A stretch of DNA of 64,000 nt from Rhizobium sp. CF080. Its GTDB lineage: Bacteria > Pseudomonadota > Alphaproteobacteria > Rhizobiales > Rhizobiaceae. This document shows positions 1-64,000 of this stretch, in pieces (positions within the stretch are counted from its first letter, which is position 1; each line of letters starts with the position of its first letter). A model generated the notes under the pieces. It was not told the origin of the DNA, ran no database searches, and was given only the letters and a program-made list of their open reading frames with translations. The position numbers and the translations under genes are program-made. Where the stretch lies: positions 1,054,001 to 1,118,000 of the forward strand of contig NZ_AKKC02000002.1 in the NCBI RefSeq assembly GCF_000282095.2. The letters run 5' to 3'.

Positions 1-396
1 AAGGGCGCTCATTTCCTTGTCGAAAGTCTCGCCGTCGCCGGCCGCGAGGGCCTCGAAGGTTGCAATATTGCGTTGCCGGTCTTTGGAGAAGATGACGGAG
101 GAACCGTCCGGGCGCAGCACGCCAGTCGGCAGGTCGGCATGGGCGAATTCCAGGCCGCGCGCTTCGAGATCCTTGCCGAGCGCGCCATAGGCGGGCGAGG
201 TCAGGAACAGCACCATGGTGGTGGCCATCACGTCGTGGATGAAGCCCGGCTCAGTGATTTCGTCCGTGTACAGGCAGCCGCCTATGCGGTCGCTGCGCTC
301 CAGGACGAGGACTTTTTTGCCCTTCTTGCCGAGCATGGCGGCGGCGACCAGCGCGTTGATACCGCTGCCGACGAAGATGTAGTCGAAATCCGCCAT
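1..396 (-). CDS. FAD-dependent oxidoreductase, phytoene-desaturase-like (C-terminus beyond left edge)
   Basis: The frame is open from the ATG at 396 to base 1, giving the first 132 residues only. The start MADFDYIFVGSGINALVAA is a Rossmann strand-turn-helix with the GxGxxx FAD loop. It is followed by LERSDRIGGC, the second strand acid and GG pair of phytoene-desaturase/amine-oxidase-like NAD(P)/FAD oxidoreductases. It lies downstream of the cyclase gene on the same strand, after a hairpin at 424-452. A second member of the same family is encoded at 1559-3136. The family desaturates or oxidises varied hydrophobic substrates, so the substrate is unknown. The family call is firm; the gene is partial only because of the window edge. 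Confidence 0.85.
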   Translation of the reverse strand, partial: MADFDYIFVGSGINALVAAAMLGKKGKKVLVLERSDRIGGCLYTDEITEPGFIHDVMATTMVLFLTSPAYGALGKDLEARGLEFAHADLPTGVLRPDGSSVIFSKDRQRNIATFEALAAGDGETFDKEMSAL

Positions 397-423
397 GCCG
401 CCCGTCTTTCCGCTGAATACAGA

Positions 424-452
424 AAGGGCCGGAACCTTCCGGTCCGGCCCTT
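424..452 (-). terminator. Hairpin between cyclase and FAD oxidoreductase genes
   Basis: A perfect 10-bp inverted repeat (AAGGGCCGGA at 424-433, TCCGGCCCTT at 443-452) with a 9-nt loop lies just after the stop of the cyclase gene on the minus strand. There is no long T-run, so it may be an intrinsic terminator or an mRNA 3'-end stabiliser. Confidence 0.5.
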
Positions 453-460
453 CGATTGGA

Positions 461-1243
461 TCAGGCGATCAGCGCGAGGGCGCGGACCGGCGAGCCGGTG
501 CCCTTGACGAGCTTCAGCGGGGCAGCGATCAGCACGGCGCCCTTCGGCGGCAGCTGGTCGAGGTTCGACAGCGATGCGAGGCCGTATTTGCCGGCTCCGT
601 GCATGAGGTTATGGGCCGGGAAGGGCGGGTTCATGCCGCCGGCAGAACCGGCGTCGGTGCCGATGGTTTCCTGGCCCCAGCCGATAATGTCTTTCGAAAT
701 CAGGTATTGGATCGCTTCGGCGGTCGGGCCGGGAGAATGCGGGCCATTCTCGTCGGCATTCAGGAAGGTTTCGGTCGAGCCGTTGCGCTTGTACCAGTCG
801 GAGCGCATCAGCACCCAGCTGCCGGCTTCGATGGCGCCATGCTCGGCTTCCCATTCCTTGATGCTGTCGACGGTCAGCAGATAATCCGGGTTTTCCGCAG
901 CTTCCTTGGAGCGGTCGATGACATTGACCGGCGCCACGAAATTCTGCGGCGGGATGGTGTCGGTCGTGTTGTTCGGCTTGTCCTTGCCGGTGATCCAATG
1001 ACAGGGCGCATCGAAATGGGTGCCGGTATGCTCGCCGAGCTCCAGCCAGTTCCATGCCCAGAACGGACCGTCCTCGTTATATTCGGAGATCGTGTGGACG
1101 GCGACCTTCGGCGTGTTCTTGCCGAACTGCGGCGGCAGATAGAGAACGGGGGTATCCGGCCCGAGCGGCGCCGTCAGGTCGACGACCTTGACCGAGCCGG
1201 AAAGAAGAGCGGAAGCGAGACTGGTGAGCGTGCTGGAAGACAT
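461..1243 (-). CDS. Cyclase family hydrolase (kynurenine formamidase / isatin hydrolase-like)
   Basis: A 260-residue protein of the cyclase family (PF04199), which hydrolyses amide or lactam bonds using Mn or Zn. The metal motif HTGTHFDAPCHW lies at about residues 72-83, supplying two His, Asp and a further His. The C-terminal half has the conserved TIGTDAG stretch. Known relatives include kynurenine formamidase and isatin hydrolase; the sequence does not decide between them. No signal peptide is seen, so it should be cytoplasmic. A close paralogue with the same motif is encoded at 18308-19099. It is transcribed divergently from the FAD oxidoreductase at 1559, across a 315-bp gap. Start ATG 1243 is chosen because the paralogue begins at the equivalent position. 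Confidence 0.88.
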   Translation of the reverse strand: MSSSTLTSLASALLSGSVKVVDLTAPLGPDTPVLYLPPQFGKNTPKVAVHTISEYNEDGPFWAWNWLELGEHTGTHFDAPCHWITGKDKPNNTTDTIPPQNFVAPVNVIDRSKEAAENPDYLLTVDSIKEWEAEHGAIEAGSWVLMRSDWYKRNGSTETFLNADENGPHSPGPTAEAIQYLISKDIIGWGQETIGTDAGSAGGMNPPFPAHNLMHGAGKYGLASLSNLDQLPPKGAVLIAAPLKLVKGTGSPVRALALIA

Positions 1244-1558
1244 GGTGCCGGGTTCCCTTGAATGACCGGTTTCGTGAGCCGGGCGGCAGGCCGGTTTCCT
1301 CTCCGGTTGCCGCTAACCGATGAGCGAGCCTATTGCAGAAAATATGAGGATGCAAGCAATCGGGGAGGGCTGTGGCGGGCAAATTTACATGGCCGTTTTA
1401 TATGGGAAATACCCGCCATTTCCATGTGAAGTAGCCATTTGCTGACTCGATCGAGTGCAGGTGTAGCCCGCTATTCGCCTGCCGACCTGTTGCCCGCCCT
1501 TGATGCCGTTTCCAGAAAATGTATGCATATGGATAAATAATGGGAACAGGGGCGGGTG
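1244..1558. promoter_or_regulatory. Divergent promoter region between cyclase and FAD oxidoreductase genes
   Basis: This 315-bp non-coding stretch separates two divergent genes and should hold both promoters. The most structured part is an imperfect inverted repeat near 1407-1433 (GGGAAAT facing ATTTCC, flanked by ATGG and CATG). The TTTARGCYTAAA motif found in other promoters of this region was not seen here. No promoter boxes could be assigned with confidence. Confidence 0.4.
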
Positions 1559-3136
1559 ATGGCAGCTTATGACGCGGTGGTGATCGGGGCCGGCCATAAC
1601 GGACTTGCGAGCGCTATCCATCTTGCCGCGCAAGGCTGGTCGGTGGCCGTCATCGAGGGTAATGAAGAGCCGGGCGGCGCAGTGAAAACGCGTGAGCTGA
1701 CGCTGCCGGGCTTCCGGCACGATTTCGCGGCGATGAACCTGTCGATGTTCGCCGGCTCGCCGTTCTTTGCCGCTTACAAGGACGAGTTGATTGCACAGGG
1801 TCTTGGCTTTGTGCCTGCCAAGCACTGTTTCGCCAGCGTCTTTCGGGATGGAACCCATCTCGGCGTCTCGACCGATCTCGGAGAGACGGCCGGCGCGATC
1901 GCGGCGATCTCTCCGGAGGATGCAGCGGCATGGCGAAAGTTGTTTGCCGAATTCGGCTCGGACGCTCCGCATATCTTTGGGCTGCTCGGTTCGCCGATGC
2001 CGTCGCTTGCCGCGGCAAAGGTGGTTTGGAAGGCGTGGCGGGAGAAGGGCAGCAGCTGGCTTTACGACACGGCGCGCATGCTGCTCGCCTCGCCCCGCGA
2101 TTTTCTCGATGCGCGGTTCCGGAACGACAAGGTGAAGGCGATGATGAGCGCCTGGGGCCTGCATCTCGATTTTGCGCCGGATGTCGCCGGTGGAGCACTA
2201 TTTCCATATCTGGAAAGCATGGCGAACCAGGCTTTCGGCATGGTGATCGGGCAGGGCGGCGCCGATACGATCATCAAGGCGATGACCGGGCTTCTGAAGG
2301 CGAAGGGCGGCGAGTTGATGCTCGGCACGCCAGTCGAGCGGGTCGAGACAACGAACGGGACAGCAACGGGCGTCAAACTTGCCGACGGCAGGGTCATCAC
2401 CGCCCGCAAGGCAGTCATCTCGAATGCGCACCCCAAGCTGCTGTTTGGCGGGCTGATGGCGGCTGATCCGGCCCGGGAGGCATTCGATCGCGGAATCGAA
2501 AAATTCCGCGCCGGCCCGGGCACGATGATGATCCATCTGGCGATGGACGGCTTGCCGGACTGGAGGGCCGGCGAGGCGCTGAAGGACTATGCCTATGTGC
2601 ATGTGGCACCGGATCTGGCGATGATGTCGCGGGTCTATTCCGAAGCCATGGGCGGTCTGCTGCCGGCGGAGCCGGCATTGGTCGTCGGCCAGCCGACTGC
2701 GCTTGATCCGTCACGTGCGCCGGATGGCAAGCATGTGCTCTGGGTTCAGGTGCGCGTGTTGCCGGCAGAGATCCGTGGCGATGCGGCCGGGATCATCGCG
2801 GGCACGGATTGGGATGAGGTGAAGGACGCCTATGCCGACCGCGTGCTCGACATTCTCGAAACCTATGCGCCGGGCACAAGATCGAAAGTTCTTGGTCGCG
2901 CGGTATTCTCTCCGATCGATCTGGAACGGGAAAACCCAAACCTGATCGGCGGTGACAATCTCTCCGGCAGCCACCATCTCGATCAGAATTTCCTGTTCCG
3001 GCCGGTGGCGGGTTACTCGCGCTACAAGACGCCGGTGAAGTCGCTCTATCTCTGTGGCGCTTCCACCTGGCCAGGTGCAGGGACGGGTGCGGGTTCTGGT
3101 TTCATGCTGGCGAAGATGCTGGCCGGCAAACACTGA
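1559..3136 (+). CDS. NAD(P)/FAD-dependent oxidoreductase, phytoene-desaturase-like
   Basis: A 525-residue flavoprotein of the phytoene desaturase/CrtI superfamily. The N-terminus carries VVIGAGHNGLASAIHLA, the FAD Rossmann loop at about residues 7-15, then VIEGNEEPGGAV. The C-terminal FAD-binding segment reads LYLCGASTWPGAGTGAG, as expected for full-length members. The ATG at 1559 has a Shine-Dalgarno AGGGG at 1548-1552, six bases upstream; an in-frame GTG lies one codon earlier. It is followed after 70 bp by a MarR regulator on the same strand. Its paralogue at the left edge and two cyclase hydrolases in region A suggest these enzymes act in one catabolic programme, but the substrate is not readable. 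Confidence 0.88.
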   Translation: MAAYDAVVIGAGHNGLASAIHLAAQGWSVAVIEGNEEPGGAVKTRELTLPGFRHDFAAMNLSMFAGSPFFAAYKDELIAQGLGFVPAKHCFASVFRDGTHLGVSTDLGETAGAIAAISPEDAAAWRKLFAEFGSDAPHIFGLLGSPMPSLAAAKVVWKAWREKGSSWLYDTARMLLASPRDFLDARFRNDKVKAMMSAWGLHLDFAPDVAGGALFPYLESMANQAFGMVIGQGGADTIIKAMTGLLKAKGGELMLGTPVERVETTNGTATGVKLADGRVITARKAVISNAHPKLLFGGLMAADPAREAFDRGIEKFRAGPGTMMIHLAMDGLPDWRAGEALKDYAYVHVAPDLAMMSRVYSEAMGGLLPAEPALVVGQPTALDPSRAPDGKHVLWVQVRVLPAEIRGDAAGIIAGTDWDEVKDAYADRVLDILETYAPGTRSKVLGRAVFSPIDLERENPNLIGGDNLSGSHHLDQNFLFRPVAGYSRYKTPVKSLYLCGASTWPGAGTGAGSGFMLAKMLAGKH

Positions 3137-3206
3137 GCGCACGAACCTTTGACATTTCAAATATCTGCTTCTAGACCTTGAACTGGTGACAGAGGCTGCA
3201 TTCGGA

Positions 3207-3722
3207 ATGGTAGAAGCGGAAGCGATCAACGTCGATCTGGAGATCATCGTTCAGGGCGCCCAGGGGCGCTCGAAGCCCGAGCTGCGCCTGTGGCTGCGCA
3301 TGCTGTCCACGACCAAGCTGATCAGCCAGGAAATCCGCCGCCGCCTGCGCGCCGAATTCGGCGCGACGCTGCCGCAGTTCGACCTGATGGCGCAGCTTTA
3401 CCGCGAAAAGGACGGGCTTAGGCTTGGCGAGCTTTCCAAGCGCACCATGGTCACCAACGGCAATGTCACCGGCCTCGTCGAGCGGCTGGAAGCGGACGGC
3501 TACGTGCAGCGGGTGACACCGGACGGCGACCGGCGGGTGACCGTCGCGAAACTCACCGAGGCCGGCATGACGCTGTTTGCGGCGATGGCCACGGCGCATG
3601 AGGGCTGGCTGCAGGACATGATGGCGGATGTCGATCCGCGCATGGTTTCGGCTCTGTGGTCGGAGATCGGCACGGTCAAGACCTCCGCCAACAACCATCT
3701 CTCCGGCGCCGCCTTCGAATAA
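3207..3722 (+). CDS. MarR family transcriptional regulator
   Basis: A 171-residue winged-helix regulator. The DNA-binding part runs from about LRLGELSKRTMVTNGNVTGL through VERLEADGYVQR to the wing PDGDRRVTVAKLTEAG, with helical dimerisation segments at both ends. MarR proteins bind 16-20 bp palindromes as dimers and are often released by aromatic or phenolic ligands. It is a candidate reader of the recurring TTTARGCYTAAA palindrome in region A, although its own upstream region does not carry a clear copy. The start is uncertain: ATG 3207, or GTG 3186 seven codons earlier; AGAGG at 3191-3195 would serve the ATG with long spacing. Confidence 0.85.
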   Translation: MVEAEAINVDLEIIVQGAQGRSKPELRLWLRMLSTTKLISQEIRRRLRAEFGATLPQFDLMAQLYREKDGLRLGELSKRTMVTNGNVTGLVERLEADGYVQRVTPDGDRRVTVAKLTEAGMTLFAAMATAHEGWLQDMMADVDPRMVSALWSEIGTVKTSANNHLSGAAFE

Positions 3723-3740
3723 GCTTGGCCGCCGCCGCCG

Positions 3741-4415
3741 TCAGCGTTTCTTTTCCTTGTTGAAGCGTTGTTCGAGAAGATTGACCAGCCGTACCATCGG
3801 CCAGAGGAAGGCGATGTAGATCAGTGCGGCGCCGATCAGCGGCGTCGGGTTGGCATAGAGCGCCTGCGCGTCGGTCGCCTCCTTCAGGAGTTCAGGCAGC
3901 GCGACGGTGGAGGCAAGCGAGGTATCCTTGAACATCGAGACGCAGTTGTTGGTCATCGGCGGGATGACGATGCGGATTGCCTGCGGCAGCACGACTTTTC
4001 GGAGCGTGACGGAGAAGGGCAGGCCGAGCGCCGCGGCGGCCTCGAATTGGCCGCGGGGGATGCCTTCGATGCCGGAGCGGAAGATTTCCGCCGAATAGGC
4101 GGCCATGACGATCGAGAAGGCGAGCCCTGCGGACGTCCAGGAGGACAGGCGGATACCGACGAAGGGCAGCGCGTAATAGATGAGGATCAGCACCACCAGC
4201 ATCGGTGCGGCGCGAAAGATGTCGATATAGAGCACCATCAGATAGCGCACCGGCTTTGGCCCGTAGAGGCGCAGAAGCGCAATCACCAGTCCGATGGGAA
4301 TGCCGAAGCCGATGCCGGCGACGCCGAGTAGGAAGGTGTTGATCAGTCCGCGCAGCAGCGCCGGAAACGCGTCGCCGAGAACCCCGAGATTGAAGAATGT
4401 ATCGAGGAGGGTCAT
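3741..4415 (-). CDS. Amino acid ABC transporter permease (HisM/GlnP type)
   Basis: A 224-residue inner-membrane permease of the polar amino acid uptake family. Hydrophobic segments alternate through the whole length, starting with the TFLLGVAGIGFGIPIG helix. The cytoplasmic EAA loop reads QFEAAAALGLPFSVTLRKVV, which docks on the ATPase. It lies 79 bp downstream of the binding-protein gene (4495-5298), with a strong hairpin between them. No ATP-binding subunit is encoded beside it, which is unusual for this family, so an ATPase must be supplied from elsewhere in the genome. It is convergent with the MarR gene, whose stop is 18 bp away. Confidence 0.9.
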   Translation of the reverse strand: MTLLDTFFNLGVLGDAFPALLRGLINTFLLGVAGIGFGIPIGLVIALLRLYGPKPVRYLMVLYIDIFRAAPMLVVLILIYYALPFVGIRLSSWTSAGLAFSIVMAAYSAEIFRSGIEGIPRGQFEAAAALGLPFSVTLRKVVLPQAIRIVIPPMTNNCVSMFKDTSLASTVALPELLKEATDAQALYANPTPLIGAALIYIAFLWPMVRLVNLLEQRFNKEKKR

Positions 4416-4441
4416 TTCCTGGTGCCTCTATGCTCACGAAA

Positions 4442-4465
4442 ATGCCGGCCGTCGCCGGCCGGCAT
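4442..4465 (-). terminator. Intra-operon hairpin between binding protein and permease
   Basis: Perfect 9-bp inverted repeat ATGCCGGCC (4442-4450) and GGCCGGCAT (4457-4465) with a 6-nt loop, in the gap between the binding-protein stop and the permease start on the minus strand. Such hairpins commonly stabilise the upstream mRNA or cause partial termination, so that binding protein exceeds permease. Confidence 0.55.
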
Positions 4466-4494
4466 AACTGGGATTTGCGGTATCGATAGCCGGC

Positions 4495-5298
4495 TCAGGG
4501 CTTCGGCAGCGGCTGTTCGACGGCGGATGCCGAACCGGCGGCCGGATCCGAACCGAACCATTTCTTGTGGATCGCGGCTAGCGTGCCGTCCTTCTTCATG
4601 GCGGTGATGGCGTCGTTCGCCTTGGCGAGCAGCGGATGGTCCTTGGTCATCATCAGGCCGTACTGTTCGCCGGTCTTGATGCGCACCTTGACGGCGAGAT
4701 CCTTCATCTTGAGGAAGGCATATTCCATGCCCGGAACGTCGCTGACGGCCACGTCGGCGCGGCCGGCGGAGAGATCCATCAGCAGGTCCTGCTGAGCATT
4801 GTAGCTCTTGATGTCGGTGATGCCGTATTTTTCCTTGTTGTCCTTGGCCCACTTGTCGCCGGTGGAGCCGGCCAGCACGCCGACGACCTTGCCCTTCAGG
4901 TCCTCGACCTTGGAAACCGTCGCTTCCTTGCGGGTGGCGATGCCCATGTCGGCATCATAATAGGCTTGCGTGAAAGACTGGCTGCCGAGGCGCTCCTTGG
5001 TGATGGTGATCGAGGAGATCGCCACATCGATGCGCTTGGAGGAGGTAGCTGCGAACAGCGCCTGGAAACCGAGGTCGGAAATCTCGACCGTCATGCCGAG
5101 GCGCTTTGCAACCTCATTGACGATGTCCACTTCGAAGCCCTCGAACGTGCCCGTGGCTGTCTTGTATTCGAAGGGCGGGTTGCTCGGATAGGAACCGACG
5201 GCAAGCGCTGCAGCGGAGGCAAAACCGGCGCTTGCGACGGACAGGACGGCGGCACCCGCCAGGCCTAAAAGGGCGCGGCGGAAAAGGGGCATGGTCAT
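4495..5298 (-). CDS. Amino acid ABC transporter substrate-binding protein
   Basis: A 267-residue periplasmic binding protein of the polar amino acid family 3. The start is the ATG at 5298: GAGGGAA lies upstream on the minus strand, and the first residues MTMPLFRRALLGLAGAAVLS form a signal peptide (basic n-region, hydrophobic core, Ala-rich cleavage near residues 25-29). The mature part begins LAVGSYPSNPPFEYKTATG and has the family segment FEGFEVDIVNEVAKRLGM. The frame stays open upstream to 5487, but that extension lacks a plausible start. It pairs with the permease downstream. The promoter region carries two copies of the TTTARGCYTAAA motif, shared with the divergent EthD-like gene. Confidence 0.9.
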   Translation of the reverse strand: MTMPLFRRALLGLAGAAVLSVASAGFASAAALAVGSYPSNPPFEYKTATGTFEGFEVDIVNEVAKRLGMTVEISDLGFQALFAATSSKRIDVAISSITITKERLGSQSFTQAYYDADMGIATRKEATVSKVEDLKGKVVGVLAGSTGDKWAKDNKEKYGITDIKSYNAQQDLLMDLSAGRADVAVSDVPGMEYAFLKMKDLAVKVRIKTGEQYGLMMTKDHPLLAKANDAITAMKKDGTLAAIHKKWFGSDPAAGSASAVEQPLPKP

Positions 5299-5494
5299 GA
5301 TTTCGTTCCCTCTGCTTTTGTGACCGGCGGGCGTTTTTCTCTGCCGGATCCGATGCAATTCTTCTTGCCGTCGATGGATGAATGAACCTGACGCAAGCTC
5401 TCTCCCAAGCGCAGTCCAGCGTCGTCTCATATCCTGTTTCGACGCGTGATTGGGAGGGATCGTGATGGAAAATCCGGAAAGTTTCAAGCGGAAA

Positions 5495-5510
5495 GATTGA
5501 AGCTTAAATC
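5495..5510. promoter_or_regulatory. Candidate operator, TTTARGCYTAAA family, site 1
   Basis: GATTGAAGCTTAAATC is a 16-bp palindrome with one mismatched pair, centred on AAGCTT. It is one of eight related sites in the window (see 5558, 13105, 13280, 15436, 19651, 22299 and 63151). The regulator is unknown; a MarR protein is the natural guess. Confidence 0.55.
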
Positions 5511-5557
5511 ATGTCTCTGCTGGTCTATTTTGATGACTAAAACAGCAAGACAGAATA

Positions 5558-5571
5558 GTTTAGGTTTAAAC
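5558..5571. promoter_or_regulatory. Candidate operator, TTTARGCYTAAA family, site 2
   Basis: GTTTAGGTTTAAAC is near-palindromic and matches the reverse complement of the site at 22299 at all but one or two bases. It lies about 100 bp upstream of the EthD-like start, in a plausible promoter position. Confidence 0.55.
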
Positions 5572-5671
5572 TTGTTTTTTCCCTCCGTCGGCTCGATAGT
5601 GGAATCACCACCGCGGGAACAGAGGCCGCCGGCAATCGTTGCGGCCTCATAGACAAGCAGGAAACCAAGCC

Positions 5672-6376
5672 ATGCGTTTTGCCTATTTCGCCTTTTTCGA
5701 GAATGTCGACGGAAGCCAGCTCGCGGTGAGCAAGGCGGATGTCGAGACGGTCGCCGAGATCGTCAAGCTGACACCCGGCCTCACCGCTGCCAATCTCTAT
5801 ACTCCCGAAGTCACCAAGGACATGTACAACAAGGATGAGCAGTCGCCGATCTTCGGCATGCAGCTCTACTTCAACGACCTGACGGACCTGGAAGACGCAA
5901 TGGCCCCGGCCGGCCATCTGCACCAGCTTGCTGCCTCCGGCGTGCTTTCGAGCATCCGTGGCGCGAAGGGCACGCAGCAGGCCATGTATGCGCGGCATTT
6001 TCCGGTCGACGACGCCAAGCTCGATATCGCGACGAACGGCAATCCCTGTTCCTACGTGGTGCACTATACCGGCCCGGCCGAAGACCTGAACGTCTGGATG
6101 CATCACTATGTCAGCCATCATCCGCCGGTGATGCGTACCTTCCCGGGCATCCGCAAGATCGAGGTCCTGTCGCGGATCGACTGGTGCGGTTTCCTTCCCT
6201 GGGAGCGGGTCAACCACATGCAGCGCAACCGGGTGATGTTCGACAGCCCGGCCGCACTCCAGGCGGCGCTGCAATCGCCGGCGCGCATCGCCATGCGCGA
6301 GGACTTCAAGACCTTCCCTCCTTTCGAAGGCGGTAATTCCCACTTCCCGATGGAGACGCAGATCATCGTCCCCTGA
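5672..6376 (+). CDS. EthD-like dimeric alpha/beta-barrel domain protein
   Basis: A 234-residue protein starting MRFAYFAFFENVDGSQLAV. The C-terminal half (HHPPVMRTFPGIRKIEVLSR, then VMFDSPAALQAALQSP) matches the pattern of EthD / ferredoxin-like dimeric barrel proteins: a strand ending in a PGxxxxE turn, then a helix introduced by FDSxAALxAAL. The N-terminal half may be a diverged second copy of the fold, since it contains the analogous MQLYFNDLTDLEDAM helix. Such proteins bind or isomerise aromatic and polyketide-like ligands. Start ATG 5672 fits the fold; the frame extends eleven codons further upstream. It is transcribed alone, convergent with the FMN dehydrogenase. The exact function is unknown. 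Confidence 0.7.
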   Translation: MRFAYFAFFENVDGSQLAVSKADVETVAEIVKLTPGLTAANLYTPEVTKDMYNKDEQSPIFGMQLYFNDLTDLEDAMAPAGHLHQLAASGVLSSIRGAKGTQQAMYARHFPVDDAKLDIATNGNPCSYVVHYTGPAEDLNVWMHHYVSHHPPVMRTFPGIRKIEVLSRIDWCGFLPWERVNHMQRNRVMFDSPAALQAALQSPARIAMREDFKTFPPFEGGNSHFPMETQIIVP

Positions 6377-6392
6377 CGGACGGTGAGGCCGC

Positions 6393-7571
6393 TCAGAGCT
6401 TTATATGATCGCGATCGAGATCGGCGACAGAGCGGCAGCCGAGAAGCGCCATTGTGCGGCGGGTTTCTTCTTCGAGGATGGTGATGGCGCGAGCCGCACC
6501 CGCCTCGCCGCCGGCCGCAAGTCCGTAGAGCGCGGCGCGGCCGGTCATGACCGCATCGGCGCCAAGCGCCAAGGCCTTGACGATATCCGTGCCGCGGCGG
6601 AAGCCGCTGTCGGCGAGGATGGTGATCCTGCCTTTCAGCTTGTTGGCGATCTTCGGCAGGATGGTGATCGGCGAAGGTGCGCCGTCGAGTTGGCGTCCGC
6701 CGTGATTGCTGATGACGATGCCATCTGCGCCCGCATCGACGGCCAGTTCCGCATCGCGCAACGTCATGACGCCCTTGATGATCAGCGGGCGCTTCCAGAT
6801 TTTCCGCAGGTGGCGGATGTGGCTCCAGTGAAGGTCCGGCTCCACCTGCTCGCGCGACCAGATGGCCGTGCGGGCGAAAGTCTGCTGATCTGCGGGCAGG
6901 AAATCGAGCAGATTGCCGAAGGGCGGAATGCCGCGGGCCATGACCGAAAGCGCCCAGCGCGGATGGCAGAGGATATCCAGCTTGTGGCGGAAGGTCGGGT
7001 CCATGCCGGAGCGATAATTGCGGCGGTCCCATTCGCGGTTGCCGAATGTCGCCGCGTCGGTCGTCACCATCAGCGCCTGGCAGCCGGCCTTTTCGGCGCG
7101 GCCGACCAGTTCGTTCATGAAGGTCTGGGAACGGAAGACGTAGAGCTGCATCCAGTGGTTCAGATCGGGGATGTTGGAAAGCTCCTCGACCCGCATGTTG
7201 GAGACAGTGCTCTGGGTGAAGGTGACGCCAGCCTTGGCGGCGGCTTCAGCCAGCAGCCGATCCCCCTGATACTGGAAAAGGCCGTTGAAGCCGGTCGGCG
7301 CGATGATGAAGGGCAGCCGCATCGTCCGGCCGAAGATCTTCGTCGAAAGATCGGGCACGCCCACACCGGTCAGCGTCGAGGGTCGGAACTCGATTTCCGA
7401 AAAGACTTCGCGGTTGCGGCGGAGCGTCCATTCGTCCTCGGCACCACCCTCGAGATATTCCATGACGAAGGCGGGCAGGCGGCTGCGTGCCATGGCCTGG
7501 AGGTCGGCGATCGTGACGGCGCGGCCGACATTCCTGCCGCTATAGTATCTCCGTCCGGCGATCGCCATCAT
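6393..7571 (-). CDS. FMN-dependent alpha-hydroxyacid dehydrogenase/oxidase (LldD/mandelate dehydrogenase type)
   Basis: A 392-residue TIM-barrel flavoenzyme that oxidises L-2-hydroxyacids to 2-oxoacids. The N-terminal region has LPAFVMEYLEGGAEDE, the FMN-facing segment. The active-site signature SNHGGRQLDGAPSP, with catalytic His and substrate-binding Arg, lies near residue 280; GADAVMTGRAALYGLAAGG binds the phosphate. A hydrophobic or aromatic hydroxyacid substrate is possible but not shown. The ATG at 7571 overlaps the stop of the peptide ABC ATPase by four bases (ATGA), so translation is coupled to the transporter. That coupling suggests the importer brings in the hydroxyacid or a conjugate. 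A second ATG lies at 7568. Confidence 0.9.
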   Translation of the reverse strand: MMAIAGRRYYSGRNVGRAVTIADLQAMARSRLPAFVMEYLEGGAEDEWTLRRNREVFSEIEFRPSTLTGVGVPDLSTKIFGRTMRLPFIIAPTGFNGLFQYQGDRLLAEAAAKAGVTFTQSTVSNMRVEELSNIPDLNHWMQLYVFRSQTFMNELVGRAEKAGCQALMVTTDAATFGNREWDRRNYRSGMDPTFRHKLDILCHPRWALSVMARGIPPFGNLLDFLPADQQTFARTAIWSREQVEPDLHWSHIRHLRKIWKRPLIIKGVMTLRDAELAVDAGADGIVISNHGGRQLDGAPSPITILPKIANKLKGRITILADSGFRRGTDIVKALALGADAVMTGRAALYGLAAGGEAGAARAITILEEETRRTMALLGCRSVADLDRDHIKL

Positions 7572-9445
7572 TCGACCTGATAGCCGGCTTCCGCCAATAC
7601 CGGCGACCACTCGGCGTTGACGTCATCCGGCGGCACGGCGGCGAGCAGGCTACGGGTATAGGCATGCTGCGGATTGGCAAACACGGTTTCGGTCCTGCCG
7701 CTTTCCACCACCTCGCCGCGATACATGACCATCACCCGATCGCAGAGATAACGGACGACGGAAAGGTCGTGGCTGATGAACAGCATCGAGAAGCCGTGCT
7801 CGTCGCGAAGCTTCAGCAGAAGGTCCAGAAGCTGGGCCTGTACCGAGACGTCGAGGCCGGATACGATTTCGTCGGCGACGAGGATGCGGGGCAGCGTGCA
7901 GAGCGCGCGGGCGATGTTGACGCGCTGTTTCTGGCCGCCCGAGAGCTGCGAGGGAAAGCGCATCGACGCATCCGGGGGCAGGCCGATTTCCTTCAGCAGT
8001 TCGGCGGCGCGGTCCATGCGTTCGCGGGTACTGTTGTGCAGCCCGCTTGCCTCGTTCGCCTGGGTGACGATGCTGCCGATCCGCCGGCGCGGGTTGAGTG
8101 CCGATTGCGGGTCCTGGAAGACCATCTGGATATATTCGCGGCGATAGGCCCTGTCGGCATGGCCGTTGGCGGTGATGTCGCGGCCGGCCAGCGTGATCCT
8201 GCCGTCGGTCGGCGTATCGAGGCCGACGACAAGGCGGGCGAGCGAGCTCTTGCCACTGCCGCTTTCGCCGACGATGCCGACGAACTCACCCTCGCCGAGT
8301 GTGAAATCGACGCTATTCACGGCTTTGAAGCTGCTGCGCTTGGCAAACGGGCTCCAGGCGGTCGTATAGGCCTTGGTCAGCTTTTCGCCATTGAGATGGA
8401 TCTTGCTCGATGCGATCTCGCGGCCGGGCGCCAACGGCGGCGGCACGATGTCCGGCGTCTTTTCGGTGCGGATGCAGGCGGCGATATGGTTCGGGCCGAT
8501 ATCGGCAAGCGGCGGCTCGGTCTGAGTACAGGCCTCGATCGCGTTCGGACAGCGGGAGGCGAAGCGGCAGCCCTTCAGTTCTTTCAGCACGCGCAGGCCC
8601 GGCATGCGCTCGGGCAGGATGAAAAGACCGCGGCGGGGGCCTGTGATGTTCGGGTTGGCGAGCTGCAGGCAGCGCGTATAGGGATGCGCAGGTGCGGAAA
8701 AAAGCTGCTTGGCGGGGCCGCGCTCGGCGGGGCGGCCGGCATAGAGCACCATGATCTCGTCACTGATCTGGGATGCGAGGCGCAGGTCGTGGGTGATGAA
8801 GATCACCGCCGTGCCGTCGCGCTTCTGCATTTCGGCGATCAGCTTGACGATACGGGCCTGGATGGTGACGTCGAGTGCGGTGGTCGGTTCGTCGGCGATC
8901 AACAGGCGCGGGCGGCTGGAAAAGGCCATGGCGATCAGGATGCGCTGGCACATGCCACCGGAAAGCTGGTGCGGATATTTCTCCAGCAGTGCCGCGCCAT
9001 GCGGCAGGTGGACCGCCTCGAATTCCTTCAGCGCCCGCTCGCGCCAGTTCTCTCCGGCGGCAAGGCCGATCCGCAGCAGGTGTTCCTTGATCTGCTGGCC
9101 GACCGTCAGGACCGGGTTGAGGCCGGAAAGCGGTTCCTGGGGGATGAAGGCGATGTCGCGGCCGAGAAGGTTGCGGCGTCGTTCCGGCAGCATGCTCACC
9201 AGGTCCTCGCCGTCGAAGGCGAGCGTGCCTTTGGTGACCGCAAAACCCTTCGGCAGATATTGCGAGATGGTGCGGCCGATCATCGACTTGCCGGCACCGG
9301 ATTCGCCGACCAGGCCGAGGATCTTGCCGGGTTCCAGCGAGAAGTTGAGATCCGTCAGGACCGGGAAGCTTTCCTTGGCTCCGAGCGATTCAACGCAGAG
9401 ATTCTTTGCTGAAAGAATGGGATTTCGGGCTGAAAGAATGGCCAT
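7568..9445 (-). CDS. Peptide-type ABC transporter, fused double ATP-binding protein
   Basis: A 625-residue cytoplasmic ATPase with two complete nucleotide-binding domains, equivalent to fused DppD and DppF. Domain one has Walker A GLVGESGAGKS at residues 44-54, signature LSGGMCQR, Walker B LLIADEP and the family's Cys-containing tail CRFASRCPNAIEAC. Domain two has Walker A GIVGESGSGKS near residue 395, signature LSGGQKQR and ILVADEIVSGLD, where Ile replaces the usual Pro after the catalytic Glu. It is the fourth gene of the minus-strand operon binding protein, two permeases, ATPase, FMN dehydrogenase, with a 1-bp gap to the permease before it. The second importer of the window has these ATPases as two separate genes. 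Confidence 0.93.
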   Translation of the reverse strand: MAILSARNPILSAKNLCVESLGAKESFPVLTDLNFSLEPGKILGLVGESGAGKSMIGRTISQYLPKGFAVTKGTLAFDGEDLVSMLPERRRNLLGRDIAFIPQEPLSGLNPVLTVGQQIKEHLLRIGLAAGENWRERALKEFEAVHLPHGAALLEKYPHQLSGGMCQRILIAMAFSSRPRLLIADEPTTALDVTIQARIVKLIAEMQKRDGTAVIFITHDLRLASQISDEIMVLYAGRPAERGPAKQLFSAPAHPYTRCLQLANPNITGPRRGLFILPERMPGLRVLKELKGCRFASRCPNAIEACTQTEPPLADIGPNHIAACIRTEKTPDIVPPPLAPGREIASSKIHLNGEKLTKAYTTAWSPFAKRSSFKAVNSVDFTLGEGEFVGIVGESGSGKSSLARLVVGLDTPTDGRITLAGRDITANGHADRAYRREYIQMVFQDPQSALNPRRRIGSIVTQANEASGLHNSTRERMDRAAELLKEIGLPPDASMRFPSQLSGGQKQRVNIARALCTLPRILVADEIVSGLDVSVQAQLLDLLLKLRDEHGFSMLFISHDLSVVRYLCDRVMVMYRGEVVESGRTETVFANPQHAYTRSLLAAVPPDDVNAEWSPVLAEAGYQVE

Positions 9446-9446
9446 G

Positions 9447-10304
9447 TCAGCTGCGCTCCGTCTGGGTCAGGCGCGTATCGAGAGTGCGGCGCAGGCCGTC
9501 ACCCAGGATATTGAAACCGAAGACCGCGAAGAAGATCGCGAAGATCGGGGCGATCAGGTTGAACGGGGCCTCGTAGATGTTCTGGCGCGCATCGGCGATC
9601 ATCTGGCCCCAGGCAGCGGTCTCCGAGCCGACGCTCATGCCGACGAAGGAGAGGATCGCTTCGACGATGATGGCGACGCCCATTTCGAGGCTCATCAGGG
9701 TGATGAGCAGCGGCAGCGTGCCCGGCAGGATTTCGCGGGTGATGGTGCGCCAGTGCGAGAAACCAACGAGCTGGGCGGCGGAGACGTAATCTCGCTGACG
9801 AAGCACGATGACTTCGCTTCGCAGCACCCGACAGAAGCGTGTCCAGTCGACCAGGATGATGGCGAGCACGACATTGCGCAGGCCGGTGCCGAGGCCCACC
9901 ATGAGGATGAGCGACAGGATGACCGGCGGGAAGGACAGCCAGATCTCGACGACGCGGCCGATCACCCAATCGACCCAGCCGCCGAAATAACCGGCGACAT
10001 GGGCGAAGAAGGCGCCGATGATCATCGCGCCGATCGAGGCGCTGAAGGCGACCGTTAGCGCCACGCGGGCGCCGAAGATCAGGCGGGAGAGGACGCAGCG
10101 GCCGAGGCTATCGGTGCCGAGCGGAAACATCGCATCGCCGCCATCGATCCAGACAGGGGGCGTCAGGATCGAGAGCAGGTTCTGCTCGTTCGGATCGTTC
10201 GGCGCCAGATAGGGCGCGAAGATCGCGCAGATGCCGAGGATGAAGATGATCACCAGGCCTGTCTGGACGCGGCCGGATTTCAGCCAGAGCGGAATCGGTC
10301 GCAT
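9447..10304 (-). CDS. Peptide-type ABC transporter permease (DppC-like)
   Basis: A 285-residue inner-membrane permease. It opens with a short cytoplasmic stretch, then TGLVIIFILGICAIFAPYLA and the DppC-type extracytoplasmic segment ending FPLGTDSLGRCVLSRLIFGA. The EAA loop reads AAQLVGFSHWRTITREILPG. It is one base from the DppB-like gene before it and one base from the fused ATPase after it, so the three are one transcript and probably translationally coupled. The substrate class of this family ranges from peptides to nickel, opines and glycosides. Here the neighbours suggest an organic acid or amide, but that is inference. Confidence 0.93.
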   Translation of the reverse strand: MRPIPLWLKSGRVQTGLVIIFILGICAIFAPYLAPNDPNEQNLLSILTPPVWIDGGDAMFPLGTDSLGRCVLSRLIFGARVALTVAFSASIGAMIIGAFFAHVAGYFGGWVDWVIGRVVEIWLSFPPVILSLILMVGLGTGLRNVVLAIILVDWTRFCRVLRSEVIVLRQRDYVSAAQLVGFSHWRTITREILPGTLPLLITLMSLEMGVAIIVEAILSFVGMSVGSETAAWGQMIADARQNIYEAPFNLIAPIFAIFFAVFGFNILGDGLRRTLDTRLTQTERS

Positions 10305-10305
10305 G

Positions 10306-11328
10306 TCAGCGCGCCCTCAGTTTCGGGTTGAGGATCATGTAGAGGCTGTCGACCACGATGCTGATCACCAGAACGGCGATGCAGTAGGTGAGCCCCGCGC
10401 CCTGGATGATCGGCAGGTCCGCGTTGCGGATCGCATCGACCATCAGGTTGCCCATGCCGGGATAGGAATAGATGATCTCGACCAGCAGCGTGCCACCGAA
10501 CAGGAAACCGAATTGCACGCCCATCAGGCTGAGTGTCGGCAGGATGGCGTTCTTCAGCCCATGGCGGATCAGGATGCGCTTTTCCGAAAGCCCGCGCAGG
10601 CGCGCCTGCTGGATATAGTCGTCCTGGTAGACGTCGAGCAGGCTCGAGCGCAGTACGCGCATCAGCGACGGCGAAAGCGCGATCCCAAGCGCAAGGCAGG
10701 GTAGGATCATGTGCTGGAGCGCGTTGAGGAAGGTCGAGATCTTGCCGGTGATCAGGCTGTCGAGCAGCAGGAAGCCGGTGACGACCGGGCGCTCGAAACC
10801 GGGGCTGAGACGACCGGTGAAGGGCAGGACCTCGAAGAACACGCCGAAGATCAACAGCAGGAACAGGCTCCAGAGGAATTCCGGCAGCGAGAGCAGCAGG
10901 ATGGAGAGGAAATCCATCACCGCTTCGGCGCGGGTGCCGCGCACGTAAAACAGGAAGAGACCGCCGGCGAGGCCGAAGACGGTGGCGACCACCATGGCGA
11001 TGAGGGCCAGTTCGATGGTGGCGGGCAGCGTCGAGCCGATCAGGCTCGTCACGTCCTGGCGGAAGTGGATGGAGCGGCCGATATCGCCGTGGAAGAGCTT
11101 GTTCAGCCAGATGCCGTACTGCTGGTAGAGCGGCAGGTTGAGCCCCATTTCCGTGCGCATCGCCTCGACTTCCTGGACCGTCGCATTCGGCGGCAGGGAC
11201 ATGGCGGCCGGATCGACCGGCAGGATGCGCAGGATGCAGAAGAGAAGCGCGGAAACAAGTAGAAGGATCGGTATCGCGGTCAGCACGCGCTTTACCAAAA
11301 GCTTGGCAATGGTCGCAAACATGCGCAT
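10306..11328 (-). CDS. Peptide-type ABC transporter permease (DppB-like)
   Basis: A 340-residue inner-membrane permease. The first helix LVKRVLTAIPILLLVSALLF is followed by the DppB periplasmic signature with DPAAMSLPPNAT and MGLNLPLYQQYGIWL. The EAA loop is QQARLRGLSEKRILIRHGLK. It forms the translocation pore with the DppC-like subunit downstream. It lies 75 bp after the binding-protein gene, from which it is separated by a strong hairpin (11354-11376), a layout repeated in the other ABC operons of this window. Confidence 0.93.
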   Translation of the reverse strand: MRMFATIAKLLVKRVLTAIPILLLVSALLFCILRILPVDPAAMSLPPNATVQEVEAMRTEMGLNLPLYQQYGIWLNKLFHGDIGRSIHFRQDVTSLIGSTLPATIELALIAMVVATVFGLAGGLFLFYVRGTRAEAVMDFLSILLLSLPEFLWSLFLLLIFGVFFEVLPFTGRLSPGFERPVVTGFLLLDSLITGKISTFLNALQHMILPCLALGIALSPSLMRVLRSSLLDVYQDDYIQQARLRGLSEKRILIRHGLKNAILPTLSLMGVQFGFLFGGTLLVEIIYSYPGMGNLMVDAIRNADLPIIQGAGLTYCIAVLVISIVVDSLYMILNPKLRAR

Positions 11329-11353
11329 GCCCCGTATTACGATGTCAGGGAAG

Positions 11354-11376
11354 GGGTCCGGATCAGTTCCGGACCC
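11354..11376 (-). terminator. Intra-operon hairpin between binding protein and permease
   Basis: Perfect 9-bp inverted repeat GGGTCCGGA (11354-11362) and TCCGGACCC (11368-11376) with a 5-nt loop. On the minus-strand transcript it lies between the binding protein and its first permease, so it probably acts as an attenuator or mRNA stabiliser. Confidence 0.55.
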
Positions 11377-11403
11377 AATAAAACAGATCGGTCAGATCTT
11401 CGC

Positions 11404-12939
11404 TTACGACCAGGACATGGTGCTGCCCAGGACCCAGGCATTGCCATACTTGACGTAGTTGAGGCTCTTCTTTTTGACCAGCGTCTGGACGCTCTGCAGG
11501 ATCGGAATATTGGCGCCGGTTTCGACAGCTTCCTGCGCGACGGCCTTATAACCGGCGATGCGCTTCTCATAGACCGGTTCGACGAAGAGCTTGAGGATCT
11601 TGTCGCCGATCTCCGGACCCTTCCAGGCGCCGAACGGCATCTTCGGGTTCATCAGGTAACCGGAGAAGATTTCCGGGTCGCCGGTGGCGTTGTCGAAGCT
11701 GTAAAGCGTGGCTTCCGGCAACTGGCCGCCGCGGTTCAGCTCGAAATACTTGGAATATTCGATCTGCTGCAGCTCGACCTTCAGGCCGACCTTCTGCCAC
11801 ATCTGGACAAGCGCGCGGGCGATATCGAAATCGCTCGGGAACTGGCCGTTGGTGGCGGCGAGCGTGAAGGTCGCCGGCTTGTCGGCCGTGTAACCGGCAT
11901 CTGCCAGAAGCTTCTTCGACAGTTCCGGGTCATAGGCGAACTTGTAGTCGGGCAGGTAGCCGGGCGTGCCGGGCGTGGCCGGGACCGAAAGCGGTACTGC
12001 GGCGCCACCATAGAAGGCCTTGGAAAGCGCAGCCTTGTCGATGGCATGATGGGCGGCGAGGCGGACGGCCATGTCCGTGAAGCCCTTGTCGTTGCGCATC
12101 TGCAGGAGGATCAGGCGGGTGAAGGGATTGATCTCGGCGGTCAGGCCTTCCGTCTTGCCGAGACGCTCGGCTTCACGGACTGGAATGTTGACGGTCAAGT
12201 CCACCTGGCCGGACTGGATGGCGGCGGTACGGGCCGACGGATCCTTGATGATGTCGATCGTGACGCGCTTGATCTTCGGCTTGGTGCCGAAATAATCGTC
12301 GTTGCGCTCGAACACGATGCGCGAATTCATCTGGTAGTCGACGAGCTTGTAGGGGCCCGTGCCGACCGGCTTCTTGGCGAATTCTTCCGGGCCGACGGAT
12401 TCGATATATTTCTTCGGCACGAGATAGCTGCCAAGGAAGGCAAGCCATTGCGGCGCGGTCGGAGTCGGGGCGGAGAACTTCATCACGCCGGATGTCGGCG
12501 AAAGGATTTCGATGTCGGTCAGGGTGCGCCAGGAATTGGCGATGTCGAGCTTGAGGCCGGACTTGATACGGTCGACGAAGGTGTACTTGAAGTCCTCCAT
12601 CGTCATCGGATCGCCGTTGTGGAACTTTACGTCGCTGCGGATCTCGAACGGCATCGAAAGGCCATCCGGCTTCAACTCCCATTTGGTGATGAGATTGCCG
12701 ATGAGCTTCAGGTCCGGCGACTGATCGAGCGGCTGGTCGAAGACCATCTTGAAGAGCGGCTGCGCATCCGGAACGAAGCGGAGGTTCGGGTCCCAGGACG
12801 GCACGTCGCTCGGCCAGCCGATGGTGACGTTGTCGGCGCCCTGTGCGAAGGCGAAGTTGGCCTGCGAGAGCACGGAGCCGCTGACCGCGGCAAGGCCGAG
12901 CATCTGCAGGAGATTTCTGCGGTCGATTTCAAAAGTCAT
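11404..12939 (-). CDS. Peptide-type ABC transporter substrate-binding protein (family 5)
   Basis: A 511-residue extracytoplasmic solute-binding protein of the DppA/OppA type. The ATG at 12939 is preceded by AGAGGG with a 6-base gap. The N-terminus MTFEIDRRNLLQMLGLAAVS has a twin-arginine-like RR followed by a hydrophobic stretch and an AFAQG cleavage region, so export may be by Tat or Sec. Family segments include SMPFEIRSDVKFHNGDPMT and TGPYKLVDY. It heads the minus-strand operon ending in the FMN dehydrogenase. Upstream it shares a 403-bp promoter region with the SRPBCC and acyl-CoA ligase genes. The open frame extends 22 codons upstream without a better start. Confidence 0.92.
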   Translation of the reverse strand: MTFEIDRRNLLQMLGLAAVSGSVLSQANFAFAQGADNVTIGWPSDVPSWDPNLRFVPDAQPLFKMVFDQPLDQSPDLKLIGNLITKWELKPDGLSMPFEIRSDVKFHNGDPMTMEDFKYTFVDRIKSGLKLDIANSWRTLTDIEILSPTSGVMKFSAPTPTAPQWLAFLGSYLVPKKYIESVGPEEFAKKPVGTGPYKLVDYQMNSRIVFERNDDYFGTKPKIKRVTIDIIKDPSARTAAIQSGQVDLTVNIPVREAERLGKTEGLTAEINPFTRLILLQMRNDKGFTDMAVRLAAHHAIDKAALSKAFYGGAAVPLSVPATPGTPGYLPDYKFAYDPELSKKLLADAGYTADKPATFTLAATNGQFPSDFDIARALVQMWQKVGLKVELQQIEYSKYFELNRGGQLPEATLYSFDNATGDPEIFSGYLMNPKMPFGAWKGPEIGDKILKLFVEPVYEKRIAGYKAVAQEAVETGANIPILQSVQTLVKKKSLNYVKYGNAWVLGSTMSWS

Positions 12940-13104
12940 GACGATCCCTCTGGTTTCTGCCCGTCGATTGCGACCGACGGACCTGCGGCGGTTGGTGAAA
13001 CGCAAGCCTGCAATCCTGCCAGGGGCTTCGATTTTTATTCTGACCCGCTTTTCGCGGTCGTCCCCTTAACAATTGAGGGGATCGTAGAACGACATATAAA
13101 TTAC

Positions 13105-13118
13105 TTCAAGCCTAAAAT
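13105..13118. promoter_or_regulatory. Candidate operator, TTTARGCYTAAA family, site 3
   Basis: TTCAAGCCTAAAAT; the reverse complement ATTTTAGGCTTGAA matches the site at 22299 closely. It lies about 165 bp upstream of the peptide binding protein start on the minus strand. Confidence 0.5.
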
Positions 13119-13279
13119 TTCGGATCGTGAGAAATTGAGAAGCCCGTCGACTTCTGCGTGTAGAGGGCCGAAATGCCGGGCTTTTTGCAAGCCTTCAGGT
13201 TGAGGGCCAGTGAGCGGTGATCGCCAGATGGAGGGGCAAAAGCGGGTTTCGTAAAAACCCGTTGACGTCCTTTCCAATT

Positions 13280-13295
13280 ATTTTATGCTTAAAAT
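13280..13295. promoter_or_regulatory. Candidate operator, TTTARGCYTAAA family, site 4, over a minus-10 box
   Basis: ATTTTATGCTTAAAAT is a 16-bp palindrome with one mismatched pair. It overlaps the TATGCT minus-10 element of the promoter that would drive the SRPBCC/acyl-CoA ligase genes, 48 bp before the ATG at 13343. Repression by steric block is the simple reading. Confidence 0.6.
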
Positions 13296-13342
13296 GTCTT
13301 TTGAAGAAATGACGCCTCAACGCGACTGAAAGAGGGACGCTC

Positions 13343-13771
13343 ATGATCGATCCGCATTGTCATTCCAGCAGCATCATGGTGGAGCGCCCGGCGGCGGTCG
13401 CCTTCGAACTCATGTCGGACGGGCTGAAACAGGGCCAGTGGGCCTGGGGCAGCCTCAATCGAACCGAGTTGGAGCCCGGTCTCTTCTGCGGCACCTCGAC
13501 CTTTACTGGAAAGCAGACATTCGTGCGGCTCAATGTCGACCGGCCCCGCTTCCAGGTGGATTACGAGGTCGGCCCGGCCAAGGACGCCATGCAGTTTCGC
13601 AACATGTCTCGTGTCATCCCCGGCGAACTGCTGCGCATGGGGCCGGACAAGTGCGTGGTGACATTGCTGACCTGGCGCCTGGAGACGCAGACGGATGCGG
13701 AGTGGATCCAGTTCGGCACGATCCACGAGGCAGAAATGTTCCTGATCAAGGGCATCTTGGAACGGGCATAA
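13343..13771 (+). CDS. SRPBCC-superfamily-like ligand-binding protein
   Basis: A 142-residue protein without signal peptide. The start HCHSSSIMVERPAAVAFELM and the following Trp-rich strand resemble the START/SRPBCC helix-grip fold, in which the N-terminal strand leads into a helix that opens a hydrophobic pocket. The C-terminus HEAEMFLIKGILERA would be the long pocket-lining helix. Such proteins bind or transform aromatic or lipid-like ligands. It lies 10 bp upstream of the acyl-CoA ligase and is clearly cotranscribed with it, so a role with a CoA-ester or its acid is plausible. The fold assignment is moderate; no catalytic residues can be named. Confidence 0.6.
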   Translation: MIDPHCHSSSIMVERPAAVAFELMSDGLKQGQWAWGSLNRTELEPGLFCGTSTFTGKQTFVRLNVDRPRFQVDYEVGPAKDAMQFRNMSRVIPGELLRMGPDKCVVTLLTWRLETQTDAEWIQFGTIHEAEMFLIKGILERA

Positions 13772-13781
13772 GGACAGGACC

Positions 13782-15395
<1,614 letters not shown>

Positions 15396-15435
15396 ACTCC
15401 CTTACGGTTCCTCATCACTTCTGATATACCATAAA

Positions 15436-15449
15436 TCACAGCTTAAAAC
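15436..15449. promoter_or_regulatory. Candidate operator, TTTARGCYTAAA family, site 5
   Basis: TCACAGCTTAAAAC lies in the 71-bp gap between the acyl-CoA ligase and ohr, 18 bp before the ohr start codon. One half (GCTTAAAAC) matches the consensus well; the other half is poor, so this is the weakest of the eight sites. It hints at a separate promoter for the ohr operon. Confidence 0.4.
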
Positions 15450-15466
15450 CTGATATGGAGGCACGC

Positions 15467-15892
15467 ATGACCCCGGAAAAGATCCTCTATGAGACGTCCG
15501 TTACCGCGCATGGCGGTCGGGAAGGAAAAGCGCAGAGCACGGACGGCAGCTTTGCCGTCAATCTCTCGGTGCCGAAAGGGCTCGGCGGCCCAGGGGGCGA
15601 GGGGACCAATCCGGAGCAGCTTTTCGCCGCCGGTTATGCGGCCTGTTTCCTCGGCGCGGTGAAGCTGGTGGCACGCACCAGCAAGATCGCGCTGCCGGAT
15701 GACGTTTCGATCACCGCCAAGGTCGGCATCGGCCCGGTGCCGGTCGGTTACGCGCTGGCGGTCGAGCTCGTGGCGTCCTTGCCCGGCATCGAGCGTGCGG
15801 TCGCGGAAGAGATCGTCGCCGGTGCGCATCAGCGCTGCCCCTATTCCAATGCGACGCGCGGCAATGTCGACGTCAAATTGACGGTGGCCTGA
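15467..15892 (+). CDS. ohr: Ohr-type organic hydroperoxide reductase (OsmC/Ohr family)
   Basis: A 141-residue Ohr subfamily protein. The two reactive cysteines are present: Cys60 in AAGYAACF and Cys124 in HQRCPYSNAT, together with Arg18 near the N-terminus. Ohr reduces organic and fatty acid hydroperoxides using lipoylated partners. The ATG at 15467 has GGAG with a 6-base gap; an in-frame ATG lies four codons earlier. Its stop overlaps the thiolase start (TGATG), so it is translationally tied to a catabolic operon and not to an ohrR gene, which is unusual. It may protect against peroxides made by the flavoenzymes of this region. Confidence 0.93.
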   Translation: MTPEKILYETSVTAHGGREGKAQSTDGSFAVNLSVPKGLGGPGGEGTNPEQLFAAGYAACFLGAVKLVARTSKIALPDDVSITAKVGIGPVPVGYALAVELVASLPGIERAVAEEIVAGAHQRCPYSNATRGNVDVKLTVA

Positions 15893-17070
15893 TGGCCTTG
15901 TCCCGCGCGCGGCAATCTTATGACGGCGTGGTTCTGGCGGTGCCGGTGACGGTACCCTACCAGCGGTTTTCCATCGAAACCGCGCATTGGTGGATGGGCA
16001 AGGCGCTGAGGGCGCTGGCGGAAGGCGCTGGCATCAGCCATCGGGATTTCGATGGCTTTTCGGTTGCGAGCTTCACGATGGGACCGGATGTCGCGGTCGG
16101 TCTGACCCAGCATTTCGGGCTCTCCCCGCGCCATATCGACCACGTGCCGATGGGTGGAGCCGCGGGTATCGTCTCGCTTCGCCGGGCGGCACGGGCAGTG
16201 CAGGCGGGTGATGCGGATATCGTTGCCTGCGTCGCGGCCGACACCAACCGGGTCGACAGTTTCCGCCATCTGCTGGCCGGCTTTTCCCGGTTTTCTCAGG
16301 ATGCCGTCTATCCCTACGGTGCCGGCGGCGCCAATGGCAGTTTCGCGCTGATCGCCAGGGCTTACATGGATCGCTATGGTGCGAAGCGCGAGGATTTCGG
16401 CAAGCTCTGCGTCGCGCAGCGTGACAATGCGCTTAAAAACCCGAATGCGCTGATGAAGAAGCCGCTGACGCTGGAGCAATATATGTCGGCGCGGCCGATC
16501 GCCGAACCGTTCCATCTGTTCGATTGCGTCATGCCCTGCGCCGGTGCGGAAGCCTTTCTGGTGATGCGCGAGGAGACGGCCGTTTCGCTTGGGCTTCCCT
16601 TCGTACGGCTGCTGTCGGCCATCGAGCGGCACAATGCGTTTGCCGAGGATCCGGTGCAGGTGCGCGGCGGCTGGGTGGTCGACCGCGACGAGCTTTACGG
16701 CATGGCCGGTTCGGCGCCCGACGATATGGATTTTGTCCAGACCTATGACGATTATGCGGTGATCTCGATGATGCAGTTCGAGGATCTGGGTTTTTGCGCC
16801 AAGGGCGAGGGGCCGGATTTCGTGCGCCATCACACGTTCACGATTGACGGGTCCTTTCCGCACAACACGTCCGGCGGCCAGCTTTCGGTCGGCCAGGCGG
16901 GAGCCGCGGGTGGACATCTTGGGCTTACCGAAGCGATGCGTCAGCTTTTGGGGACGGCAGACGGTAGGCAGGTCGAAGATGCGAAGCTCGGGCTGGTTTC
17001 AGGTTTCGGCATGATCAACTACGACCGTGGGCTCGCTTCTGCGGCCGCCATTCTGGCGAGGGCATCATGA
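15892..17070 (+). CDS. Thiolase-superfamily protein (SCP2-thiolase/Ltp2-like) lacking the nucleophilic cysteine
   Basis: A 392-residue protein of the thiolase fold, SCP2/lipid-transfer subgroup. The C-terminal glycine-rich part NTSGGQLSVGQAGAAGG is preserved. In the N-terminal loop where active thiolases have the acyl-accepting Cys, it reads VPMGGAAGIVSL (residues 85-96), so the Cys is replaced by Ala or Gly. Thiolase-like proteins of this type that pair with a DUF35 partner, such as Ltp2 with ChsH2, are retro-aldolases. The next gene, overlapping by four bases (ATGA), encodes exactly such a DUF35 module. I therefore infer C-C cleavage of a hydroxyacyl-CoA by aldol chemistry, not thiolysis. 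The substrate is unknown. Confidence 0.85.
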   Translation: MALSRARQSYDGVVLAVPVTVPYQRFSIETAHWWMGKALRALAEGAGISHRDFDGFSVASFTMGPDVAVGLTQHFGLSPRHIDHVPMGGAAGIVSLRRAARAVQAGDADIVACVAADTNRVDSFRHLLAGFSRFSQDAVYPYGAGGANGSFALIARAYMDRYGAKREDFGKLCVAQRDNALKNPNALMKKPLTLEQYMSARPIAEPFHLFDCVMPCAGAEAFLVMREETAVSLGLPFVRLLSAIERHNAFAEDPVQVRGGWVVDRDELYGMAGSAPDDMDFVQTYDDYAVISMMQFEDLGFCAKGEGPDFVRHHTFTIDGSFPHNTSGGQLSVGQAGAAGGHLGLTEAMRQLLGTADGRQVEDAKLGLVSGFGMINYDRGLASAAAILARAS

Positions 17071-18311
17071 CCGGACCCTTTCTCAAGCCGAAGCGGAAGA
17101 ACCCGCTCGCCCGCACCACGCAGCCGCTGCTGCCGCCTCAAGCGCGCAGCCGCAAGGCGCACGGGTTGACGCTCGCTGCCGCGACCGGCCGCTTCGTGCT
17201 GCAGTGCTGCGGCGAATGCGGCCGCTACACCTATCCGGCACGCGAGGCCTGCCCGAACTGCCTTTCGTCCGACCTGACGTTCAGGGACGCGCCGACCGGC
17301 GGTTCGCTGCTGTCGGAAACGCAGATCGAGGTCACCAGCGATCCTTATTTCCGCGAGCATATGCCGTGGCGCACCGGGCTGGTTCAGCTCGACTGCGGGC
17401 CGATTGTTATCGTGCACCTGCATGGCGGTTGCGGCGGACCTGGTAGTCAGCTCAAGCTGTCGTTGCAGCTGGACCGGGCGGGACAGGCCGTGTTCTTCGC
17501 CAAACCCGTTTTGGAGGTGCCGCACATGGAAGACGATCCCCAATGGCGCGAGATGACCGCCGACCCGAGGCACCGGCGGGTTTTGATCACCGACGGGCGC
17601 AGCCCGCTTGCGTTGCCAATGGCGCAGGCTCTCAAGAAAGCGGGAGCGGCGAGGATTTTCGTCGGTGTGGCCGATCGGTGGAAACCTCTTGACCAGCAGG
17701 CGTTGCTGGCGGCGATCGAGGGCGTCGAATTCGTCGATCTGGATCTGACGAGCGAGCGTTCCGTGCAGGAACTGGCGATGGATATCGGCGCCAAGGTCGA
17801 GATTTTGGTCAACACGGCCGATCATGTCCGGCCCGCGCATCTTTTCGATGCGGGCGCGGCCAATGCGGCGCGGGAGGCAATGGATCATACCGTGATGGGA
17901 CTGATGCGCCTTGCCCAGGCTTTTGGGCCGGTGATGCGCTCGCGCGGCGCCGACGGTGCGGCCGGAGCCGTTGCCTGGGTCAACGTGCTTTCGGTCCATG
18001 GGCTCAGCAACGTGCCGCAGTTCGGCGTCCATTCCGCCGCGCACGCGGCGTGCCTGTCGCTGTCGCAATGGCTGCGCACCGAGCTTAGACCGGGCGGCAT
18101 CCGGGTCATCAACGCATTCACCGGGCCGCTCGATACCGAATGGTTCCAGACGGTGCCGCCGCCGAAGGTGGCGCCAAAGGCCGTGGCCGATGCCGTTCTC
18201 GACGGGCTGAAGCGCGGGCTGGAAGACATCTATGTCGGCGATGTCGCCAAGGATATCGAGGCGCGTCTGTTCGACAATCCGAAAGCCGTCGAGCGGGAGG
18301 CTGGCCAATGA
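17067..18311 (+). CDS. Zn-ribbon/OB-fold (DUF35) protein fused to a degenerate short-chain dehydrogenase
   Basis: A 414-residue two-domain protein. The first part is a DUF35 module: zinc ribbon with CGEC at residues 48-51 and CPNC at 62-65, then an OB-fold to about residue 150. The second part (about 165-400) has the SDR outline, but its motifs are eroded. The cofactor loop reads VLITDGRSPLALP instead of TGxxxGxG, Ser309 is kept, and the YxxxK pair is replaced by His322-x3-His326 in VHSAAHAAC. It overlaps both neighbours by ATGA, so it should assemble with the thiolase-like protein. DUF35 is often fused to MaoC hydratase domains; fusion to an SDR is not an arrangement I recognise. The second domain may be structural. 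Confidence 0.85.
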   Translation: MTGPFLKPKRKNPLARTTQPLLPPQARSRKAHGLTLAAATGRFVLQCCGECGRYTYPAREACPNCLSSDLTFRDAPTGGSLLSETQIEVTSDPYFREHMPWRTGLVQLDCGPIVIVHLHGGCGGPGSQLKLSLQLDRAGQAVFFAKPVLEVPHMEDDPQWREMTADPRHRRVLITDGRSPLALPMAQALKKAGAARIFVGVADRWKPLDQQALLAAIEGVEFVDLDLTSERSVQELAMDIGAKVEILVNTADHVRPAHLFDAGAANAAREAMDHTVMGLMRLAQAFGPVMRSRGADGAAGAVAWVNVLSVHGLSNVPQFGVHSAAHAACLSLSQWLRTELRPGGIRVINAFTGPLDTEWFQTVPPPKVAPKAVADAVLDGLKRGLEDIYVGDVAKDIEARLFDNPKAVEREAGQ

Positions 18312-19099
18312 GCGGTGATATTCTGAGCAAATTCGCCGGAGCATTGGCGAGCGGTGCGGTCCGCGTCGTTGACCTCACCCACACGCTGTCGCCGGATTTC
18401 CCGGTCATCGTCATGCCGCCGGAACTCGGGCAATCCGCGCCGTTCCGCATGGAAAGGATCTCCCGCTACGATGGCGGTGGGCCGGCCTGGTACTGGAACA
18501 ACCTCTCCTTCGGCGAGCACACGGGCACGCATTTCGATGCGCCGATCCATTGGTATACGGGCCGCGATCTGCCGCTCAATTCCGTCGATACCCTGCCGCC
18601 GGCCGATATGATCGCGCCGGCCTGCGTGATCGATTGTTCGCGGCAGGCGAGCGAGGACGCGGATTTCCTGCTGACCGTTTCGGATGTCATGAAGTGGGAA
18701 GAGCAATATGGCCGCATCCCGGCGCGCTCATGGGCCTTGCTCAGAACCGATTGGTCGAAGAAGTCAGGGACCGCCTATGCCAATCTCACGGCCGATGGCG
18801 CCCATACGCCCGGGCCGGATGCGGAGGTGATGCGCTGGCTCGTGGCAGAGCGGGATATCATCGGTTTCGGGACGGAAACGATCGGCACGGATGCGGGCCA
18901 AGCCGGGCATTTTTCGCCGCCATATCCGGCGCACCATTACCTTCATGGCGCCGGCCGCTACGGGCTGCAATGCCTCACCAATCTCGACCAACTGCCGCCG
19001 ACGGGTGCGATGATCGTCGCCGCGCCGCTGAAGATTCAGAACGGTTCGGGCAGCCCCTTGCGCGTGCTGGCGCTCGTTCAGGAGCGCTCGACGGGATGA
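18308..19099 (+). CDS. Cyclase family hydrolase (second paralogue)
   Basis: A 263-residue PF04199 hydrolase, paralogous along its whole length to the product of 461-1243. The metal motif HTGTHFDAPIHW is at residues 71-82 and the TIGTDAG segment is conserved near residue 195. The ATG at 18308 overlaps the previous stop (ATGA), so it is the last gene of the ohr-thiolase-DUF35/SDR-cyclase operon. In a CoA-ester operon it would open a lactone, lactam or amide before or after activation. Its 3' end overlaps the convergent MarR gene by 22 bp. Confidence 0.9.
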   Translation: MSGDILSKFAGALASGAVRVVDLTHTLSPDFPVIVMPPELGQSAPFRMERISRYDGGGPAWYWNNLSFGEHTGTHFDAPIHWYTGRDLPLNSVDTLPPADMIAPACVIDCSRQASEDADFLLTVSDVMKWEEQYGRIPARSWALLRTDWSKKSGTAYANLTADGAHTPGPDAEVMRWLVAERDIIGFGTETIGTDAGQAGHFSPPYPAHHYLHGAGRYGLQCLTNLDQLPPTGAMIVAAPLKIQNGSGSPLRVLALVQERSTG

Positions 19100-19620
19100 G
19101 AACCGCTCGCCACGCGCCGGGCGGCGGTGTCGTAAAAGCTTGTGAGCAGTTCCAGCATTTCCGTCGCTCCGCCAAGTCCCTGTTCCGCATGGTCCATCTT
19201 CTGGATCAGCGAAATCAGCAGATGCCGGCGCACGGCACGGTAATCCTGGGCGAGCTTGGTGCCCTTGCGGGTCGGCGTGTAGAGCGTGTCCTTGCGCGAG
19301 CGGCCTTTTACGCGTTCGATCAGCAGCAGGGTCTGCAGCTTCTTGATGGCATACTGGATGTTGGCGGTGTCGTCGCGGCCGAGCAGACGGGAAATTTCAC
19401 CAAGCCCTTTCGGCTTGTTGCGGTAGCGGATCGTGTGCAGGATCGCAGTGTCGAGGCCGCTCAGGCCCGCGCCGGCCAGTTCGCTGGAGCACTCCGCCTG
19501 CCAGCGCAGGAAGGCGGCGGAAATCCGCCAGAGCGACCATTCGAACTCCGTCAGCGCGGCTTCCGACATTTCGACGGTCGTATCGCTCAGCGGGTTTTCG
19601 GGCGTGGTCGGCAAAATCAT
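19078..19620 (-). CDS. MarR family transcriptional regulator (second)
   Basis: A 180-residue winged-helix protein. The core reads GLGEISRLLGRDDTANIQYA (recognition helices), KKLQTLLLIERVKGRSRKDT (wing) and TRKGTKLAQDYRAVRRHLL (dimer helix), with IRYRNKPKG before it. It resembles the less common MarR branch that includes PadR-like HpaR and Rhizobium MarR2-type proteins. The start ATG 19620 has GGAG with a 6-base gap. A site of the TTTARGCYTAAA family lies at 19651-19666, about 30 bp upstream, in the gap it shares with the divergent racemase-like gene. This makes it the best candidate for the autoregulated reader of that motif. Confidence 0.82.
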   Translation of the reverse strand: MILPTTPENPLSDTTVEMSEAALTEFEWSLWRISAAFLRWQAECSSELAGAGLSGLDTAILHTIRYRNKPKGLGEISRLLGRDDTANIQYAIKKLQTLLLIERVKGRSRKDTLYTPTRKGTKLAQDYRAVRRHLLISLIQKMDHAEQGLGGATEMLELLTSFYDTAARRVASGSHPVERS

Positions 19621-19650
19621 GCGGTTCTCCGGGTGGTTCCTGCAACGGGA

Positions 19651-19666
19651 GTAAAGCCTTAAATTG
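19651..19666. promoter_or_regulatory. Candidate operator, TTTARGCYTAAA family, site 6
   Basis: GTAAAGCCTTAAATTG (reverse complement CAATTTAAGGCTTTAC) lies in the 99-bp gap between the divergent marR gene (start 19620) and the racemase-like gene (start 19720). It has one extra base relative to the consensus. The position is ideal for autoregulation plus control of the neighbour. Confidence 0.5.
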
Positions 19667-19719
19667 GTGTTTTGACGAGTGCGAATTCGCGCTCGTCGAA
19701 CGAACAGAACGAGGGGAAC

Positions 19720-20526
19720 ATGCGCATCTTCTGGCAAAGCTTCATCGACGCCTCTTCGAGCGCGGCCTACATGAAGCGGCTCTCGGACTACCTGAATGGC
19801 ATTGCCGAGCCGGGCACGGTGGTGGACGTCTTCGGTATCAGTCCGCCGGACCGGCATTTCGGGCGGCTGGCGGAATTCCGCTGCGCAGCGATCGCGATCG
19901 ACAATGGCTTGGAAGCGGCGAGCCGCGGATATGACGCCGTCGTCATCGGCCATTTCCAGGATCCCGGACTCTACGAACTCAAGTCGGCGCTGACCATTCC
20001 GGTGATCGGTGCCGGCGAGGTCTGCATGCATTATGCCGCGCGGCTCGGGCGGCGCATGGCGCTGGTCACCCTCGATGACGTCTTCCAGGTCTGGCATTAC
20101 GAGCAGGCCGACCTTTACGGTCTCGGCGGCCGCGTGAAGCATGTCGTCGGCATGAATTGCGAGCCTTCGGATTTCAGCGCCGCCTTTGCGGGCGACGACG
20201 ATGCGCGGCGGCGGATGCTTGAAAACTTCACCGCCTGCGCCGAGCCGCTGGTGCGGGACGGCGCCGACGTCGTGGTGCCGGCGGGTGTATTACCGGGCCT
20301 TCTGGTCGGCGGCGAATACGGGTTCAAGGTCCTGCATGCGCCGGTCGTCAATACGGCGGCGGTGGCGCTGAAGAGCGCCGAGATGGACGTGCGGCTGCAG
20401 AAGATCAACGGCATCGAGGTTAGCCGCGGGCCGTTCTGTTCGCTTGCCAACGAGCATGCGATCGAGGATTTCCGGACTTTCGTCGCCAACGGCCGTCAGG
20501 CGCCACTGTTTCCGAGCGGCACCTGA
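19720..20526 (+). CDS. Asp/Glu/hydantoin racemase-fold protein lacking both catalytic cysteines
   Basis: A 268-residue protein with the two-lobed Asp/Glu racemase fold. The first lobe motif reads VIGHFQDPGLYEL, so His78 stands where hydantoin racemases have Cys. The second lobe reads VVVPAGVLPGL around residue 188, where the second Cys (usually GCAG) is expected. With both acid/base cysteines gone it is unlikely to be a conventional racemase; the fold also supports decarboxylases and isomerases. ATG 19720 has GAGGGG with a 3-base gap. An alternative upstream start exists 16 codons earlier. It diverges from marR and is convergent with the quinone oxidoreductase. Confidence 0.8.
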   Translation: MRIFWQSFIDASSSAAYMKRLSDYLNGIAEPGTVVDVFGISPPDRHFGRLAEFRCAAIAIDNGLEAASRGYDAVVIGHFQDPGLYELKSALTIPVIGAGEVCMHYAARLGRRMALVTLDDVFQVWHYEQADLYGLGGRVKHVVGMNCEPSDFSAAFAGDDDARRRMLENFTACAEPLVRDGADVVVPAGVLPGLLVGGEYGFKVLHAPVVNTAAVALKSAEMDVRLQKINGIEVSRGPFCSLANEHAIEDFRTFVANGRQAPLFPSGT

Positions 20527-20532
20527 AGAACG

Positions 20533-21459
20533 TCACATCGTCAGCATCAGCCGTCCGCGCGAAATGGAGCCTTTTTCCATCAGGTGATGGGCTTCGGCCG
20601 CTTCCGACAGGGGCATGGTGCGGGCGACCTGGGGCTTGAGCAGGCCGGCGCCGGCGAGGTCCATCATCGACTGAAGCGCCGACTTGTCGTCGGTGATCAT
20701 CGCGCGGGTGACCTTGACGCCGAATTCCTCGCCGCGATCCCTGATCGGGTCGGCGACCAGCCAGACCATATGGCCGCCCTTCTTGAGCACCTTGTAGGAC
20801 TTGTCATGGACTTCGCCGCCCATCAGGTCGAAGACGATATCCTGATCCGTGAGGCGTTCGGAAAAGTCCTCCTCGTCATAGGCGATCACCCGGTCGGCGC
20901 CGAGACCGAGCACATAATCGCGATTGGTCGAGCGGGAGGTGGCGGTGACGTGGGCGCCGAGGTGGTGGCAGAGCTGGACCAGCATTCCACCGACTGCGCC
21001 TGAACCGGAATGGACGAGAACCCTGTCGCCGGATTTGACTTCGGCAGTCCGCACCGCGATCCAGGTGCTCAAGCCGGCATTGGTCAGCGCCACCGCATCG
21101 ACGGTCGAGAGGTTGTCCGGAATTTTGACAGCATGCTTTTCATCGACGGCGATCATTTCCGCATAACCGCCTTGGGCGAAGACGCCGGCCATGATCGCGG
21201 CCCGGTCGCCTACCTTGAACTCGGTGACGCCGTCGCCGATGGCGATCACCGTGCCCCCACCGTCGCGGCCGGGCACACTCGGCATCGGCAGGGTGAAGTG
21301 ACTTTGCAGATATCCGGCGCGGAGCTTCCAGTCGAAGGGCGTGACGCTGGCAGCCTCGAGCTTCACCAGGATCTGGCCCGGTCCGGCGACCGGATCGGGC
21401 AGGTCGACATAGTGCATGACATCGGCCGGGCCGTGTTCGCTGTACTGGATGGCTTTCAC
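20533..21459 (-). CDS. Zinc-independent MDR / NADPH:quinone oxidoreductase-like enzyme
   Basis: A 308-residue medium-chain dehydrogenase/reductase of the quinone oxidoreductase branch. The N-terminal GroES-like part has PGRDGGGTVIAIGDGVTEFK. The Rossmann part has DRVLVHSGSGAVGGMLVQL, the AxxGxxG-like NADPH loop near residue 145. Cys/His ligands of a catalytic zinc are absent. Start is GTG 21459, because AGGAG lies seven bases upstream on the minus strand and the product then begins at the family's usual position (VKAIQYSEHG). It lies 29 bp downstream of the HpaI-type aldolase and is probably cotranscribed with it. Confidence 0.9.
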   Translation of the reverse strand: MKAIQYSEHGPADVMHYVDLPDPVAGPGQILVKLEAASVTPFDWKLRAGYLQSHFTLPMPSVPGRDGGGTVIAIGDGVTEFKVGDRAAIMAGVFAQGGYAEMIAVDEKHAVKIPDNLSTVDAVALTNAGLSTWIAVRTAEVKSGDRVLVHSGSGAVGGMLVQLCHHLGAHVTATSRSTNRDYVLGLGADRVIAYDEEDFSERLTDQDIVFDLMGGEVHDKSYKVLKKGGHMVWLVADPIRDRGEEFGVKVTRAMITDDKSALQSMMDLAGAGLLKPQVARTMPLSEAAEAHHLMEKGSISRGRLMLTM

Positions 21460-21488
21460 GTCGTCACTCCTGGAAAAATTGATGCAGC

Positions 21489-22244
21489 TTATGCGGAGCG
21501 TGCGGCGGCGACGTCGGCAGCGATGCCGGCGCCGAGGAACCTCGTATCGCTTGAAAGCAGATAGAAGCTGATGCCGGCATCCGACCATTTTCCGACGTCA
21601 TCGGGGGAGGGGCGGAAGATGCCGACGGCCTTGCCCGCTTTGCGGGCAGCCTTGGTGATCGTCAGAATGGCCGCATCCAGCTTCTCGGCTCCATCCGGCC
21701 CCATCGCGCCGATCGAGACGGAGAGGTCGCCGGGGCCGATGAAGACCACGTCGATGCCCTCGACGGCGGCGATTTCCTCGACATTGGCGAGCCCTTCGGC
21801 GGTCTCGACCTGGATTGCGAGGACGAGGCTTTCATTCGCCGATTTCAGATAGTCGGGAATACGGTACCCGTAGCCTGCGGCACGTCCCGGACCGACACCG
21901 CGTTCGCCGATCGGCGGATAACGGGTCGCCAGAACGGCGGCCTTGGCCTGGGCGGCGTTGGATACTCGCGGCACCAGCACGCCGGCAGCTCCGGCGTCGA
22001 GCACGCTGGCTATCGATTCCGGGGCGTGGCCCGGAACGCGCACCATGGCGGGTACGCGATGGACATCGGCGGCGCGGACGAGATTTTCGATCAGCTCACG
22101 GCCGATCTGAGCATGTTCGGCGTCGATGCAGATGAAGTCGAGGCCCGCCGCAGCAGTCACCTCGATTGCGACCGGATGCGGGATCGCCGCGAATGTGCCG
22201 ATGACGCGCTCATGACCGATACATTTTCTGCGGAAGTCGCTCAT
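21489..22244 (-). CDS. HpcH/HpaI aldolase/citrate lyase family protein
   Basis: A 251-residue class II aldolase of the HpaI type, which cleaves 2-oxo-4-hydroxyacids to pyruvate and an aldehyde with a divalent metal. Motifs include ICIDAEHAQIG with the catalytic His near residue 45, MVRVPG with the substrate Arg, and the metal ligands in IQVETAEGL and IGPGDLSVSIG. It is the first gene of a two-gene minus-strand unit with the quinone oxidoreductase and diverges from the GntR gene at 22440. A TTTARGCYTAAA site and one GTATAC operator lie in its promoter region, so two regulators may act on it. Confidence 0.9.
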   Translation of the reverse strand: MSDFRRKCIGHERVIGTFAAIPHPVAIEVTAAAGLDFICIDAEHAQIGRELIENLVRAADVHRVPAMVRVPGHAPESIASVLDAGAAGVLVPRVSNAAQAKAAVLATRYPPIGERGVGPGRAAGYGYRIPDYLKSANESLVLAIQVETAEGLANVEEIAAVEGIDVVFIGPGDLSVSIGAMGPDGAEKLDAAILTITKAARKAGKAVGIFRPSPDDVGKWSDAGISFYLLSSDTRFLGAGIAADVAAARSA

Positions 22245-22298
22245 CGGGATGCCTTATGAAATTTGCCGAAACGGCTTTGAAACCTACGCCAAATTAAA

Positions 22299-22313
22299 GT
22301 TTAAGCCTAAAAT
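22299..22313. promoter_or_regulatory. Candidate operator, TTTARGCYTAAA family, site 7
   Basis: GTTTAAGCCTAAAAT contains TTTAAGCCTAAA, a 12-bp palindrome with one mismatched pair, 55-69 bp upstream of the aldolase start (22244, minus strand). This is the best match to the consensus. Confidence 0.6.
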
Positions 22314-22334
22314 TCCTGGAGCTGCAAGTGAATT

Positions 22335-22424
22335 AAACCGTATACTGAAAACTACAAAAATAGGGTTCTCTATATGCATTATGAGAAAATTTGCTTGATA
22401 TAAGGCAAGATCAGTATACGGTTT
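22335..22424. promoter_or_regulatory. Paired GntR-type operators, perfect 14-bp inverted repeat
   Basis: AAACCGTATACTGA at 22335-22348 and its exact reverse complement TCAGTATACGGTTT at 22411-22424 face each other about 76 bp apart in the gap between the aldolase and the gntR gene. Each contains the palindromic core GTATAC, typical of FadR/VanR-type GntR proteins. One copy lies 16 bp before the gntR ATG. Cooperative binding or looping by the GntR product of 22440 is likely. Confidence 0.7.
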
Positions 22425-22439
22425 GCGCAGGAGATTTCC

Positions 22440-23147
22440 ATGTTGAAGCCCAGCGACAATCTGGTGGATGCGATTTATGCCGATCTGCGGCTGAAGCTGC
22501 AGCGGAGTGCCGTTTCGCCGACCGATCGTCTGGTGGACACCGAGATCGCCAACGCCCACGGCATTTCCCGCATGCCGGCGCGCGAGGCACTGCTTCGGTT
22601 GGTCTCCGAAGGCTATCTCGTCGGCACGACGCGTGGCTTTGCGGTCCGGGAATTGTCACTGGAAGATATTTCGGGACTTTTCGAGGTGCGCCGCCAGCTC
22701 GAGCCGCGTGCGGCGGCCTGTGCGGCCCGCGACATGACGCCCGATATCGAGGCGGAGATCACGGCGGCGATGAACCGGGTGGAGCGGGCGCTGAGCGAAA
22801 GCAATATTCCGGCGCTGCTGGCAGCCAATGTTGATTTCCGCAATGCCTGGCTGAAGGCGGTCAACAATCCGCACATGGCGGCAACCATTTCCCGCTTCAT
22901 CGACTATTTCCAGTCGGTGCGGCTTGGCACGTTCGCCGATCCGGGCGCCGCCTACCAGTATATCGACGGTCTTTCCCGCATTCATGCGGCCTTCCTCGCG
23001 CATGATCCGCTGATGGTCCAGGACCGCATGACGCTTTTCATGTTCGCGGCGGAGGAGGCCTATCTTTCGGTCCGGCGACGCCAGTTGCAGGAGGCGGAGA
23101 CCGCGCGTCCCGTCCGCAGAAGAATACAAAAGAGAGGAACAGCATGA
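22440..23147 (+). CDS. GntR family regulator (FCD ligand domain)
   Basis: A 235-residue FadR-type regulator. The N-terminal winged helix spans about residues 10-75, with DTEIANAHGISRMPAREALL as the recognition region. The rest is an all-helical FCD domain starting FEVRRQLEPRAAACAA, which senses small carboxylates, often through a metal. ATG 22440 has GGAG eight bases upstream. Its stop overlaps the monooxygenase start (ATGA), so regulator, monooxygenase and flavin reductase are one coupled operon. The flanking perfect GTATAC operators indicate autoregulation. Confidence 0.92.
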   Translation: MLKPSDNLVDAIYADLRLKLQRSAVSPTDRLVDTEIANAHGISRMPAREALLRLVSEGYLVGTTRGFAVRELSLEDISGLFEVRRQLEPRAAACAARDMTPDIEAEITAAMNRVERALSESNIPALLAANVDFRNAWLKAVNNPHMAATISRFIDYFQSVRLGTFADPGAAYQYIDGLSRIHAAFLAHDPLMVQDRMTLFMFAAEEAYLSVRRRQLQEAETARPVRRRIQKRGTA

Positions 23148-24238
23148 TCAAGCCGCATCCGCTGAAAGGCCCCAGCAGACTGAAACTCGGTGTCTTTTCG
23201 CCGAATGCAGACGGGGGGCTTGCGATTACCGACGTGCCGGAACGCTGGCAAGCGCGCTGGGAAGACAATCTCAACGCCGTGCAGATCGCCGATCGCGGCG
23301 GTCTCGACTTCTTCCTGCCGATCGCCCGCTGGAAGGGGTTCGGCGGCAAGAACCGGGTGCGCGAATGGTCGTTCGAGACCTTCACCTGGGCAGCTGGCCT
23401 TGCTTCCGTCACCGAGCGGATCGGGCTTTTCATGACCGTGCATGTGCCGCTCGTACACCCGCTCTACGCGGCGAAGGCGCTGGCGACCGTCGATCATATC
23501 AGCAGCGGCCGGGCGGGCCTCAACATCGTCTGCGGCTGGAACCCCAAGGAATTCGGCATGTTCGGCGTACCGCTGGTCGAGAAGGGTTACGACCAGGCCG
23601 ACGAATGGCTGGAGATCATGGAGCGGGCCTATACGTCGGAAGCGCCCTTCGATTACGACGGCACCTATTACAAGCTGAAGGACGTCGTCAGCCGGCCAGC
23701 CAGCCTGCAGTCGCCGCGGCCGGTCACCATGAATGCCGCCTTTGGCGGGCCGGGCCGGGATTTCGCGGCCAAGAACTGCGAATATCTGTTCACCACCTTC
23801 ACCGAGATTTCCGAGGCCGGAAAGCATGTGGAAGACATCAAAGCCCGCGCGGACAAGCTCGGTCGCGAGGTCGGCGCGTATACGGTCTGCCACGTCGTCT
23901 GCCGCGAAACGCAACAGGAGGCGGAAGATTACTACGAGCGTTATGCGGTGACGATGGCCGATCACGCGGCCGTCGACGCGCATATGGCCGGCAAGAAGGA
24001 ATTCACTCAGTCGCACGATAAAAGTGCTTACGATCTCTATCGCAAACGGTTTGCGGGCGGCGCAGGCGGTTATCCGCTGGTCGGCACACCGGAAAAGATC
24101 GTCGAAGACATGATCGCGATCTCCGAACAGGGGTATTCCGGTATTGCCATGTCCTTCGTAAACTACACCTATGAGCTGCCTTTCTTCTGCGATCGGGTCA
24201 TGCCTTTGTTAAGAAAAGCGGGACTGAGGGTCGAATGA
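23144..24238 (+). CDS. LLM-class FMNH2-dependent monooxygenase (RutA-like, two-component)
   Basis: A 364-residue bacterial-luciferase-fold oxygenase. The N-terminus KLGVFSPNADGGLAI and the segment ARWKGFGGKNRVREWSFETF resemble RutA, the pyrimidine ring-opening oxygenase, and dimethylsulfone-type monooxygenases. SGRAGLNIVCGWNPKEFGMFG is the conserved strand-loop of that group. It depends on reduced FMN from a reductase, which is encoded next with a four-base overlap. Substrate is unknown; a heterocycle, sulfone or hydroxamate-type bond is possible. Start ATG 23144 overlaps the gntR stop. Confidence 0.9.
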   Translation: MIKPHPLKGPSRLKLGVFSPNADGGLAITDVPERWQARWEDNLNAVQIADRGGLDFFLPIARWKGFGGKNRVREWSFETFTWAAGLASVTERIGLFMTVHVPLVHPLYAAKALATVDHISSGRAGLNIVCGWNPKEFGMFGVPLVEKGYDQADEWLEIMERAYTSEAPFDYDGTYYKLKDVVSRPASLQSPRPVTMNAAFGGPGRDFAAKNCEYLFTTFTEISEAGKHVEDIKARADKLGREVGAYTVCHVVCRETQQEAEDYYERYAVTMADHAAVDAHMAGKKEFTQSHDKSAYDLYRKRFAGGAGGYPLVGTPEKIVEDMIAISEQGYSGIAMSFVNYTYELPFFCDRVMPLLRKAGLRVE

Positions 24239-24744
24239 CGGTAGATATTCTAAGCGACGAAGTGGAAGCGACGCGGCTCGCCTTCCGGGAAGGCATGGCG
24301 CATCTGGCGGCGGCGGTGAACATCGTCACGACAGACGGGCCGGGTGGGCTTGCGGGCTTCACGGCTTCGGCCGTCTGCAGCGTGACGGACCGGCCGCCGA
24401 CGCTGCTCGTCTGCCTCAACCGGTCCAGTTCAGTCGCCGGCATGTTCGAGAGAAACCGGGTGCTCTGCGTCAATACGCTGGCCGCCGGCCACGAGCCGAT
24501 GTCGAAACTGTTCGGCGGCTCGACGCCGCAGGACGACCGGTTTGCTCTGGGGGATTGGGTGCTCGGCGCGACGGGCTCTCCGCGGCTGACCGACGCGATC
24601 GTGTCGTTTGATTGCGAAGTGGAGAATGCTGTCGAGAGCGGCACGCACCACGTGCTGTTCTGCCGGGTGGTCGGAATCGCCCATGGCTCGGAGGACGAAG
24701 AGGCGCTCGTCTATTTCCGGCGCCGCTATCATCATCTCAAATGA
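24235..24744 (+). CDS. Flavin reductase family protein (RutF/HpaC-like)
   Basis: A 169-residue FMN reductase of the split-barrel flavin reductase family. It has FREGMAHLAAAVNIVTTDGP near the start, then GFTASAVCSVTDRPPTLLVC, the flavin-binding strand, and the late GTHHVLFCRVVGI segment. It should supply reduced FMN to the LLM monooxygenase, whose stop codon its ATG overlaps (ATGA). It is the last gene of the operon and is followed at once by a very strong bidirectional terminator. Confidence 0.92.
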   Translation: MTVDILSDEVEATRLAFREGMAHLAAAVNIVTTDGPGGLAGFTASAVCSVTDRPPTLLVCLNRSSSVAGMFERNRVLCVNTLAAGHEPMSKLFGGSTPQDDRFALGDWVLGATGSPRLTDAIVSFDCEVENAVESGTHHVLFCRVVGIAHGSEDEEALVYFRRRYHHLK

Positions 24745-24748
24745 AATG

Positions 24749-24784
24749 AAGCCGTCCGCGGGAGCGCGTCCCGCGGACGGCTTT
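24749..24784. terminator. Bidirectional intrinsic terminator
   Basis: A perfect 15-bp stem (AAGCCGTCCGCGGGA at 24749-24763 with TCCCGCGGACGGCTT at 24769-24783) and a 5-nt loop, with A and T residues at its outer ends, lies between two convergent genes. It should stop transcripts from both the flavin reductase and the aminotransferase. Confidence 0.85.
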
Positions 24785-24787
24785 GCA

Positions 24788-26065
24788 TTACTTGGCTTTG
24801 GCGATGATCTCGCCGAGCACAGTGTCGAAACGGTCGATCTCTTCCACCTTGTTGTAGTGGACCATGGACACGCGCATGCAGCCGCTTTCCATGGTGAGCC
24901 CGAGGCGCTTCATCAGGCGCGGCGCAAACATGTGGCCGTCGCGGCTGCCGATATTGTTCCTGCCGAGTTCGGCGGAGAGATATTGCGGCGTCAGGCCCGG
25001 AATGCTGAAGCAGATGGTCGGAACGCGCTTCTCCACCTGGTTCTCATCGGAAACGCCGTAGATCGTGGCGCCGTGCTTCTTCAGCACTGACAGCATCTTC
25101 TTCGACAGCGTCTGCTCGTAGGCGCGGATGGCACCCATGGCGGCGGCGAGCGCATCGCGGCGCGAATGTTCGCCGTCGGGAAGGAACTTGCGACCGAGGT
25201 CTTCCAGATAAAGTACGGCGGCATTCATGCCGGCGACGTTTTCGTAGGTGAAGGTGCCGACCTCGATCTTGTAGGGCGGAACGTCCGGAATGAAGTCTTC
25301 CTTGAAGGTCGGAAGCTTCACCAGTGCGTCATAACGGCCCCAGAGGAAGCCCATATGCGGGGAGAAATTCTTGTAGCCGGAGCAGACCAGATAGTCGCAA
25401 TCCCAGGCCTGAACGTCGATCAGAGCGTGGGGGCCGTAATGCACGCAGTCGAGGAAAACCTCCGCGCCGGCCGCATGCGCCAGCTTGCCGACAGTCGCCA
25501 CGTCGACGATCGTGCCGATCGAATGGGCGGTTACGGTGCACGCGACCAGACGGGTCTTGTCGTTCAGCAGCGGCTTCAGGTCGTCGGTATGCAGCATGCC
25601 GTCTTCGCGCATCTTCCACCAGACGATCCTGGCGCCGTCGGCTTCCAGCGCCATCCAGGTGGCGATGTCGGCGTCATGGTCCATGTCGGTGACGATGATC
25701 TCGTTGCGCTCCTGCAGCATCTTGGCGATGCCGAGGCTGACGAGGCGGATGAAGGACGTGGCGTTGAGGCCGAAGGAGATTTCCTCCGGTCGGTAGGCAT
25801 TCACCAGCAGGCCGACCGAAACGCGGGCCTCGGCGATCGTGCGGTCAACGCCCTGGCTGTGCAGATAGGGCGCCATGCGCTGCACGTTGCAATCGACGAG
25901 ATGGGCTGCGACCGCATCGACCACGGCCTGGGGCACCTGGGCGCCGCCGGCATTTTCGAAGAAGATGAAGTCCTTGTATTTCTGGAGAGCCGGAAACTTC
26001 AGCCTGAGTTCATCGACCGGAAAAGCCTTGGCGAGGTTATCGCCTGCCGTGACATGCGTGTTCAT
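24788..26065 (-). CDS. Class V aminotransferase / cysteine desulfurase-like PLP enzyme
   Basis: A 425-residue PLP enzyme of the SufS-like class V group. The N-terminus has [20 protein letters not shown], the substrate/cofactor loop. The cofactor Lys lies in [17 protein letters not shown]. It has the aspartate-containing [17 protein letters not shown] strand before it. True cysteine desulfurases carry a reactive Cys in a C-terminal loop; none is obvious here, so a lyase or epimerase role is possible. ATG 26065 has GGGAG with a 6-base gap. It diverges from the GntR gene at 26316, with direct-repeat operators between. Confidence 0.88.
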
Positions 26066-26158
26066 GGATTTCTCCCAGGGTGTCGTATTTATCGAAGAAG
26101 AAGGGATGCAGGTGACAACGAGCTTCCCTCTGTTTATGTTTGGCCTGTTGCCGAATGA

Positions 26159-26209
26159 GCATTTGATCAAACTTGTAAATGTTCTATTGTGCCGTCGGCA
26201 TTTGATCAA
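26159..26209. promoter_or_regulatory. Direct-repeat operators TTTGATCAA between aminotransferase and gntR
   Basis: The 12-mer GCATTTGATCAA occurs at 26159-26170 and again at 26198-26209, each containing the palindrome TTGATCAA. The 39-bp spacing is near four helical turns, so two dimers would sit on the same face. They lie between divergent genes and are good candidates for the binding sites of the GntR protein of 26316. No other copy was noticed in the window. Confidence 0.6.
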
Positions 26210-26315
26210 GGGGAATTGCGTCGGGAACGGTAGATGACCCGTCGCCCAAGAGACTTGAAGAGCGCGGCCCGTTATGCGAGGCCTGGTTGTGATTTGAATG
26301 GGTCAGAGGACAAGG

Positions 26316-27008
26316 ATGGCGGATAGCGGGCTTTTGAAGGTCACGTCGCGCGTGACTGTTCAGGATACGGTCTACGAACAGTTGCGCCGGGCGTTGATGT
26401 GGGGTTCCTTTGCCCCGGCGCAGGCCATCACCATTTCGTCGCTGGCAACCGAGTTCGGCACCAGCCACATGCCGGTGCGCGAAGCGCTCCGAAGGCTCGC
26501 GGCGGAAAACGGCCTGGAGATCGGCCATAACGGATCGGCGCGGGTGCCGGCGGTTTCCCGCGAGCGGCTCGACGATCTCTGCCAGGCGCGCATCGCGCTC
26601 GAGGGCCTGGCGACGGAACTCGCCGCCGTGCATATGACCGATGAGGATATCGACCGTTCGGAGGCGCTCGCCCGCGAGCACGAGGAGATGGGCAAGGCCG
26701 GCGACGTCTATGGCATGCTGCGCAAGAACCAGGAGTTCCATTTCGGTATCTACGAGGCGTCGCGCTCCGAAGTGCTGCCACAGCATATCGAAATGCTCTG
26801 GCTGCGGTTCGGCCCCTATATGCGGATGCTGACCAATTACGTGGAAAAGGAATTCGACAAGGGCGTCGTGCACCCGTTCTCGTCCTATCATTTCCGGATC
26901 GTCGCGGCGCTTCGCGAGCGGAACGGCGCGCTCGCGCGGGACATGATGGTGGAGGATATCCTCGCCACCCAGTCGCACCTGCGGGACATGTCCCCGGAAC
27001 TGCGGTGA
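26316..27008 (+). CDS. GntR family regulator (FCD ligand domain, second)
   Basis: A 230-residue FadR-type regulator. The winged helix includes ISSLATEFGTSHMPVREALR near residues 40-60 and the FCD domain starts LCQARIALEGLATELAA. FCD metal-ligand-like His and Asp residues occur in FHFGIYEASRSEVLP and HPFSSYHFRIVAAL. ATG 26316 is preferred because AGAGGA lies five bases upstream; an in-frame ATG exists at 26298. It is divergent from the aminotransferase, whose expression it probably controls through the TTTGATCAA repeats. It ends in a strong hairpin. Confidence 0.9.
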   Translation: MADSGLLKVTSRVTVQDTVYEQLRRALMWGSFAPAQAITISSLATEFGTSHMPVREALRRLAAENGLEIGHNGSARVPAVSRERLDDLCQARIALEGLATELAAVHMTDEDIDRSEALAREHEEMGKAGDVYGMLRKNQEFHFGIYEASRSEVLPQHIEMLWLRFGPYMRMLTNYVEKEFDKGVVHPFSSYHFRIVAALRERNGALARDMMVEDILATQSHLRDMSPELR

Positions 27009-27029
27009 CCCCGGCGCCGTGCGCCGGGG
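27009..27029. terminator. Hairpin between convergent gntR and TIM-barrel genes
   Basis: A perfect 9-bp GC-rich stem (CCCCGGCGC at 27009-27017, GCGCCGGGG at 27021-27029) with a 3-nt loop directly follows the gntR stop codon. No long T-run follows, so termination efficiency is uncertain. Confidence 0.6.
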
Positions 27030-27050
27030 TGTGAGCTTGTAAAGTCAGGC

Positions 27051-27869
27051 TTACTGGCCGAGGCCGAGCGAAGCGAGATACTCGACGGAAGCCGGGATCT
27101 TCGACTTCTCCTTGATCTCGACGATCAGCCGCGGATTGCTGGTGAGATCGGCGAGTGCCTGGAAGACCGACGGCCAAAGGATATTGCCTTCGCCGAGCGC
27201 CCAGTGGCGGTCGGCGTAACCGTCGGCATCCTGCAGATGGACGTGCTGCAGGCGGTTGCCAGCTGCCTTCACATAATAGTCGACCGGCGGAGCGCCGGTG
27301 GAACCATGTGCATAATGTGCGTGGCCGGTATCGATCGACACGGCGACGGCCGGCGAGTTGAAGCTGTCGGCAAGCGCCACGCGGATATGCTGGTCGATAT
27401 CCTCGATGTTTTCCAGAACGATCACGGCGCCGATATCCTCGGCCTGCTTGACGGCATCGCGCATCGTCATGTGCACGTGCTCGACGACGCGCTCGCCCTC
27501 GCCCTTGTTGTTGTCGAGGTTGTTGTAGGACCAGGTCGTGTAGGGGCTGTGTGCGACCATCTGGGTTGCGCCGATCGCCGCGCAGACGTCGAGGCCCTGC
27601 TTCAGGCGCTTGGCGACGACGGCGCGGATGTCCGGATCCTGGGAAGCGATGGTGAAGCCCCAGAACGGGCCATGGATGCCGAGGCGGCCTTCGAAACCAT
27701 CGAGCAGCTTTCTGGCGCGCTCGGCGAGCGGCGTCCAGTCGCCGTTCAGAACATCACCAGTGGTGAAGTCCTGGAGTTCGAGATCGCGCTGCTTGTCGAA
27801 AAGCCAGTTGCGGTGAATTTCGAGGTCGCGAAGCGTCATGGCCGCGCCGATCACGGGAAGGGAAGACAT
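27051..27869 (-). CDS. Sugar phosphate isomerase/epimerase-like TIM-barrel protein
   Basis: A 272-residue protein of the AP endonuclease family 2 / xylose isomerase-like barrel. The metal-site segments are visible: HGPFWGF, VAHSPYTTWSYNNLD, VIVLENIEDIDQHI (metal Glu), VSIDTGHAHYAH (Asp and His) and LQHVHLQDADGYADRHW. RLIVEIKEKSK would give the final Glu. Such enzymes isomerise or epimerise sugars, inositols or hydroxypyruvate-like compounds, or dehydrate shikimate-type rings. ATG 27869 has GGAG with a 6-base gap. It diverges from the second peptide-type ABC operon and may process its cargo. Confidence 0.85.
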   Translation of the reverse strand: MSSLPVIGAAMTLRDLEIHRNWLFDKQRDLELQDFTTGDVLNGDWTPLAERARKLLDGFEGRLGIHGPFWGFTIASQDPDIRAVVAKRLKQGLDVCAAIGATQMVAHSPYTTWSYNNLDNNKGEGERVVEHVHMTMRDAVKQAEDIGAVIVLENIEDIDQHIRVALADSFNSPAVAVSIDTGHAHYAHGSTGAPPVDYYVKAAGNRLQHVHLQDADGYADRHWALGEGNILWPSVFQALADLTSNPRLIVEIKEKSKIPASVEYLASLGLGQ

Positions 27870-28271
27870 GGAAAACTCCATCAAGACAAAGGAAATGTCG
27901 GGGAAGGGACGCGCCGGAGAAAAGTCCGCGCAGGGCTTCCCATGTCAGAATTTTGTGTCGGTAATATTACATTTGTAACGCGGGATGATGAAATTTGCAT
28001 CCGTGTTCAATTTCATCGAATCGCCAAGCTAGCGTCACGGAACTGATACACAGGCTGGCCAAATAACCCCTGCAAATCAGGAGGTAGTCGTGAGCCGTAG
28101 CAATACGCTTCTTAACGTTGTTCATCGGGGCGAGCGGTTTTCAGGTCCGCGGCCCGGGCGGATGGCGTGCCGTTGGCAGGCGAAGCTCTGCGAACCCCTC
28201 AGCCGTCACCGCTCGAGCTCGCAGGGGCTGATCGAGCTCGTTCAATAACCCGAAGCCAAAGGACAATTTCC
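27870..28271. promoter_or_regulatory. Divergent promoter region before the second peptide-type ABC operon
   Basis: This 402-bp non-coding stretch holds a 9-bp inverted repeat (GATGAAATT at 27987-27995, AATTTCATC at 28009-28017) separated by 13 bp, and just upstream the 10-bp palindrome GTAATATTAC at 27961-27970 followed by a GTAAC half site. These could be operators for the ABC operon. Bases 28080-28250 look unstructured. No confident promoter boxes. Confidence 0.45.
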
Positions 28272-29903
28272 ATGGTCAACTTCACCCGCCGCAGCACGCT
28301 TGGCCTTGCCGGCGCCGCTGCCGGCTCGCTGATCCTGCCGCGCTTCTCGATCGCCCAGGGCGCCAAGCGCCCGTCGATCACGATCGCTGTTCAGAAGATC
28401 ACCAACAACAACACGCTCGACATCTGGAACGAACAGTCGAATGTCGGCGAGCGCGTTTTCTTCCCGAACGTCTGGGAAGGTCTCATCCTGCGTGACTGGA
28501 TGGGCAACCAGGGTCCGCTTCCGGGTCTCGCAACCGAGTGGAAGCGCATCGACGACAAGACGCTGGAACTGAAGCTGCGCCGGGGCGTCAAGTTCCACAA
28601 CGGCGACGAACTGACCGCGGAAGACGTCGCCTTCAGCTTTTCCGCCCAGCGCTTGTTCGGCAGCACCCAGCCGGCTGGCGGCAAGACCATCTTCGCCGAC
28701 GACAACAAGCCGGTTACCGCCAAGGAACTGCCAGCCACCATCCCAGGCGTCGGCCGCCGTCTGTGGCCGGCACTCGCGGGTGTCGAAGCCGTCGACAAAT
28801 ATACCGTCCGTTTCCACAACGCGACGCCGGACGTTACGCTCGAAGGCCGCCTCTATGCTTTCGGCAGCCAGATCGCCAACCGTCGCGCCTGGGACGAAGC
28901 CAAGACCTACGTCGAATGGGCTCGCAAGCCCGTCACGACAGGCGCTTACATGATCGGCGAATTCAAGCCGGACGTCTCCCTGACGCTCGTCGCCTTCGAC
29001 GAGTACTGGGGTGGCCGTCCGCCGCTCGCTCAGATCCGCTTCGTTGAGGTTCCGGAAGTCGCTTCCCGCGTCAACGGTCTGCTCTCCGGCGAATACGACT
29101 TCGCCTGCGACCTGCCGCCAGATCAGATCGCAACGGTCAAGGCTGCCAAGGGCTTTGAAGTTCAGGGATCGACGATCAACAATCACCGGATCTCGGTCTT
29201 CAACACTCAGAATCCTATTCTTGCCAACCCGCTTATGCGCCGCGCCATGACGCATTCGATCGACCGCCAGGCGATCGTCGAAGCGCTCTGGGCCGGCCAG
29301 ACCAAGATCCCGGCTGGCCTGCAGTTCCCGTTCTACGGCTCGATGTTCGTCGAGGGCTGGAAGGTTCCGGAATTCAACGCCAAGCTCGCCCAGGACCTGA
29401 TCAAGCAGGCCGGTTACAAGGGTGAAGTGATCCCGTTCCGCCTCCTCAACAACTATTACACCAACCAGACCTCGAACGGTCAGATCATGGTTGAGATGTG
29501 GAAGCAGGTCGGCCTGAACGTTCAGATCGAAATGAAGGAAAACTGGGGCCAGATCCACGATCCGGCCGGCGTCAAGGGTGTTCGGGACTGGTCGGCCTCG
29601 GCCGCCTTCAGCGATCCGGTCTCCTCGATCGTCGCCCAGTTCGGCCCGAACGGCGAAGTGCAGCAGAAGAAGGACTGGACCAATGCCGAAGTCAACCAGA
29701 TGGCTTCGGTCCTGGAAACCAGCACCGACCCGGCTGCCCGCAAGAAGGCTTTCGCCCGCATGCTGGAAATCTGCGAGCGCGAAGACCCCGTCTATCAGGT
29801 CCTGCACCAGAACGCCGTGTTCACGGGCATGAAGTCGTCGCTCAAGTGGAAGGCTGCTCCGGCTTTCGCGATGGACTTCCGCGCCTCCAACTGGGCGATC
29901 TGA
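28272..29903 (+). CDS. Peptide-type ABC transporter substrate-binding protein (second importer)
   Basis: A 543-residue family 5 binding protein. The N-terminus MVNFTRRSTLGLAGAAAG has a twin-arginine motif (TRRSTLG) then a hydrophobic region, so Tat export is likely. Family segments include LKLRRGVKFHNGDELTAEDV and TTGAYMIGEFKPD. ATG 28272 is chosen by signal-peptide position; AAAGGA lies nine bases upstream. Codon use is noticeably richer in C-ending codons than its neighbours, consistent with high expression. It heads the operon binding protein, two ATPases, two permeases. Confidence 0.92.
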   Translation: MVNFTRRSTLGLAGAAAGSLILPRFSIAQGAKRPSITIAVQKITNNNTLDIWNEQSNVGERVFFPNVWEGLILRDWMGNQGPLPGLATEWKRIDDKTLELKLRRGVKFHNGDELTAEDVAFSFSAQRLFGSTQPAGGKTIFADDNKPVTAKELPATIPGVGRRLWPALAGVEAVDKYTVRFHNATPDVTLEGRLYAFGSQIANRRAWDEAKTYVEWARKPVTTGAYMIGEFKPDVSLTLVAFDEYWGGRPPLAQIRFVEVPEVASRVNGLLSGEYDFACDLPPDQIATVKAAKGFEVQGSTINNHRISVFNTQNPILANPLMRRAMTHSIDRQAIVEALWAGQTKIPAGLQFPFYGSMFVEGWKVPEFNAKLAQDLIKQAGYKGEVIPFRLLNNYYTNQTSNGQIMVEMWKQVGLNVQIEMKENWGQIHDPAGVKGVRDWSASAAFSDPVSSIVAQFGPNGEVQQKKDWTNAEVNQMASVLETSTDPAARKKAFARMLEICEREDPVYQVLHQNAVFTGMKSSLKWKAAPAFAMDFRASNWAI

Positions 29904-29919
29904 TCGGATCGTTCTTCTG

Positions 29920-29958
29920 TGCTCCGGCGACCCTGCGGCCGCCGGAGCATTTGTTTTC
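29920..29958 (+). terminator. Intrinsic-terminator-like attenuator after the binding protein
   Basis: TGCTCCGGCG (29920-29929) pairs perfectly with CGCCGGAGCA (29940-29949), and the stem is followed by TTTGTTTTC. It sits between the binding-protein gene and the first ATPase gene of the same operon, so it probably causes partial termination that keeps binding protein in excess. Confidence 0.7.
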
Positions 29959-30013
29959 AAAAACGGCAATGTCTTCGGCCTGGTGACGGCGGGAGGCAGG
30001 AGTATGGCGGGAT

Positions 30014-31027
30014 ATGGATAGAGCATCGTCCAATCTGGTAGAGCTGCGCGATCTGAAGGTCGCCTTCGACGGCGTCCAGGTTCTGCACGGCATCGACCTC
30101 AATGTCGGCTGGGGCGAAGCAGTGGGCCTCGTCGGCGAATCGGGATGCGGCAAGTCGGTGACGTGGCTTGCGGCTCTGGGCTTGCTTCCCGGCAAGGCGA
30201 GTGTCACCGGTTCCGTGCGGCTTGATGGGCAGGAACTTGCCGGTGGTCCCCGCGAGGCTTTCGAACAGGTGCGTGGCGGGCGGATCGCCATGATCTTCCA
30301 GGACCCGTCGAGCTCGCTCAATCCGGTGCTCAGGATCGGCCGCCAGATCGTCGAGGCGCTGTCGCTGCATCGCGGCCTCAGGGGCGACCCGGCGCGGAGA
30401 GAGGCGCTGCGGCTGCTGGACATGGTGGGCATTCCCGATGCCCGCCGTCGTTTCGATCTCTATCCGCACGAATTCTCGGGCGGCCAGTGTCAGCGGCTGA
30501 TGATCGCCATGGCGCTTGCCGGCGAACCGGACCTGCTGATCGCCGACGAGCCGACCACGGCGCTCGACGCGACGATCCAGGCGCAGATTCTCGACCTGCT
30601 GATCCAGCTCCGGGCGGAGACCGGCATGGCGACGGTGTTCATCAGCCACGATCTGGGCGCCGTTTCCCAGGTCTGCGAACGGGTCTGCGTCATGTATGCC
30701 GGCCGGATCGTCGAGGAAGGCAGTGTCGCTGAGCTCTTTTCCGAACCGCGCCATCCCTATACGCGCGGTCTTTTTGACGCGATCCCGCGCATCGACGGTC
30801 CCCGCCAGCGGCTCATCCCCATCCCCGGCACGGTCCCGAACCCGAAACATCTGCCTGAAGGCTGCTCCTTCCAGCCGCGCTGTTTTCGCGCGCTCGAGGC
30901 CTGTCGCAGCGAGCGCCCTGCGCTCGATACGTCGGCCGATGGCCGGCAGCTCGCCTGCTTCCGGCCGGTTCAGGCCAACGAGCCCGCCGAGCCAAGAACC
31001 AGAGTGACCGAGGATATGCTGCTATGA
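30014..31027 (+). CDS. Peptide-type ABC transporter ATP-binding protein (DppD-like)
   Basis: A 337-residue ATPase with Walker [12 protein letters not shown] near residues 38-48, Q-loop [13 protein letters not shown], signature [14 protein letters not shown], Walker [13 protein letters not shown] and switch His in FISHDLGAV. The C-terminal oligopeptide domain has Cys residues in [14 protein letters not shown]. Its stop overlaps the next ATPase start (ATGA). The two ATPases should heterodimerise under the DppB/DppC-like permeases. The first importer of the window has the same pair fused in one chain. Confidence 0.93.
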
Positions 31028-32007
31028 CCGCCCTCATCGAAGCGGACAATCTCGTTCGCGTCTACAAGATCCGTCGCGGCGTGTTTGCACAGCCGCATCC
31101 GGTGCGTGCCGTGGACGGCATTTCGTTGGCGCTGAAGCCAGGCGAGACGCTGGGCGTCGTCGGCGAGTCGGGCTCGGGCAAATCGACGCTCGGGCGGATG
31201 CTGCTCGGCATCGATGTCGCACAGGGCGGTGAAGTCCGGTTCGAAGGCAAGCCGATGCCGGCGCTGAAGACGCCCGAATGGCGCGCGCTGCGGGCGAAGA
31301 TGCAATTCGTCTACCAGGACCCGCTGGCAGCGCTCGACCGGCGCGTGACGATCGCAAAGCAGATCGGCGAGCCGCTGGACATCCACAAGCTCATTCCGAA
31401 ACAGCATCAGGAGGCCCGCGTCGCCGAACTGATGGCGGCCGTCGGCCTGCGTCCGGATCAGGCCGGGCGCTATCCGCACGAGCTGTCGGGCGGCCAGCGG
31501 CAGCGCGCCGTGATCGCCCGCGCGCTTGCCGCACGCCCCAGGCTTCTGGTCTGCGACGAGCCGGTTTCCGCGCTGGACGTCTCCATCCAGGCGCAGGTCG
31601 TCAATATGCTGCGCGATCTGCAGGAGAAGAACGGCATCGCCATGGTGTTCATCAGCCATGACCTCAAAGTGGTGCGCAATATCGCCGACCGGGTGGCGGT
31701 GATGTATCTCGGCCGGATCGTCGAAGAGGCTTCTTCCGACGTGATCTTCCACTCGCCGCAGCATCCCTATACCAAGGCGCTGGTCTCCAGCGTGCCGGTT
31801 CCGGGCAAAATCCTCGAAGGGCGCGTCATCCTTCAGGGCGAGCCGCCGAACCCGGCCAACCGTCCGCTCGGTTGCGCCTTCCACCCCCGTTGCGCGCTGG
31901 CGCAGGATGTCTGCCGCGCCGCCGTTCCGCAGCTTCGCCCAATCGGCAATGGCCGCACGGCTGCCTGCCATGTCGTGGCTGGCGAAGCCGCCCCGATCGC
32001 GGCCTGA
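31024..32007 (+). CDS. Peptide-type ABC transporter ATP-binding protein (DppF-like)
   Basis: A 327-residue ATPase with Walker A GVVGESGSGKSTLGRM, Q-loop FVYQDPLAALDRR, signature LSGGQRQRAVIARA, Walker B LLVCDEPVSALD and switch FISHDLKVV. Cys residues near the C-terminus (GCAFHPRCALAQDVC) follow the family pattern. ATG 31024 overlaps the previous stop by four bases. It is followed after 11 bp by the DppB-like permease. The whole importer is complete. Confidence 0.93.
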   Translation: MTALIEADNLVRVYKIRRGVFAQPHPVRAVDGISLALKPGETLGVVGESGSGKSTLGRMLLGIDVAQGGEVRFEGKPMPALKTPEWRALRAKMQFVYQDPLAALDRRVTIAKQIGEPLDIHKLIPKQHQEARVAELMAAVGLRPDQAGRYPHELSGGQRQRAVIARALAARPRLLVCDEPVSALDVSIQAQVVNMLRDLQEKNGIAMVFISHDLKVVRNIADRVAVMYLGRIVEEASSDVIFHSPQHPYTKALVSSVPVPGKILEGRVILQGEPPNPANRPLGCAFHPRCALAQDVCRAAVPQLRPIGNGRTAACHVVAGEAAPIAA

Positions 32008-32018
32008 GAGGAGCCCTG

Positions 32019-32945
32019 ATGATCCGCTTCATAGCCGTTCGCCTCCTCCGGGCAATGATCACCATCTTTGCCGTCGTCACCTTCGCCTTCGTCGTGCTGC
32101 GCATGTCGGGCGACCCAGCCCAGGTCATGCTCGGCCCGGATGTGCCGCAGGAAGCCGTCGATGCGTTCCGCCGGTCCTGGGGCCTCGATCAGCCGCTCTG
32201 GATTCAATACCTCGCCTATATCAAATCGATCTTCACCGGCGATTTCGGCGTGTCGATGCGCGACAAGGCCTCGGCGCTGGACCTAGTGCTGCAGCGCGTG
32301 CCCGCGACGCTGCAGCTCACACTGCCGGCGCTGCTCCTGAAGCTGGTCTTCGGCATTCCGGCCGGCGTCTATGCGGCGCTGCATCGCCAGAGTTTTGCCG
32401 ATCGCGGCGTTATTCTGCTCGCGGTCCTCGGCTTCACGATCCCGTCCTTCGTCATGGGCCTGGTGCTGGTGCTGATCTTCGCTGTCATTCTCGGCGTGTT
32501 GCCGTCCGGCGGTCAGGATACCTGGGTGCATGGCATCCTGCCGACGGTGACCATGAGCATCGGCGGCATCGGCATTCTCGCCCGCTTCTCTCGCAGCGCC
32601 ATGATCGAGGTGATGGGCCAGCCCTATATCCGCACCGCTTCCGCCAAAGGCCTGAAATGGCGTGACGTGGTCTGGAACCATGCGCTGCCGAACGCGGCCG
32701 TGCCGATCGTGACGATCGTCGGCTTCATGGTCGGCTCGCTGATTGCCGGCGCCGTGGTGGTCGAGTCGATCTTCTCCTGGCCAGGCATCGGCCGCCTGCT
32801 GATCGTCTCGGTCAGCAACCGCGACCTTGCCGTCGTCCAGTGCATCCTGCTGATCATCGCCGCCGCAATGGTGGTTTCGAACCTCGTCGTCGACCTGCTC
32901 TACGGCTGGCTCGACCCCCGCCTTCGCTCCAGCGCGGCGCATTGA
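32019..32945 (+). CDS. Peptide-type ABC transporter permease (DppB-like, second importer)
   Basis: A 308-residue inner-membrane permease beginning MIRFIAVRLLRAMITIFAVV, the usual DppB first helix. It has the periplasmic SGDPAQVMLGPDVPQEAVDA segment and the EAA loop RTASAKGLKWRDVVWNHALP. ATG 32019 has AGGAG with a 5-base gap; the frame is open much further upstream but that is inside the ATPase gene. It lies 12 bp before the DppC-like gene. Confidence 0.93.
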   Translation: MIRFIAVRLLRAMITIFAVVTFAFVVLRMSGDPAQVMLGPDVPQEAVDAFRRSWGLDQPLWIQYLAYIKSIFTGDFGVSMRDKASALDLVLQRVPATLQLTLPALLLKLVFGIPAGVYAALHRQSFADRGVILLAVLGFTIPSFVMGLVLVLIFAVILGVLPSGGQDTWVHGILPTVTMSIGGIGILARFSRSAMIEVMGQPYIRTASAKGLKWRDVVWNHALPNAAVPIVTIVGFMVGSLIAGAVVVESIFSWPGIGRLLIVSVSNRDLAVVQCILLIIAAAMVVSNLVVDLLYGWLDPRLRSSAAH

Positions 32946-32957
32946 GGATAAAGAGAT

Positions 32958-33839
32958 ATGACTACGATCAATCTGTCGGAAAGCTCGCGGACGCCGGGCT
33001 GGTATGCGACGCTCATCACCCGCCTGCGCCGCAACGTGCCGTTCACCGTCGGGCTCGGCATTCTCTGGCTGGCGGCCGTGGTGGTGGTTGCGATCTTCGC
33101 CGACCAGATCCGCCCCTACAACATCACGGCCATGGACCTGTCGAGCCGCCTTTCCCATCCAGGGGCCCTGAAGCACCTGCTGGGTACCGACGAGCTTGGC
33201 CGCGATGTGCTTTCACGCCTCCTCCAGTCGGTCCGGGTATCGCTGATCATCGCCTTCGGCGCCACGATTCTCTCGGCGGTGTTCGGCACGGCGCTTGGTT
33301 TCGCGGCCGCGCAGTTCCGGGGTGCGGTCGAGCATCTCGTGCTGGTGCTCGCCGATTTCCAGGCGGCGCTGCCGTTCCTGATCATGTCGCTCGCGGTGCT
33401 CGCCTTCTTCGGCTCGTCGATGGTGCTGCTGGTCTGCTTGATGGGTTTCTACGGCTGGGAACGCTACGCCCGCATCGCCCGCGGCCTTGCGATCTCGGCG
33501 AGCTCGCAAGGGTATGCGGCCTCCGTCGTGCAGCTCGGCGCGACGCCGGCGCGGGTCTATTTCCACCATATCCTGCCGAACGTGGCCTCGACGCTGATCG
33601 TCTCGATGACGCTGACCTTCCCGGAAATCATCCTGATGGAAAGTGGCCTCTCCTTCCTCGGCCTCGGTGTGCAGCCGCCGGAGACGAGCCTGGGCAACAT
33701 GGTCGGTTTCGGCCGCGAATACCTGACCCGCGCGCCGTGGATCATGCTTGCCCCCTCGGTCGTGATCATGCTGACGACGCTGTCGATCAGCATTGTCGGC
33801 GACTGGCTGCGCGACAAGCTCGACCCGACCCTTTCGTAA
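32958..33839 (+). CDS. Peptide-type ABC transporter permease (DppC-like, second importer)
   Basis: A 293-residue inner-membrane permease, last gene of the second importer. It has the long first helix FTVGLGILWLAAVVVVAIFA, the DppC signature LGTDELGRDVLSRLLQSVRV and the EAA loop AASVVQLGATPARVYFHHIL. Its stop codon is the first base triplet of a short tandem repeat (33837-33871), and a hairpin follows at 33864-33889. Confidence 0.93.
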   Translation: MTTINLSESSRTPGWYATLITRLRRNVPFTVGLGILWLAAVVVVAIFADQIRPYNITAMDLSSRLSHPGALKHLLGTDELGRDVLSRLLQSVRVSLIIAFGATILSAVFGTALGFAAAQFRGAVEHLVLVLADFQAALPFLIMSLAVLAFFGSSMVLLVCLMGFYGWERYARIARGLAISASSQGYAASVVQLGATPARVYFHHILPNVASTLIVSMTLTFPEIILMESGLSFLGLGVQPPETSLGNMVGFGREYLTRAPWIMLAPSVVIMLTTLSISIVGDWLRDKLDPTLS

Positions 33840-33983
33840 TCTTAAGTGGTGGCGTAATCTCAAGTGGCGGCCGCAAGACCGTCCGCCACCTGTGTCTGTA
33901 TCGGGGGTGAGAATGCAACGGATCGTCAACGATCCGGCGGTAATAGCGCTAATCCGGGCTGTTTCATAAACTCGCCACTTGAG
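33837..33983. repeat. Repeat patch: tandem 18-mer plus 11-bp inverted repeats (possible mobile-element relic)
   Basis: TAATCTTAAGTGGTGGCG (33837-33854) is repeated imperfectly at 33855-33872. CTCAAGTGGCG at 33859-33869 recurs as its exact reverse complement at 33973-33983, bounding about 125 bp. Inside are two hairpins: GTGGCGG with CCGCCAC (33864-33889), and CGGATCGT with ACGATCCG (33919-33936). The layout is like a miniature inverted-repeat element or decayed insertion-sequence end. No transposase remnant and no clear target-site duplication are visible. The first hairpin may also end the ABC operon transcript. Confidence 0.45.
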
Positions 33984-34216
33984 TTTCTGCAATCATACCG
34001 CTAAATCTCAGCCCACCAGGACCGGGCCCCTCTGACAGTTCATCTTTGAGCTGTGATGTCGGACTGGATTAGTCCAACTTGGGTGCCTGGTGTTCGTGGA
34101 AATCATGTGACGGCAACGGCGGTGACCTACGGCAGGCGGAAATGCAGGTCGTGAGCGTCTCAAGTTCGTCTCGGTCCACACGCGGGCACTCCCGCCTTTG
34201 AGAGATTGGGTGCCAA
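33984..34216 (+). promoter_or_regulatory. Promoter and possible structured leader of the terC gene
   Basis: This stretch upstream of the TerC gene contains the small hairpin GCGGG-CACT-CCCGC (34182-34195) enclosed by TCTC (34169-34172) and GAGA (34200-34203), ending 13 bases before the ATG, where it could cover the ribosome-binding region. Another short inverted repeat (TGGATTAGTCCA) lies near 34062-34073. TerC genes are often under manganese riboswitches, but the conserved yybP-ykoY core was not found here. Confidence 0.3.
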
Positions 34217-34873
34217 ATGATGGAAATTTTCAGCGCGGAAGCGTTGTCCGCGCTTCTGCAAGTTATCATGATCGACCTCGTGCTGGCCGGCGACAATGCG
34301 ATCGTCATCGGTCTTGCGGCTGCCGGCCTGCCGAAAGCGCAGCGGTCCAAGGCCATTCTGGTGGGTATCGTCGCGGCGACCGTGCTGCGTATCGGCTTTG
34401 CTCTGGCCACGACGCAGCTCCTGCAGATCGTCGGCCTTCTGCTGGCCGGTGGTGTCCTGCTGCTCTGGGTCTGCTGGAAGATGTGGCGCGAGCTGCGCAC
34501 CCCCCATCATCATCATGAGGACGAAGCGAACGAAGCGCTCCAGAATGCCGACCTCAATGCCGATGGCACGGTTGCCGGCGGTGCGCCACGCAAGACTTTC
34601 GCCCAGGCCGCCTGGCAGATCGTCATTGCCGACGTCTCCATGTCACTTGACAACGTGCTGGCCGTTGCCGGTGCTGCCCACGAACATCCGACCGTGCTGA
34701 TTTTCGGCCTGGTCCTGTCGATCGCGCTGATGGGTATTGCGGCAAGCTTCATCGCCCGGCTGCTCAACAAGCATCGCTGGATTGCCTATGTCGGTCTCGC
34801 TGTCATCCTTTACGTGGCGCTCGAGATGATCTGGCGCGGCTATAGCGAAGTTGCGCCCTATATCGCCGGGTAA
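34217..34873 (+). CDS. TerC family integral membrane protein (YjbE-type)
   Basis: A 218-residue TerC protein with about six to seven membrane helices. The two acidic membrane motifs are present: VIMIDLVLAGDNAIVIGLAA near residues 16-35 and VIADVSMSLDNVLAVAGAA near residues 137-155. A His-rich cytoplasmic loop (TPHHHHEDEANE) links the halves and may bind metal. The family exports manganese or other divalent metals, protecting metal-loaded exoenzymes and cytoplasm. It stands alone between the ABC operon and the gal-type operon and ends in a strong terminator, so it is probably unrelated to the catabolic genes. Confidence 0.9.
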   Translation: MMEIFSAEALSALLQVIMIDLVLAGDNAIVIGLAAAGLPKAQRSKAILVGIVAATVLRIGFALATTQLLQIVGLLLAGGVLLLWVCWKMWRELRTPHHHHEDEANEALQNADLNADGTVAGGAPRKTFAQAAWQIVIADVSMSLDNVLAVAGAAHEHPTVLIFGLVLSIALMGIAASFIARLLNKHRWIAYVGLAVILYVALEMIWRGYSEVAPYIAG

Positions 34874-34880
34874 TGTCTTC

Positions 34881-34914
34881 CGGCGCGGCGGTCCTGCCGC
34901 CGCGCCGTTTCCTT
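34881..34914 (+). terminator. Intrinsic terminator of terC
   Basis: A perfect 11-bp stem (CGGCGCGGCGG at 34881-34891, CCGCCGCGCCG at 34897-34907) with a 5-nt loop is followed by TTTCCTT, seven bases after the terC stop codon. Confidence 0.8.
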
Positions 34915-35154
34915 CGGGCCCTTAACGTCCCGTCTTCGCTCGCCATTCGCCGAGCCGCTTTTCCCTCATCTCAACCAAAACTTATGCCGCGACAGCAGAA
35001 CCTATTCGTCAGGCTGCCGATCTGCTTTTATGTCTTCATGCCAAGCTGCGGCGCCTCATGCGCCGCCCGTGTTGGAGTGGAGGACGCGGGCTCGATTTTG
35101 GAGGAGAATGCGCCTGTCCGCCGGGCGCAGTAGATCGATCATCTAGGAAAAGCC

Positions 35155-36111
35155 ATGACCGAACCCTGTTATGACGTCGCCCATCTCGGCCACGTTGAGC
35201 TCTATTCAGACCGTTTCGAGGAGTCGCTCGACTTCTTCACCCGCGTCTACGGGCTGACCGAAAGCGGCCGCGAGGGCGACAGCGTCTATCTGCGCGCCTT
35301 TGACGACTACGAGTTCCACACGCTGAAGCTCACCAAGCATCACACCACGGGGGTCGGCCATATCGCCTACCGCACGTCGTCCGCGGAAGCGCTGGAGCGC
35401 CGTGTCAAGGTGATCGAGGAAAAGGGATGGGGCGTCGGCTGGACGGAAGGTGACCTTGGTCATGGCCGGGCCTATCAGTTCAAGAGCCCCGACGGCCATC
35501 TGTTCGAACTCTATTGGGATACAAAGGAATATGTTGCGCCGCCGGAAGAAAAGCCGGCGCTGAAGAACATCGCCCAGCGTTACCACGGCCGCGGCGCATG
35601 CCCGCGCCGTCTCGATCATGTCAATCTGCTGGCTGCCGATGTCAGCCTGATCCGCGAATTCATGACCACGGCTCTGGGTAGCCGGGTTACCGAGATGATC
35701 CAGCTCGACAATGGCCGCCTCGGCGGCTGCTGGTTCACCATCAACAACAAGACCTATGATCTCGCCTGTTCCGAAGATCATACCGGTTCGCACGGCCGTT
35801 TCCACCACGTCACCTATGCCTGCGACCAGCGCGAAGACATTCTGCGCGCCGCCGACATCTTCCTGGAAAACGGCGTCCATATCGAATCCGGCCCGCACAA
35901 GCATGCGATCCAGGGCACTTTCTTCCTCTATGTCTGGGAGCCCGCCGGCAACCGTGTCGAGGTCGCCAATGCGGGTGCCCGCCTGATCCTTCGTCCCGAC
36001 TGGAAGCCGATCGTCTGGACCGAAGCCGACCGCAAGAAGGGCCAGGCCTGGGGCATGAAGACGATCGAAACCTTCCACACGCACGGCACGCCGCCGGTTG
36101 CACACAAGTAA
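35155..36111 (+). CDS. Type I extradiol (catechol 2,3-dioxygenase-like) ring-cleavage dioxygenase
   Basis: A 318-residue two-domain vicinal-oxygen-chelate enzyme. The iron triad is visible: His155 in LDHVNLL, His218 in FHHVTY and Glu269 in NRVEVANAG, with the same spacing as catechol 2,3-dioxygenase. His248 or His250 and Tyr259 are the likely second-sphere residues. It uses Fe(II) and O2 to open an aromatic ring next to a vicinal diol. It is the first gene before galB, galC and galD homologues, 15 bp upstream of galB. Gallate-type pathways normally use the unrelated LigAB/GalA fold here. This enzyme is therefore a candidate gallate or methylgallate dioxygenase of a different fold, unless its substrate is another catechol. 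Confidence 0.9.
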   Translation: MTEPCYDVAHLGHVELYSDRFEESLDFFTRVYGLTESGREGDSVYLRAFDDYEFHTLKLTKHHTTGVGHIAYRTSSAEALERRVKVIEEKGWGVGWTEGDLGHGRAYQFKSPDGHLFELYWDTKEYVAPPEEKPALKNIAQRYHGRGACPRRLDHVNLLAADVSLIREFMTTALGSRVTEMIQLDNGRLGGCWFTINNKTYDLACSEDHTGSHGRFHHVTYACDQREDILRAADIFLENGVHIESGPHKHAIQGTFFLYVWEPAGNRVEVANAGARLILRPDWKPIVWTEADRKKGQAWGMKTIETFHTHGTPPVAHK

Positions 36112-36126
36112 ATAAAGAGGCATCCC

Positions 36127-36855
36127 ATGGCAAAGACAGCATTGGTCATCAGCGCCCATTCGGCAGATTTCGTCTGGCGTTGCGGCGGCGCAATCGCGCT
36201 CCACGAGGAAAAAGGCTATGACGTCACTGTCGTCTGCCTGTCCTATGGCGAGCGCGGCGAAAGCGCCAAACTCTGGAAGAACCCGGGCATGACGCTCGAA
36301 AAGGTGAAGACGGAGCGCCGCAAGGAAGCGGAAAACGCGGCACGAGCACTCGATGTCACCGACATCCAGTTCTTCGATCTCGGCGACTATCCGCTGGTCG
36401 TCGATCAGGACGCCAAGTTCAAGCTGGTCGACGTGATCCGCAAGGTTCAGCCGGAATTCATGCTCTCCCACTCCAAGTGGGACCCCTACAACACCGACCA
36501 TATGTATGCGACGCAGGTGGCGATCGAGGCACGGATGATCGCCCAGGCCTGGGGCCACAATCCGGGTGAAAAGATCCTTGGCGCGCCGCAGCTCTATCTT
36601 TTCGAGCCGCACCAGACCGAACAGATGGAATGGAAGCCGGACGTCTTCCTCGACATCTCGCCCGTCTGGGAAAAGAAATGGGCGGCCATCCAGTGCATGG
36701 AAGGCCAGGAACACCTCTGGGATTTCTACAAGAACGTCGCCGAGAACCGCGGCAATCACTTCATGCGCAATTCCGGCGGTCAGGCCAGCGGACGCAAGTC
36801 CACCCACGCGGAAGGCTTCCAGTCGGTCTTCCCACGCACTGTGGACGAGCTCTGA
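36127..36855 (+). CDS. galB: 4-oxalomesaconate hydratase, GalB type (PIG-L fold)
   Basis: A 242-residue PIG-L/LmbE-fold protein. The N-terminus [20 protein letters not shown], the [11 protein letters not shown] loop, [13 protein letters not shown] and [11 protein letters not shown] closely follow the GalB of Pseudomonas putida as I know it. GalB hydrates 4-oxalomesaconate to 4-carboxy-4-hydroxy-2-oxoadipate with zinc; AHSAD replaces the AHPDD of the deacetylases, as in GalB. It is 15 bp after the dioxygenase and shares its stop/start with galC (TGATG). The assignment fixes the ring-cleavage product of this operon as an oxalomesaconate. Confidence 0.88.
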
Positions 36856-37526
36856 TGTCGGTCGTCGTCCAGAATATCGAGCGCGCGGACCAGTCGGTCA
36901 TTGACCGGCTGGCTGCCTGCGGCGTCGCCACGGTGCATGAGGCGCAGGGCCGCAAGGGCCTGCTTGCCAGCTACATGCGGCCGATCTATCCGGGTGCGCG
37001 CCTTGCGGCAAGCGTCGTCACCATCTCCGCACCTCCGGGCGACAACTGGATGCTGCATGTGGCGATCGAACAGCTGAAGGCCGGCGATATCCTGCTGCTC
37101 GCCCCGACCAGCCCCTGCGAAGACGGTTATTTCGGTGACCTGCTCGCCACTTCCGCCCAGGCGCGCGGCTGCAAGGGCCTGATCATCGATGCGGGCGTGC
37201 GTGACGTGGTCGATCTCACCGAGATGAAATTCCCGGTGTGGTCGAAAGCGGTCTATGCGCAGGGCACGGTCAAGGAGACCCTCGGCTCCGTCAACGTTCC
37301 GATCGTCTGCGCCGGCGCCTATGTTCGCCCCGGCGACGTGATCGTTGCCGATGACGACGGTGTCTGCGTGGTTGCCCGCGAGGAAGCCGAAGCGGTTGCC
37401 AAGAAGGCGGAGGCCAGGGTCGCGGCCGAAGAGGACAAGCGCAAGCGGCTCGCCGCCGGTGAACTCGGCCTCGATATCTACGACATGCGCGGCAAGCTCG
37501 CCGAAAAAGGCCTGAAGTATATCTGA
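36855..37526 (+). CDS. galC: 4-carboxy-4-hydroxy-2-oxoadipate aldolase / oxaloacetate decarboxylase (RraA fold)
   Basis: A 223-residue RraA-fold class II pyruvate aldolase. The active-site segment [20 protein letters not shown] followed by GVRDV supplies Arg116 and the metal-binding Asp117. The N-terminus [16 protein letters not shown] also follows the LigK/GalC type. It would split 4-carboxy-4-hydroxy-2-oxoadipate into pyruvate and oxaloacetate and may decarboxylate oxaloacetate. ATG 36855 overlaps the galB stop by one base. The much longer open frame upstream lies inside galB and is not used. Confidence 0.88.
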
Positions 37527-37543
37527 GCGGTGGAGCCGCTTCC

Positions 37544-37564
37544 CTTCTCCCCGCTGGGGAGAAG
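37544..37564. repeat. Palindromic hairpin before galD
   Basis: CTTCTCCCC (37544-37552) and GGGGAGAAG (37556-37564) form a perfect 9-bp stem with a 3-nt loop in the 51-bp gap between galC and galD. It abuts the galD ribosome-binding site (AAGGGAG at 37565-37571). Short palindromes of this type are common intergenic repeats in rhizobial genomes. It may tune galD translation or protect the galC mRNA end. Confidence 0.55.
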
Positions 37565-37577
37565 AAGGGAGATTGAG

Positions 37578-38633
37578 ATGAGTGACATTGATACCGGCGT
37601 GCGCTGCATGTGGATGCGTGGTGGCACGTCCAAGGGCGGATATTTTCTCGCCGACGACCTGCCGGCCGATCGGGATAATTTCCTGCTGCGGGTGATGGGT
37701 TCGCCCGATCCCCGCCAGATCGACGGCATGGGTGGCGCCAATCCGCTCACCTCCAAGGTGGCTGTGGTGCAGAAGTCCGAGCGGGAAGGGGTCGATGTCG
37801 ACTATCTTTTCCTGCAGGTCTTCGTCGACCAGCCGATTGTCACCGACGCGCAGAACTGCGGCAATATCCTCGCCGGCATCGGGCCTTTCGCCATCGAGCG
37901 CGGGCTGGTGCCGGTCAAGGGCGAAAAGACCGAAGTCTCGATCTTCATGGAAAACACCGGGCAGATCGCAATCGCGACGATCGACACGCCCGGCGGCCAG
38001 GTGACCTACAAGGGCGATGCCCGGATCGACGGCGTGCCGGGAACCTCGGCACCGGTGCCGATCGTGTTTGCCGATACGGCCGGTTCCTCCTGCGGCGCGC
38101 TGCTGCCGACCGGAAATGCGGTCGACGTGATCGAAGGCGTCGCCTGCACGCTGATCGACAACGGCATGCCCTGCGTCGTCATGCGCGGCGATGTGCTCGG
38201 TATTACCGGCACAGAGAGCCCCAAGGATCTCGAGGCGAACCAGGAACTGCGCGCCAAGCTGGAGGCGATCCGGCTGAAAGCCGGTCCGATGATGAACCTC
38301 GGCGACGTTTCCAAGAAGTCCGTGCCGAAGATGACCATGGTTTCGGCGCCGACGGCGGGCGGGGCGATCTCGACCCGTACCTTCATCCCGCATACGTGTC
38401 ATGATGCGATCGGTGTGCTCGGCGCGGTCAGCGTTGCGACAGCCTGCCTTCTGCCGGAAGGCCCGGCGTCCGAACTGGCCGTCATTCCGGACGGCGACGA
38501 GAAGCTGCTGTCGGTCGAACATCCGACCGGCGAAATGAGCGTCATCGCGACCATGAAGGATGGCGAGGTCTATCGCGCGGCGGTGTTGCGCACGGCGCGC
38601 AAGCTTTTCGACGGCATGGTTTTCGGCGACTGA
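37578..38633 (+). CDS. galD: 4-oxalomesaconate tautomerase, GalD type (PrpF family)
   Basis: A 351-residue PrpF-family isomerase with two diaminopimelate-epimerase-like lobes. The entry motif VRCMWMRGGTSKGGYFLADD and the second-lobe DTAGSSCGALLPTGN are typical of PrpF/GalD. GalD converts the keto form of 4-oxalomesaconate to the enol form used by the hydratase. It follows galC after 51 bp. ATG 37578 has AAGGGAG with a 6-base gap; an in-frame upstream start at 37530 lies before the hairpin and is less likely. Position between galC and a dehydrogenase supports the pathway role. Confidence 0.87.
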   Translation: MSDIDTGVRCMWMRGGTSKGGYFLADDLPADRDNFLLRVMGSPDPRQIDGMGGANPLTSKVAVVQKSEREGVDVDYLFLQVFVDQPIVTDAQNCGNILAGIGPFAIERGLVPVKGEKTEVSIFMENTGQIAIATIDTPGGQVTYKGDARIDGVPGTSAPVPIVFADTAGSSCGALLPTGNAVDVIEGVACTLIDNGMPCVVMRGDVLGITGTESPKDLEANQELRAKLEAIRLKAGPMMNLGDVSKKSVPKMTMVSAPTAGGAISTRTFIPHTCHDAIGVLGAVSVATACLLPEGPASELAVIPDGDEKLLSVEHPTGEMSVIATMKDGEVYRAAVLRTARKLFDGMVFGD

Positions 38634-38648
38634 GAGTAGGATACGGGG

Positions 38649-39521
38649 ATGAGGATAGCATTTCTGGGTTTTGGCGAAGCGGCACGCGCCTTTCACGACA
38701 GCCTCGCTCCGAATCTCGAGAATGGCGAATTCCGTGCCTATGACCTGCTGCTCGACAATGCCGACAAGGCGGGTGAGATGCAGTCAGCGATGACCGGTCG
38801 CGGCGTCAGGCCGGAAGCGTCGCCTGCGGGTCTTGCCGATGCCGAGTGGATCTTCAGCGCGGTCACGGCCGACCAGAGCCTCAAGGCCGCCCAGTCCATC
38901 GCGCCGCATCTCGGCCAGGGCGCGCTGCTGATCGACATCAATTCCGTCTCCCCGGGCCGCAAGCGCGAGACTGCGGCGCTGATCAACGAGACCGGCGCCG
39001 ACTATCTCGACATGGCCGTCATGGCCCCCGTCCATCCGAAGGGCCATGCGACGCCGGTCCTGATCGCCGGCAAGAGCGCCGCCGAGCTTCTGGAGCGTTT
39101 TCGCGGTCTCGGCTTCAGCGCCGATATCGCCGGTGAAGCAGTCGGCTCTGCGACAGCCATCAAGATGGTGCGCTCCGTGTTTGTTAAAGGTCTCGAAGCG
39201 ATCACCGTCGAGGCGTTGCTCGCGGCAGAGGCCTCTGGCTGTTTCGAGGAAATCCTGGCTTCGCTTTCCGGCAGCTTCCCCGGTCTCGACTGGTCGAAAT
39301 TCCCGGATTACCAGTTCGAGCGCACCACCCGGCACGGCCGCCGGCGGGCTGCCGAGATGCGCGAAAGCGGTGTCACGCTCGACGCGCTGGGGCTGAACGG
39401 CGGCCTTGCCCGCGAGATTGCCGCCGTCCAGGACGAGATGGCGGCAAGCGGCGTGAAGCCGACGGGCGATCTCAGGGACACCGTTGCCCAGGTTCTTTCA
39501 GCTCGACGTGAAGGCAAATAA
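38649..39521 (+). CDS. NAD(P)-dependent oxidoreductase with DUF1932 C-terminal domain
   Basis: A 290-residue beta-hydroxyacid-dehydrogenase-like protein. The N-terminal Rossmann loop is IAFLGFGEAARAF, the substrate-binding signature-like part is ADYLDMAVMAPVHPKGHATP, and the catalytic Lys is probably in SATAIKMVRSVFVKGLEA. The C-terminal all-helical part is of the DUF1932 type. It lies 15 bp after galD in the same operon. Oxalomesaconate catabolism needs no dehydrogenase after ring cleavage, so it may act before it, on a hydroxyacid or semialdehyde, or on a side product. Function unknown. Confidence 0.85.
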   Translation: MRIAFLGFGEAARAFHDSLAPNLENGEFRAYDLLLDNADKAGEMQSAMTGRGVRPEASPAGLADAEWIFSAVTADQSLKAAQSIAPHLGQGALLIDINSVSPGRKRETAALINETGADYLDMAVMAPVHPKGHATPVLIAGKSAAELLERFRGLGFSADIAGEAVGSATAIKMVRSVFVKGLEAITVEALLAAEASGCFEEILASLSGSFPGLDWSKFPDYQFERTTRHGRRRAAEMRESGVTLDALGLNGGLAREIAAVQDEMAASGVKPTGDLRDTVAQVLSARREGK

Positions 39522-39543
39522 GCCCGCCTCTTCAGTGCTTTCC

Positions 39544-39614
39544 TTGTATACGCGCTGATCTTTTCCGTTCGAAATGCGCTGTGTCGCTCACAGCCCGAAA
39601 CCCCTGTATACATG
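39544..39614. promoter_or_regulatory. Two GTATAC operators upstream of gntR
   Basis: TTGTATACGCG at 39544-39554 and CTGTATACATG at 39604-39614 carry the palindromic core GTATAC (TGTATACA in the second). They lie 60 bp apart in the 128-bp gap before the GntR gene at 39650. A third copy precedes ligM at 40548. Autoregulation by GntR is likely. Confidence 0.6.
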
Positions 39615-39649
39615 AGGCTTGGCCAATCCATCAGATATGGCTAAGATTT

Positions 39650-40435
39650 ATGATCGACAGGCGGAGGTTGCGCCGGCTTGTCTCAGGCAAAGGTGTGGAT
39701 TTGGAAGAGACCTCGAGAACGACCCATACGATGCGTGCGCTGATGGAGCTGCGCAAGAAAATCCTCAGCGGCGACTATCCCGGCGGCACCCGGCTTTTCG
39801 AAGTGTCGCTGGCCGAGACGCTGCAGATTTCCCGGACGCCGGTGCGGGAGGTGATGTCGCGTCTCGCGGAAGAGGGGCTGCTCGACCGGCTGGCGAATGG
39901 CGGTTTCGTGGTCCGCAGCTTCACCTATGCGGATGCGGTCGACGCGATCGAGCTGCGCGGCGTGCTGGAAGGGACCGCGGCGCGGCTTGCCGCAGAACGC
40001 GGCGTCTCGCAGGCCGGATTGGACCAGCTTCGGGAAATCCAGGCCCGGCTCGACGATTGTTTCGGCGAAGCCGCGGATGACGTGGATCTGGAAGCCTATT
40101 CCGAAGCGAATGCCAAGTTTCACATCGTGCTGGTCGAACTTTCCGGCAGTACGGTGATCCAGCGGGAGGTCGAGCGCGCGACACGCCTGCCGTTCGCTTC
40201 GCCATCGGCATTCCTGTCCGGCCGGGCCCACGTGGCGGCCTTCCGCCAGTCGCTGCATATCGCGCAGGATCAGCACCGGACCCTGGTGACGGCGATTGCC
40301 GGGCGCGAAGGTTCACGCGCCGAATTCATCGCCCGCGAACATGCCCGTATCGCCCGCAAGAACCTCGAATACGCCGTCTTCGAGGATCCGGAGCTGATGC
40401 TGACCGTTCCCGGCCTGGTGCTCCTCAACTCCTGA
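39650..40435 (+). CDS. GntR family regulator (FCD ligand domain, third)
   Basis: A FadR-type regulator of 261 residues from the ATG at 39650; GTG or later starts are possible because the first 25 residues are not needed by the fold and no strong Shine-Dalgarno is visible. The winged helix reads FEVSLAETLQISRTPVREVM and the FCD domain starts IELRGVLEGTAARLAAE. Ligand-pocket residues are in NAKFHIVLVELSG and QDQHRTLVTAIAG. GTATAC palindromes upstream of it and of the ligM-like gene suggest it represses both and is released by an aromatic acid or pathway intermediate. Confidence 0.88.
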   Translation: MIDRRRLRRLVSGKGVDLEETSRTTHTMRALMELRKKILSGDYPGGTRLFEVSLAETLQISRTPVREVMSRLAEEGLLDRLANGGFVVRSFTYADAVDAIELRGVLEGTAARLAAERGVSQAGLDQLREIQARLDDCFGEAADDVDLEAYSEANAKFHIVLVELSGSTVIQREVERATRLPFASPSAFLSGRAHVAAFRQSLHIAQDQHRTLVTAIAGREGSRAEFIAREHARIARKNLEYAVFEDPELMLTVPGLVLLNS

Positions 40436-40526
40436 GACCCGGCTGCCTGCCGCAGATTTTGATGGCCGGAAGCCTTCGGTTTACTATCCGGAGGCGATCG
40501 TAAGCCTGCCGAATATTTCCCCTTGA

Positions 40527-42008
<1,482 letters not shown>

Positions 42009-42014
42009 TGGCCT

Positions 42015-42045
42015 GGCGTGCGAGAACGGGTTGTTCTCGCACGCC
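42015..42045 (+). terminator. Hairpin after ligM
   Basis: A perfect 13-bp stem (GGCGTGCGAGAAC at 42015-42027, GTTCTCGCACGCC at 42033-42045) with a 5-nt loop follows the ligM stop by six bases. There is no T-run, so it may attenuate or protect the mRNA between ligM and metF instead of fully terminating. Confidence 0.6.
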
Positions 42046-42100
42046 GCTCCGTCCGTCTGACCGGACATTTTTCATTGGCTAAACGGGGGGAGGAACAACA

Positions 42101-43024
42101 ATGGCACTTTTGAATCTGTTCAGGGGCAAGCAGGAAGAGAAGTCCGCGGAGCCGGCTAGCTTCATGGATCTCATCGACGGCTATTCCATTGAAGTGATGC
42201 CGCGCACGGCCGCAAAGATCGAGGATTTCAAGACGCTGCTGCCGAAGGGCACGCGGGTCTATATTGCCCATATCGACGGGACGCCGATCGAGGACATGGT
42301 GCAGACAGCAAGGCGGCTCCACGAAGACGGCTTCCCGGTGATGCCGCATTTCCCCTCCCGCATCATTCCAAGCCTTGCGATCCTGGAGGACTGGATCAAG
42401 CGCTACAGAAACGAGGCGGGCGTGGACCAGGCGCTGCTGCTCGGCGGCGGCGTCTCGACGCCGGCTGGCGATTTCGACAGTTCCATCCAACTGATCGAGA
42501 CCGGCCTGTTCGACCGCTACGGTTTCAAGCGGCTGCATGTCGCCGGCCATCCGGAGGGCAACAAGGACATCGACAAGGACGGCAGTTCCAGGATCGTCGA
42601 CGAGGCGCTGAAGTTCAAACAGGCCTATTCCGACCGTACCGATGCGGAGATGGCGATCACCACCCAGTTCGCCTTCGACGCCAAGCCGGTCATCGCCTGG
42701 GCGGAGCGGATTGCCGCCGCCGGCATCAAGCTGCCGATCCATCTCGGCATTGCCGGGCCGACCAAGCTGCAGACGCTGATCAAGTTCGCGATCGCCTGCG
42801 GCGTCGGCCCGTCGCTCGGCGTGCTGCAGAAGCGTGCGATGGACATCAGCAAGCTGCTCGTTCCCTATGAGCCGACCGAGGTGCTGACCGAGATCGCCAA
42901 CTACAAGGCCGCCCATCCGGAAAGCCTGATCGACAGCATCCATGTCTTCCCGCTCGGCGGTATCCGTGCCAGCGCCGAATGGATGAACGAACAGCTGACC
43001 GGCGAGCGCAGCATCGCGCTGTGA
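42101..43024 (+). CDS. metF: Methylenetetrahydrofolate reductase-like protein
   Basis: A 307-residue TIM-barrel protein of the MetF family. SIEVMPRTAAKIEDFKTLLP is the N-terminal strand with the conserved Glu, then VMPHFPSRII, and a flavin/folate-facing AITTQFAFDAKPVIAWAERI. It would interconvert 5-methyl- and 5,10-methylene-tetrahydrofolate. Beside a LigM-type demethylase it most likely oxidises the methyl-THF made there, returning the C1 unit to the folate pool. It is diverged from the housekeeping MetF pattern, as expected for a dedicated copy. ATG 42101 has GGGGGAGG upstream. Confidence 0.85.
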   Translation: MALLNLFRGKQEEKSAEPASFMDLIDGYSIEVMPRTAAKIEDFKTLLPKGTRVYIAHIDGTPIEDMVQTARRLHEDGFPVMPHFPSRIIPSLAILEDWIKRYRNEAGVDQALLLGGGVSTPAGDFDSSIQLIETGLFDRYGFKRLHVAGHPEGNKDIDKDGSSRIVDEALKFKQAYSDRTDAEMAITTQFAFDAKPVIAWAERIAAAGIKLPIHLGIAGPTKLQTLIKFAIACGVGPSLGVLQKRAMDISKLLVPYEPTEVLTEIANYKAAHPESLIDSIHVFPLGGIRASAEWMNEQLTGERSIAL

Positions 43025-43103
43025 TTTAACCGAGGCGGGACAGGTGATGGACCCGTCCCGCTTCACCATTGCCGGGAGGAGAAAGGCAGGGGAGGACAGA
43101 TAC

Positions 43104-44354
43104 GTGGACTATCCCAATCTGCGGCACATTCGTCTTTTCTGCGCCTGCCTGCGCACAGGCTCGCTGACGCAGGCGGCCGATATCGTCGGCGTCACCCAGC
43201 CTGCGGCATCGCAGGCCATTTCCCGTCTCGAAGACCTTTTCGGCATTCGGCTTCTCGAACGAGGCACCGGGCATGCCATGGCGACGCCGGAAGGCCGGGT
43301 CGTTCAGGCGAGGTCACTCAGGGCGCTCGAACTCATTCGGACCGGCTGCCAGAAGCTCCAGGCGGATTCCGGATCGCGCGGCGCCGGTGCGGATGCAAGG
43401 CTGACGATCTCTCACCTCCGTGCCCTGCAGGCCTTTGCCCAGGCTGGAGGATTTCCGGGTGCCGCGCGGATCCTCGAGCAATCGGGTGCCGCGGTTCAGC
43501 GCACGGCGCGTAATGCCGAGGCAATCCTCGGCACAAGTCTTTTCGAGGCCGATGGCCGCGCGATGCGGTTCACCAGTGCCGGCCGCGCCGTTGCCCGCTG
43601 GGCCGGCCTCTCGCTGAAAGAACTCGGCAACGCGACCGAGGAAGTGCAGGAGCTGCGCGGCAAGTTCGACGGCCTCGTATCGATCGGCGCGCTGCCGATG
43701 GCGCGCACCACCATCGTGCCGGATGCGATCGCGTCGCTGGCTTTCACCCATCCGCTGGCACGGTTCGAAATCCTCGAAGGCAGCTATGAACAGCTGCTCA
43801 GCGATCTGGAAATGGGGCATATCGATTTTCTGATCGGCGCGCTGCGCAGCCGCCTCACGCCGTCTCTGAGCCAGGAACCGCTTTTCGATTTCCGGCTTGC
43901 GGTGGTTGCCGGCGCCGGCCACCCGCTGTCCGGCAAGGCGGATGTTTCGCTTGCCGAACTCGCTTCCTACCCATGGGTGGTGGCGCGCAAGGGCACCCCC
44001 AACCGCAGCACGTTCGATGCCCTGGCGGAGAAGTTTCCCGATGGACCGCAGGTGCAGGGAACCGTCGAGACCGGCTCTCTGACGGCGCTGCGTGGAATCC
44101 TGATGCAGACGGATCGGCTGGCGCTGCTATCCCGCCACCAGCTCCGGCATGAGCTGAAGGCGGGGTTTCTGACGCTTCTGAATTATGACGTGCCGGGAAA
44201 GCCGCTGTCGATCGGCATCACCACCCGCCGCAACTGGCAGCCGACCGCTCTCCAGGCGGAATATCTGGCCGCGATCCGACGCGTGGTGGCGACAGAGGAG
44301 GCGGGCAGCGTTTCTGACGGTAGCCGCCTGCCTCCGCTCAAAGCAGCCGAGTAG
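43104..44354 (+). CDS. LysR-type regulator with two tandem HTH modules
   Basis: A 416-residue protein, over 100 residues longer than ordinary LysR proteins. The first HTH is near residues 1-65 (LTQAADIVGVTQPAASQAIS). A second, diverged HTH-like segment follows near residues 95-155 (FPGAARILEQSGAAVQRTAR, then a LFEADGRAMRFTSAGR wing). The substrate-binding domain starts near GLVSIGALPMARTTIVPDAI. GTG 43104 is chosen, with GGGGAGG eight bases upstream, placing DYPNLRHIRLF at the start; ATG 43047 and GTG 43044 are alternatives. Probably regulates the ligM/gal genes, but no target site was identified. Confidence 0.85.
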   Translation: MDYPNLRHIRLFCACLRTGSLTQAADIVGVTQPAASQAISRLEDLFGIRLLERGTGHAMATPEGRVVQARSLRALELIRTGCQKLQADSGSRGAGADARLTISHLRALQAFAQAGGFPGAARILEQSGAAVQRTARNAEAILGTSLFEADGRAMRFTSAGRAVARWAGLSLKELGNATEEVQELRGKFDGLVSIGALPMARTTIVPDAIASLAFTHPLARFEILEGSYEQLLSDLEMGHIDFLIGALRSRLTPSLSQEPLFDFRLAVVAGAGHPLSGKADVSLAELASYPWVVARKGTPNRSTFDALAEKFPDGPQVQGTVETGSLTALRGILMQTDRLALLSRHQLRHELKAGFLTLLNYDVPGKPLSIGITTRRNWQPTALQAEYLAAIRRVVATEEAGSVSDGSRLPPLKAAE

Positions 44355-44449
44355 CACCACTTGTCATTGCAGTTTTCGGGGTTATCGTTATTGCCGCATA
44401 GGTCCGGCCGGTCTGATGTCGCGCGCCGTCAGCAGAGAGCGGGAGCATC

Positions 44450-45229
44450 TTGAGAAAAAAGGCCGTCAACAGTCTCGAGCGCCTGCAAGCCGTCCTTGAG
44501 GTTTTCACCGAGGATCGTCTGGAATGGACCCCGGAAGAGCTGATGGAAGAGCTGGGCTATAGCCGGCCGACACTCTATCGCTACCTCAAGATCCTGAAAG
44601 ACAGCGGTTTTCTGACCTCCATGCCGAATACCGGCTTCACCCTGGGGCCGCGGGTGGTGGAGATGGATTACCTCCTGCGGAAATCCGACAGTCTCATCCT
44701 TTCCGGCGCGCCCTATCTCCAGAAGCTCACCGGGCGTTACGAGTGTACGGCGCTTCTGGTGCGCTGGTACGGCGAAAAGATCCTCTGCGTCGATTCGCTC
44801 AGTTCCAGCCGCGAGGCGATCAGCAGCTATCCGCGCGGACGGCCGATGCCGCTCAGCCGTGGCGCGATCGGCCGCTCCATCGTCGCCTTCCTGCCGCGCC
44901 GCAACCTACTGCCGCTGATCAAGCGCACGCTCGACGAATGGCAGGCGGCGGGTGCCGGCGATACCGTGGAAACCGTCCTGGACGGACTGAAATCGGTGCG
45001 CAAGAAAGGTTATGCCGTGGCTTATGGCGAGGTGACGCCGGGCGTCATCGGTTTCGCGGCGCCGATCTTTGATGCGGGCCAGAGCCCCATTGCAAGCTTT
45101 TCCGTGACGATTGCCCAGGATCAGGTTCCCGGTTCTCTCGTGGAGGAAATCGGCGGGGAAGTCCTGCTGGCAGCCGGCGAGATCAGCGCTGCGCTCGCTT
45201 CGCATCGACATAAAGTTTCGAGTCAATAA
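44450..45229 (+). CDS. IclR family transcriptional regulator
   Basis: A 259-residue IclR protein: winged helix from SLERLQAVLEVFTEDRLEWT through ELGYSRPTLYRYLKILKDSG, and a C-terminal GAF-like ligand domain including LPRRNLLPLI, GYAVAYGEVTPGVIGFAAPI and FSVTIAQDQVPG. The start appears to be TTG 44450, with GGGAG ending four bases upstream; no ATG or GTG fits the N-terminus. IclR proteins often activate aromatic catabolism. It lies upstream of the amidohydrolase gene at 45403 in the same direction and may control it. Confidence 0.87.
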   Translation: MRKKAVNSLERLQAVLEVFTEDRLEWTPEELMEELGYSRPTLYRYLKILKDSGFLTSMPNTGFTLGPRVVEMDYLLRKSDSLILSGAPYLQKLTGRYECTALLVRWYGEKILCVDSLSSSREAISSYPRGRPMPLSRGAIGRSIVAFLPRRNLLPLIKRTLDEWQAAGAGDTVETVLDGLKSVRKKGYAVAYGEVTPGVIGFAAPIFDAGQSPIASFSVTIAQDQVPGSLVEEIGGEVLLAAGEISAALASHRHKVSSQ

Positions 45230-45251
45230 TCTCATATTACAAGAAAATGTG

Positions 45252-45280
45252 TTGACTTCCGGCATCTGTCTTCGCATCTT
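45252..45280 (+). promoter_or_regulatory. Possible sigma-70 promoter upstream of the amidohydrolase
   Basis: TTGACT at 45252-45257, then 17 bp, then CATCTT at 45275-45280, in the 173-bp gap between the iclR gene and the amidohydrolase. The minus-35 is good and the minus-10 is weak, as expected for an activator-dependent promoter. Confidence 0.35.
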
Positions 45281-45402
45281 GCCGCGGCGGAGCGTGGCCG
45301 AGACCTCGGCATATCTCCGCTTGCGGATTTTAAAACGCCTCGGGGCACTGGCCGCTTCCAAGTTCGCGGTGCCGCACCATGACAGACAGGAGGAGCCATC
45401 CC

Positions 45403-46416
45403 ATGAAGAAGATCGATATTTTCAACCACATCTGGCCAAAGCCGTTCTTCGATCGCCTGATCGGCTATATCGGCACGATGACCGACGTCACCATGCGCAG
45501 CGGCGCGGTGCCGATGATGACCGACCTCAACCGCCGTTTCCAGGTCATGGACACGTTCGGCGAAGACTATCAGCAGGTTCTGTCGCTCGCTTCGCCGCCG
45601 CTTGAAAAGCTGGCCGGTGCGGAACGCGCCTACGATCTCGGCCAGATCGGCAACGACTCGATGGCCGAGCTCTGCCGGAAATATCCGGAGCGGTTCCCGG
45701 CCTTCATCGCCACCGTGCCGATGGAAAACGAAGAATGGATGATGAAGGAAACCAAGCGGAACATCGAGGAACTCGGCGCCTCCGCTATCCAGATCTTCAC
45801 CAATTATAGCGGCAAGCCGCTCGACCTGCCGCAGTTCGAGCCCTTCTTCGAATATATGGCGAAGTCCGGCAAGCCGGTCTTCCTGCATCCGTCGCGCGGC
45901 GCCAACTTCCCGGACTACCTGACCGAAGACCGTTCGGAATACGAGATCTTCTGGACCTTCGGCTGGCCGTATGAAACCTCGGCTGCGATGGCACGCCTCG
46001 TCTTCTCGCGCATCTTCGACAAGTACAAGGGCCTCAAGGTCGTCACCCACCACGCTGGCGGCATGGTGCCCTTCTTCGAAGGCCGTGTTGGTGCCGGCTG
46101 GGACCAGATGGGCAAGCGCACCTCCGACCGCGATCTCTCGGTCGTGCTGAAGGCTCTGGAGCGTCCGCATCTGGAATATTTCAAGGAATTCTATGCCGAC
46201 ACGGCGAGCTTCGGCTCGACCAAGGCTGTCGAGCATGCGATCGAATTCTTCGGCGAAGACCGCGTCGTGTTCGCATCCGACGCGCCGTTCGATCCGGAAG
46301 GCGGCCCGATGTACATCCGCGAGACCATCAAGGTTCTCGACAACATGAACATCTCCGACGCCACCCGCCAGAAGATCTACGAAGGCAATGCCAAGAAGCT
46401 TCTCGGCCTGAAATAA
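45403..46416 (+). CDS. Amidohydrolase-superfamily protein (ACMSD/LigJ-like decarboxylase or hydratase)
   Basis: A 337-residue TIM-barrel protein of the COG2159 group, which includes ACMSD, resorcylate and carboxyvanillate decarboxylases and the LigJ hydratase. The metal motif at the N-terminus reads IDIFNHIWP, so the first His of HxH is Phe7 and only His9 remains. His162 in VFLHPSRG, the HHAGGMVPFFEGR segment and the Asp in FASDAPFDPEGG are kept. Loss of the first His is seen in some decarboxylases of this family, which use Glu or Asp there; Phe is odd. ATG 45403 has AGGAGG nine bases upstream. Position suggests decarboxylation of an aromatic acid or a second oxalomesaconate hydratase. Confidence 0.82.
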   Translation: MKKIDIFNHIWPKPFFDRLIGYIGTMTDVTMRSGAVPMMTDLNRRFQVMDTFGEDYQQVLSLASPPLEKLAGAERAYDLGQIGNDSMAELCRKYPERFPAFIATVPMENEEWMMKETKRNIEELGASAIQIFTNYSGKPLDLPQFEPFFEYMAKSGKPVFLHPSRGANFPDYLTEDRSEYEIFWTFGWPYETSAAMARLVFSRIFDKYKGLKVVTHHAGGMVPFFEGRVGAGWDQMGKRTSDRDLSVVLKALERPHLEYFKEFYADTASFGSTKAVEHAIEFFGEDRVVFASDAPFDPEGGPMYIRETIKVLDNMNISDATRQKIYEGNAKKLLGLK

Positions 46417-46441
46417 GCGATCAGGTTTTCGGGATTATCGG

Positions 46442-46472
46442 ACGCGCGGGCGCACAACGCCCGCGCGTTTTT
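46442..46472. terminator. Intrinsic terminator between convergent genes
   Basis: ACGCGCGGGCG (46442-46452) pairs perfectly with CGCCCGCGCGT (46458-46468) across a 5-nt loop and is followed by TTTT. It terminates the amidohydrolase transcript and lies against the end of the convergent MBL gene. Confidence 0.88.
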
Positions 46473-47275
46473 CATTTGGAAAGCCGGTCGATATAACGCC
46501 TGGCGGAGCGGGCGACGATCGCTTGGCCGTCCTGCCGGACATTCTGGTGCGAGAATGCGCCGTAGATGCGCTCGAAAGGCCAGGGCGCCAGTCGCTCGGC
46601 GACATCGGCCACCTCGGCTGCGCTGAGCGGCAGCATGTTGGGATAGCTCCACATGAAGGAGACATGGTCGGCGCCGGGCGTGACCTGGACGATATCGCCG
46701 GCCAGCAACACGCCCTTGCCGTCCTCGCCCGTCCAGTGCAGCACGGTACCGCCGGCAAAGTGGCCGCCGCCATGGACCAGCGTGACCGAGGATGAAAGCA
46801 CGAGCGCGTCCTCGTCCCATAGCCGGACATGGTCCGAGGGACGGCAGATCCATTCCTTGTCGGCCGCATGCAGATAGATCGGCGCATCGAAGGCCGCCGC
46901 CCAGTCCTGCATGGTCGTGTAGTAATGCGGATGGGATATCGCGATGGCGCTGAGGCCGCCCATTGCCTGGATGATCGCCTTGGTCGCGTCGTCGAGGAGC
47001 GCGATGCAGTCCCACAGTATATTTCCGGCCGGCGTCCGCAGCAGCAGGGCGCGCTGGTTGATGGCGAAGGCCGGAACGGTTTGGATCGCCATTAGGCCCG
47101 GTTCGAGCTGAAGCCAGGCATTTCGGTGCGTCCGCTCAAGCTTTTCCGTCGTCGTCCAGCTCTGGCCGGAAGCCGGCACATACTGACGTTCGTCTGCACA
47201 GATGGGGCACGTTTCCGGCCTATCTTCCGTCTCTCCGAACGAGGTGCCGCAGGCGCTGCAGAGAAAAATCGACAT
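46472..47275 (-). CDS. MBL-fold metallohydrolase-like protein with N-terminal zinc ribbon
   Basis: A 267-residue protein. The N-terminus has CSAC (residues 6-9) and CPIC (23-26), a zinc ribbon of rubredoxin-like type. The rest is a metallo-beta-lactamase fold with VHGGGHFAGGTV and GVLLAGDIVQ. The metal motif HxHxDH reads SHPHYYT (His115, His117, Tyr119, Thr120), so the Asp and last His of the second metal site are missing. It may bind one metal or none. It is monocistronic, divergent from the acyltransferase. Function unknown. Confidence 0.8.
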   Translation of the reverse strand: MSIFLCSACGTSFGETEDRPETCPICADERQYVPASGQSWTTTEKLERTHRNAWLQLEPGLMAIQTVPAFAINQRALLLRTPAGNILWDCIALLDDATKAIIQAMGGLSAIAISHPHYYTTMQDWAAAFDAPIYLHAADKEWICRPSDHVRLWDEDALVLSSSVTLVHGGGHFAGGTVLHWTGEDGKGVLLAGDIVQVTPGADHVSFMWSYPNMLPLSAAEVADVAERLAPWPFERIYGAFSHQNVRQDGQAIVARSARRYIDRLSK

Positions 47276-47472
47276 CGAACCCTCCCTCAGGACCCTCGGC
47301 AGGTCCTGTCATGAATTTGATAAGAAACGATATTCGGCGAGGAAAGGGAAGTCTTTGCTTTACGTCCCGCGACGTCCAGTCGGGACCGCTCATATTCTGG
47401 CTGACGGATTCACCTTTTCCAAAGGCTGCTGCGATAGGGTCCGGCTTGAGCTATTTCACGCCCGAGGAACGG

Positions 47473-48552
47473 ATGACGGCCCAGAAGATGCCAAGGCTCC
47501 TGAACCTGGATATCCTGCGCCTTGTCTCGGCGCTGATGGTGCTGACGTTCCACTACGGTTTCCGCATGCGGATTTCCGGCGAGGGCCGCGGCATCGGCTT
47601 TCCCGAACTCGCGCCCTTCGCCATATGGTTCGATACGGGCCTGCTGATCTTCTTTGCGATTTCCGGCTATGTCATCACCATGTCCGCCGAAGGTCGCTCG
47701 GCCTATGATTTTGCCGCCGGCCGTTTTGCGCGGCTCTGGCCGACCTTCATCGTCTGCGCGACGATCACCGCCGTCGTGCTCGCTGTCTGGCATGTGCCGA
47801 CGCTCGATCCGCCGACCGTCAAGCAATGGCTTGCGCATGGGGTGATCATCTCGCGGAGCCTCGGCCAGCCCTTCCTCGACGGCGCCTATTGGACCATCGC
47901 CTACGAGATCATTTTCTACTTCTGGGTCTTCCTGCTGATTGCCACCGGTCTTTTCGAGCGCGGCTGGCGCATTGTCGTGCTGGCGTGGCTGGCGATTTCC
48001 GTCGTCAACGAGGCCTTCATCGGCAGCGGTGCGATCCAGAAACTGCTGATTACCGAATATTCCGGCTATTTCGCCTTCGGCCTGGCGCTCTACAAGGTGA
48101 GGCAGCACGCTTCCCTGTCGAGCCTCTGCGTGCTCGCAGCCGCCGCCTGCTGGGCGATGGCCACGCCCTTCCTGACCGAACCGGATTTCGTCGAAACATA
48201 CGGGCTGAGCCGCAGTGCCGTCGGACTCGTGCTCATCGGGCCGCTGGCGCTCGCAGCGGTCACGGTCTGCGCGACGGCGCCGTCATTGCGCATTTCGCCC
48301 GGATTGGCGATCGGGCTCGGCGGTCTCACCTATCCCCTCTACCTGCTGCATCAGAACATCGGCTATGCGGTGTTTGCCCGGTTCGGAACGGATGGGAACC
48401 GCTGGCTTGTCGCCCTGGTGCTGGTCGCTGTACTGCTTTTCGTCGCCTGGGTGATCGCAAGGACGATCGAACCGGGGGCGCGGCGAGGGATCATCCGCGC
48501 CGCGGGTCATCTTCGAGACGGTTTCGGGCGACTGAGGCAGCGGACTGCCTGA
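47473..48552 (+). CDS. Acyltransferase 3 family membrane protein (OafA/YrhL type)
   Basis: A 359-residue membrane protein with about ten helices. The family signature is present: LLNLDILRLVSALMVLTFHY, with the catalytic His after the first helix, then FDTGLLIFFAISGYVITMSA and YDFAAGRFARLWPTFIVCA, with the Arg that marks the acceptor loop. These enzymes transfer acetyl or other acyl groups to surface polysaccharides or secreted molecules. ATG 47473 has GAGGAA just upstream; the open frame goes back to 47311 without a better site, and ATG 47488 is another option. No sugar-metabolism genes are nearby. Confidence 0.85.
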   Translation: MTAQKMPRLLNLDILRLVSALMVLTFHYGFRMRISGEGRGIGFPELAPFAIWFDTGLLIFFAISGYVITMSAEGRSAYDFAAGRFARLWPTFIVCATITAVVLAVWHVPTLDPPTVKQWLAHGVIISRSLGQPFLDGAYWTIAYEIIFYFWVFLLIATGLFERGWRIVVLAWLAISVVNEAFIGSGAIQKLLITEYSGYFAFGLALYKVRQHASLSSLCVLAAAACWAMATPFLTEPDFVETYGLSRSAVGLVLIGPLALAAVTVCATAPSLRISPGLAIGLGGLTYPLYLLHQNIGYAVFARFGTDGNRWLVALVLVAVLLFVAWVIARTIEPGARRGIIRAAGHLRDGFGRLRQRTA

Positions 48553-48569
48553 TCGATTGACGCATTCAT

Positions 48570-48583
48570 TTTACCCGGATAAA
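48570..48583. promoter_or_regulatory. Palindromic site before the DUF2239 gene
   Basis: TTTACCCGGATAAA is a 14-bp palindrome with one mismatched pair, 26 bp upstream of the DUF2239 start. It looks like an operator; the regulator is not identified. Confidence 0.45.
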
Positions 48584-48608
48584 TCTGCATCCAGATAAGG
48601 GGAAGCAG

Positions 48609-49190
48609 ATGGCGGATTTTCATTGGACAGCGTTTCGGGGTGAAAGCCGCGTCGCGGGCGGATCGCCTGTGGAGGTCGTGACGGCGATCAAGGTCGGTGG
48701 GCCTGACGGCGTTCTGGTCATTGACGATGCGACCGGAAAGCCGGTCGATCTCGACCTGCGTGGCACCCTTGAAGACTGTCTCGGCCGTCTCCCCAAGGAT
48801 GACGCAGAATCCATCGAACACGCGGCCCGGCGGCCCGGGCGGCCGAAGCTCGGTGTGGTGCCGCGTGAGGTGACACTGCTGCCGCGGCATTGGGAATGGC
48901 TAGGCCAGCAGCCCGGCGGCGCCTCGGTGGTGCTGCGCAAACTCGTCGATGCAGCACGCGCGGCCAGCAGTGCGGGAGATGGCAGGCGTCGGGCCCAGGA
49001 GGCGGCCGACCGTTTCATGCGGGCGCTTGGCGGAGACCAGCCGGGATACGAGGAAGCGACGCGGGCGCTTTATGCCGGGCAGGAGGAGCGCTTCAAGGAG
49101 CTGACGGAGAGGTGGCCCAGGGATGTCCGGGACCATGCCCGCTATCTGGCGCGAGCCGCATTCGAAGCCGGCACTGCCGACAAGAAATAG
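48609..49190 (+). CDS. DUF2239 family protein
   Basis: A 193-residue soluble protein matching the DUF2239 outline: an N-terminal strand-rich part (FHWTAFRGESRVAGGSPVEV, VLVIDDATGKPVDLDLRG), a middle basic region with ARRPGRPKLGVVPREVTLLP followed by HWEWLGQQPGGASVVLRKLV, and a helical Arg/Glu-rich C-terminus. The RPGRPKLGVVPREVTL region resembles a short ribbon-helix-helix-like DNA-binding segment, but this is only a resemblance. No enzymatic motif is visible. It stands alone behind a palindromic promoter site and is convergent with the LysR gene. Function unknown. Confidence 0.75.
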   Translation: MADFHWTAFRGESRVAGGSPVEVVTAIKVGGPDGVLVIDDATGKPVDLDLRGTLEDCLGRLPKDDAESIEHAARRPGRPKLGVVPREVTLLPRHWEWLGQQPGGASVVLRKLVDAARAASSAGDGRRRAQEAADRFMRALGGDQPGYEEATRALYAGQEERFKELTERWPRDVRDHARYLARAAFEAGTADKK

Positions 49191-49248
49191 ATTTGGCCAC
49201 GCCACCAATCGGTCTTTGCGTGAGTTTTCGGGCCGGCCGCAATGAACC

Positions 49249-50157
49249 TCAGGCGAACGGCTTATGATGGGTCCTGAGATAGTCCATCAGGTCCGCGGCA
49301 GGCTTTGACAGGGGCCGGCGGATCGAGGCGATCTGCCGGACGTCGAAGGTCAGGTCGTCGCCGGCAAAGTCGAGTTTCGTAAGCATGCCACGTTCGATAT
49401 CGGCGGCCACGCTTCTTTCCAGCGAGCAGGCAATGCCGACGCCGGCAACCACGAATTCGCGCAGGAATTGATATTCCGTCGCCTGGGCCGCGACCTTCAC
49501 GTGGCTGATGCCGGCATTCGCCAGCAGTTTGGAGACCCCGCGGCCGAACAGCGAGGAAGGCGGCGGTCCGACGAAATCGCAGCGGGCGATATCCTGCGGC
49601 CTGATCCGCTTGCGGCGGGCGAGAGCATGGTTCGGCGAGGCGATCAGCACGAGTTTTTCGCGACCGATGATCTCGGCGCGCACGCCGCGCAGGTCTTCGT
49701 TGCCGAGAAAGCAGCCGACATCGGCGACGCCGTCGCGCACTTCGGAAAAAACGTCTTCCTGCTTGCCGATCCGGAGCACCAGCTGGATATCCGGCCGTGC
49801 CAGCGCGAAATCTGTGATTTCCTTGCGCAAAACGAAGTTCGCGAGGCTGCGCTGGCAGGACAGGACCACCTGCTGGCCGGTCTGGCCGCGAATTTTTACC
49901 ACCTCGGCCCGCATGTCGTCGGCTTCAGCCAGGAACTCGCGCGCATGTTGCAGCACGCTGCGGCCGATCTCGGTCAGCAGCGGCTTGCGGCCTCGGCGGC
50001 GCACGAAGATCTGGCCGCCGATTTCCTTCTCGATCGCCATGATATGCGCGCTGACAGAGGGCTGGGCGATACCGAAACGATCTGCCGCGGCCGCGAAGCT
50101 TCCCTCTTCGACCACTGCAACCAGAACTTCCATGCGCCGGAGCGTGACGTTGAACAT
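49249..50157 (-). CDS. LysR family transcriptional regulator
   Basis: A 302-residue LysR protein of normal length. The HTH is near residues 5-65 (SFAAAADRFGIAQPSVSAHI) and the effector domain starts after residue 90. It is divergent from the hyuA operon, the classical LysR layout, and a 16-bp perfect palindrome lies 12-27 bp upstream of its ATG. It therefore probably regulates hyuA onwards and itself. ATG 50157 is taken from the usual position before the HTH. Confidence 0.92.
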   Translation of the reverse strand: MFNVTLRRMEVLVAVVEEGSFAAAADRFGIAQPSVSAHIMAIEKEIGGQIFVRRRGRKPLLTEIGRSVLQHAREFLAEADDMRAEVVKIRGQTGQQVVLSCQRSLANFVLRKEITDFALARPDIQLVLRIGKQEDVFSEVRDGVADVGCFLGNEDLRGVRAEIIGREKLVLIASPNHALARRKRIRPQDIARCDFVGPPPSSLFGRGVSKLLANAGISHVKVAAQATEYQFLREFVVAGVGIACSLERSVAADIERGMLTKLDFAGDDLTFDVRQIASIRRPLSKPAADLMDYLRTHHKPFA

Positions 50158-50168
50158 GGTGATAACCT

Positions 50169-50184
50169 ATAGCCTATAGGCTAT
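50169..50184. promoter_or_regulatory. Perfect 16-bp palindrome, candidate LysR operator
   Basis: ATAGCCTATAGGCTAT is a perfect palindrome directly upstream of the lysR ATG (50157, minus strand), preceded by a partial copy ACCTATAG. It fits a LysR-type recognition site with a T-N11-A core and autoregulation. Confidence 0.7.
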
Positions 50185-50259
50185 CAAACCTGAAGCCCCC
50201 GCACCCGTTGCTAGTTGCCGTTCGAATGGATCAAATGCTGTTCGAGGATGAGGAATGAC

Positions 50260-50292
50260 ATGAACAATCTCAATGGGAGCCTGACGCCTTAA
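50260..50292 (+). CDS. Possible 10-residue leader peptide upstream of hyuA
   Basis: ATG 50260 to TAA 50290-50292 encodes MNNLNGSLTP, with GAGGAA seven bases upstream of the ATG. It lies in the lysR-hyuA gap, 98 bp before hyuA. It may be chance; a translated leader could influence the operon transcript. No attenuator structure is obvious. Confidence 0.2.
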   Translation: MNNLNGSLTP

Positions 50293-50390
50293 TCGTCAGC
50301 CGGAGTGTTCCTGCCACCGCTGGCCGAGGTCTCGGCCCAATCCGCGAAGATACAGTATTCCGCATGGGTTCCATGCGGACAGGAGGACGC

Positions 50391-52454
50391 ATGAATATTG
50401 TCGGAATTGATATTGGCGGTACGTTTACCGATCTCGTCGGTTATGTCGACGGCAAGATCGTGACGTCGAAGACGTCGACCGTGCCGGCCGATCCGACCCA
50501 GGGCATCGCCCGCAGCCTCGAGCTTGCGAACTGCGATCCCAACGAACTCAACGAAATTCTTCACGGTTCGACGATCGCCATCAACACGGTTCTGGAGCGC
50601 AAGGGCGCCCGCACCGCGCTGATCACCACGAGCGGCTTCCGCGACGTTTACGCGATCGGCCGTTCGAACCGTATCCAGGCCTTCAATCTGTTCTTCAAGC
50701 GTCCCCAGCCGCTGGTGCCGCGCAGCCTGACTTTTGAAATTCCGGAGCGTATCCTTGCGTCCGGCGAAGTGCTGGAAGCGCTTGACGAGACGACGGTTAC
50801 TGCGGTGATTGCAGAGATCGAAGCGGCCGGCGCCGAATCCGTCGCGGTGTGCCTCATGCATTCGTGGGCCAATCCGGACCATGAGCGTCGCGTCGGCGAC
50901 ATGCTGCGCAAGGCGCTGCCGAATATCTTCGTGACACTGTCGCACGAGATTTTGCGCGAGTATCGCGAATACGAGCGGTCGTCGACGACTGCACTCAACG
51001 CCTTTGTCGGGCCCCGCGTCGAGGGTTACCTGAAGCGGCTCGAAACCTATCTCCGCTCCGGCGCCTTTGATGGCAAGATCCATATCATGCGGTCGAACGG
51101 CGGTGTGATGTCGATCGGCCAGGCGCAGGAACAGCCGGTCTCGATGATGGAATCCGGCCCGGTTGCCGGCATGATCGGCGCCGGACGTCTCGCTAAAATG
51201 CTCGGCCTCAAGCGCTGCATCGGCTTCGACATGGGCGGCACGACCGCCAAGTCGAGCCTGATCACCGATGGAGCGCCGGCTATCGAAACCGGTTACGTGA
51301 TCGGCGAAGAGGCGGATGGCCAGCCGATGCAGTTGCCTGTCGTCAATATCGTCGAAGTCGGGGCCGGCGGCGGTTCGATCGCCTGGGTCGACAATGCGGG
51401 TGGTCTGCATGTGGGTCCCCAGAGTGTTGGTGCCGACCCGGGGCCTGCCTGCTATGGCAAGGGAGCGGACCTGCCCGTCGTCACCGATGCGGACCTCATT
51501 CTCGGCCGCATCAACCCTCAGCGCTTCCTCAATGGCGGCATGCCGCTCGACAAGGCTGCCTCCGAACAGGCGATGCTGAGCAAGGTCGGCAACACGCTGA
51601 AGCTCAATCCGGTCGAGGCGGCGCTTGGCGTCGCGAAGATCGCCGATAGCTCAATGTCCCTGTCGGTCCGTGCCGTCTCGATCAACAAGGGCATCGACCC
51701 CCGGGATACGGCAATGATCGCGTTCGGCGGCGCCGGTCCGTTGCATGCGATCGCCATTGCCCGCGAAATCTACATTCCGCTGGTGATCATCCCGAAGCTT
51801 CCCGGCACCTTCTCGGCCCTCGGCATGCTGATGGCATCCTGGCGCCAGGATTTCGTCCAGACCTTCATCGGCCGCATCGGCGAGCTTTCCGAGGCGGGCG
51901 TCGAGAAGGTCTATGCTGAACTCGTCGCCACCGGCCGCGAGCAGATGAAGCGCGACGGCATTGCCGAGAACGAGGCGGATCACCGCTTTTTTGCCGATCT
52001 TCGCTACGTTGGCCAGGAACATGCGATCTCGATCCCGATCGAGAACACCGGCATGTTGTCCGGCGACACCAGCGAAGTCCGCAAGCGTTTCGACACCGAG
52101 CATGACCGCCGCTACAGCCAGTCGGCGCCGACCGAAGCGCTGGAAATCGTCAGCCTTCGCCTGGTCCTGACCGCCGCCCGCACCGACAATGTCGCCGAGG
52201 AATGGCTGTCCCGCCCGTGGGAGCCGGAAGCCGAAGCCGAAGTCGGCAGCCGCGACGTGGTGTTCAACGATGCGGCAAAGCCGCTGAAGACGGCGATCTA
52301 CTGGCGCCCGGCGCTGCCGGCCGGCTTCAGGCTCACCGGCCCTGCCGTCATCGAAGAACCGAATTCCACCATCCTGATCCATCCCGGCGACGAAGTCGTC
52401 GTCCATGAGGCAGGCCATCTCCTGGTGACGCTCGCCAAGCAGAGCGAGGAATAA
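50391..52454 (+). CDS. hyuA: Hydantoinase/oxoprolinase family protein, subunit A
   Basis: A 687-residue protein of the HyuA type. The N-terminus MNIVGIDIGGTFTDLVGY is the actin-like ATP-binding strand-loop with IGGTFTD, and RCIGFDMGGTTAKSSLITDG near residue 280 is the second phosphate loop. With HyuB it forms ATP-dependent hydantoinases, 5-oxoprolinases or acetone/acetophenone carboxylases. ATG 50391 has AGGAGG at about six bases; an ATG nine codons earlier is possible. HyuB follows after 3 bp. LysR control is suggested by the layout. Substrate is likely a cyclic amide or a ketone. Confidence 0.92.
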   Translation: MNIVGIDIGGTFTDLVGYVDGKIVTSKTSTVPADPTQGIARSLELANCDPNELNEILHGSTIAINTVLERKGARTALITTSGFRDVYAIGRSNRIQAFNLFFKRPQPLVPRSLTFEIPERILASGEVLEALDETTVTAVIAEIEAAGAESVAVCLMHSWANPDHERRVGDMLRKALPNIFVTLSHEILREYREYERSSTTALNAFVGPRVEGYLKRLETYLRSGAFDGKIHIMRSNGGVMSIGQAQEQPVSMMESGPVAGMIGAGRLAKMLGLKRCIGFDMGGTTAKSSLITDGAPAIETGYVIGEEADGQPMQLPVVNIVEVGAGGGSIAWVDNAGGLHVGPQSVGADPGPACYGKGADLPVVTDADLILGRINPQRFLNGGMPLDKAASEQAMLSKVGNTLKLNPVEAALGVAKIADSSMSLSVRAVSINKGIDPRDTAMIAFGGAGPLHAIAIAREIYIPLVIIPKLPGTFSALGMLMASWRQDFVQTFIGRIGELSEAGVEKVYAELVATGREQMKRDGIAENEADHRFFADLRYVGQEHAISIPIENTGMLSGDTSEVRKRFDTEHDRRYSQSAPTEALEIVSLRLVLTAARTDNVAEEWLSRPWEPEAEAEVGSRDVVFNDAAKPLKTAIYWRPALPAGFRLTGPAVIEEPNSTILIHPGDEVVVHEAGHLLVTLAKQSEE

Positions 52455-52457
52455 GAC

Positions 52458-54167
52458 ATGACCCCGATGAAGAACGATCCGATCACCGTTGAAGTCGTCC
52501 GAAATGCCATCGTCGCCTATGCCGACGAGATGGCGGAGGCGCTCTGCAAATCAGCCTATAACATGATGATCTACGAGGTCCGCGACTATTGCTGCGGCCT
52601 GATCGACACGACCGGCCGGATGATCTCGCAGAACCGCGGCGGCCTGCCGATCTTCCTCGCCGACCTCGGCATCGCCGTCGAGGACGGCATCAAGAAATAC
52701 GGGCTGCAGGGCTTCGAGGAAGGCGACGTCCTCGTCATGAACCACGGTCATATCTGCGGCCAGCATCTCAACAACGTCGTCGTCTACGCGCCCTGCTTCC
52801 ATGACGGCGAGCTGATCGGCTTTGCCGCCAACCGCGCCCATTGGGTGGATATCGGCGGCGGTCGCCAGGGCTTTGGCTCCAACGCAACCACCGACATCTT
52901 CTCCGAAGGCCTGCAGATGCGGTCCCTGAAGATCTACAAGGCGGGCGAACTCAACGACACGCTCTACCAGATCATCCAGGACAATATCCGTTATCCGGAT
53001 GCCAGCCTCGGCGACCTGCGTGCCCAGGTCGCCTCCTGCCAGATCGGCGCCAAGCGTTATGCCGAACTCGTCGCCCGTTACGGCCGCGGCGTGGTGGAAA
53101 GCTGCGTCGAGACCATCTGGGACCAGACCGACAAGGCCGCCCGCCAGGTGATCGAACGCATTCCGGACGGTACCTATTCCGCCGAAAGCTTCCTTGACAA
53201 TGATGGCCGCGATCTGGCGACGCCGCTGCGCATCGCCGTCAAGGTGATTGTGTCGGGCTCGACCATCACTGTCGATTTCCATGGCATGCATCCACAGGTG
53301 AACGGCCCCTTGAATTCCGGCCGTTCGGGCGGCATCGCGGCGGCTCGCGTCGCCTTCAAGGCGCTCACCTCGCCGGAACTCGACGTCAACGAAGGCTGCT
53401 TCCGCGCTCTCAACGTCGACCTGCCGGACGGCACGATCCTGTCGGCCCGTCCGCCCGCCGCACTCGGCCAGTGGAGCATCGCGCTGCCGACCGTCATCGA
53501 CACGATCCTCAAGGCGCTGGCGCCGGCCGTGCCGGAACTCATCCCGGCCGCCCACAAGGGTGACATGGGCGGCTGCTCCTTCTTCGGCTTCTACGAAGAT
53601 GGTTCGCGCTTCCTGCTGATGAACATCTTCGGCGGTGGATGGGGCGGTCGCCCGCATGAGGACGGCGAATCCGCGGCCGTCTCGGTCTGCCAGGGCGACG
53701 TCCGCAATACACCGGTCGAGCTGCAGGAGATCAAGTATCCCTTCATCGTCGAACGGCACGCCCTGCGGCCGGATTCCGGCGGCGCCGGCGAACATCGCGG
53801 CGGTCTCGGCATCGAGCTCACCTATCGCTGCCTGCGCGCCTGCCGCGGCAACATCAATTTCGACCGCACCGTCACCCCGCCCTGGGGCCTGCATGGCGGC
53901 CATACCGGCGAGGTCAGCGTGGCGATCATCGATCGCGCCGACGGCACGCAGCAGCGGGTCAACAAGGCGACCGACGTCCACTTCGCGCCGGGCGACCGCA
54001 TCACCTTCCTCACCGCTGGCGGCGGCGGTTACGGCGACCCCAGAAAGCGCTCGCGCACCGATCTGGACGAGGATATCGCCAATGGTCTGGTCTCCAGGGA
54101 AGCGGCTGTGCGTGACTACGGTTATGCCGAACCGCAGATGCCGCGCCGCATCGCAGTGAACGGCTGA
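52458..54167 (+). CDS. hyuB: Hydantoinase/oxoprolinase family protein, subunit B
   Basis: A 569-residue HyuB-type partner. It has the N-terminal VVRNAIVAYADEMAEALCKS segment, then MNHGHICGQHLNNVVVYAPC and HWVDIGGGRQGF, and the late HPEDGE-like RPHEDGESAAVSV and DSGGAGEHRGGLGIELTY stretches typical of the family. It forms the second half of the ATP-dependent hydrolase or carboxylase. It begins 3 bp after hyuA, with GAGGAA as ribosome site, and ends 4 bp before an M24-fold gene, so all are one transcript. Confidence 0.92.
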   Translation: MTPMKNDPITVEVVRNAIVAYADEMAEALCKSAYNMMIYEVRDYCCGLIDTTGRMISQNRGGLPIFLADLGIAVEDGIKKYGLQGFEEGDVLVMNHGHICGQHLNNVVVYAPCFHDGELIGFAANRAHWVDIGGGRQGFGSNATTDIFSEGLQMRSLKIYKAGELNDTLYQIIQDNIRYPDASLGDLRAQVASCQIGAKRYAELVARYGRGVVESCVETIWDQTDKAARQVIERIPDGTYSAESFLDNDGRDLATPLRIAVKVIVSGSTITVDFHGMHPQVNGPLNSGRSGGIAAARVAFKALTSPELDVNEGCFRALNVDLPDGTILSARPPAALGQWSIALPTVIDTILKALAPAVPELIPAAHKGDMGGCSFFGFYEDGSRFLLMNIFGGGWGGRPHEDGESAAVSVCQGDVRNTPVELQEIKYPFIVERHALRPDSGGAGEHRGGLGIELTYRCLRACRGNINFDRTVTPPWGLHGGHTGEVSVAIIDRADGTQQRVNKATDVHFAPGDRITFLTAGGGGYGDPRKRSRTDLDEDIANGLVSREAAVRDYGYAEPQMPRRIAVNG

Positions 54168-54171
54168 GGAC

Positions 54172-55290
54172 ATGGCGATGATCGGCGAAATCCGCAAGAA
54201 ACGGTTGATCGACGCGATGCAGGAGGCGGGGCTCGACGGCCTCGTGCTCTACGGCAATGCCTGGCAGAACGACTACCTGCGTTATGCCGCCGATTTCGGC
54301 ATTCTCGAAGGCGAGGGGCTGGCGGTCGTCACCCGTGATGGAGAGGTAACCCTCTATCTCGATGACGAGCTGGAAGGTGAGCGCGCCGCGGTCGAATGCC
54401 CGGAGGTCAAGACTGTCGTGGTGGGTGACCTGATCGGCACGGTGTCCGGCGTCATCGCCCGGCTCGGCAACAGCCGCATCGCCGCTGGCCCCAAGCGGCA
54501 TCTGCCGTATGGGCTTGCCGCTCAGCGCGGCGACCTGCGTTTCGAGGACGCGACCGCGCTGGTCGATCGCCTGCTGATGGTGAAATCCGCCGACGAGCTG
54601 AACGCGGTGCGCAGCGCTGCACGACTTGCTGACGAAGGTTATGCGGTGTTCCGCAATGCCGCCGCCGTCGGCAAGAAGGACTACGAGCTGATCGCCGAGA
54701 TCGAGTCCTTCTTCCGCAACGAAGGCGTCGACGACAATTTCATGATTATCGGCGTCGGCGGCCCGGAAGTGCGCGGCATGGCGCCGCCGCTCGGCAAGAT
54801 CCTGAAGCCCGGCGATCTGGTGACGACCGAGCTTACCCCTTGCGTCAACGGCTATTACGTCCAGATCTGCCGTACGCTCGTCATCGGCGAGCCGAATGAA
54901 GCTCAGCGCAAGGTTTTCGGCATCTACAACGATGCGCTGGAAGCCGGCCTTGCCGTGGTGAAGCCCGGCGTGACGGCAGCCGACATCGCCCGCGCCGAGA
55001 ACGACATTTTTCGTGCCCACGGCCTCGGTGAGTATGTGACCAGCGAATATACCCGCGTGCGCGGCCATGGCCTTGGCCTCTTTCCGGATACCAAGCCGCA
55101 CATTCTCGAAGATGTGAACACGGTGATCGAGGAAGGCATGTCGCTGATCGTGCACCCGAACACCTATAATCCGGAGATTGGTTATTTCGTGCACGGCGAC
55201 TCGCTAATCGTCCGCGCCGATGGTCCGGAAATCCTGACGACGACGCCGCGCGAACTGTTCTCGGTCGGCGCCCGGAGGGCAGCGGCATGA
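54172..55290 (+). CDS. M24-fold (pita-bread) hydrolase without metal ligands, creatinase-like
   Basis: A 372-residue two-domain protein: creatinase-type N-domain, then the M24 pita-bread domain. Of the five canonical metal ligands only His299 (RGHGLG) remains. The two Asp are Glu220 (TTELTP) and Gln231 (YVQICRT), with the same spacing, and the two Glu are His328 (IVHPNTY) and Gly342. Creatinase itself is a metal-free M24 enzyme with similar substitutions. Beside hyuA/hyuB this suggests hydrolysis of a C-N bond in a small urea- or amide-type compound instead of a peptide. Its stop overlaps the next gene (ATGA). Confidence 0.85.
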   Translation: MAMIGEIRKKRLIDAMQEAGLDGLVLYGNAWQNDYLRYAADFGILEGEGLAVVTRDGEVTLYLDDELEGERAAVECPEVKTVVVGDLIGTVSGVIARLGNSRIAAGPKRHLPYGLAAQRGDLRFEDATALVDRLLMVKSADELNAVRSAARLADEGYAVFRNAAAVGKKDYELIAEIESFFRNEGVDDNFMIIGVGGPEVRGMAPPLGKILKPGDLVTTELTPCVNGYYVQICRTLVIGEPNEAQRKVFGIYNDALEAGLAVVKPGVTAADIARAENDIFRAHGLGEYVTSEYTRVRGHGLGLFPDTKPHILEDVNTVIEEGMSLIVHPNTYNPEIGYFVHGDSLIVRADGPEILTTTPRELFSVGARRAAA

Positions 55291-56342
55291 GACACGGTCT
55301 GATCCTGTGGCGCGAGAATGAACTTTCCCTCGCGGACGTGAAGGCCCGGCAGGTGAGACTGCAACAGGCGATCGCCGCTGCCGGTCTCGATGGCGTGCTG
55401 ATCTATACCAACCATGTGCGCTCGGCCGGTGTCACCTGGGTCTCCGGCTTCACGCCCTATTGGTCGGACGGCTTGGTGCTGGTGCTGCGCGAAGGCCTGC
55501 CGATCTTCCTGACGGCGCTGTCGAAGCGTGTCGGCGAATGGGTGAAGTCCGTTGCCCCCACCTTCGAAGTTGCCCATTCGCCGTTCCCTGGCAAGCTTGC
55601 TGGTGAACGCCTGGCCCAGGTCGGGGCAAAACGTCTCGGCGTGGTCGAGCTCGACCGTATGCCGGGCGGCGTGGTGGACGAGATCCTGTCCGTCCTGCCG
55701 GTCGAGCTTTCCGATGCGACGGAGCTTTTCACCGCGGTTCGCGGCCAGGCGGATCGCGCCGAGCTCGATCTCGTGCGCCACACCGACAATATCGCCCGCG
55801 AGGCGTTCAAGGCGGGTGATATTAACGGCAAATACGCCGGCGATTTCACGGGTCCGGTCGAGCGGGCCGCGCGGCTTGCCGGCGCCGAAGAATGCTATGT
55901 CGCCGTCGCTCCCGATCTTTCCAAGGATCGCCGTTTCATCCGTACCGGCAGGCAAGAACTCGGCCGCACCTTCGCGGTGCGCCTGTCGATCGCCTATAAC
56001 GGCGTCTGGGTCCGCCGGATCGAAACCTTCTCAGCCGTTTCCGAAATCGCCGCGCGCCTCTCCTCCGTGAGCGCGGAGCTGGACAGGGCTTCTCCCGCCC
56101 TTGCCGCCGACGGCTCGATTTCGGCTTTCTATCTGCCCAATGGCGCCAAGCTGATCGACTGGCATCTCGAAGCGCCGCATGGCACCCGACCGCTGAAAAT
56201 CGTGGCGGATGCGCAAACGCCACTTGCCGCGCCGGTCCCCTACGGCATCCTGACGACAGCCGTCATTCTCGACGGCGAGACGATCGTCGCGTCGCGTCCG
56301 GTCGGGCTCGGTGACATGTCAGCGCGGGAGGCGGCCGAATGA
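55287..56342 (+). CDS. Second M24-like protein, strongly degenerate
   Basis: A 351-residue protein whose first 150 residues match the creatinase N-domain (VRSAGVTWVSGFTPYWSDGL is the typical strand). The C-terminal half follows the pita-bread pattern only loosely. The phrase GRTFAVRLSIAYNGVWVRRI occupies the place of the first metal Asp pair, without acids. The terminal HGxG, EP and ED motifs are missing. It is probably a non-catalytic partner of the preceding M24 protein, which its start overlaps. Its own stop overlaps the PrpD-like gene. Confidence 0.75.
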   Translation: MRHGLILWRENELSLADVKARQVRLQQAIAAAGLDGVLIYTNHVRSAGVTWVSGFTPYWSDGLVLVLREGLPIFLTALSKRVGEWVKSVAPTFEVAHSPFPGKLAGERLAQVGAKRLGVVELDRMPGGVVDEILSVLPVELSDATELFTAVRGQADRAELDLVRHTDNIAREAFKAGDINGKYAGDFTGPVERAARLAGAEECYVAVAPDLSKDRRFIRTGRQELGRTFAVRLSIAYNGVWVRRIETFSAVSEIAARLSSVSAELDRASPALAADGSISAFYLPNGAKLIDWHLEAPHGTRPLKIVADAQTPLAAPVPYGILTTAVILDGETIVASRPVGLGDMSAREAAE

Positions 56343-57625
56343 ACGCACGCGATCTCGTTTCCATTCTCAAGACGATCGATGGCGGAGACCAAAAACTCCG
56401 CGATCTCGTCAACCTGCATACCGTCGACGCGCTTGCATGTCTGGCGGCCGGCGCCGGTGCGAAGGAAGGCGCCTCACTACTCGCCTTCTATCGCGAAACC
56501 GGTGCCGGCGACGCAATCTCCTCAGCTGCGGGTGCGTCGGCGGTTATTCGTTTCACGGAATGGGACGCGATCCATGTGCCTTCCTGCGCGACGCCCGATG
56601 CCATGGCGGTACCGGCGGCGCTAATTTTTGCGCAGGACTATAAGGCGTATGTGAAGGCGGTTGCCGCCGGTCACGCCGTCGGCGTGGCGCTTTCGGAAGC
56701 CGTCGGCGGCGTTTCAGCCTTGCCGGAAACCTGGCCGGGCCTGTTCGCCGCGCCTGCCGTGGCGGCGGTCAGTGCGGCGATCGCACTCGGCCTTTCGGGC
56801 GAACAGGTTGCGCAGGCGCTGGTGTTATCGATGGCCGGCAGTTCCGGGCGCAATGGCCGCCCTTCCGGCATGCCGTCGGCGCGCTGGCTGGTGATCGGCG
56901 AAGCCACATTGAAGGGCATTCGTGCGGCGCTTGCTGCGAAAGCCGGAATCAAGGGCGATCTCGAACTTCTTTCTCCAGACTGGATGAAGGGGCAGGCGGC
57001 GGCCGCCGTTGCCCTGGAACCTGCCCATGTCGATCCGCTGGCGATTGCGCGGGTGGGCATGAAGCCTTTCGTCTCCGCCCGCCAGGGCGTCAATGCGATC
57101 CAGGCGTTCCGTCACCTGTTGGCAAAGGGCGTCGATCCCGGTGCCGTCGATAGTGTCGAGGTTTTTCTGCCACCCGTCGCAGCGCCCGTCGTCAGCCGGC
57201 CGCTTGCGACCGAAGATCGTCTATCGACCATCGCCCATCTCGGTCTGCAGTTCGGCATCGCCGCCTTCGAGCCGGCACGGTTGATGGATGTCGACCGCGC
57301 TCGTCCCTTCAATTCGGATGTCCTGGCCTTCGCCAAGCGGGTGACGATCACGGCCAATGACACGCTCGCCGGCGAAGATTGGCCAGCGCGTGTTGTCGTT
57401 ACGGAAAAGGGACAGACACGCGAGGCCATCTGGCCACAGACTTCCGGTGACGCCGCGCAAGTGATGCTCGGCCGCAAGCTCGAAAGCCTTTCCACTGCTA
57501 CGGCGCAGCAATTGCAGCGGCTCGAAACCGCTCTTGCAAATGCCGACGCGGACGCCGTTCAGGAGGCCCGCAGCCTCCTCATGAAACTTACGGATGCCTC
57601 TTTCCCAAGGAGCGAGGCGGCCTGA
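56339..57625 (+). CDS. MmgE/PrpD family protein
   Basis: A 428-residue protein of the MmgE/PrpD family (2-methylcitrate dehydratase, cis-aconitate decarboxylase and related). NLHTVDALACLAAGAGA is the N-terminal segment, AVAAGHAVGVALSEAVGG contains the family's helix with conserved His, and SGRNGRPSGMPSARWLVIGE is the middle loop. It is shorter than the usual 450-480 residues, with a short insertion region. ATG 56339 overlaps the previous stop. It ends the hyuA-hyuB-M24-M24-prpD translation-coupled run, 68 bp before an importer. It may dehydrate a hydroxyacid released by the hydrolases. Confidence 0.85.
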   Translation: MNARDLVSILKTIDGGDQKLRDLVNLHTVDALACLAAGAGAKEGASLLAFYRETGAGDAISSAAGASAVIRFTEWDAIHVPSCATPDAMAVPAALIFAQDYKAYVKAVAAGHAVGVALSEAVGGVSALPETWPGLFAAPAVAAVSAAIALGLSGEQVAQALVLSMAGSSGRNGRPSGMPSARWLVIGEATLKGIRAALAAKAGIKGDLELLSPDWMKGQAAAAVALEPAHVDPLAIARVGMKPFVSARQGVNAIQAFRHLLAKGVDPGAVDSVEVFLPPVAAPVVSRPLATEDRLSTIAHLGLQFGIAAFEPARLMDVDRARPFNSDVLAFAKRVTITANDTLAGEDWPARVVVTEKGQTREAIWPQTSGDAAQVMLGRKLESLSTATAQQLQRLETALANADADAVQEARSLLMKLTDASFPRSEAA

Positions 57626-57693
57626 AGAGACCCTGGAATTTACGAAAAAAACAGATGCCGCAGGGAGTGCCGGCATCGCACAAGGAGGAGAGA

Positions 57694-58677
57694 ATGTTGA
57701 AATTTCTGAAAACCATGGCGACAGCGGCGGCTTTTGCCGCGCTGTCCTGGCAGGCGGCGAGCGCCCAGGCGATCGAGAAGAAGGACATCACGATCGGCCT
57801 TCCGCTCAATACCTCGACCCTGTTGCCGATCTATGTCGCCGATGCCCAGGGCTTCTTCAAGGAAGAGGGCGTCAACGTGAAGGTCGTGGCCTTCAAGGGT
57901 GGTACGGATCTCGTGCGCGGCATGGTCGCCGGTGCCGTTGATATCGGCGTCGGCGCGTTCTCGGAAGCGCTTGTCGGCGTCGAGACCGGCCAGGGCGTGA
58001 AGATCTTCTACGGCGGCTTCAACATGGCCGTCTTCGACTGGTACGCCGTGCCGTCGATCAAGACGCTGGAAGAGGCCAAGGGCAAGCGCTTCGGCATCTC
58101 GACCTTCGGTTCGTCGACCGACTTCCTGACCCGCTATGCGCTGAAGACAAAGGGTATCGACCCGAAGAGCGGAGTGCAGATCGTCCAGGGCGGCGGCTCC
58201 GTGCCGCGTCTCGCTGCAATGGAAGCCGGCCAGCTCGAAGTCAACATCTTCGCGACGCCGGAAAAGTTCATGGCCGCCGACCGCGGCTTCAACCTGATCC
58301 TGCAGCAGAAGTCGATTGCACCAGACTTCCCGTTCCACGTCTTCTACGCGCGTGAGGACTTCATCAAGAACGATCCGAACGCCATCAAGGCGGTGCTGCG
58401 CGGTTTTGCCAAAGCGGTACGCTGGGCCAAGGCCAACAAGGAAGAGTCGGTCAAGCTTCTCGCTTCCAAGCTCGGCCTCGAAGAGACCTATCTCAGCCGC
58501 GGTTACGACGACTTCATGGACGAAATCTTCGAAGACGGTCGCATGCCGAGCGAAGCTGGCATGAAGACCTTCTGGGACATCGGCATCATGAACGGCAGCT
58601 ACAAGGAGCCGATGCCTCTGGACAAGTATTGGGTCGGCACCTTCCACGACACTTACAACGAGTGGAAGCCGAAATAA
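57694..58677 (+). CDS. ABC transporter substrate-binding protein (NMT1/SsuA type)
   Basis: A 327-residue periplasmic binding protein of the nitrate/taurine/thiamine-precursor family. The signal peptide MLKFLKTMATAAAFAALSWQ is followed by cleavage near ASAQA. Mature segments are ITIGLPLNTSTLLPIYVADA, GFFKEEGVNVKVVAFKGG and a GKRFGISTFGSSTDFLTRYA domain-swap strand. ATG 57694 has AGGAGGA five bases upstream. Neighbours suggest a heterocycle or a urea-type compound as ligand. It is separated from the ATPase by 62 bp. Confidence 0.9.
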   Translation: MLKFLKTMATAAAFAALSWQAASAQAIEKKDITIGLPLNTSTLLPIYVADAQGFFKEEGVNVKVVAFKGGTDLVRGMVAGAVDIGVGAFSEALVGVETGQGVKIFYGGFNMAVFDWYAVPSIKTLEEAKGKRFGISTFGSSTDFLTRYALKTKGIDPKSGVQIVQGGGSVPRLAAMEAGQLEVNIFATPEKFMAADRGFNLILQQKSIAPDFPFHVFYAREDFIKNDPNAIKAVLRGFAKAVRWAKANKEESVKLLASKLGLEETYLSRGYDDFMDEIFEDGRMPSEAGMKTFWDIGIMNGSYKEPMPLDKYWVGTFHDTYNEWKPK

Positions 58678-58739
58678 GCTGCCGTTTGTATGATAGTATA
58701 GCGAGAGCGGGCGGAGGCCCGCTCCAGGAGGAGAAAGCA

Positions 58740-59534
58740 GTGGCGCAGATTGAAATCCGCGATCTCGGGATCGATTACCGCAAGCCGAAGAGCAACGAGG
58801 TGTTTTCCGCCGTCGACAGCGTCGCGCTGTCGGTCGAAAAGGGCGAATTCGTCACCATCGTTGGCTCAAGCGGCTGCGGCAAGAGCACGCTCCTGATGGC
58901 GGTGGCGGGGCTTGTCAGTCTGACGCGTGGTTCGATCGAGATCGATGGCAAGCAAGTCACCGGTCCAGGTCCGGATCGGGCCGTCGTGTTTCAGGAAGCA
59001 TCCCTTCTTCCCTGGCGTTCGGTGCGTGGCAATGTCAAGTTCGGGCTCGAAATGCAGCGCTGGAACGGCGGCGACCTCAACGAGCGGGCCATGCAGATGA
59101 TCCGCCTCGTCGGTCTCGGCCGGTTCTCCGACTATCATCCGCACCAGCTTTCCGGCGGCATGCGCCAGCGCGTCAACATCGCCCGCGCGCTTGCCGTCGA
59201 TCCCGAAGTGCTGCTCATGGACGAGCCGTTCGGTGCGCTCGACGCCCAGACCCGCGAGATCATGGGCGCCGAACTTTTGCGCATCTGGGAGCGCGCCAAG
59301 AAGACGGCCTTGTTCGTCACGCACGATATCGACGAAGCGATCTTCCTGGCCGACAAGATCGTCGTCATGGGCCGCAATCCGGGTCATATCAAGGAAGTGA
59401 TCAAGGTAGACCTGCCGCGCCCGCGCAATGAGGCAATCCTCGACAGCGACGCCTTCCACGAATTGCGCAAGCGTCTGCGCGCCCATCTGGCGGAAGACAT
59501 GTCCAGCATGCAGCTGGTGCAGGAGGTCGCATGA
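58740..59534 (+). CDS. ABC transporter ATP-binding protein (SsuB/TauB type)
   Basis: A 264-residue ATPase with Walker A TIVGSSGCGKSTLLMAVAG, Q-loop VFQEASLLPW, signature LSGGMRQRVNIARA, Walker B VLLMDEPFGALDAQTRE and switch FVTHDIDEAIFLAD. GTG 58740 is the start, with AGGAGG eight bases upstream; the longer open frame before it lies inside the previous gene. Its stop overlaps the first permease (ATGA). Confidence 0.92.
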   Translation: MAQIEIRDLGIDYRKPKSNEVFSAVDSVALSVEKGEFVTIVGSSGCGKSTLLMAVAGLVSLTRGSIEIDGKQVTGPGPDRAVVFQEASLLPWRSVRGNVKFGLEMQRWNGGDLNERAMQMIRLVGLGRFSDYHPHQLSGGMRQRVNIARALAVDPEVLLMDEPFGALDAQTREIMGAELLRIWERAKKTALFVTHDIDEAIFLADKIVVMGRNPGHIKEVIKVDLPRPRNEAILDSDAFHELRKRLRAHLAEDMSSMQLVQEVA

Positions 59535-60346
59535 GATCGGCAGAGATAACCGCCGAACCGGCGGAAACCCGGCAGCTTTCCCTTTCCTTCCTGCGTCCGT
59601 CCCGCTCGGCGGTGATCGGCACGCTTGCAGTCCTTGCATTTCTCGTGCTGTGGCAGATCGCTCCCACCATGGGCTGGGTGAATGGCCGGTTCACCAGCCG
59701 CCCAACGGAAGTTTTCGTCGCGGCGATCGACATCTTCAGGAACGATAATTTCCTTTATCACGCCCGTATCAGCCTCACCGAATTCGTCGCCGGTTTCGCG
59801 CTGGCGATCGTCGTGTCCATTCCGCTCGGCGTGCTGCTCGGCACCTCGAAGATTGCCCGCTACCTGATCGATCCGCCGCTGATGGCGCTCTACATCGCCC
59901 CGACGCTGGTGCTGCTGCCGATCATGGTCATCTGGCTCGGCATCGACATGGCGCCGAAGATCGCAGTGGTTTTCCTTGGCGCGGTTTTCCCCATCGTCCT
60001 CAACACCATGGCCGGCATGAGCGAGGCCGATCCGCGGTTCATCCGGATGGCGCGTTCGTTCGGGGCGACCCGATTCGACATTTTTACGCGCGTCCTGGTG
60101 CCCGGCTCGCTGCCGGCGCTGTTGACGGGTCTCAGGCTCGCCGTCGGCCGCGCCGTGCTCGGCGTCATCGTCGGAGAGCTGTTCGTGTCGCAGGCCGGCA
60201 TCGGCTACCAGCTCAATCTTTATGGTTCCGCCATGCGCATCGACCGCCTGCTCGTCTATGCACTGATCGTCAGCGCCTTCGGTTACACGCTGACCGTCAT
60301 CGTCCGCTCCGTGGAGAACAAGGTCCGCGACTGGAGGTCGAAATGA
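59531..60346 (+). CDS. ABC transporter permease (SsuC/TauC type), first
   Basis: A 271-residue inner-membrane permease with about six helices. The first helix is AVIGTLAVLAFLVLWQIAPT, the central region has LTEFVAGFALAIVVSIPLG, and the EAA loop is IRMARSFGATRFDIFTRVLV followed by PGSLPALLTGLR. ATG 59531 overlaps the ATPase stop and its stop overlaps the next permease. The two permeases are distinct paralogues, so the importer has a heterodimeric pore; most SsuC/TauC systems use one permease as a homodimer. Confidence 0.92.
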   Translation: MRSAEITAEPAETRQLSLSFLRPSRSAVIGTLAVLAFLVLWQIAPTMGWVNGRFTSRPTEVFVAAIDIFRNDNFLYHARISLTEFVAGFALAIVVSIPLGVLLGTSKIARYLIDPPLMALYIAPTLVLLPIMVIWLGIDMAPKIAVVFLGAVFPIVLNTMAGMSEADPRFIRMARSFGATRFDIFTRVLVPGSLPALLTGLRLAVGRAVLGVIVGELFVSQAGIGYQLNLYGSAMRIDRLLVYALIVSAFGYTLTVIVRSVENKVRDWRSK

Positions 60347-61122
60347 TCGCCGAACTTTTCTATCGTCGCCAGGCGCTCGTGCTTGGCACCCTGTCGATGA
60401 TCGGCATCGTGGTTTTCTGGCAGATCGCCGTCGATACCGGTTTCATCAATCCGTTCTTCATCTCGACGCCGAGCCAGGTCGCCGCCGAGTTCATGGCTCA
60501 GTTCGAAGACGGTTCGGTTGCCACCAACGTGGCTGCGACGCTGTATTGTTTCGTTTGGTCGCTCGGCCTTGCTGCCGTGGTCGGCATTGTCCTCGGCATG
60601 CTGGCCGGCTGGTTTGCGGATGTGGAAGCGGCGCTGGAGCCGTTCATCTGGTTCAAATATTCGGCTCCCACGGTCGCCTTCTATCCGCTGTTCGTCGCCT
60701 GGCTCGGTTACGGCACGCCGACGATCATCGCGATCGCCTTCCTTTTCGCGCTGACGCCGATCTATGCCAACACGCTGTCCGGCATCAAGAATACCGATCG
60801 CGACCTTGCCCGCGCCGCGCGCTCCTTCGGGGCCAGGCCGCTCGACATCTTCCTGCGCGTCGCGCTGCCGGGATCCGTGCCGGTAATGATGGCCGGCCTT
60901 CGCCTCGGCGTCGGCCGCGCGCTGACCGGCGTCGTGGTGGCCGAGCTCTTCGGCGCCAATGCCGGCCTCGGTTACGCCATCACCTATTACGGCCAGCTGA
61001 TGCAGACGACCAAGATGATGGTGTCGATCGTCATCGTCGTGGTGCTCGGCGTGCTGCTGACCCAGATCTTGTCATTTCTGGAAAGCAAGACCGATTCCTG
61101 GCGCGTCGATAGCAACCGCTGA
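60343..61122 (+). CDS. ABC transporter permease (SsuC/TauC type), second
   Basis: A 259-residue inner-membrane permease paralogous to the preceding one. It has AVVGIVLGMLAGWFADVEAA and the EAA loop DLARAARSFGARPLDIFLRV followed by ALPGSVPVMMAGLRLG. Start ATG 60343 overlaps the previous stop. It ends 18 bp before the amidohydrolase, so transporter and hydrolase are one transcript. Confidence 0.92.
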   Translation: MIAELFYRRQALVLGTLSMIGIVVFWQIAVDTGFINPFFISTPSQVAAEFMAQFEDGSVATNVAATLYCFVWSLGLAAVVGIVLGMLAGWFADVEAALEPFIWFKYSAPTVAFYPLFVAWLGYGTPTIIAIAFLFALTPIYANTLSGIKNTDRDLARAARSFGARPLDIFLRVALPGSVPVMMAGLRLGVGRALTGVVVAELFGANAGLGYAITYYGQLMQTTKMMVSIVIVVVLGVLLTQILSFLESKTDSWRVDSNR

Positions 61123-61140
61123 AACTTCGAGGTTAGTCTC

Positions 61141-62151
61141 ATGAAGATCATCGATTCCCATTTCCACTGGTGGCCGCGGTCGATTTTCGAACCGCTTCTG
61201 AAGCGCGAAGGGTTTCCGAAGGCTGTCGTGAACGCGCGCGGCGGCTATACCTATCACGGCGCCAATGGGCGGCGCGGCACGGTGGCGAGCTGGAAGGAAT
61301 GGTTCGATCTCGACGAGCAGCTCGCCTATATGGACAGTCTCGGCCACGATATCTCGGTCGTCTGCTCGATCGGTCCGCTCTCGATCTATTTTTCCGAGCT
61401 TCCCATCGAGGAAGGTCGCGATGCGGCACTTGCCTGGAACGAGGAAATGGCCTGGGCTCAGCGGCGTTATCCGGGCCGCGTCTGGGCGTCCGCCGCCATT
61501 CCCCTCGTCGATACCAAGGTGGCGATCGAAGTGCTCGACGATGCCGTCAACCGGCTTGGCCTGATGGGCGTCAACCTGCCGGGCAGCGTCGGCAAGGAAG
61601 GCATGATCGATGATATCAGGCTCGAACCGTTCTACAGCCGTGTCGCGGAACTCGGCCTGCCGATGTTTCTGCATCCGACCGATGCCGTTTTCGCCGATGT
61701 CATGCAGGGCTACAACGATGCGCTGCACTTGAGCCTTGGCCGTGTGGTCGAAGTGAGCGCGGCGGCTTCCCGCCTCATCCTTTCAGGCATGATGGACCGC
61801 CATCCGGGCTTGAAGGTCGTCATGTCGCATACGGGCGGTGCGCTGCCCTACCAGTCCGGCCGCATGGACAAGAACTCCAAGACGGCAGGCCTGGCGAAGC
61901 CGGTCAGCCACTACCTGCATCGGATGTTTACCGATACGGTCTCGCCACATTCCGCCGGCCAGAAGTTCGCGATCGACTATTTCGGCGCAGACAATGTCAT
62001 GTACGGTACGGACTATCCCTGCTGGGATCCGGTCGTGTGCCTGAAGCTTCTCGACGAGATCGAGATGAGCGCGGAAACGAAGCAGAAGATCTTCCATGAC
62101 AATGCGGTGCGCATTCTCGGGCTGAAGATGCCGGTGACCGCGGCGGCCTGA
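61141..62151 (+). CDS. Amidohydrolase-superfamily protein (ACMSD-like)
   Basis: A 336-residue COG2159 TIM-barrel protein with an intact metal set: HFH in IIDSHFHWWPRS, the later MFLHPTDAVFADVM His, VVMSHTGGALPYQSGR, and the Asp in VMYGTDYPCWDPV. Relatives decarboxylate (ACMSD, resorcylate-type) or hydrolyse amides and lactones. It differs from the region C paralogue (45403-46416), which has lost the first His. It follows the ABC permease by 18 bp and precedes an SDR gene after 122 bp. Function in a ring-opening or decarboxylation step of the imported compound is likely. Confidence 0.88.
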   Translation: MKIIDSHFHWWPRSIFEPLLKREGFPKAVVNARGGYTYHGANGRRGTVASWKEWFDLDEQLAYMDSLGHDISVVCSIGPLSIYFSELPIEEGRDAALAWNEEMAWAQRRYPGRVWASAAIPLVDTKVAIEVLDDAVNRLGLMGVNLPGSVGKEGMIDDIRLEPFYSRVAELGLPMFLHPTDAVFADVMQGYNDALHLSLGRVVEVSAAASRLILSGMMDRHPGLKVVMSHTGGALPYQSGRMDKNSKTAGLAKPVSHYLHRMFTDTVSPHSAGQKFAIDYFGADNVMYGTDYPCWDPVVCLKLLDEIEMSAETKQKIFHDNAVRILGLKMPVTAAA

Positions 62152-62273
62152 TCCCGGCTCCTGCTTACATACGTTTCTGAACATATTCTGTTCGCGATTG
62201 AACATGGACCGAACGGAAACTGCACCCTAAGTTGTTTCGAGCCGCCGGGGAGGGTGGCTCGGAGGAGCAATTT

Positions 62274-63077
62274 ATGGATCGCATGAAGAACAAGGTCGTT
62301 CTCGTGTTCGGCGCCGGTTCGGTCGGCCCGGGTTTCGGGAACGGCAAGGCCGCCGCCGTCGCCTATGCCCGCGAGGGCGGCAGCGTCGTCTGCGTCGACG
62401 TCAATCTCGATGCGGCGCAAAACACGCTCGACGTCATCGAAGCCGAGGGCGGCACAGGCCTGGCGCTCGCCGCCGACGTCACCAAATCCATTGATATTGC
62501 TGCCGTTGTCGAAACGACCATGGATCGCTTCGGCCGCATCGACGTGCTGCACAACAATGTCGGCATCAACCTGCCGGGCGGTGCGGCCGAGGCAACCGAA
62601 GAGAGTTGGCGCAAGGTGATGGACGTGAACCTCACCAGCGCCTTCCTCACCTGCAAGGCCGTTTTGCCGATCATGGAGAAGCAGGGCGGCGGGGCGATCA
62701 TCAATATTTCGTCGCTCGCCTCCATCCGATGGACCGGTTATCCCTACGTTTCATATTATGCATCGAAGGCGGCGCTGAACCACTTCACGCGCGCGATTGC
62801 GATCGAATATGCGGCCAAAGGCATCCGAGCCAATGCCATTTTACCAGGCGTGATGGACACGCCGCACATCCAGAAACAGATCAGCGGCTACTATGGTTCA
62901 GCCGATGAGATGAAAGCAAAAAGGGACGCGCTTTCGCCGATGAAACGCCAGGGAGACGGTTGGGACATCGCCTGGGCCTCGGTTTTCCTCGCTTCCGACG
63001 AGGCAAAATACATTACCGGCGTCGAGCTTCCGATCGATGGCGGGCTGCATGTGACAGTGTCCGGCAGCTTGAACTGA
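62274..63077 (+). CDS. Short-chain dehydrogenase/reductase (SDR)
   Basis: A 267-residue classical SDR. The cofactor loop is FGAGSVGPGFGNG, a longer variant of TGxxxGxG; NNVGIN is the NAG-like strand; the catalytic set is Ser in NISSLASI, Tyr-x3-Lys in YYASKAALNH, and Asn earlier. FLASDEAKYITGVELPIDGG is the C-terminal signature. It should oxidise an alcohol with NAD(P). ATG 62274 has GGAGGAG six bases upstream. It is followed by a 297-bp gap and the TRAP permease gene. Confidence 0.93.
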   Translation: MDRMKNKVVLVFGAGSVGPGFGNGKAAAVAYAREGGSVVCVDVNLDAAQNTLDVIEAEGGTGLALAADVTKSIDIAAVVETTMDRFGRIDVLHNNVGINLPGGAAEATEESWRKVMDVNLTSAFLTCKAVLPIMEKQGGGAIINISSLASIRWTGYPYVSYYASKAALNHFTRAIAIEYAAKGIRANAILPGVMDTPHIQKQISGYYGSADEMKAKRDALSPMKRQGDGWDIAWASVFLASDEAKYITGVELPIDGGLHVTVSGSLN

Positions 63078-63374
63078 GACAATTGCAGGTCCAGCCAAGG
63101 CGAGATCCATGATGTGGATCGGTTTCTAAGTTTTCTTCTTTGGCGGCAAATTTAGGCTTGCCTAATCTGTCTGTCTTCAGCAAACTCCGGCAACTTGAAG
63201 AAGAATAAGATCCAGATCATGGACCACTGCGGATGGCTGGAGGAGCTGGACGCCGGGAGGAGAAGCGGTCACGCCGGAGAGGGGCGTTGTCCGCCTGGAT
63301 TTGCGGCCTGGCCCGTGATCAATCCGGACTATTTCTTCCGCCTGTCCGCGTCGCAGCACAGAGGAGGATGATGT
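63078..63374. promoter_or_regulatory. Gap upstream of the TRAP permease gene
   Basis: This 297-bp stretch holds the palindrome TTAGGC-TT-GCCTAA at 63152-63165, listed separately. Otherwise nothing is recognised; GAGGAGG at 63361-63367 is the ribosome site of the next gene. Confidence 0.4.
63151..63165. promoter_or_regulatory. Palindrome TTTAGGCTTGCCTAA, related to the TTTARGCYTAAA sites
   Basis: TTTAGGCTTGCCTAA contains a perfect inverted repeat TTAGGC/GCCTAA with a 2-bp centre, and its left half TTTAGGCTT is identical to the half site at 22299. It lies about 210 bp upstream of the TRAP gene. It could extend the regulon of region A to the right end of the window, or it may be a separate operator. 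Confidence 0.5.
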
Positions 63375-64000
63375 GTGACGGCAGCCCATAATACGATCGA
63401 GCCCATGGACGAGGCTTCGCTGCTCGCCGGCCTCGAAGGCGTGGCGCCGCAGCAGAGCGGTTCCGTCTGGATGCGCCCCGTGGAGGCGGTTGCCGCAGCA
63501 CTTCTCGTCGGCATCATCGCGCTTCTGCTGGCCGGGGTCATTTCCCGCTATATCTTCTCGCTGCCGATCGTCTGGATCGACGAGGTGGCGTCGATCTCCT
63601 TCCTCTGGCTTGCCATGCTCGGTTCTGCCATGGCGGTCGACCGCAGCGAACACCTGCGGCTGACGCTTTTCGTCGGCATGCTGCCGGAGAAGCTTCACGG
63701 GTTGGCGAATACGCTCGCCCTGTTGCTGATGGCACTCTTCCTGGGCGTCATGCTGCGTCCGGCCTATGAATATGCGATCGAGGAATCCTACATAACCTCG
63801 GCGGCGCTCAATATCCCGATGAGCTTTCGCGCCGCGGCCCTGCCGGTCGGCGTCGGGCTGATGCTGATCCTCGCCGTCGTCAACGCGCTGAAGGGATCGA
63901 CCTTCAGGCAGGTGGCGATGTCGGTGGTGGTGATCGCCGCCGTGACGGCGTTGCTCTGGCTCGTCGGGCCGAGCCTCAAGCAGATCGGCAACTGGAACAT
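63375..64000 (+). CDS. TRAP transporter permease, DctQ (probably DctQM fusion), C-terminus beyond right edge
   Basis: The frame is open from GTG 63375 to base 64000 (208 codons). GAGGAGG lies seven bases upstream of the GTG. The DctQ part has a first helix VEAVAAALLVGIIALLLAGV, then SRYIFSLPIVWIDEVASISF, the conserved R-Y-x-F...W-x-E/D-E signature of the small permease, and a VDRSEHLRLTLFV turn. After the four DctQ helices (about residue 170) another helix begins near VVVIAAVTALLWLVGPSLKQ, which suggests the large subunit DctM is fused to it. TRAP systems import carboxylates with a periplasmic DctP protein, not visible in the window. Confidence 0.85.
   Translation, partial: MTAAHNTIEPMDEASLLAGLEGVAPQQSGSVWMRPVEAVAAALLVGIIALLLAGVISRYIFSLPIVWIDEVASISFLWLAMLGSAMAVDRSEHLRLTLFVGMLPEKLHGLANTLALLLMALFLGVMLRPAYEYAIEESYITSAALNIPMSFRAAALPVGVGLMLILAVVNALKGSTFRQVAMSVVVIAAVTALLWLVGPSLKQIGNWN

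What the first reader, a model, noticed from the sequence alone, without database searches (positions are those of the whole stretch)
5495..22313. A shared TTTARGCYTAAA palindrome marks one regulon across region A
Seven sites of the same AT-rich near-palindrome lie in intergenic promoter regions at 5495, 5558, 13105, 13280, 15436 (weak), 19651 and 22299, and a related palindrome at 63151. Two (5495 and 13280) are 16-bp palindromes with one mismatched pair, and the 13280 site covers a good minus-10 box, as a repressor would. The controlled units would be the amino acid ABC genes, EthD-like protein, peptide ABC operon, SRPBCC/acyl-CoA ligase, ohr-thiolase operon, marR and the aldolase. The marR gene at 19078-19620 has a site in its own promoter and is the first candidate; the marR gene at 3207 is the second. 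The motif search was by eye, so more sites may exist.
Basis: partly seen in the sequence, partly recalled or inferred. Interest (0 to 1): 0.75.

Follow-up and report, generated by a model that had tools for sequence, protein, structure and literature searches.

The report
Conserved MarR operator for anthranilate catabolism
A 16-letter DNA palindrome that sits in front of several gene sets here, and in front of one aromatic-degradation gene in 82 of 83 promoters examined from this and other bacteria, is the likely binding site of a MarR-type repressor that would control the predicted breakdown of isatin and anthranilate.

Summary
The motif is real. A matrix from those five finds three more sites outside the window (-23459, -15204, -5786): together 8 intergenic and 0 coding hits of at least 15 bits in 49 kb, against 1 and 2 in the other 405 kb scanned. 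In relatives the sites recur in front of operon-leading genes and rarely elsewhere. They precede 82 of 83 distinct upstreams of a flavoprotein gene (ACMR, salicylyl-CoA/2-aminobenzoyl-CoA monooxygenase-reductase type), including Paracoccus, Novosphingobium, Comamonas and Caballeronia. The cluster also holds isatin hydrolases A and B, so the regulon is most likely isatin/anthranilate breakdown through 2-aminobenzoyl-CoA. An IadR-like MarR just outside the window goes with a different box. Binding and ligand are untested. I saw no report of this regulon in the open papers searched.

The parts
5495..5510 (.). operator site GATTGAAGCTTAAATC, upstream of the amino-acid ABC genes
   Evidence: 18.6 bits, intergenic; 13 of 13 related upstreams of the binding-protein gene have a site; leave-one-out rank only 85
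5557..5572 (.). operator site AGTTTAGGTTTAAACT, upstream of the EthD-family gene
   Evidence: 22.6 bits; 14 of 14 related upstreams of EthD have a site
13103..13118 (.). operator site ACTTCAAGCCTAAAAT, upstream of the peptide ABC binding-protein gene
   Evidence: 21.5 bits; kept in 10 of 10 short stretches from relatives
13280..13295 (.). operator site ATTTTATGCTTAAAAT over the promoter of the isatin hydrolase A operon
   Evidence: 26.0 bits; TTGACG-N16-TATGCT; site kept in 10 of 10
22298..22313 (.). operator site AGTTTAAGCCTAAAAT between the aldolase and GntR genes
   Evidence: 25.7 bits; present in 5 of 9 full-length related stretches
15434..15449 (.). weak look-alike before ohr, probably not a site
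   Evidence: 11.0 bits; differs in G047
19650..19665 (.). weak look-alike (one half-site) between marR_C and the racemase gene
   Evidence: 11.7 bits; conserved in 9 of 9 informative loci at 9-11 bits
3207..3722 (+). marR_B, the likely repressor of the regulon
   Evidence: MarR_2 44.8 and MarR 43.4 bits, both over cut-off; homologues with sites
   Evidence: HTH_27 47 bits, no MarR family model hit; no PDB relative at E 1e-3
   Evidence: permease TIGR01726 98.2 of 42.2 bits
5672..6376 (+). EthD-family gene
   Evidence: TIGR02118 36.8 of 30.5 bits
6393..12939 (-). FMN-dependent alpha-hydroxy-acid dehydrogenase-like gene and peptide-type ABC transporter genes
13343..15395 (+).
   Evidence: ligase: PRK06155 311 bits, below cut-off; the first gene has no Pfam or NCBIfam hit
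15455..18311 (+). Ohr-type, thiolase-like and OB-fold/SDR genes
   Evidence: TIGR03561 172.9 of 88.85 bits, thiolase models below cut-off; zf-ChsH2 and adh_short
18308..19099 (+). isatin hydrolase A-like gene
   Evidence: PDB 5nnb and 5nna, E about 2e-115
461..1243 (-). isatin hydrolase B-like gene
   Evidence: PDB 4j0n, E 2.5e-121
21489..22244 (-). HpaI-type aldolase gene next to the 22298 site
   Evidence: TIGR02311 177.4 bits, below its 368.8 cut-off
22440..23147 (+). GntR-family regulator gene next to the 22298 site
   Evidence: FCD 61 and GntR 38.1 bits

Best explanation
The palindrome ATTTTAAG-CTTAAAAT is likely the operator of a MarR-family repressor encoded at 3207-3722 (MarR_B), which would hold back genes for the predicted breakdown of isatin and anthranilate through 2-aminobenzoyl-CoA. 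Shown: sites cluster between genes in one 46-kb region; they recur in front of the same operon-leading genes in relatives; at ACMR the site often overlaps a promoter-like pair of boxes; MarR_B homologues accompany the sites. Inferred: MarR_B (or its 81% identical second copy at C15:623184) binds as a dimer and blocks the promoter; a pathway compound, perhaps anthranilate or 2-aminobenzoyl-CoA, releases it; isatin hydrolases make isatinate on the way to anthranilate, a CoA ligase activates it, ACMR dearomatises it, and beta-oxidation-type enzymes plus RidA finish it. A second, IadR-like MarR just outside the window (MarR_A, -1732..-1214) would act on a different box at the indolepyruvate-oxidoreductase-like genes.
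For: 8 intergenic and 0 coding hits of at least 15 bits in the 49-kb cluster, five of the eight being training sites. Upstreams with at least 15 bits: ACMR 53/53, EthD 14/14, ABC binding protein 13/13, peptide binding protein 4/4, against ECH 0/43, ACAD 0/42, IorB 0/40, RidA 0/37, HisM 0/23. ACMR 82 of 83 distinct upstreams; shuffled upstreams 0-3 of 83. Of 40 genomes fetched at ACMR have no MarR_A at E<=1e-20; their sites remain (L191 marginal) and a MarR_B homologue is found for each. G061, G092 and G204 have MarR_B, no MarR_A match, and strong ACMR sites. MarR_B homologue within 12 kb of ACMR in 56 of 73 regions, MarR_A in 21. Pathway: NF006101 1343 of 1078 bits, isatin hydrolases, kynU and kynA beside MarR_B homologues.
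Against: No binding, expression or ligand data. No site of 10 bits or more stands before marR_B itself here, and only 7 of 35 related upstreams have one of 15 bits. In G047 five sites remain although MarR_B lies on another contig. MarR_B-type genes are common, and presence in genomes without ACMR was not tested at the relaxed threshold. Some sites lie where not expected (Ohr 1 of 3, ACS 1 of 2, FADox1 1 of 30), the ACMR of L214 has none, and -5786 is weak and without a 13-bit match in G047. One permuted matrix reached 40 of 83. The promoter overlap (39 of 83) has no control. The ACMR family name says salicylyl-CoA; anthranilate is inferred from neighbours.
Confidence: 0.72

Rival explanations
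1. MarR_A, the IadR-like MarR at -1732..-1214, binds these sites and represses the cluster in answer to an indole acid.
For: It lies in the cluster, matches 7kym (Bradyrhizobium MarR, E 4e-25), and the 20 relatives chosen for it mostly carry the sites.
Against: 24 of 40 ACMR genomes with the site lack it at E<=1e-20. Its own upstream has no site in 0 of 38. A different box, ATATG-N3..5-TTGCA, stands in 31 of 46 IorA upstreams.
Confidence: 0.12
2. MarR_C (19078-19620), the reader's first choice, binds the sites and its own promoter at 19650.
For: A half-site-like sequence near its promoter is conserved in 9 of 9 informative loci.
Against: Strong orthologue only in G047 among the 20 relatives; the 19650 sequence scores 9-12 bits; ACMR sites exist in genomes far beyond its range.
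Confidence: 0.04
3. Another regulator encoded elsewhere binds the sites, and MarR_B is only a neighbour.
For: MarR_B is not always beside ACMR (56 of 73 regions), and no own-promoter site is seen here.
Against: A MarR_B homologue was found in each of 14 ACMR genomes searched whole, and it sits next to ACMR in distant plasmids.
Confidence: 0.11
4. The sites are chance AT-rich look-alikes in promoters.
For: The reversed control pattern is commoner genome-wide (49 against 14), and one permuted matrix reached 40 of 83.
Against: Seven of 14 genome places lie in 38 kb; conservation at orthologous promoters; shuffles 0-3 of 83.
Confidence: 0.01

Closest known systems
IadR/IacR, MarR repressors of auxin (IAA) catabolism (PMC9613470: section 7 and passages read)
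   Same: MarR-type control of an indole/isatin/anthranilate cluster; iad loci reach anthranilate through isatin and carry indolepyruvate-oxidoreductase-like genes; MarR_A here is related to 7kym.
   Different: The palindrome follows MarR_B, a separate group with another recognition helix; the only PF00848 dioxygenase subunit found in this genome is on contig C16, not in the cluster. The published 24-bp IadR site was not in the text I could read, so boxes could not be compared.
2-aminobenzoyl-CoA (anthraniloyl-CoA) pathway, Azoarcus/Arthrobacter (PMC3534580: passages read)
   Different: No MarR is mentioned there (0 occurrences); that paper names PaaX-related regulators on its plasmid.
MarR repressors of other aromatic pathways (HpaR, BilQ profiles; CouR, BadR recalled)
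   Same: Winged-helix MarR domain and palindromic operators in catabolic clusters (operators recalled, not compared).
   Different: MarR_B scores far below every NCBIfam cut-off shown (best 37.6 of 200 bits; HpaR 34.9 of 121.2).

Membership tests
MarR family (MarR_B) | MarR winged-helix domain over the curated cut-off | tested here: met
   PF12802 44.8 of 27 bits, PF01047 43.4 of 24.6 bits
MarR family (MarR_B) | binds a palindromic operator as a dimer and is released by a ligand | not testable with these tools
   only co-occurrence of gene and site
IadR (MarR_B) | best relation to IadR structures | tested here: not met
   best hit 3boq 2.8e-25; 7kfo only 1.3e-8 and 7kym not among the 37 hits
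IadR (MarR_A) | related to Bradyrhizobium and Variovorax auxin MarRs | tested here: met
   3cjn 2.3e-41, 7kym 4.1e-25, 7kfo 3.6e-9
IadR (MarR_A) | MarR_73 carboxylate contacts Ser28, His32, Arg46 | tested here: inconclusive
   by my count on the 7kfo alignment (24-residue offset): Asn48, Ala52, Arg66, so one of three kept; 7kym has Asn at the first
iad-type auxin locus | dioxygenase genes iadDE in the cluster | tested here: not met
   own genome has one PF00848 match, on contig C16
Salicylyl-CoA 5-hydroxylase / 2-aminobenzoyl-CoA monooxygenase-reductase (ACMR) | FAD monooxygenase fused to OYE-type reductase, over the family cut-off | tested here: met
   NF006101 1343 of 1078 bits; FAD_binding_3 and Oxidored_FMN
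Salicylyl-CoA 5-hydroxylase / 2-aminobenzoyl-CoA monooxygenase-reductase (ACMR) | substrate 2-aminobenzoyl-CoA rather than salicylyl-CoA | not tested
   inferred from isatin hydrolases, kynU/kynA neighbours and RidA within 12 kb in 44 of 73 regions
Isatin hydrolase | close relation to solved isatin hydrolases A and B | tested here: met
   18308-19099 to 5nnb 2.3e-115; 461-1243 to 4j0n 2.5e-121; catalytic residues not checked

The most novel reading that the evidence does not exclude
An undescribed, deeply conserved MarR repressor/operator pair governs 2-aminobenzoyl-CoA catabolism across alpha- and beta-proteobacteria. In Neorhizobium-type bacteria it has spread to a 46-kb isatin/anthranilate regulon with its own uptake systems and runs beside an IadR-like MarR with a separate box, so that indole acids and anthranilate are sensed one after the other.
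Probability: 0.5. Interest if true: 0.65.

Novelty: new member of a known kind. Interest (0 to 1): 0.5.

Why it matters
Tryptophan breakdown through anthraniloyl-CoA monooxygenase/reductase is among the pathways that a large catabolism survey left out for lack of knowledge (PMC9007349, one passage read). A conserved operator and regulator give a handle: the box in front of ACMR predicts which uncharacterised transporters, ligases and hydrolases belong to the pathway, and a gel shift plus inducer screen would name its signal. In plant-associated rhizobia it bears on how indole compounds, possibly including auxin-derived isatin, are consumed.

Tried and rejected
G018 seemed to lack the site, but its ACMR lies on another contig and has one (25.3 bits), with MarR_B homologues at 43-44%. 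A genome count of the 16-mer with 2 mismatches over 247 genomes was too noisy in AT-rich genomes to separate regulators, so no count from it is used. Own-genome places outside the cluster: those on C8, C9, C13 and C14 were looked at in part (porin-like, chemoreceptor, NMT1-like, AraC, LysR, nucleoside hydrolase; C13:1871463 and C14 not annotated) and are taken as chance. A matrix with 5495 out of register was replaced. My first gene calls merged marR_C with an overlapping frame; corrected by hand. Rows dropped before counting: own, duplicate and very short records, identical upstreams, and genes under 60% identity (similar). In one search isatin hydrolase B gave no rows, so the MarR_A box there was read by eye only.

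Paper searches: (open PMC papers only; all ten used). Searches gave no paper. The rest were judged from listings except four papers: PMC9613470 (section 7 whole plus passages), PMC11630574, PMC9007349 and PMC3534580 (passages). None describes this operator in what I saw.
Full report
Observation. The window is G000:C15:1054001-1118000 of a 7.05-Mb genome. By the MarR at -1732, the closest named records are Neorhizobium and an unnamed Rhizobiales isolate (96-99% for the first six of 21 loci). TTTARGCYTAAA with up to one mismatch occurs at 14 places genome-wide, seven of them between C15:1038798 and 1076311. A 16-bp matrix from the five strong window sites was scanned over the 454 kb of C15 held here. 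The best places not used in training are at -15204 (24.0 bits) and -23459 (22.1); -5786 follows (17.0), after one coding hit (18.4 at -199685) and level with another intergenic place (-329780). -9753 is weaker (13.9). These four cluster places are intergenic by my own gene calls. At 15 bits the 49-kb cluster has 8 intergenic hits (five of them training sites) and 0 coding, although coding DNA is 17 times more abundant there; the remaining 405 kb have 1 and 2.

Conservation. With the matrix from the window alone, an upstream score of at least 15 bits was found for ACMR in 53 of 53 distinct upstreams, the amino-acid ABC binding protein 13/13, EthD 14/14, the peptide binding protein 4/4, SRPBCC 1/1, SBP5_b 9/15, IorA 19/45, FADox2 7/20, MarR_B 7/35 and MprF 3/13. 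Operon-internal genes are nearly free: ECH 0/43, ACAD 0/42, IorB 0/40, RidA 0/37, HisM 0/23, FadB 0/19; exceptions are Ohr 1/3, ACS 1/2 and FADox1 1/30. Sites matching the pair at 13103 and 13280 stand in 10 of 10 short stretches from relatives, the 22298 site in 5 of 9 full-length stretches (a tenth had 170 bases). At ACMR, 82 of 83 distinct upstreams have a site of at least 13 bits (57/57 for ACMR of 75% identity or more, 23/23 at 50-75%, 2/3 below), and 39 overlap a promoter-like pair of boxes, for which no control was run. Ten rounds of shuffled upstreams gave 0-3 of 83, and 60 column-permuted matrices 3.45 on average with one outlier of 40. Of 88 plasmid records with a MarR_B match I read twelve stretches. 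Eight hold ACMR, and each has a site within about 100 bases before it: Rhizobium leguminosarum, Caballeronia, Aminobacter, Comamonas, Paracoccus versutus, Novosphingobium, Mesorhizobium amorphae, Phyllobacterium; scores run from 15.1 (Caballeronia) to 23.3. Of the four without ACMR, two have weaker sites and two none.

What is regulated. The -15204 site lies over TTGACG-N16-TATACT (sequence), the likely promoter of a 790-aa FAD/FMN fusion, NF006101 over its cut-off, here called ACMR. It is followed by SDR, enoyl-CoA hydratase, acyl-CoA dehydrogenase, thioesterase, RidA and FadB-like genes (RidA and thioesterase models below cut-off; other labels mine from sequence and from annotated relatives). 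The 13280 site lies over the likely promoter of the operon ending in an isatin hydrolase A-like gene; a type B gene is at 461-1243. Kynureninase and tryptophan dioxygenase genes lie beside MarR_B homologues in Aminobacter and Roseivivax. Hence the inferred route isatin, isatinate, anthranilate, 2-aminobenzoyl-CoA, ACMR product, beta-oxidation. The ligase is not settled: 13782-15395 is one candidate; a benzoate-CoA-ligase-family gene beside the second MarR_B copy is another (TIGR02262 363.8 of 375.25 bits), with a 16.5-bit site about 86 bases before its assumed start.

Which regulator. Three MarR-type genes are in the cluster: MarR_A (-1732..-1214), MarR_B (3207-3722), MarR_C (19078-19620). MarR_C has a strong orthologue only in G047 among the 20 relatives. 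MarR_A is missing at E<=1e-20 from 24 of the 40 genomes whose ACMR regions were fetched, yet each has the ACMR site (L191 marginal at 12.4-13.4 bits). A MarR_B homologue is found for all 24, in the region or elsewhere in the genome. In 73 regions of at least 10 kb with ACMR, a MarR_B homologue lies within 12 kb in 56 and MarR_A in 21, although many regions had been chosen for MarR_A. GN(V/I/L)T in the recognition helix is kept in 50 of the 51 MarR_B homologues aligned (L191 has GKVT). MarR_A reads QSTMSR there and goes with a different box, ATATG-N3..5-TTGCA, in 31 of 46 IorA upstreams; that box also occurs in 8/54 ACMR, 7/16 SBP5_b, 6/21 FADox2 and 1/7 OppC upstreams. MarR_B is therefore the best candidate, and MarR_A probably has its own targets. 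Nothing here shows binding, and the second MarR_B copy (81%) may do the same work.

Known and new. MarR repressors of aromatic pathways are a known kind. IadR is the nearest functional parallel (PMC9613470), but MarR_B is a different group, and the only dioxygenase alpha subunit found (PF00848) is on another contig. Ten paper searches in the open PMC library (listed under Tried and rejected) gave no account of this regulator or operator in what I saw. I rate it a new member of a known kind, with broad conservation for an unnamed operator.

Noticed in passing
upstream of IorA, L016:10250-10505 (window about -9750 to -9495), and about 1330-1360 before the isatin hydrolase B gene: A second box, ATATG-N3..5-TTGCA (also ATATGC-N4-GCATAT), in 31 of 46 IorA upstreams, probably the MarR_A operator; read by eye at the isatin hydrolase B gene.
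   Followed up: partly
22336-22426: Exact inverted repeat CCGTATACTGA ... TCAGTATACGG before the GntR gene, a likely GntR-family operator, next to the MarR-type site at 22298.
   Followed up: no
23144-24744: Luciferase-like flavin monooxygenase and flavin reductase after the GntR gene; similar genes (37-43% alike) lie near sites in G178, G153, G117 and G163, so a flavin-dependent oxygenation may feed the pathway.
   Followed up: no
L016:14313-18259 (window -5687 to -1741): Lysyl-phosphatidylglycerol synthase-like (LPG_synthase_C) and VirJ-domain genes sit inside the catabolic cluster, with a 17-bit site before the first that has no 13-bit match in G047.
   Followed up: partly
G000:C15:623184-623693 (L131): Second MarR_B copy (81%), with a benzoate-CoA-ligase-family gene nearby.
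   Followed up: partly
461-1243 and 18308-19099: Two isatin hydrolase types (A and B) in one cluster; all 15 related genomes searched have two matches, one at 82-95% and one at 53-55% to the type A gene.
   Followed up: partly
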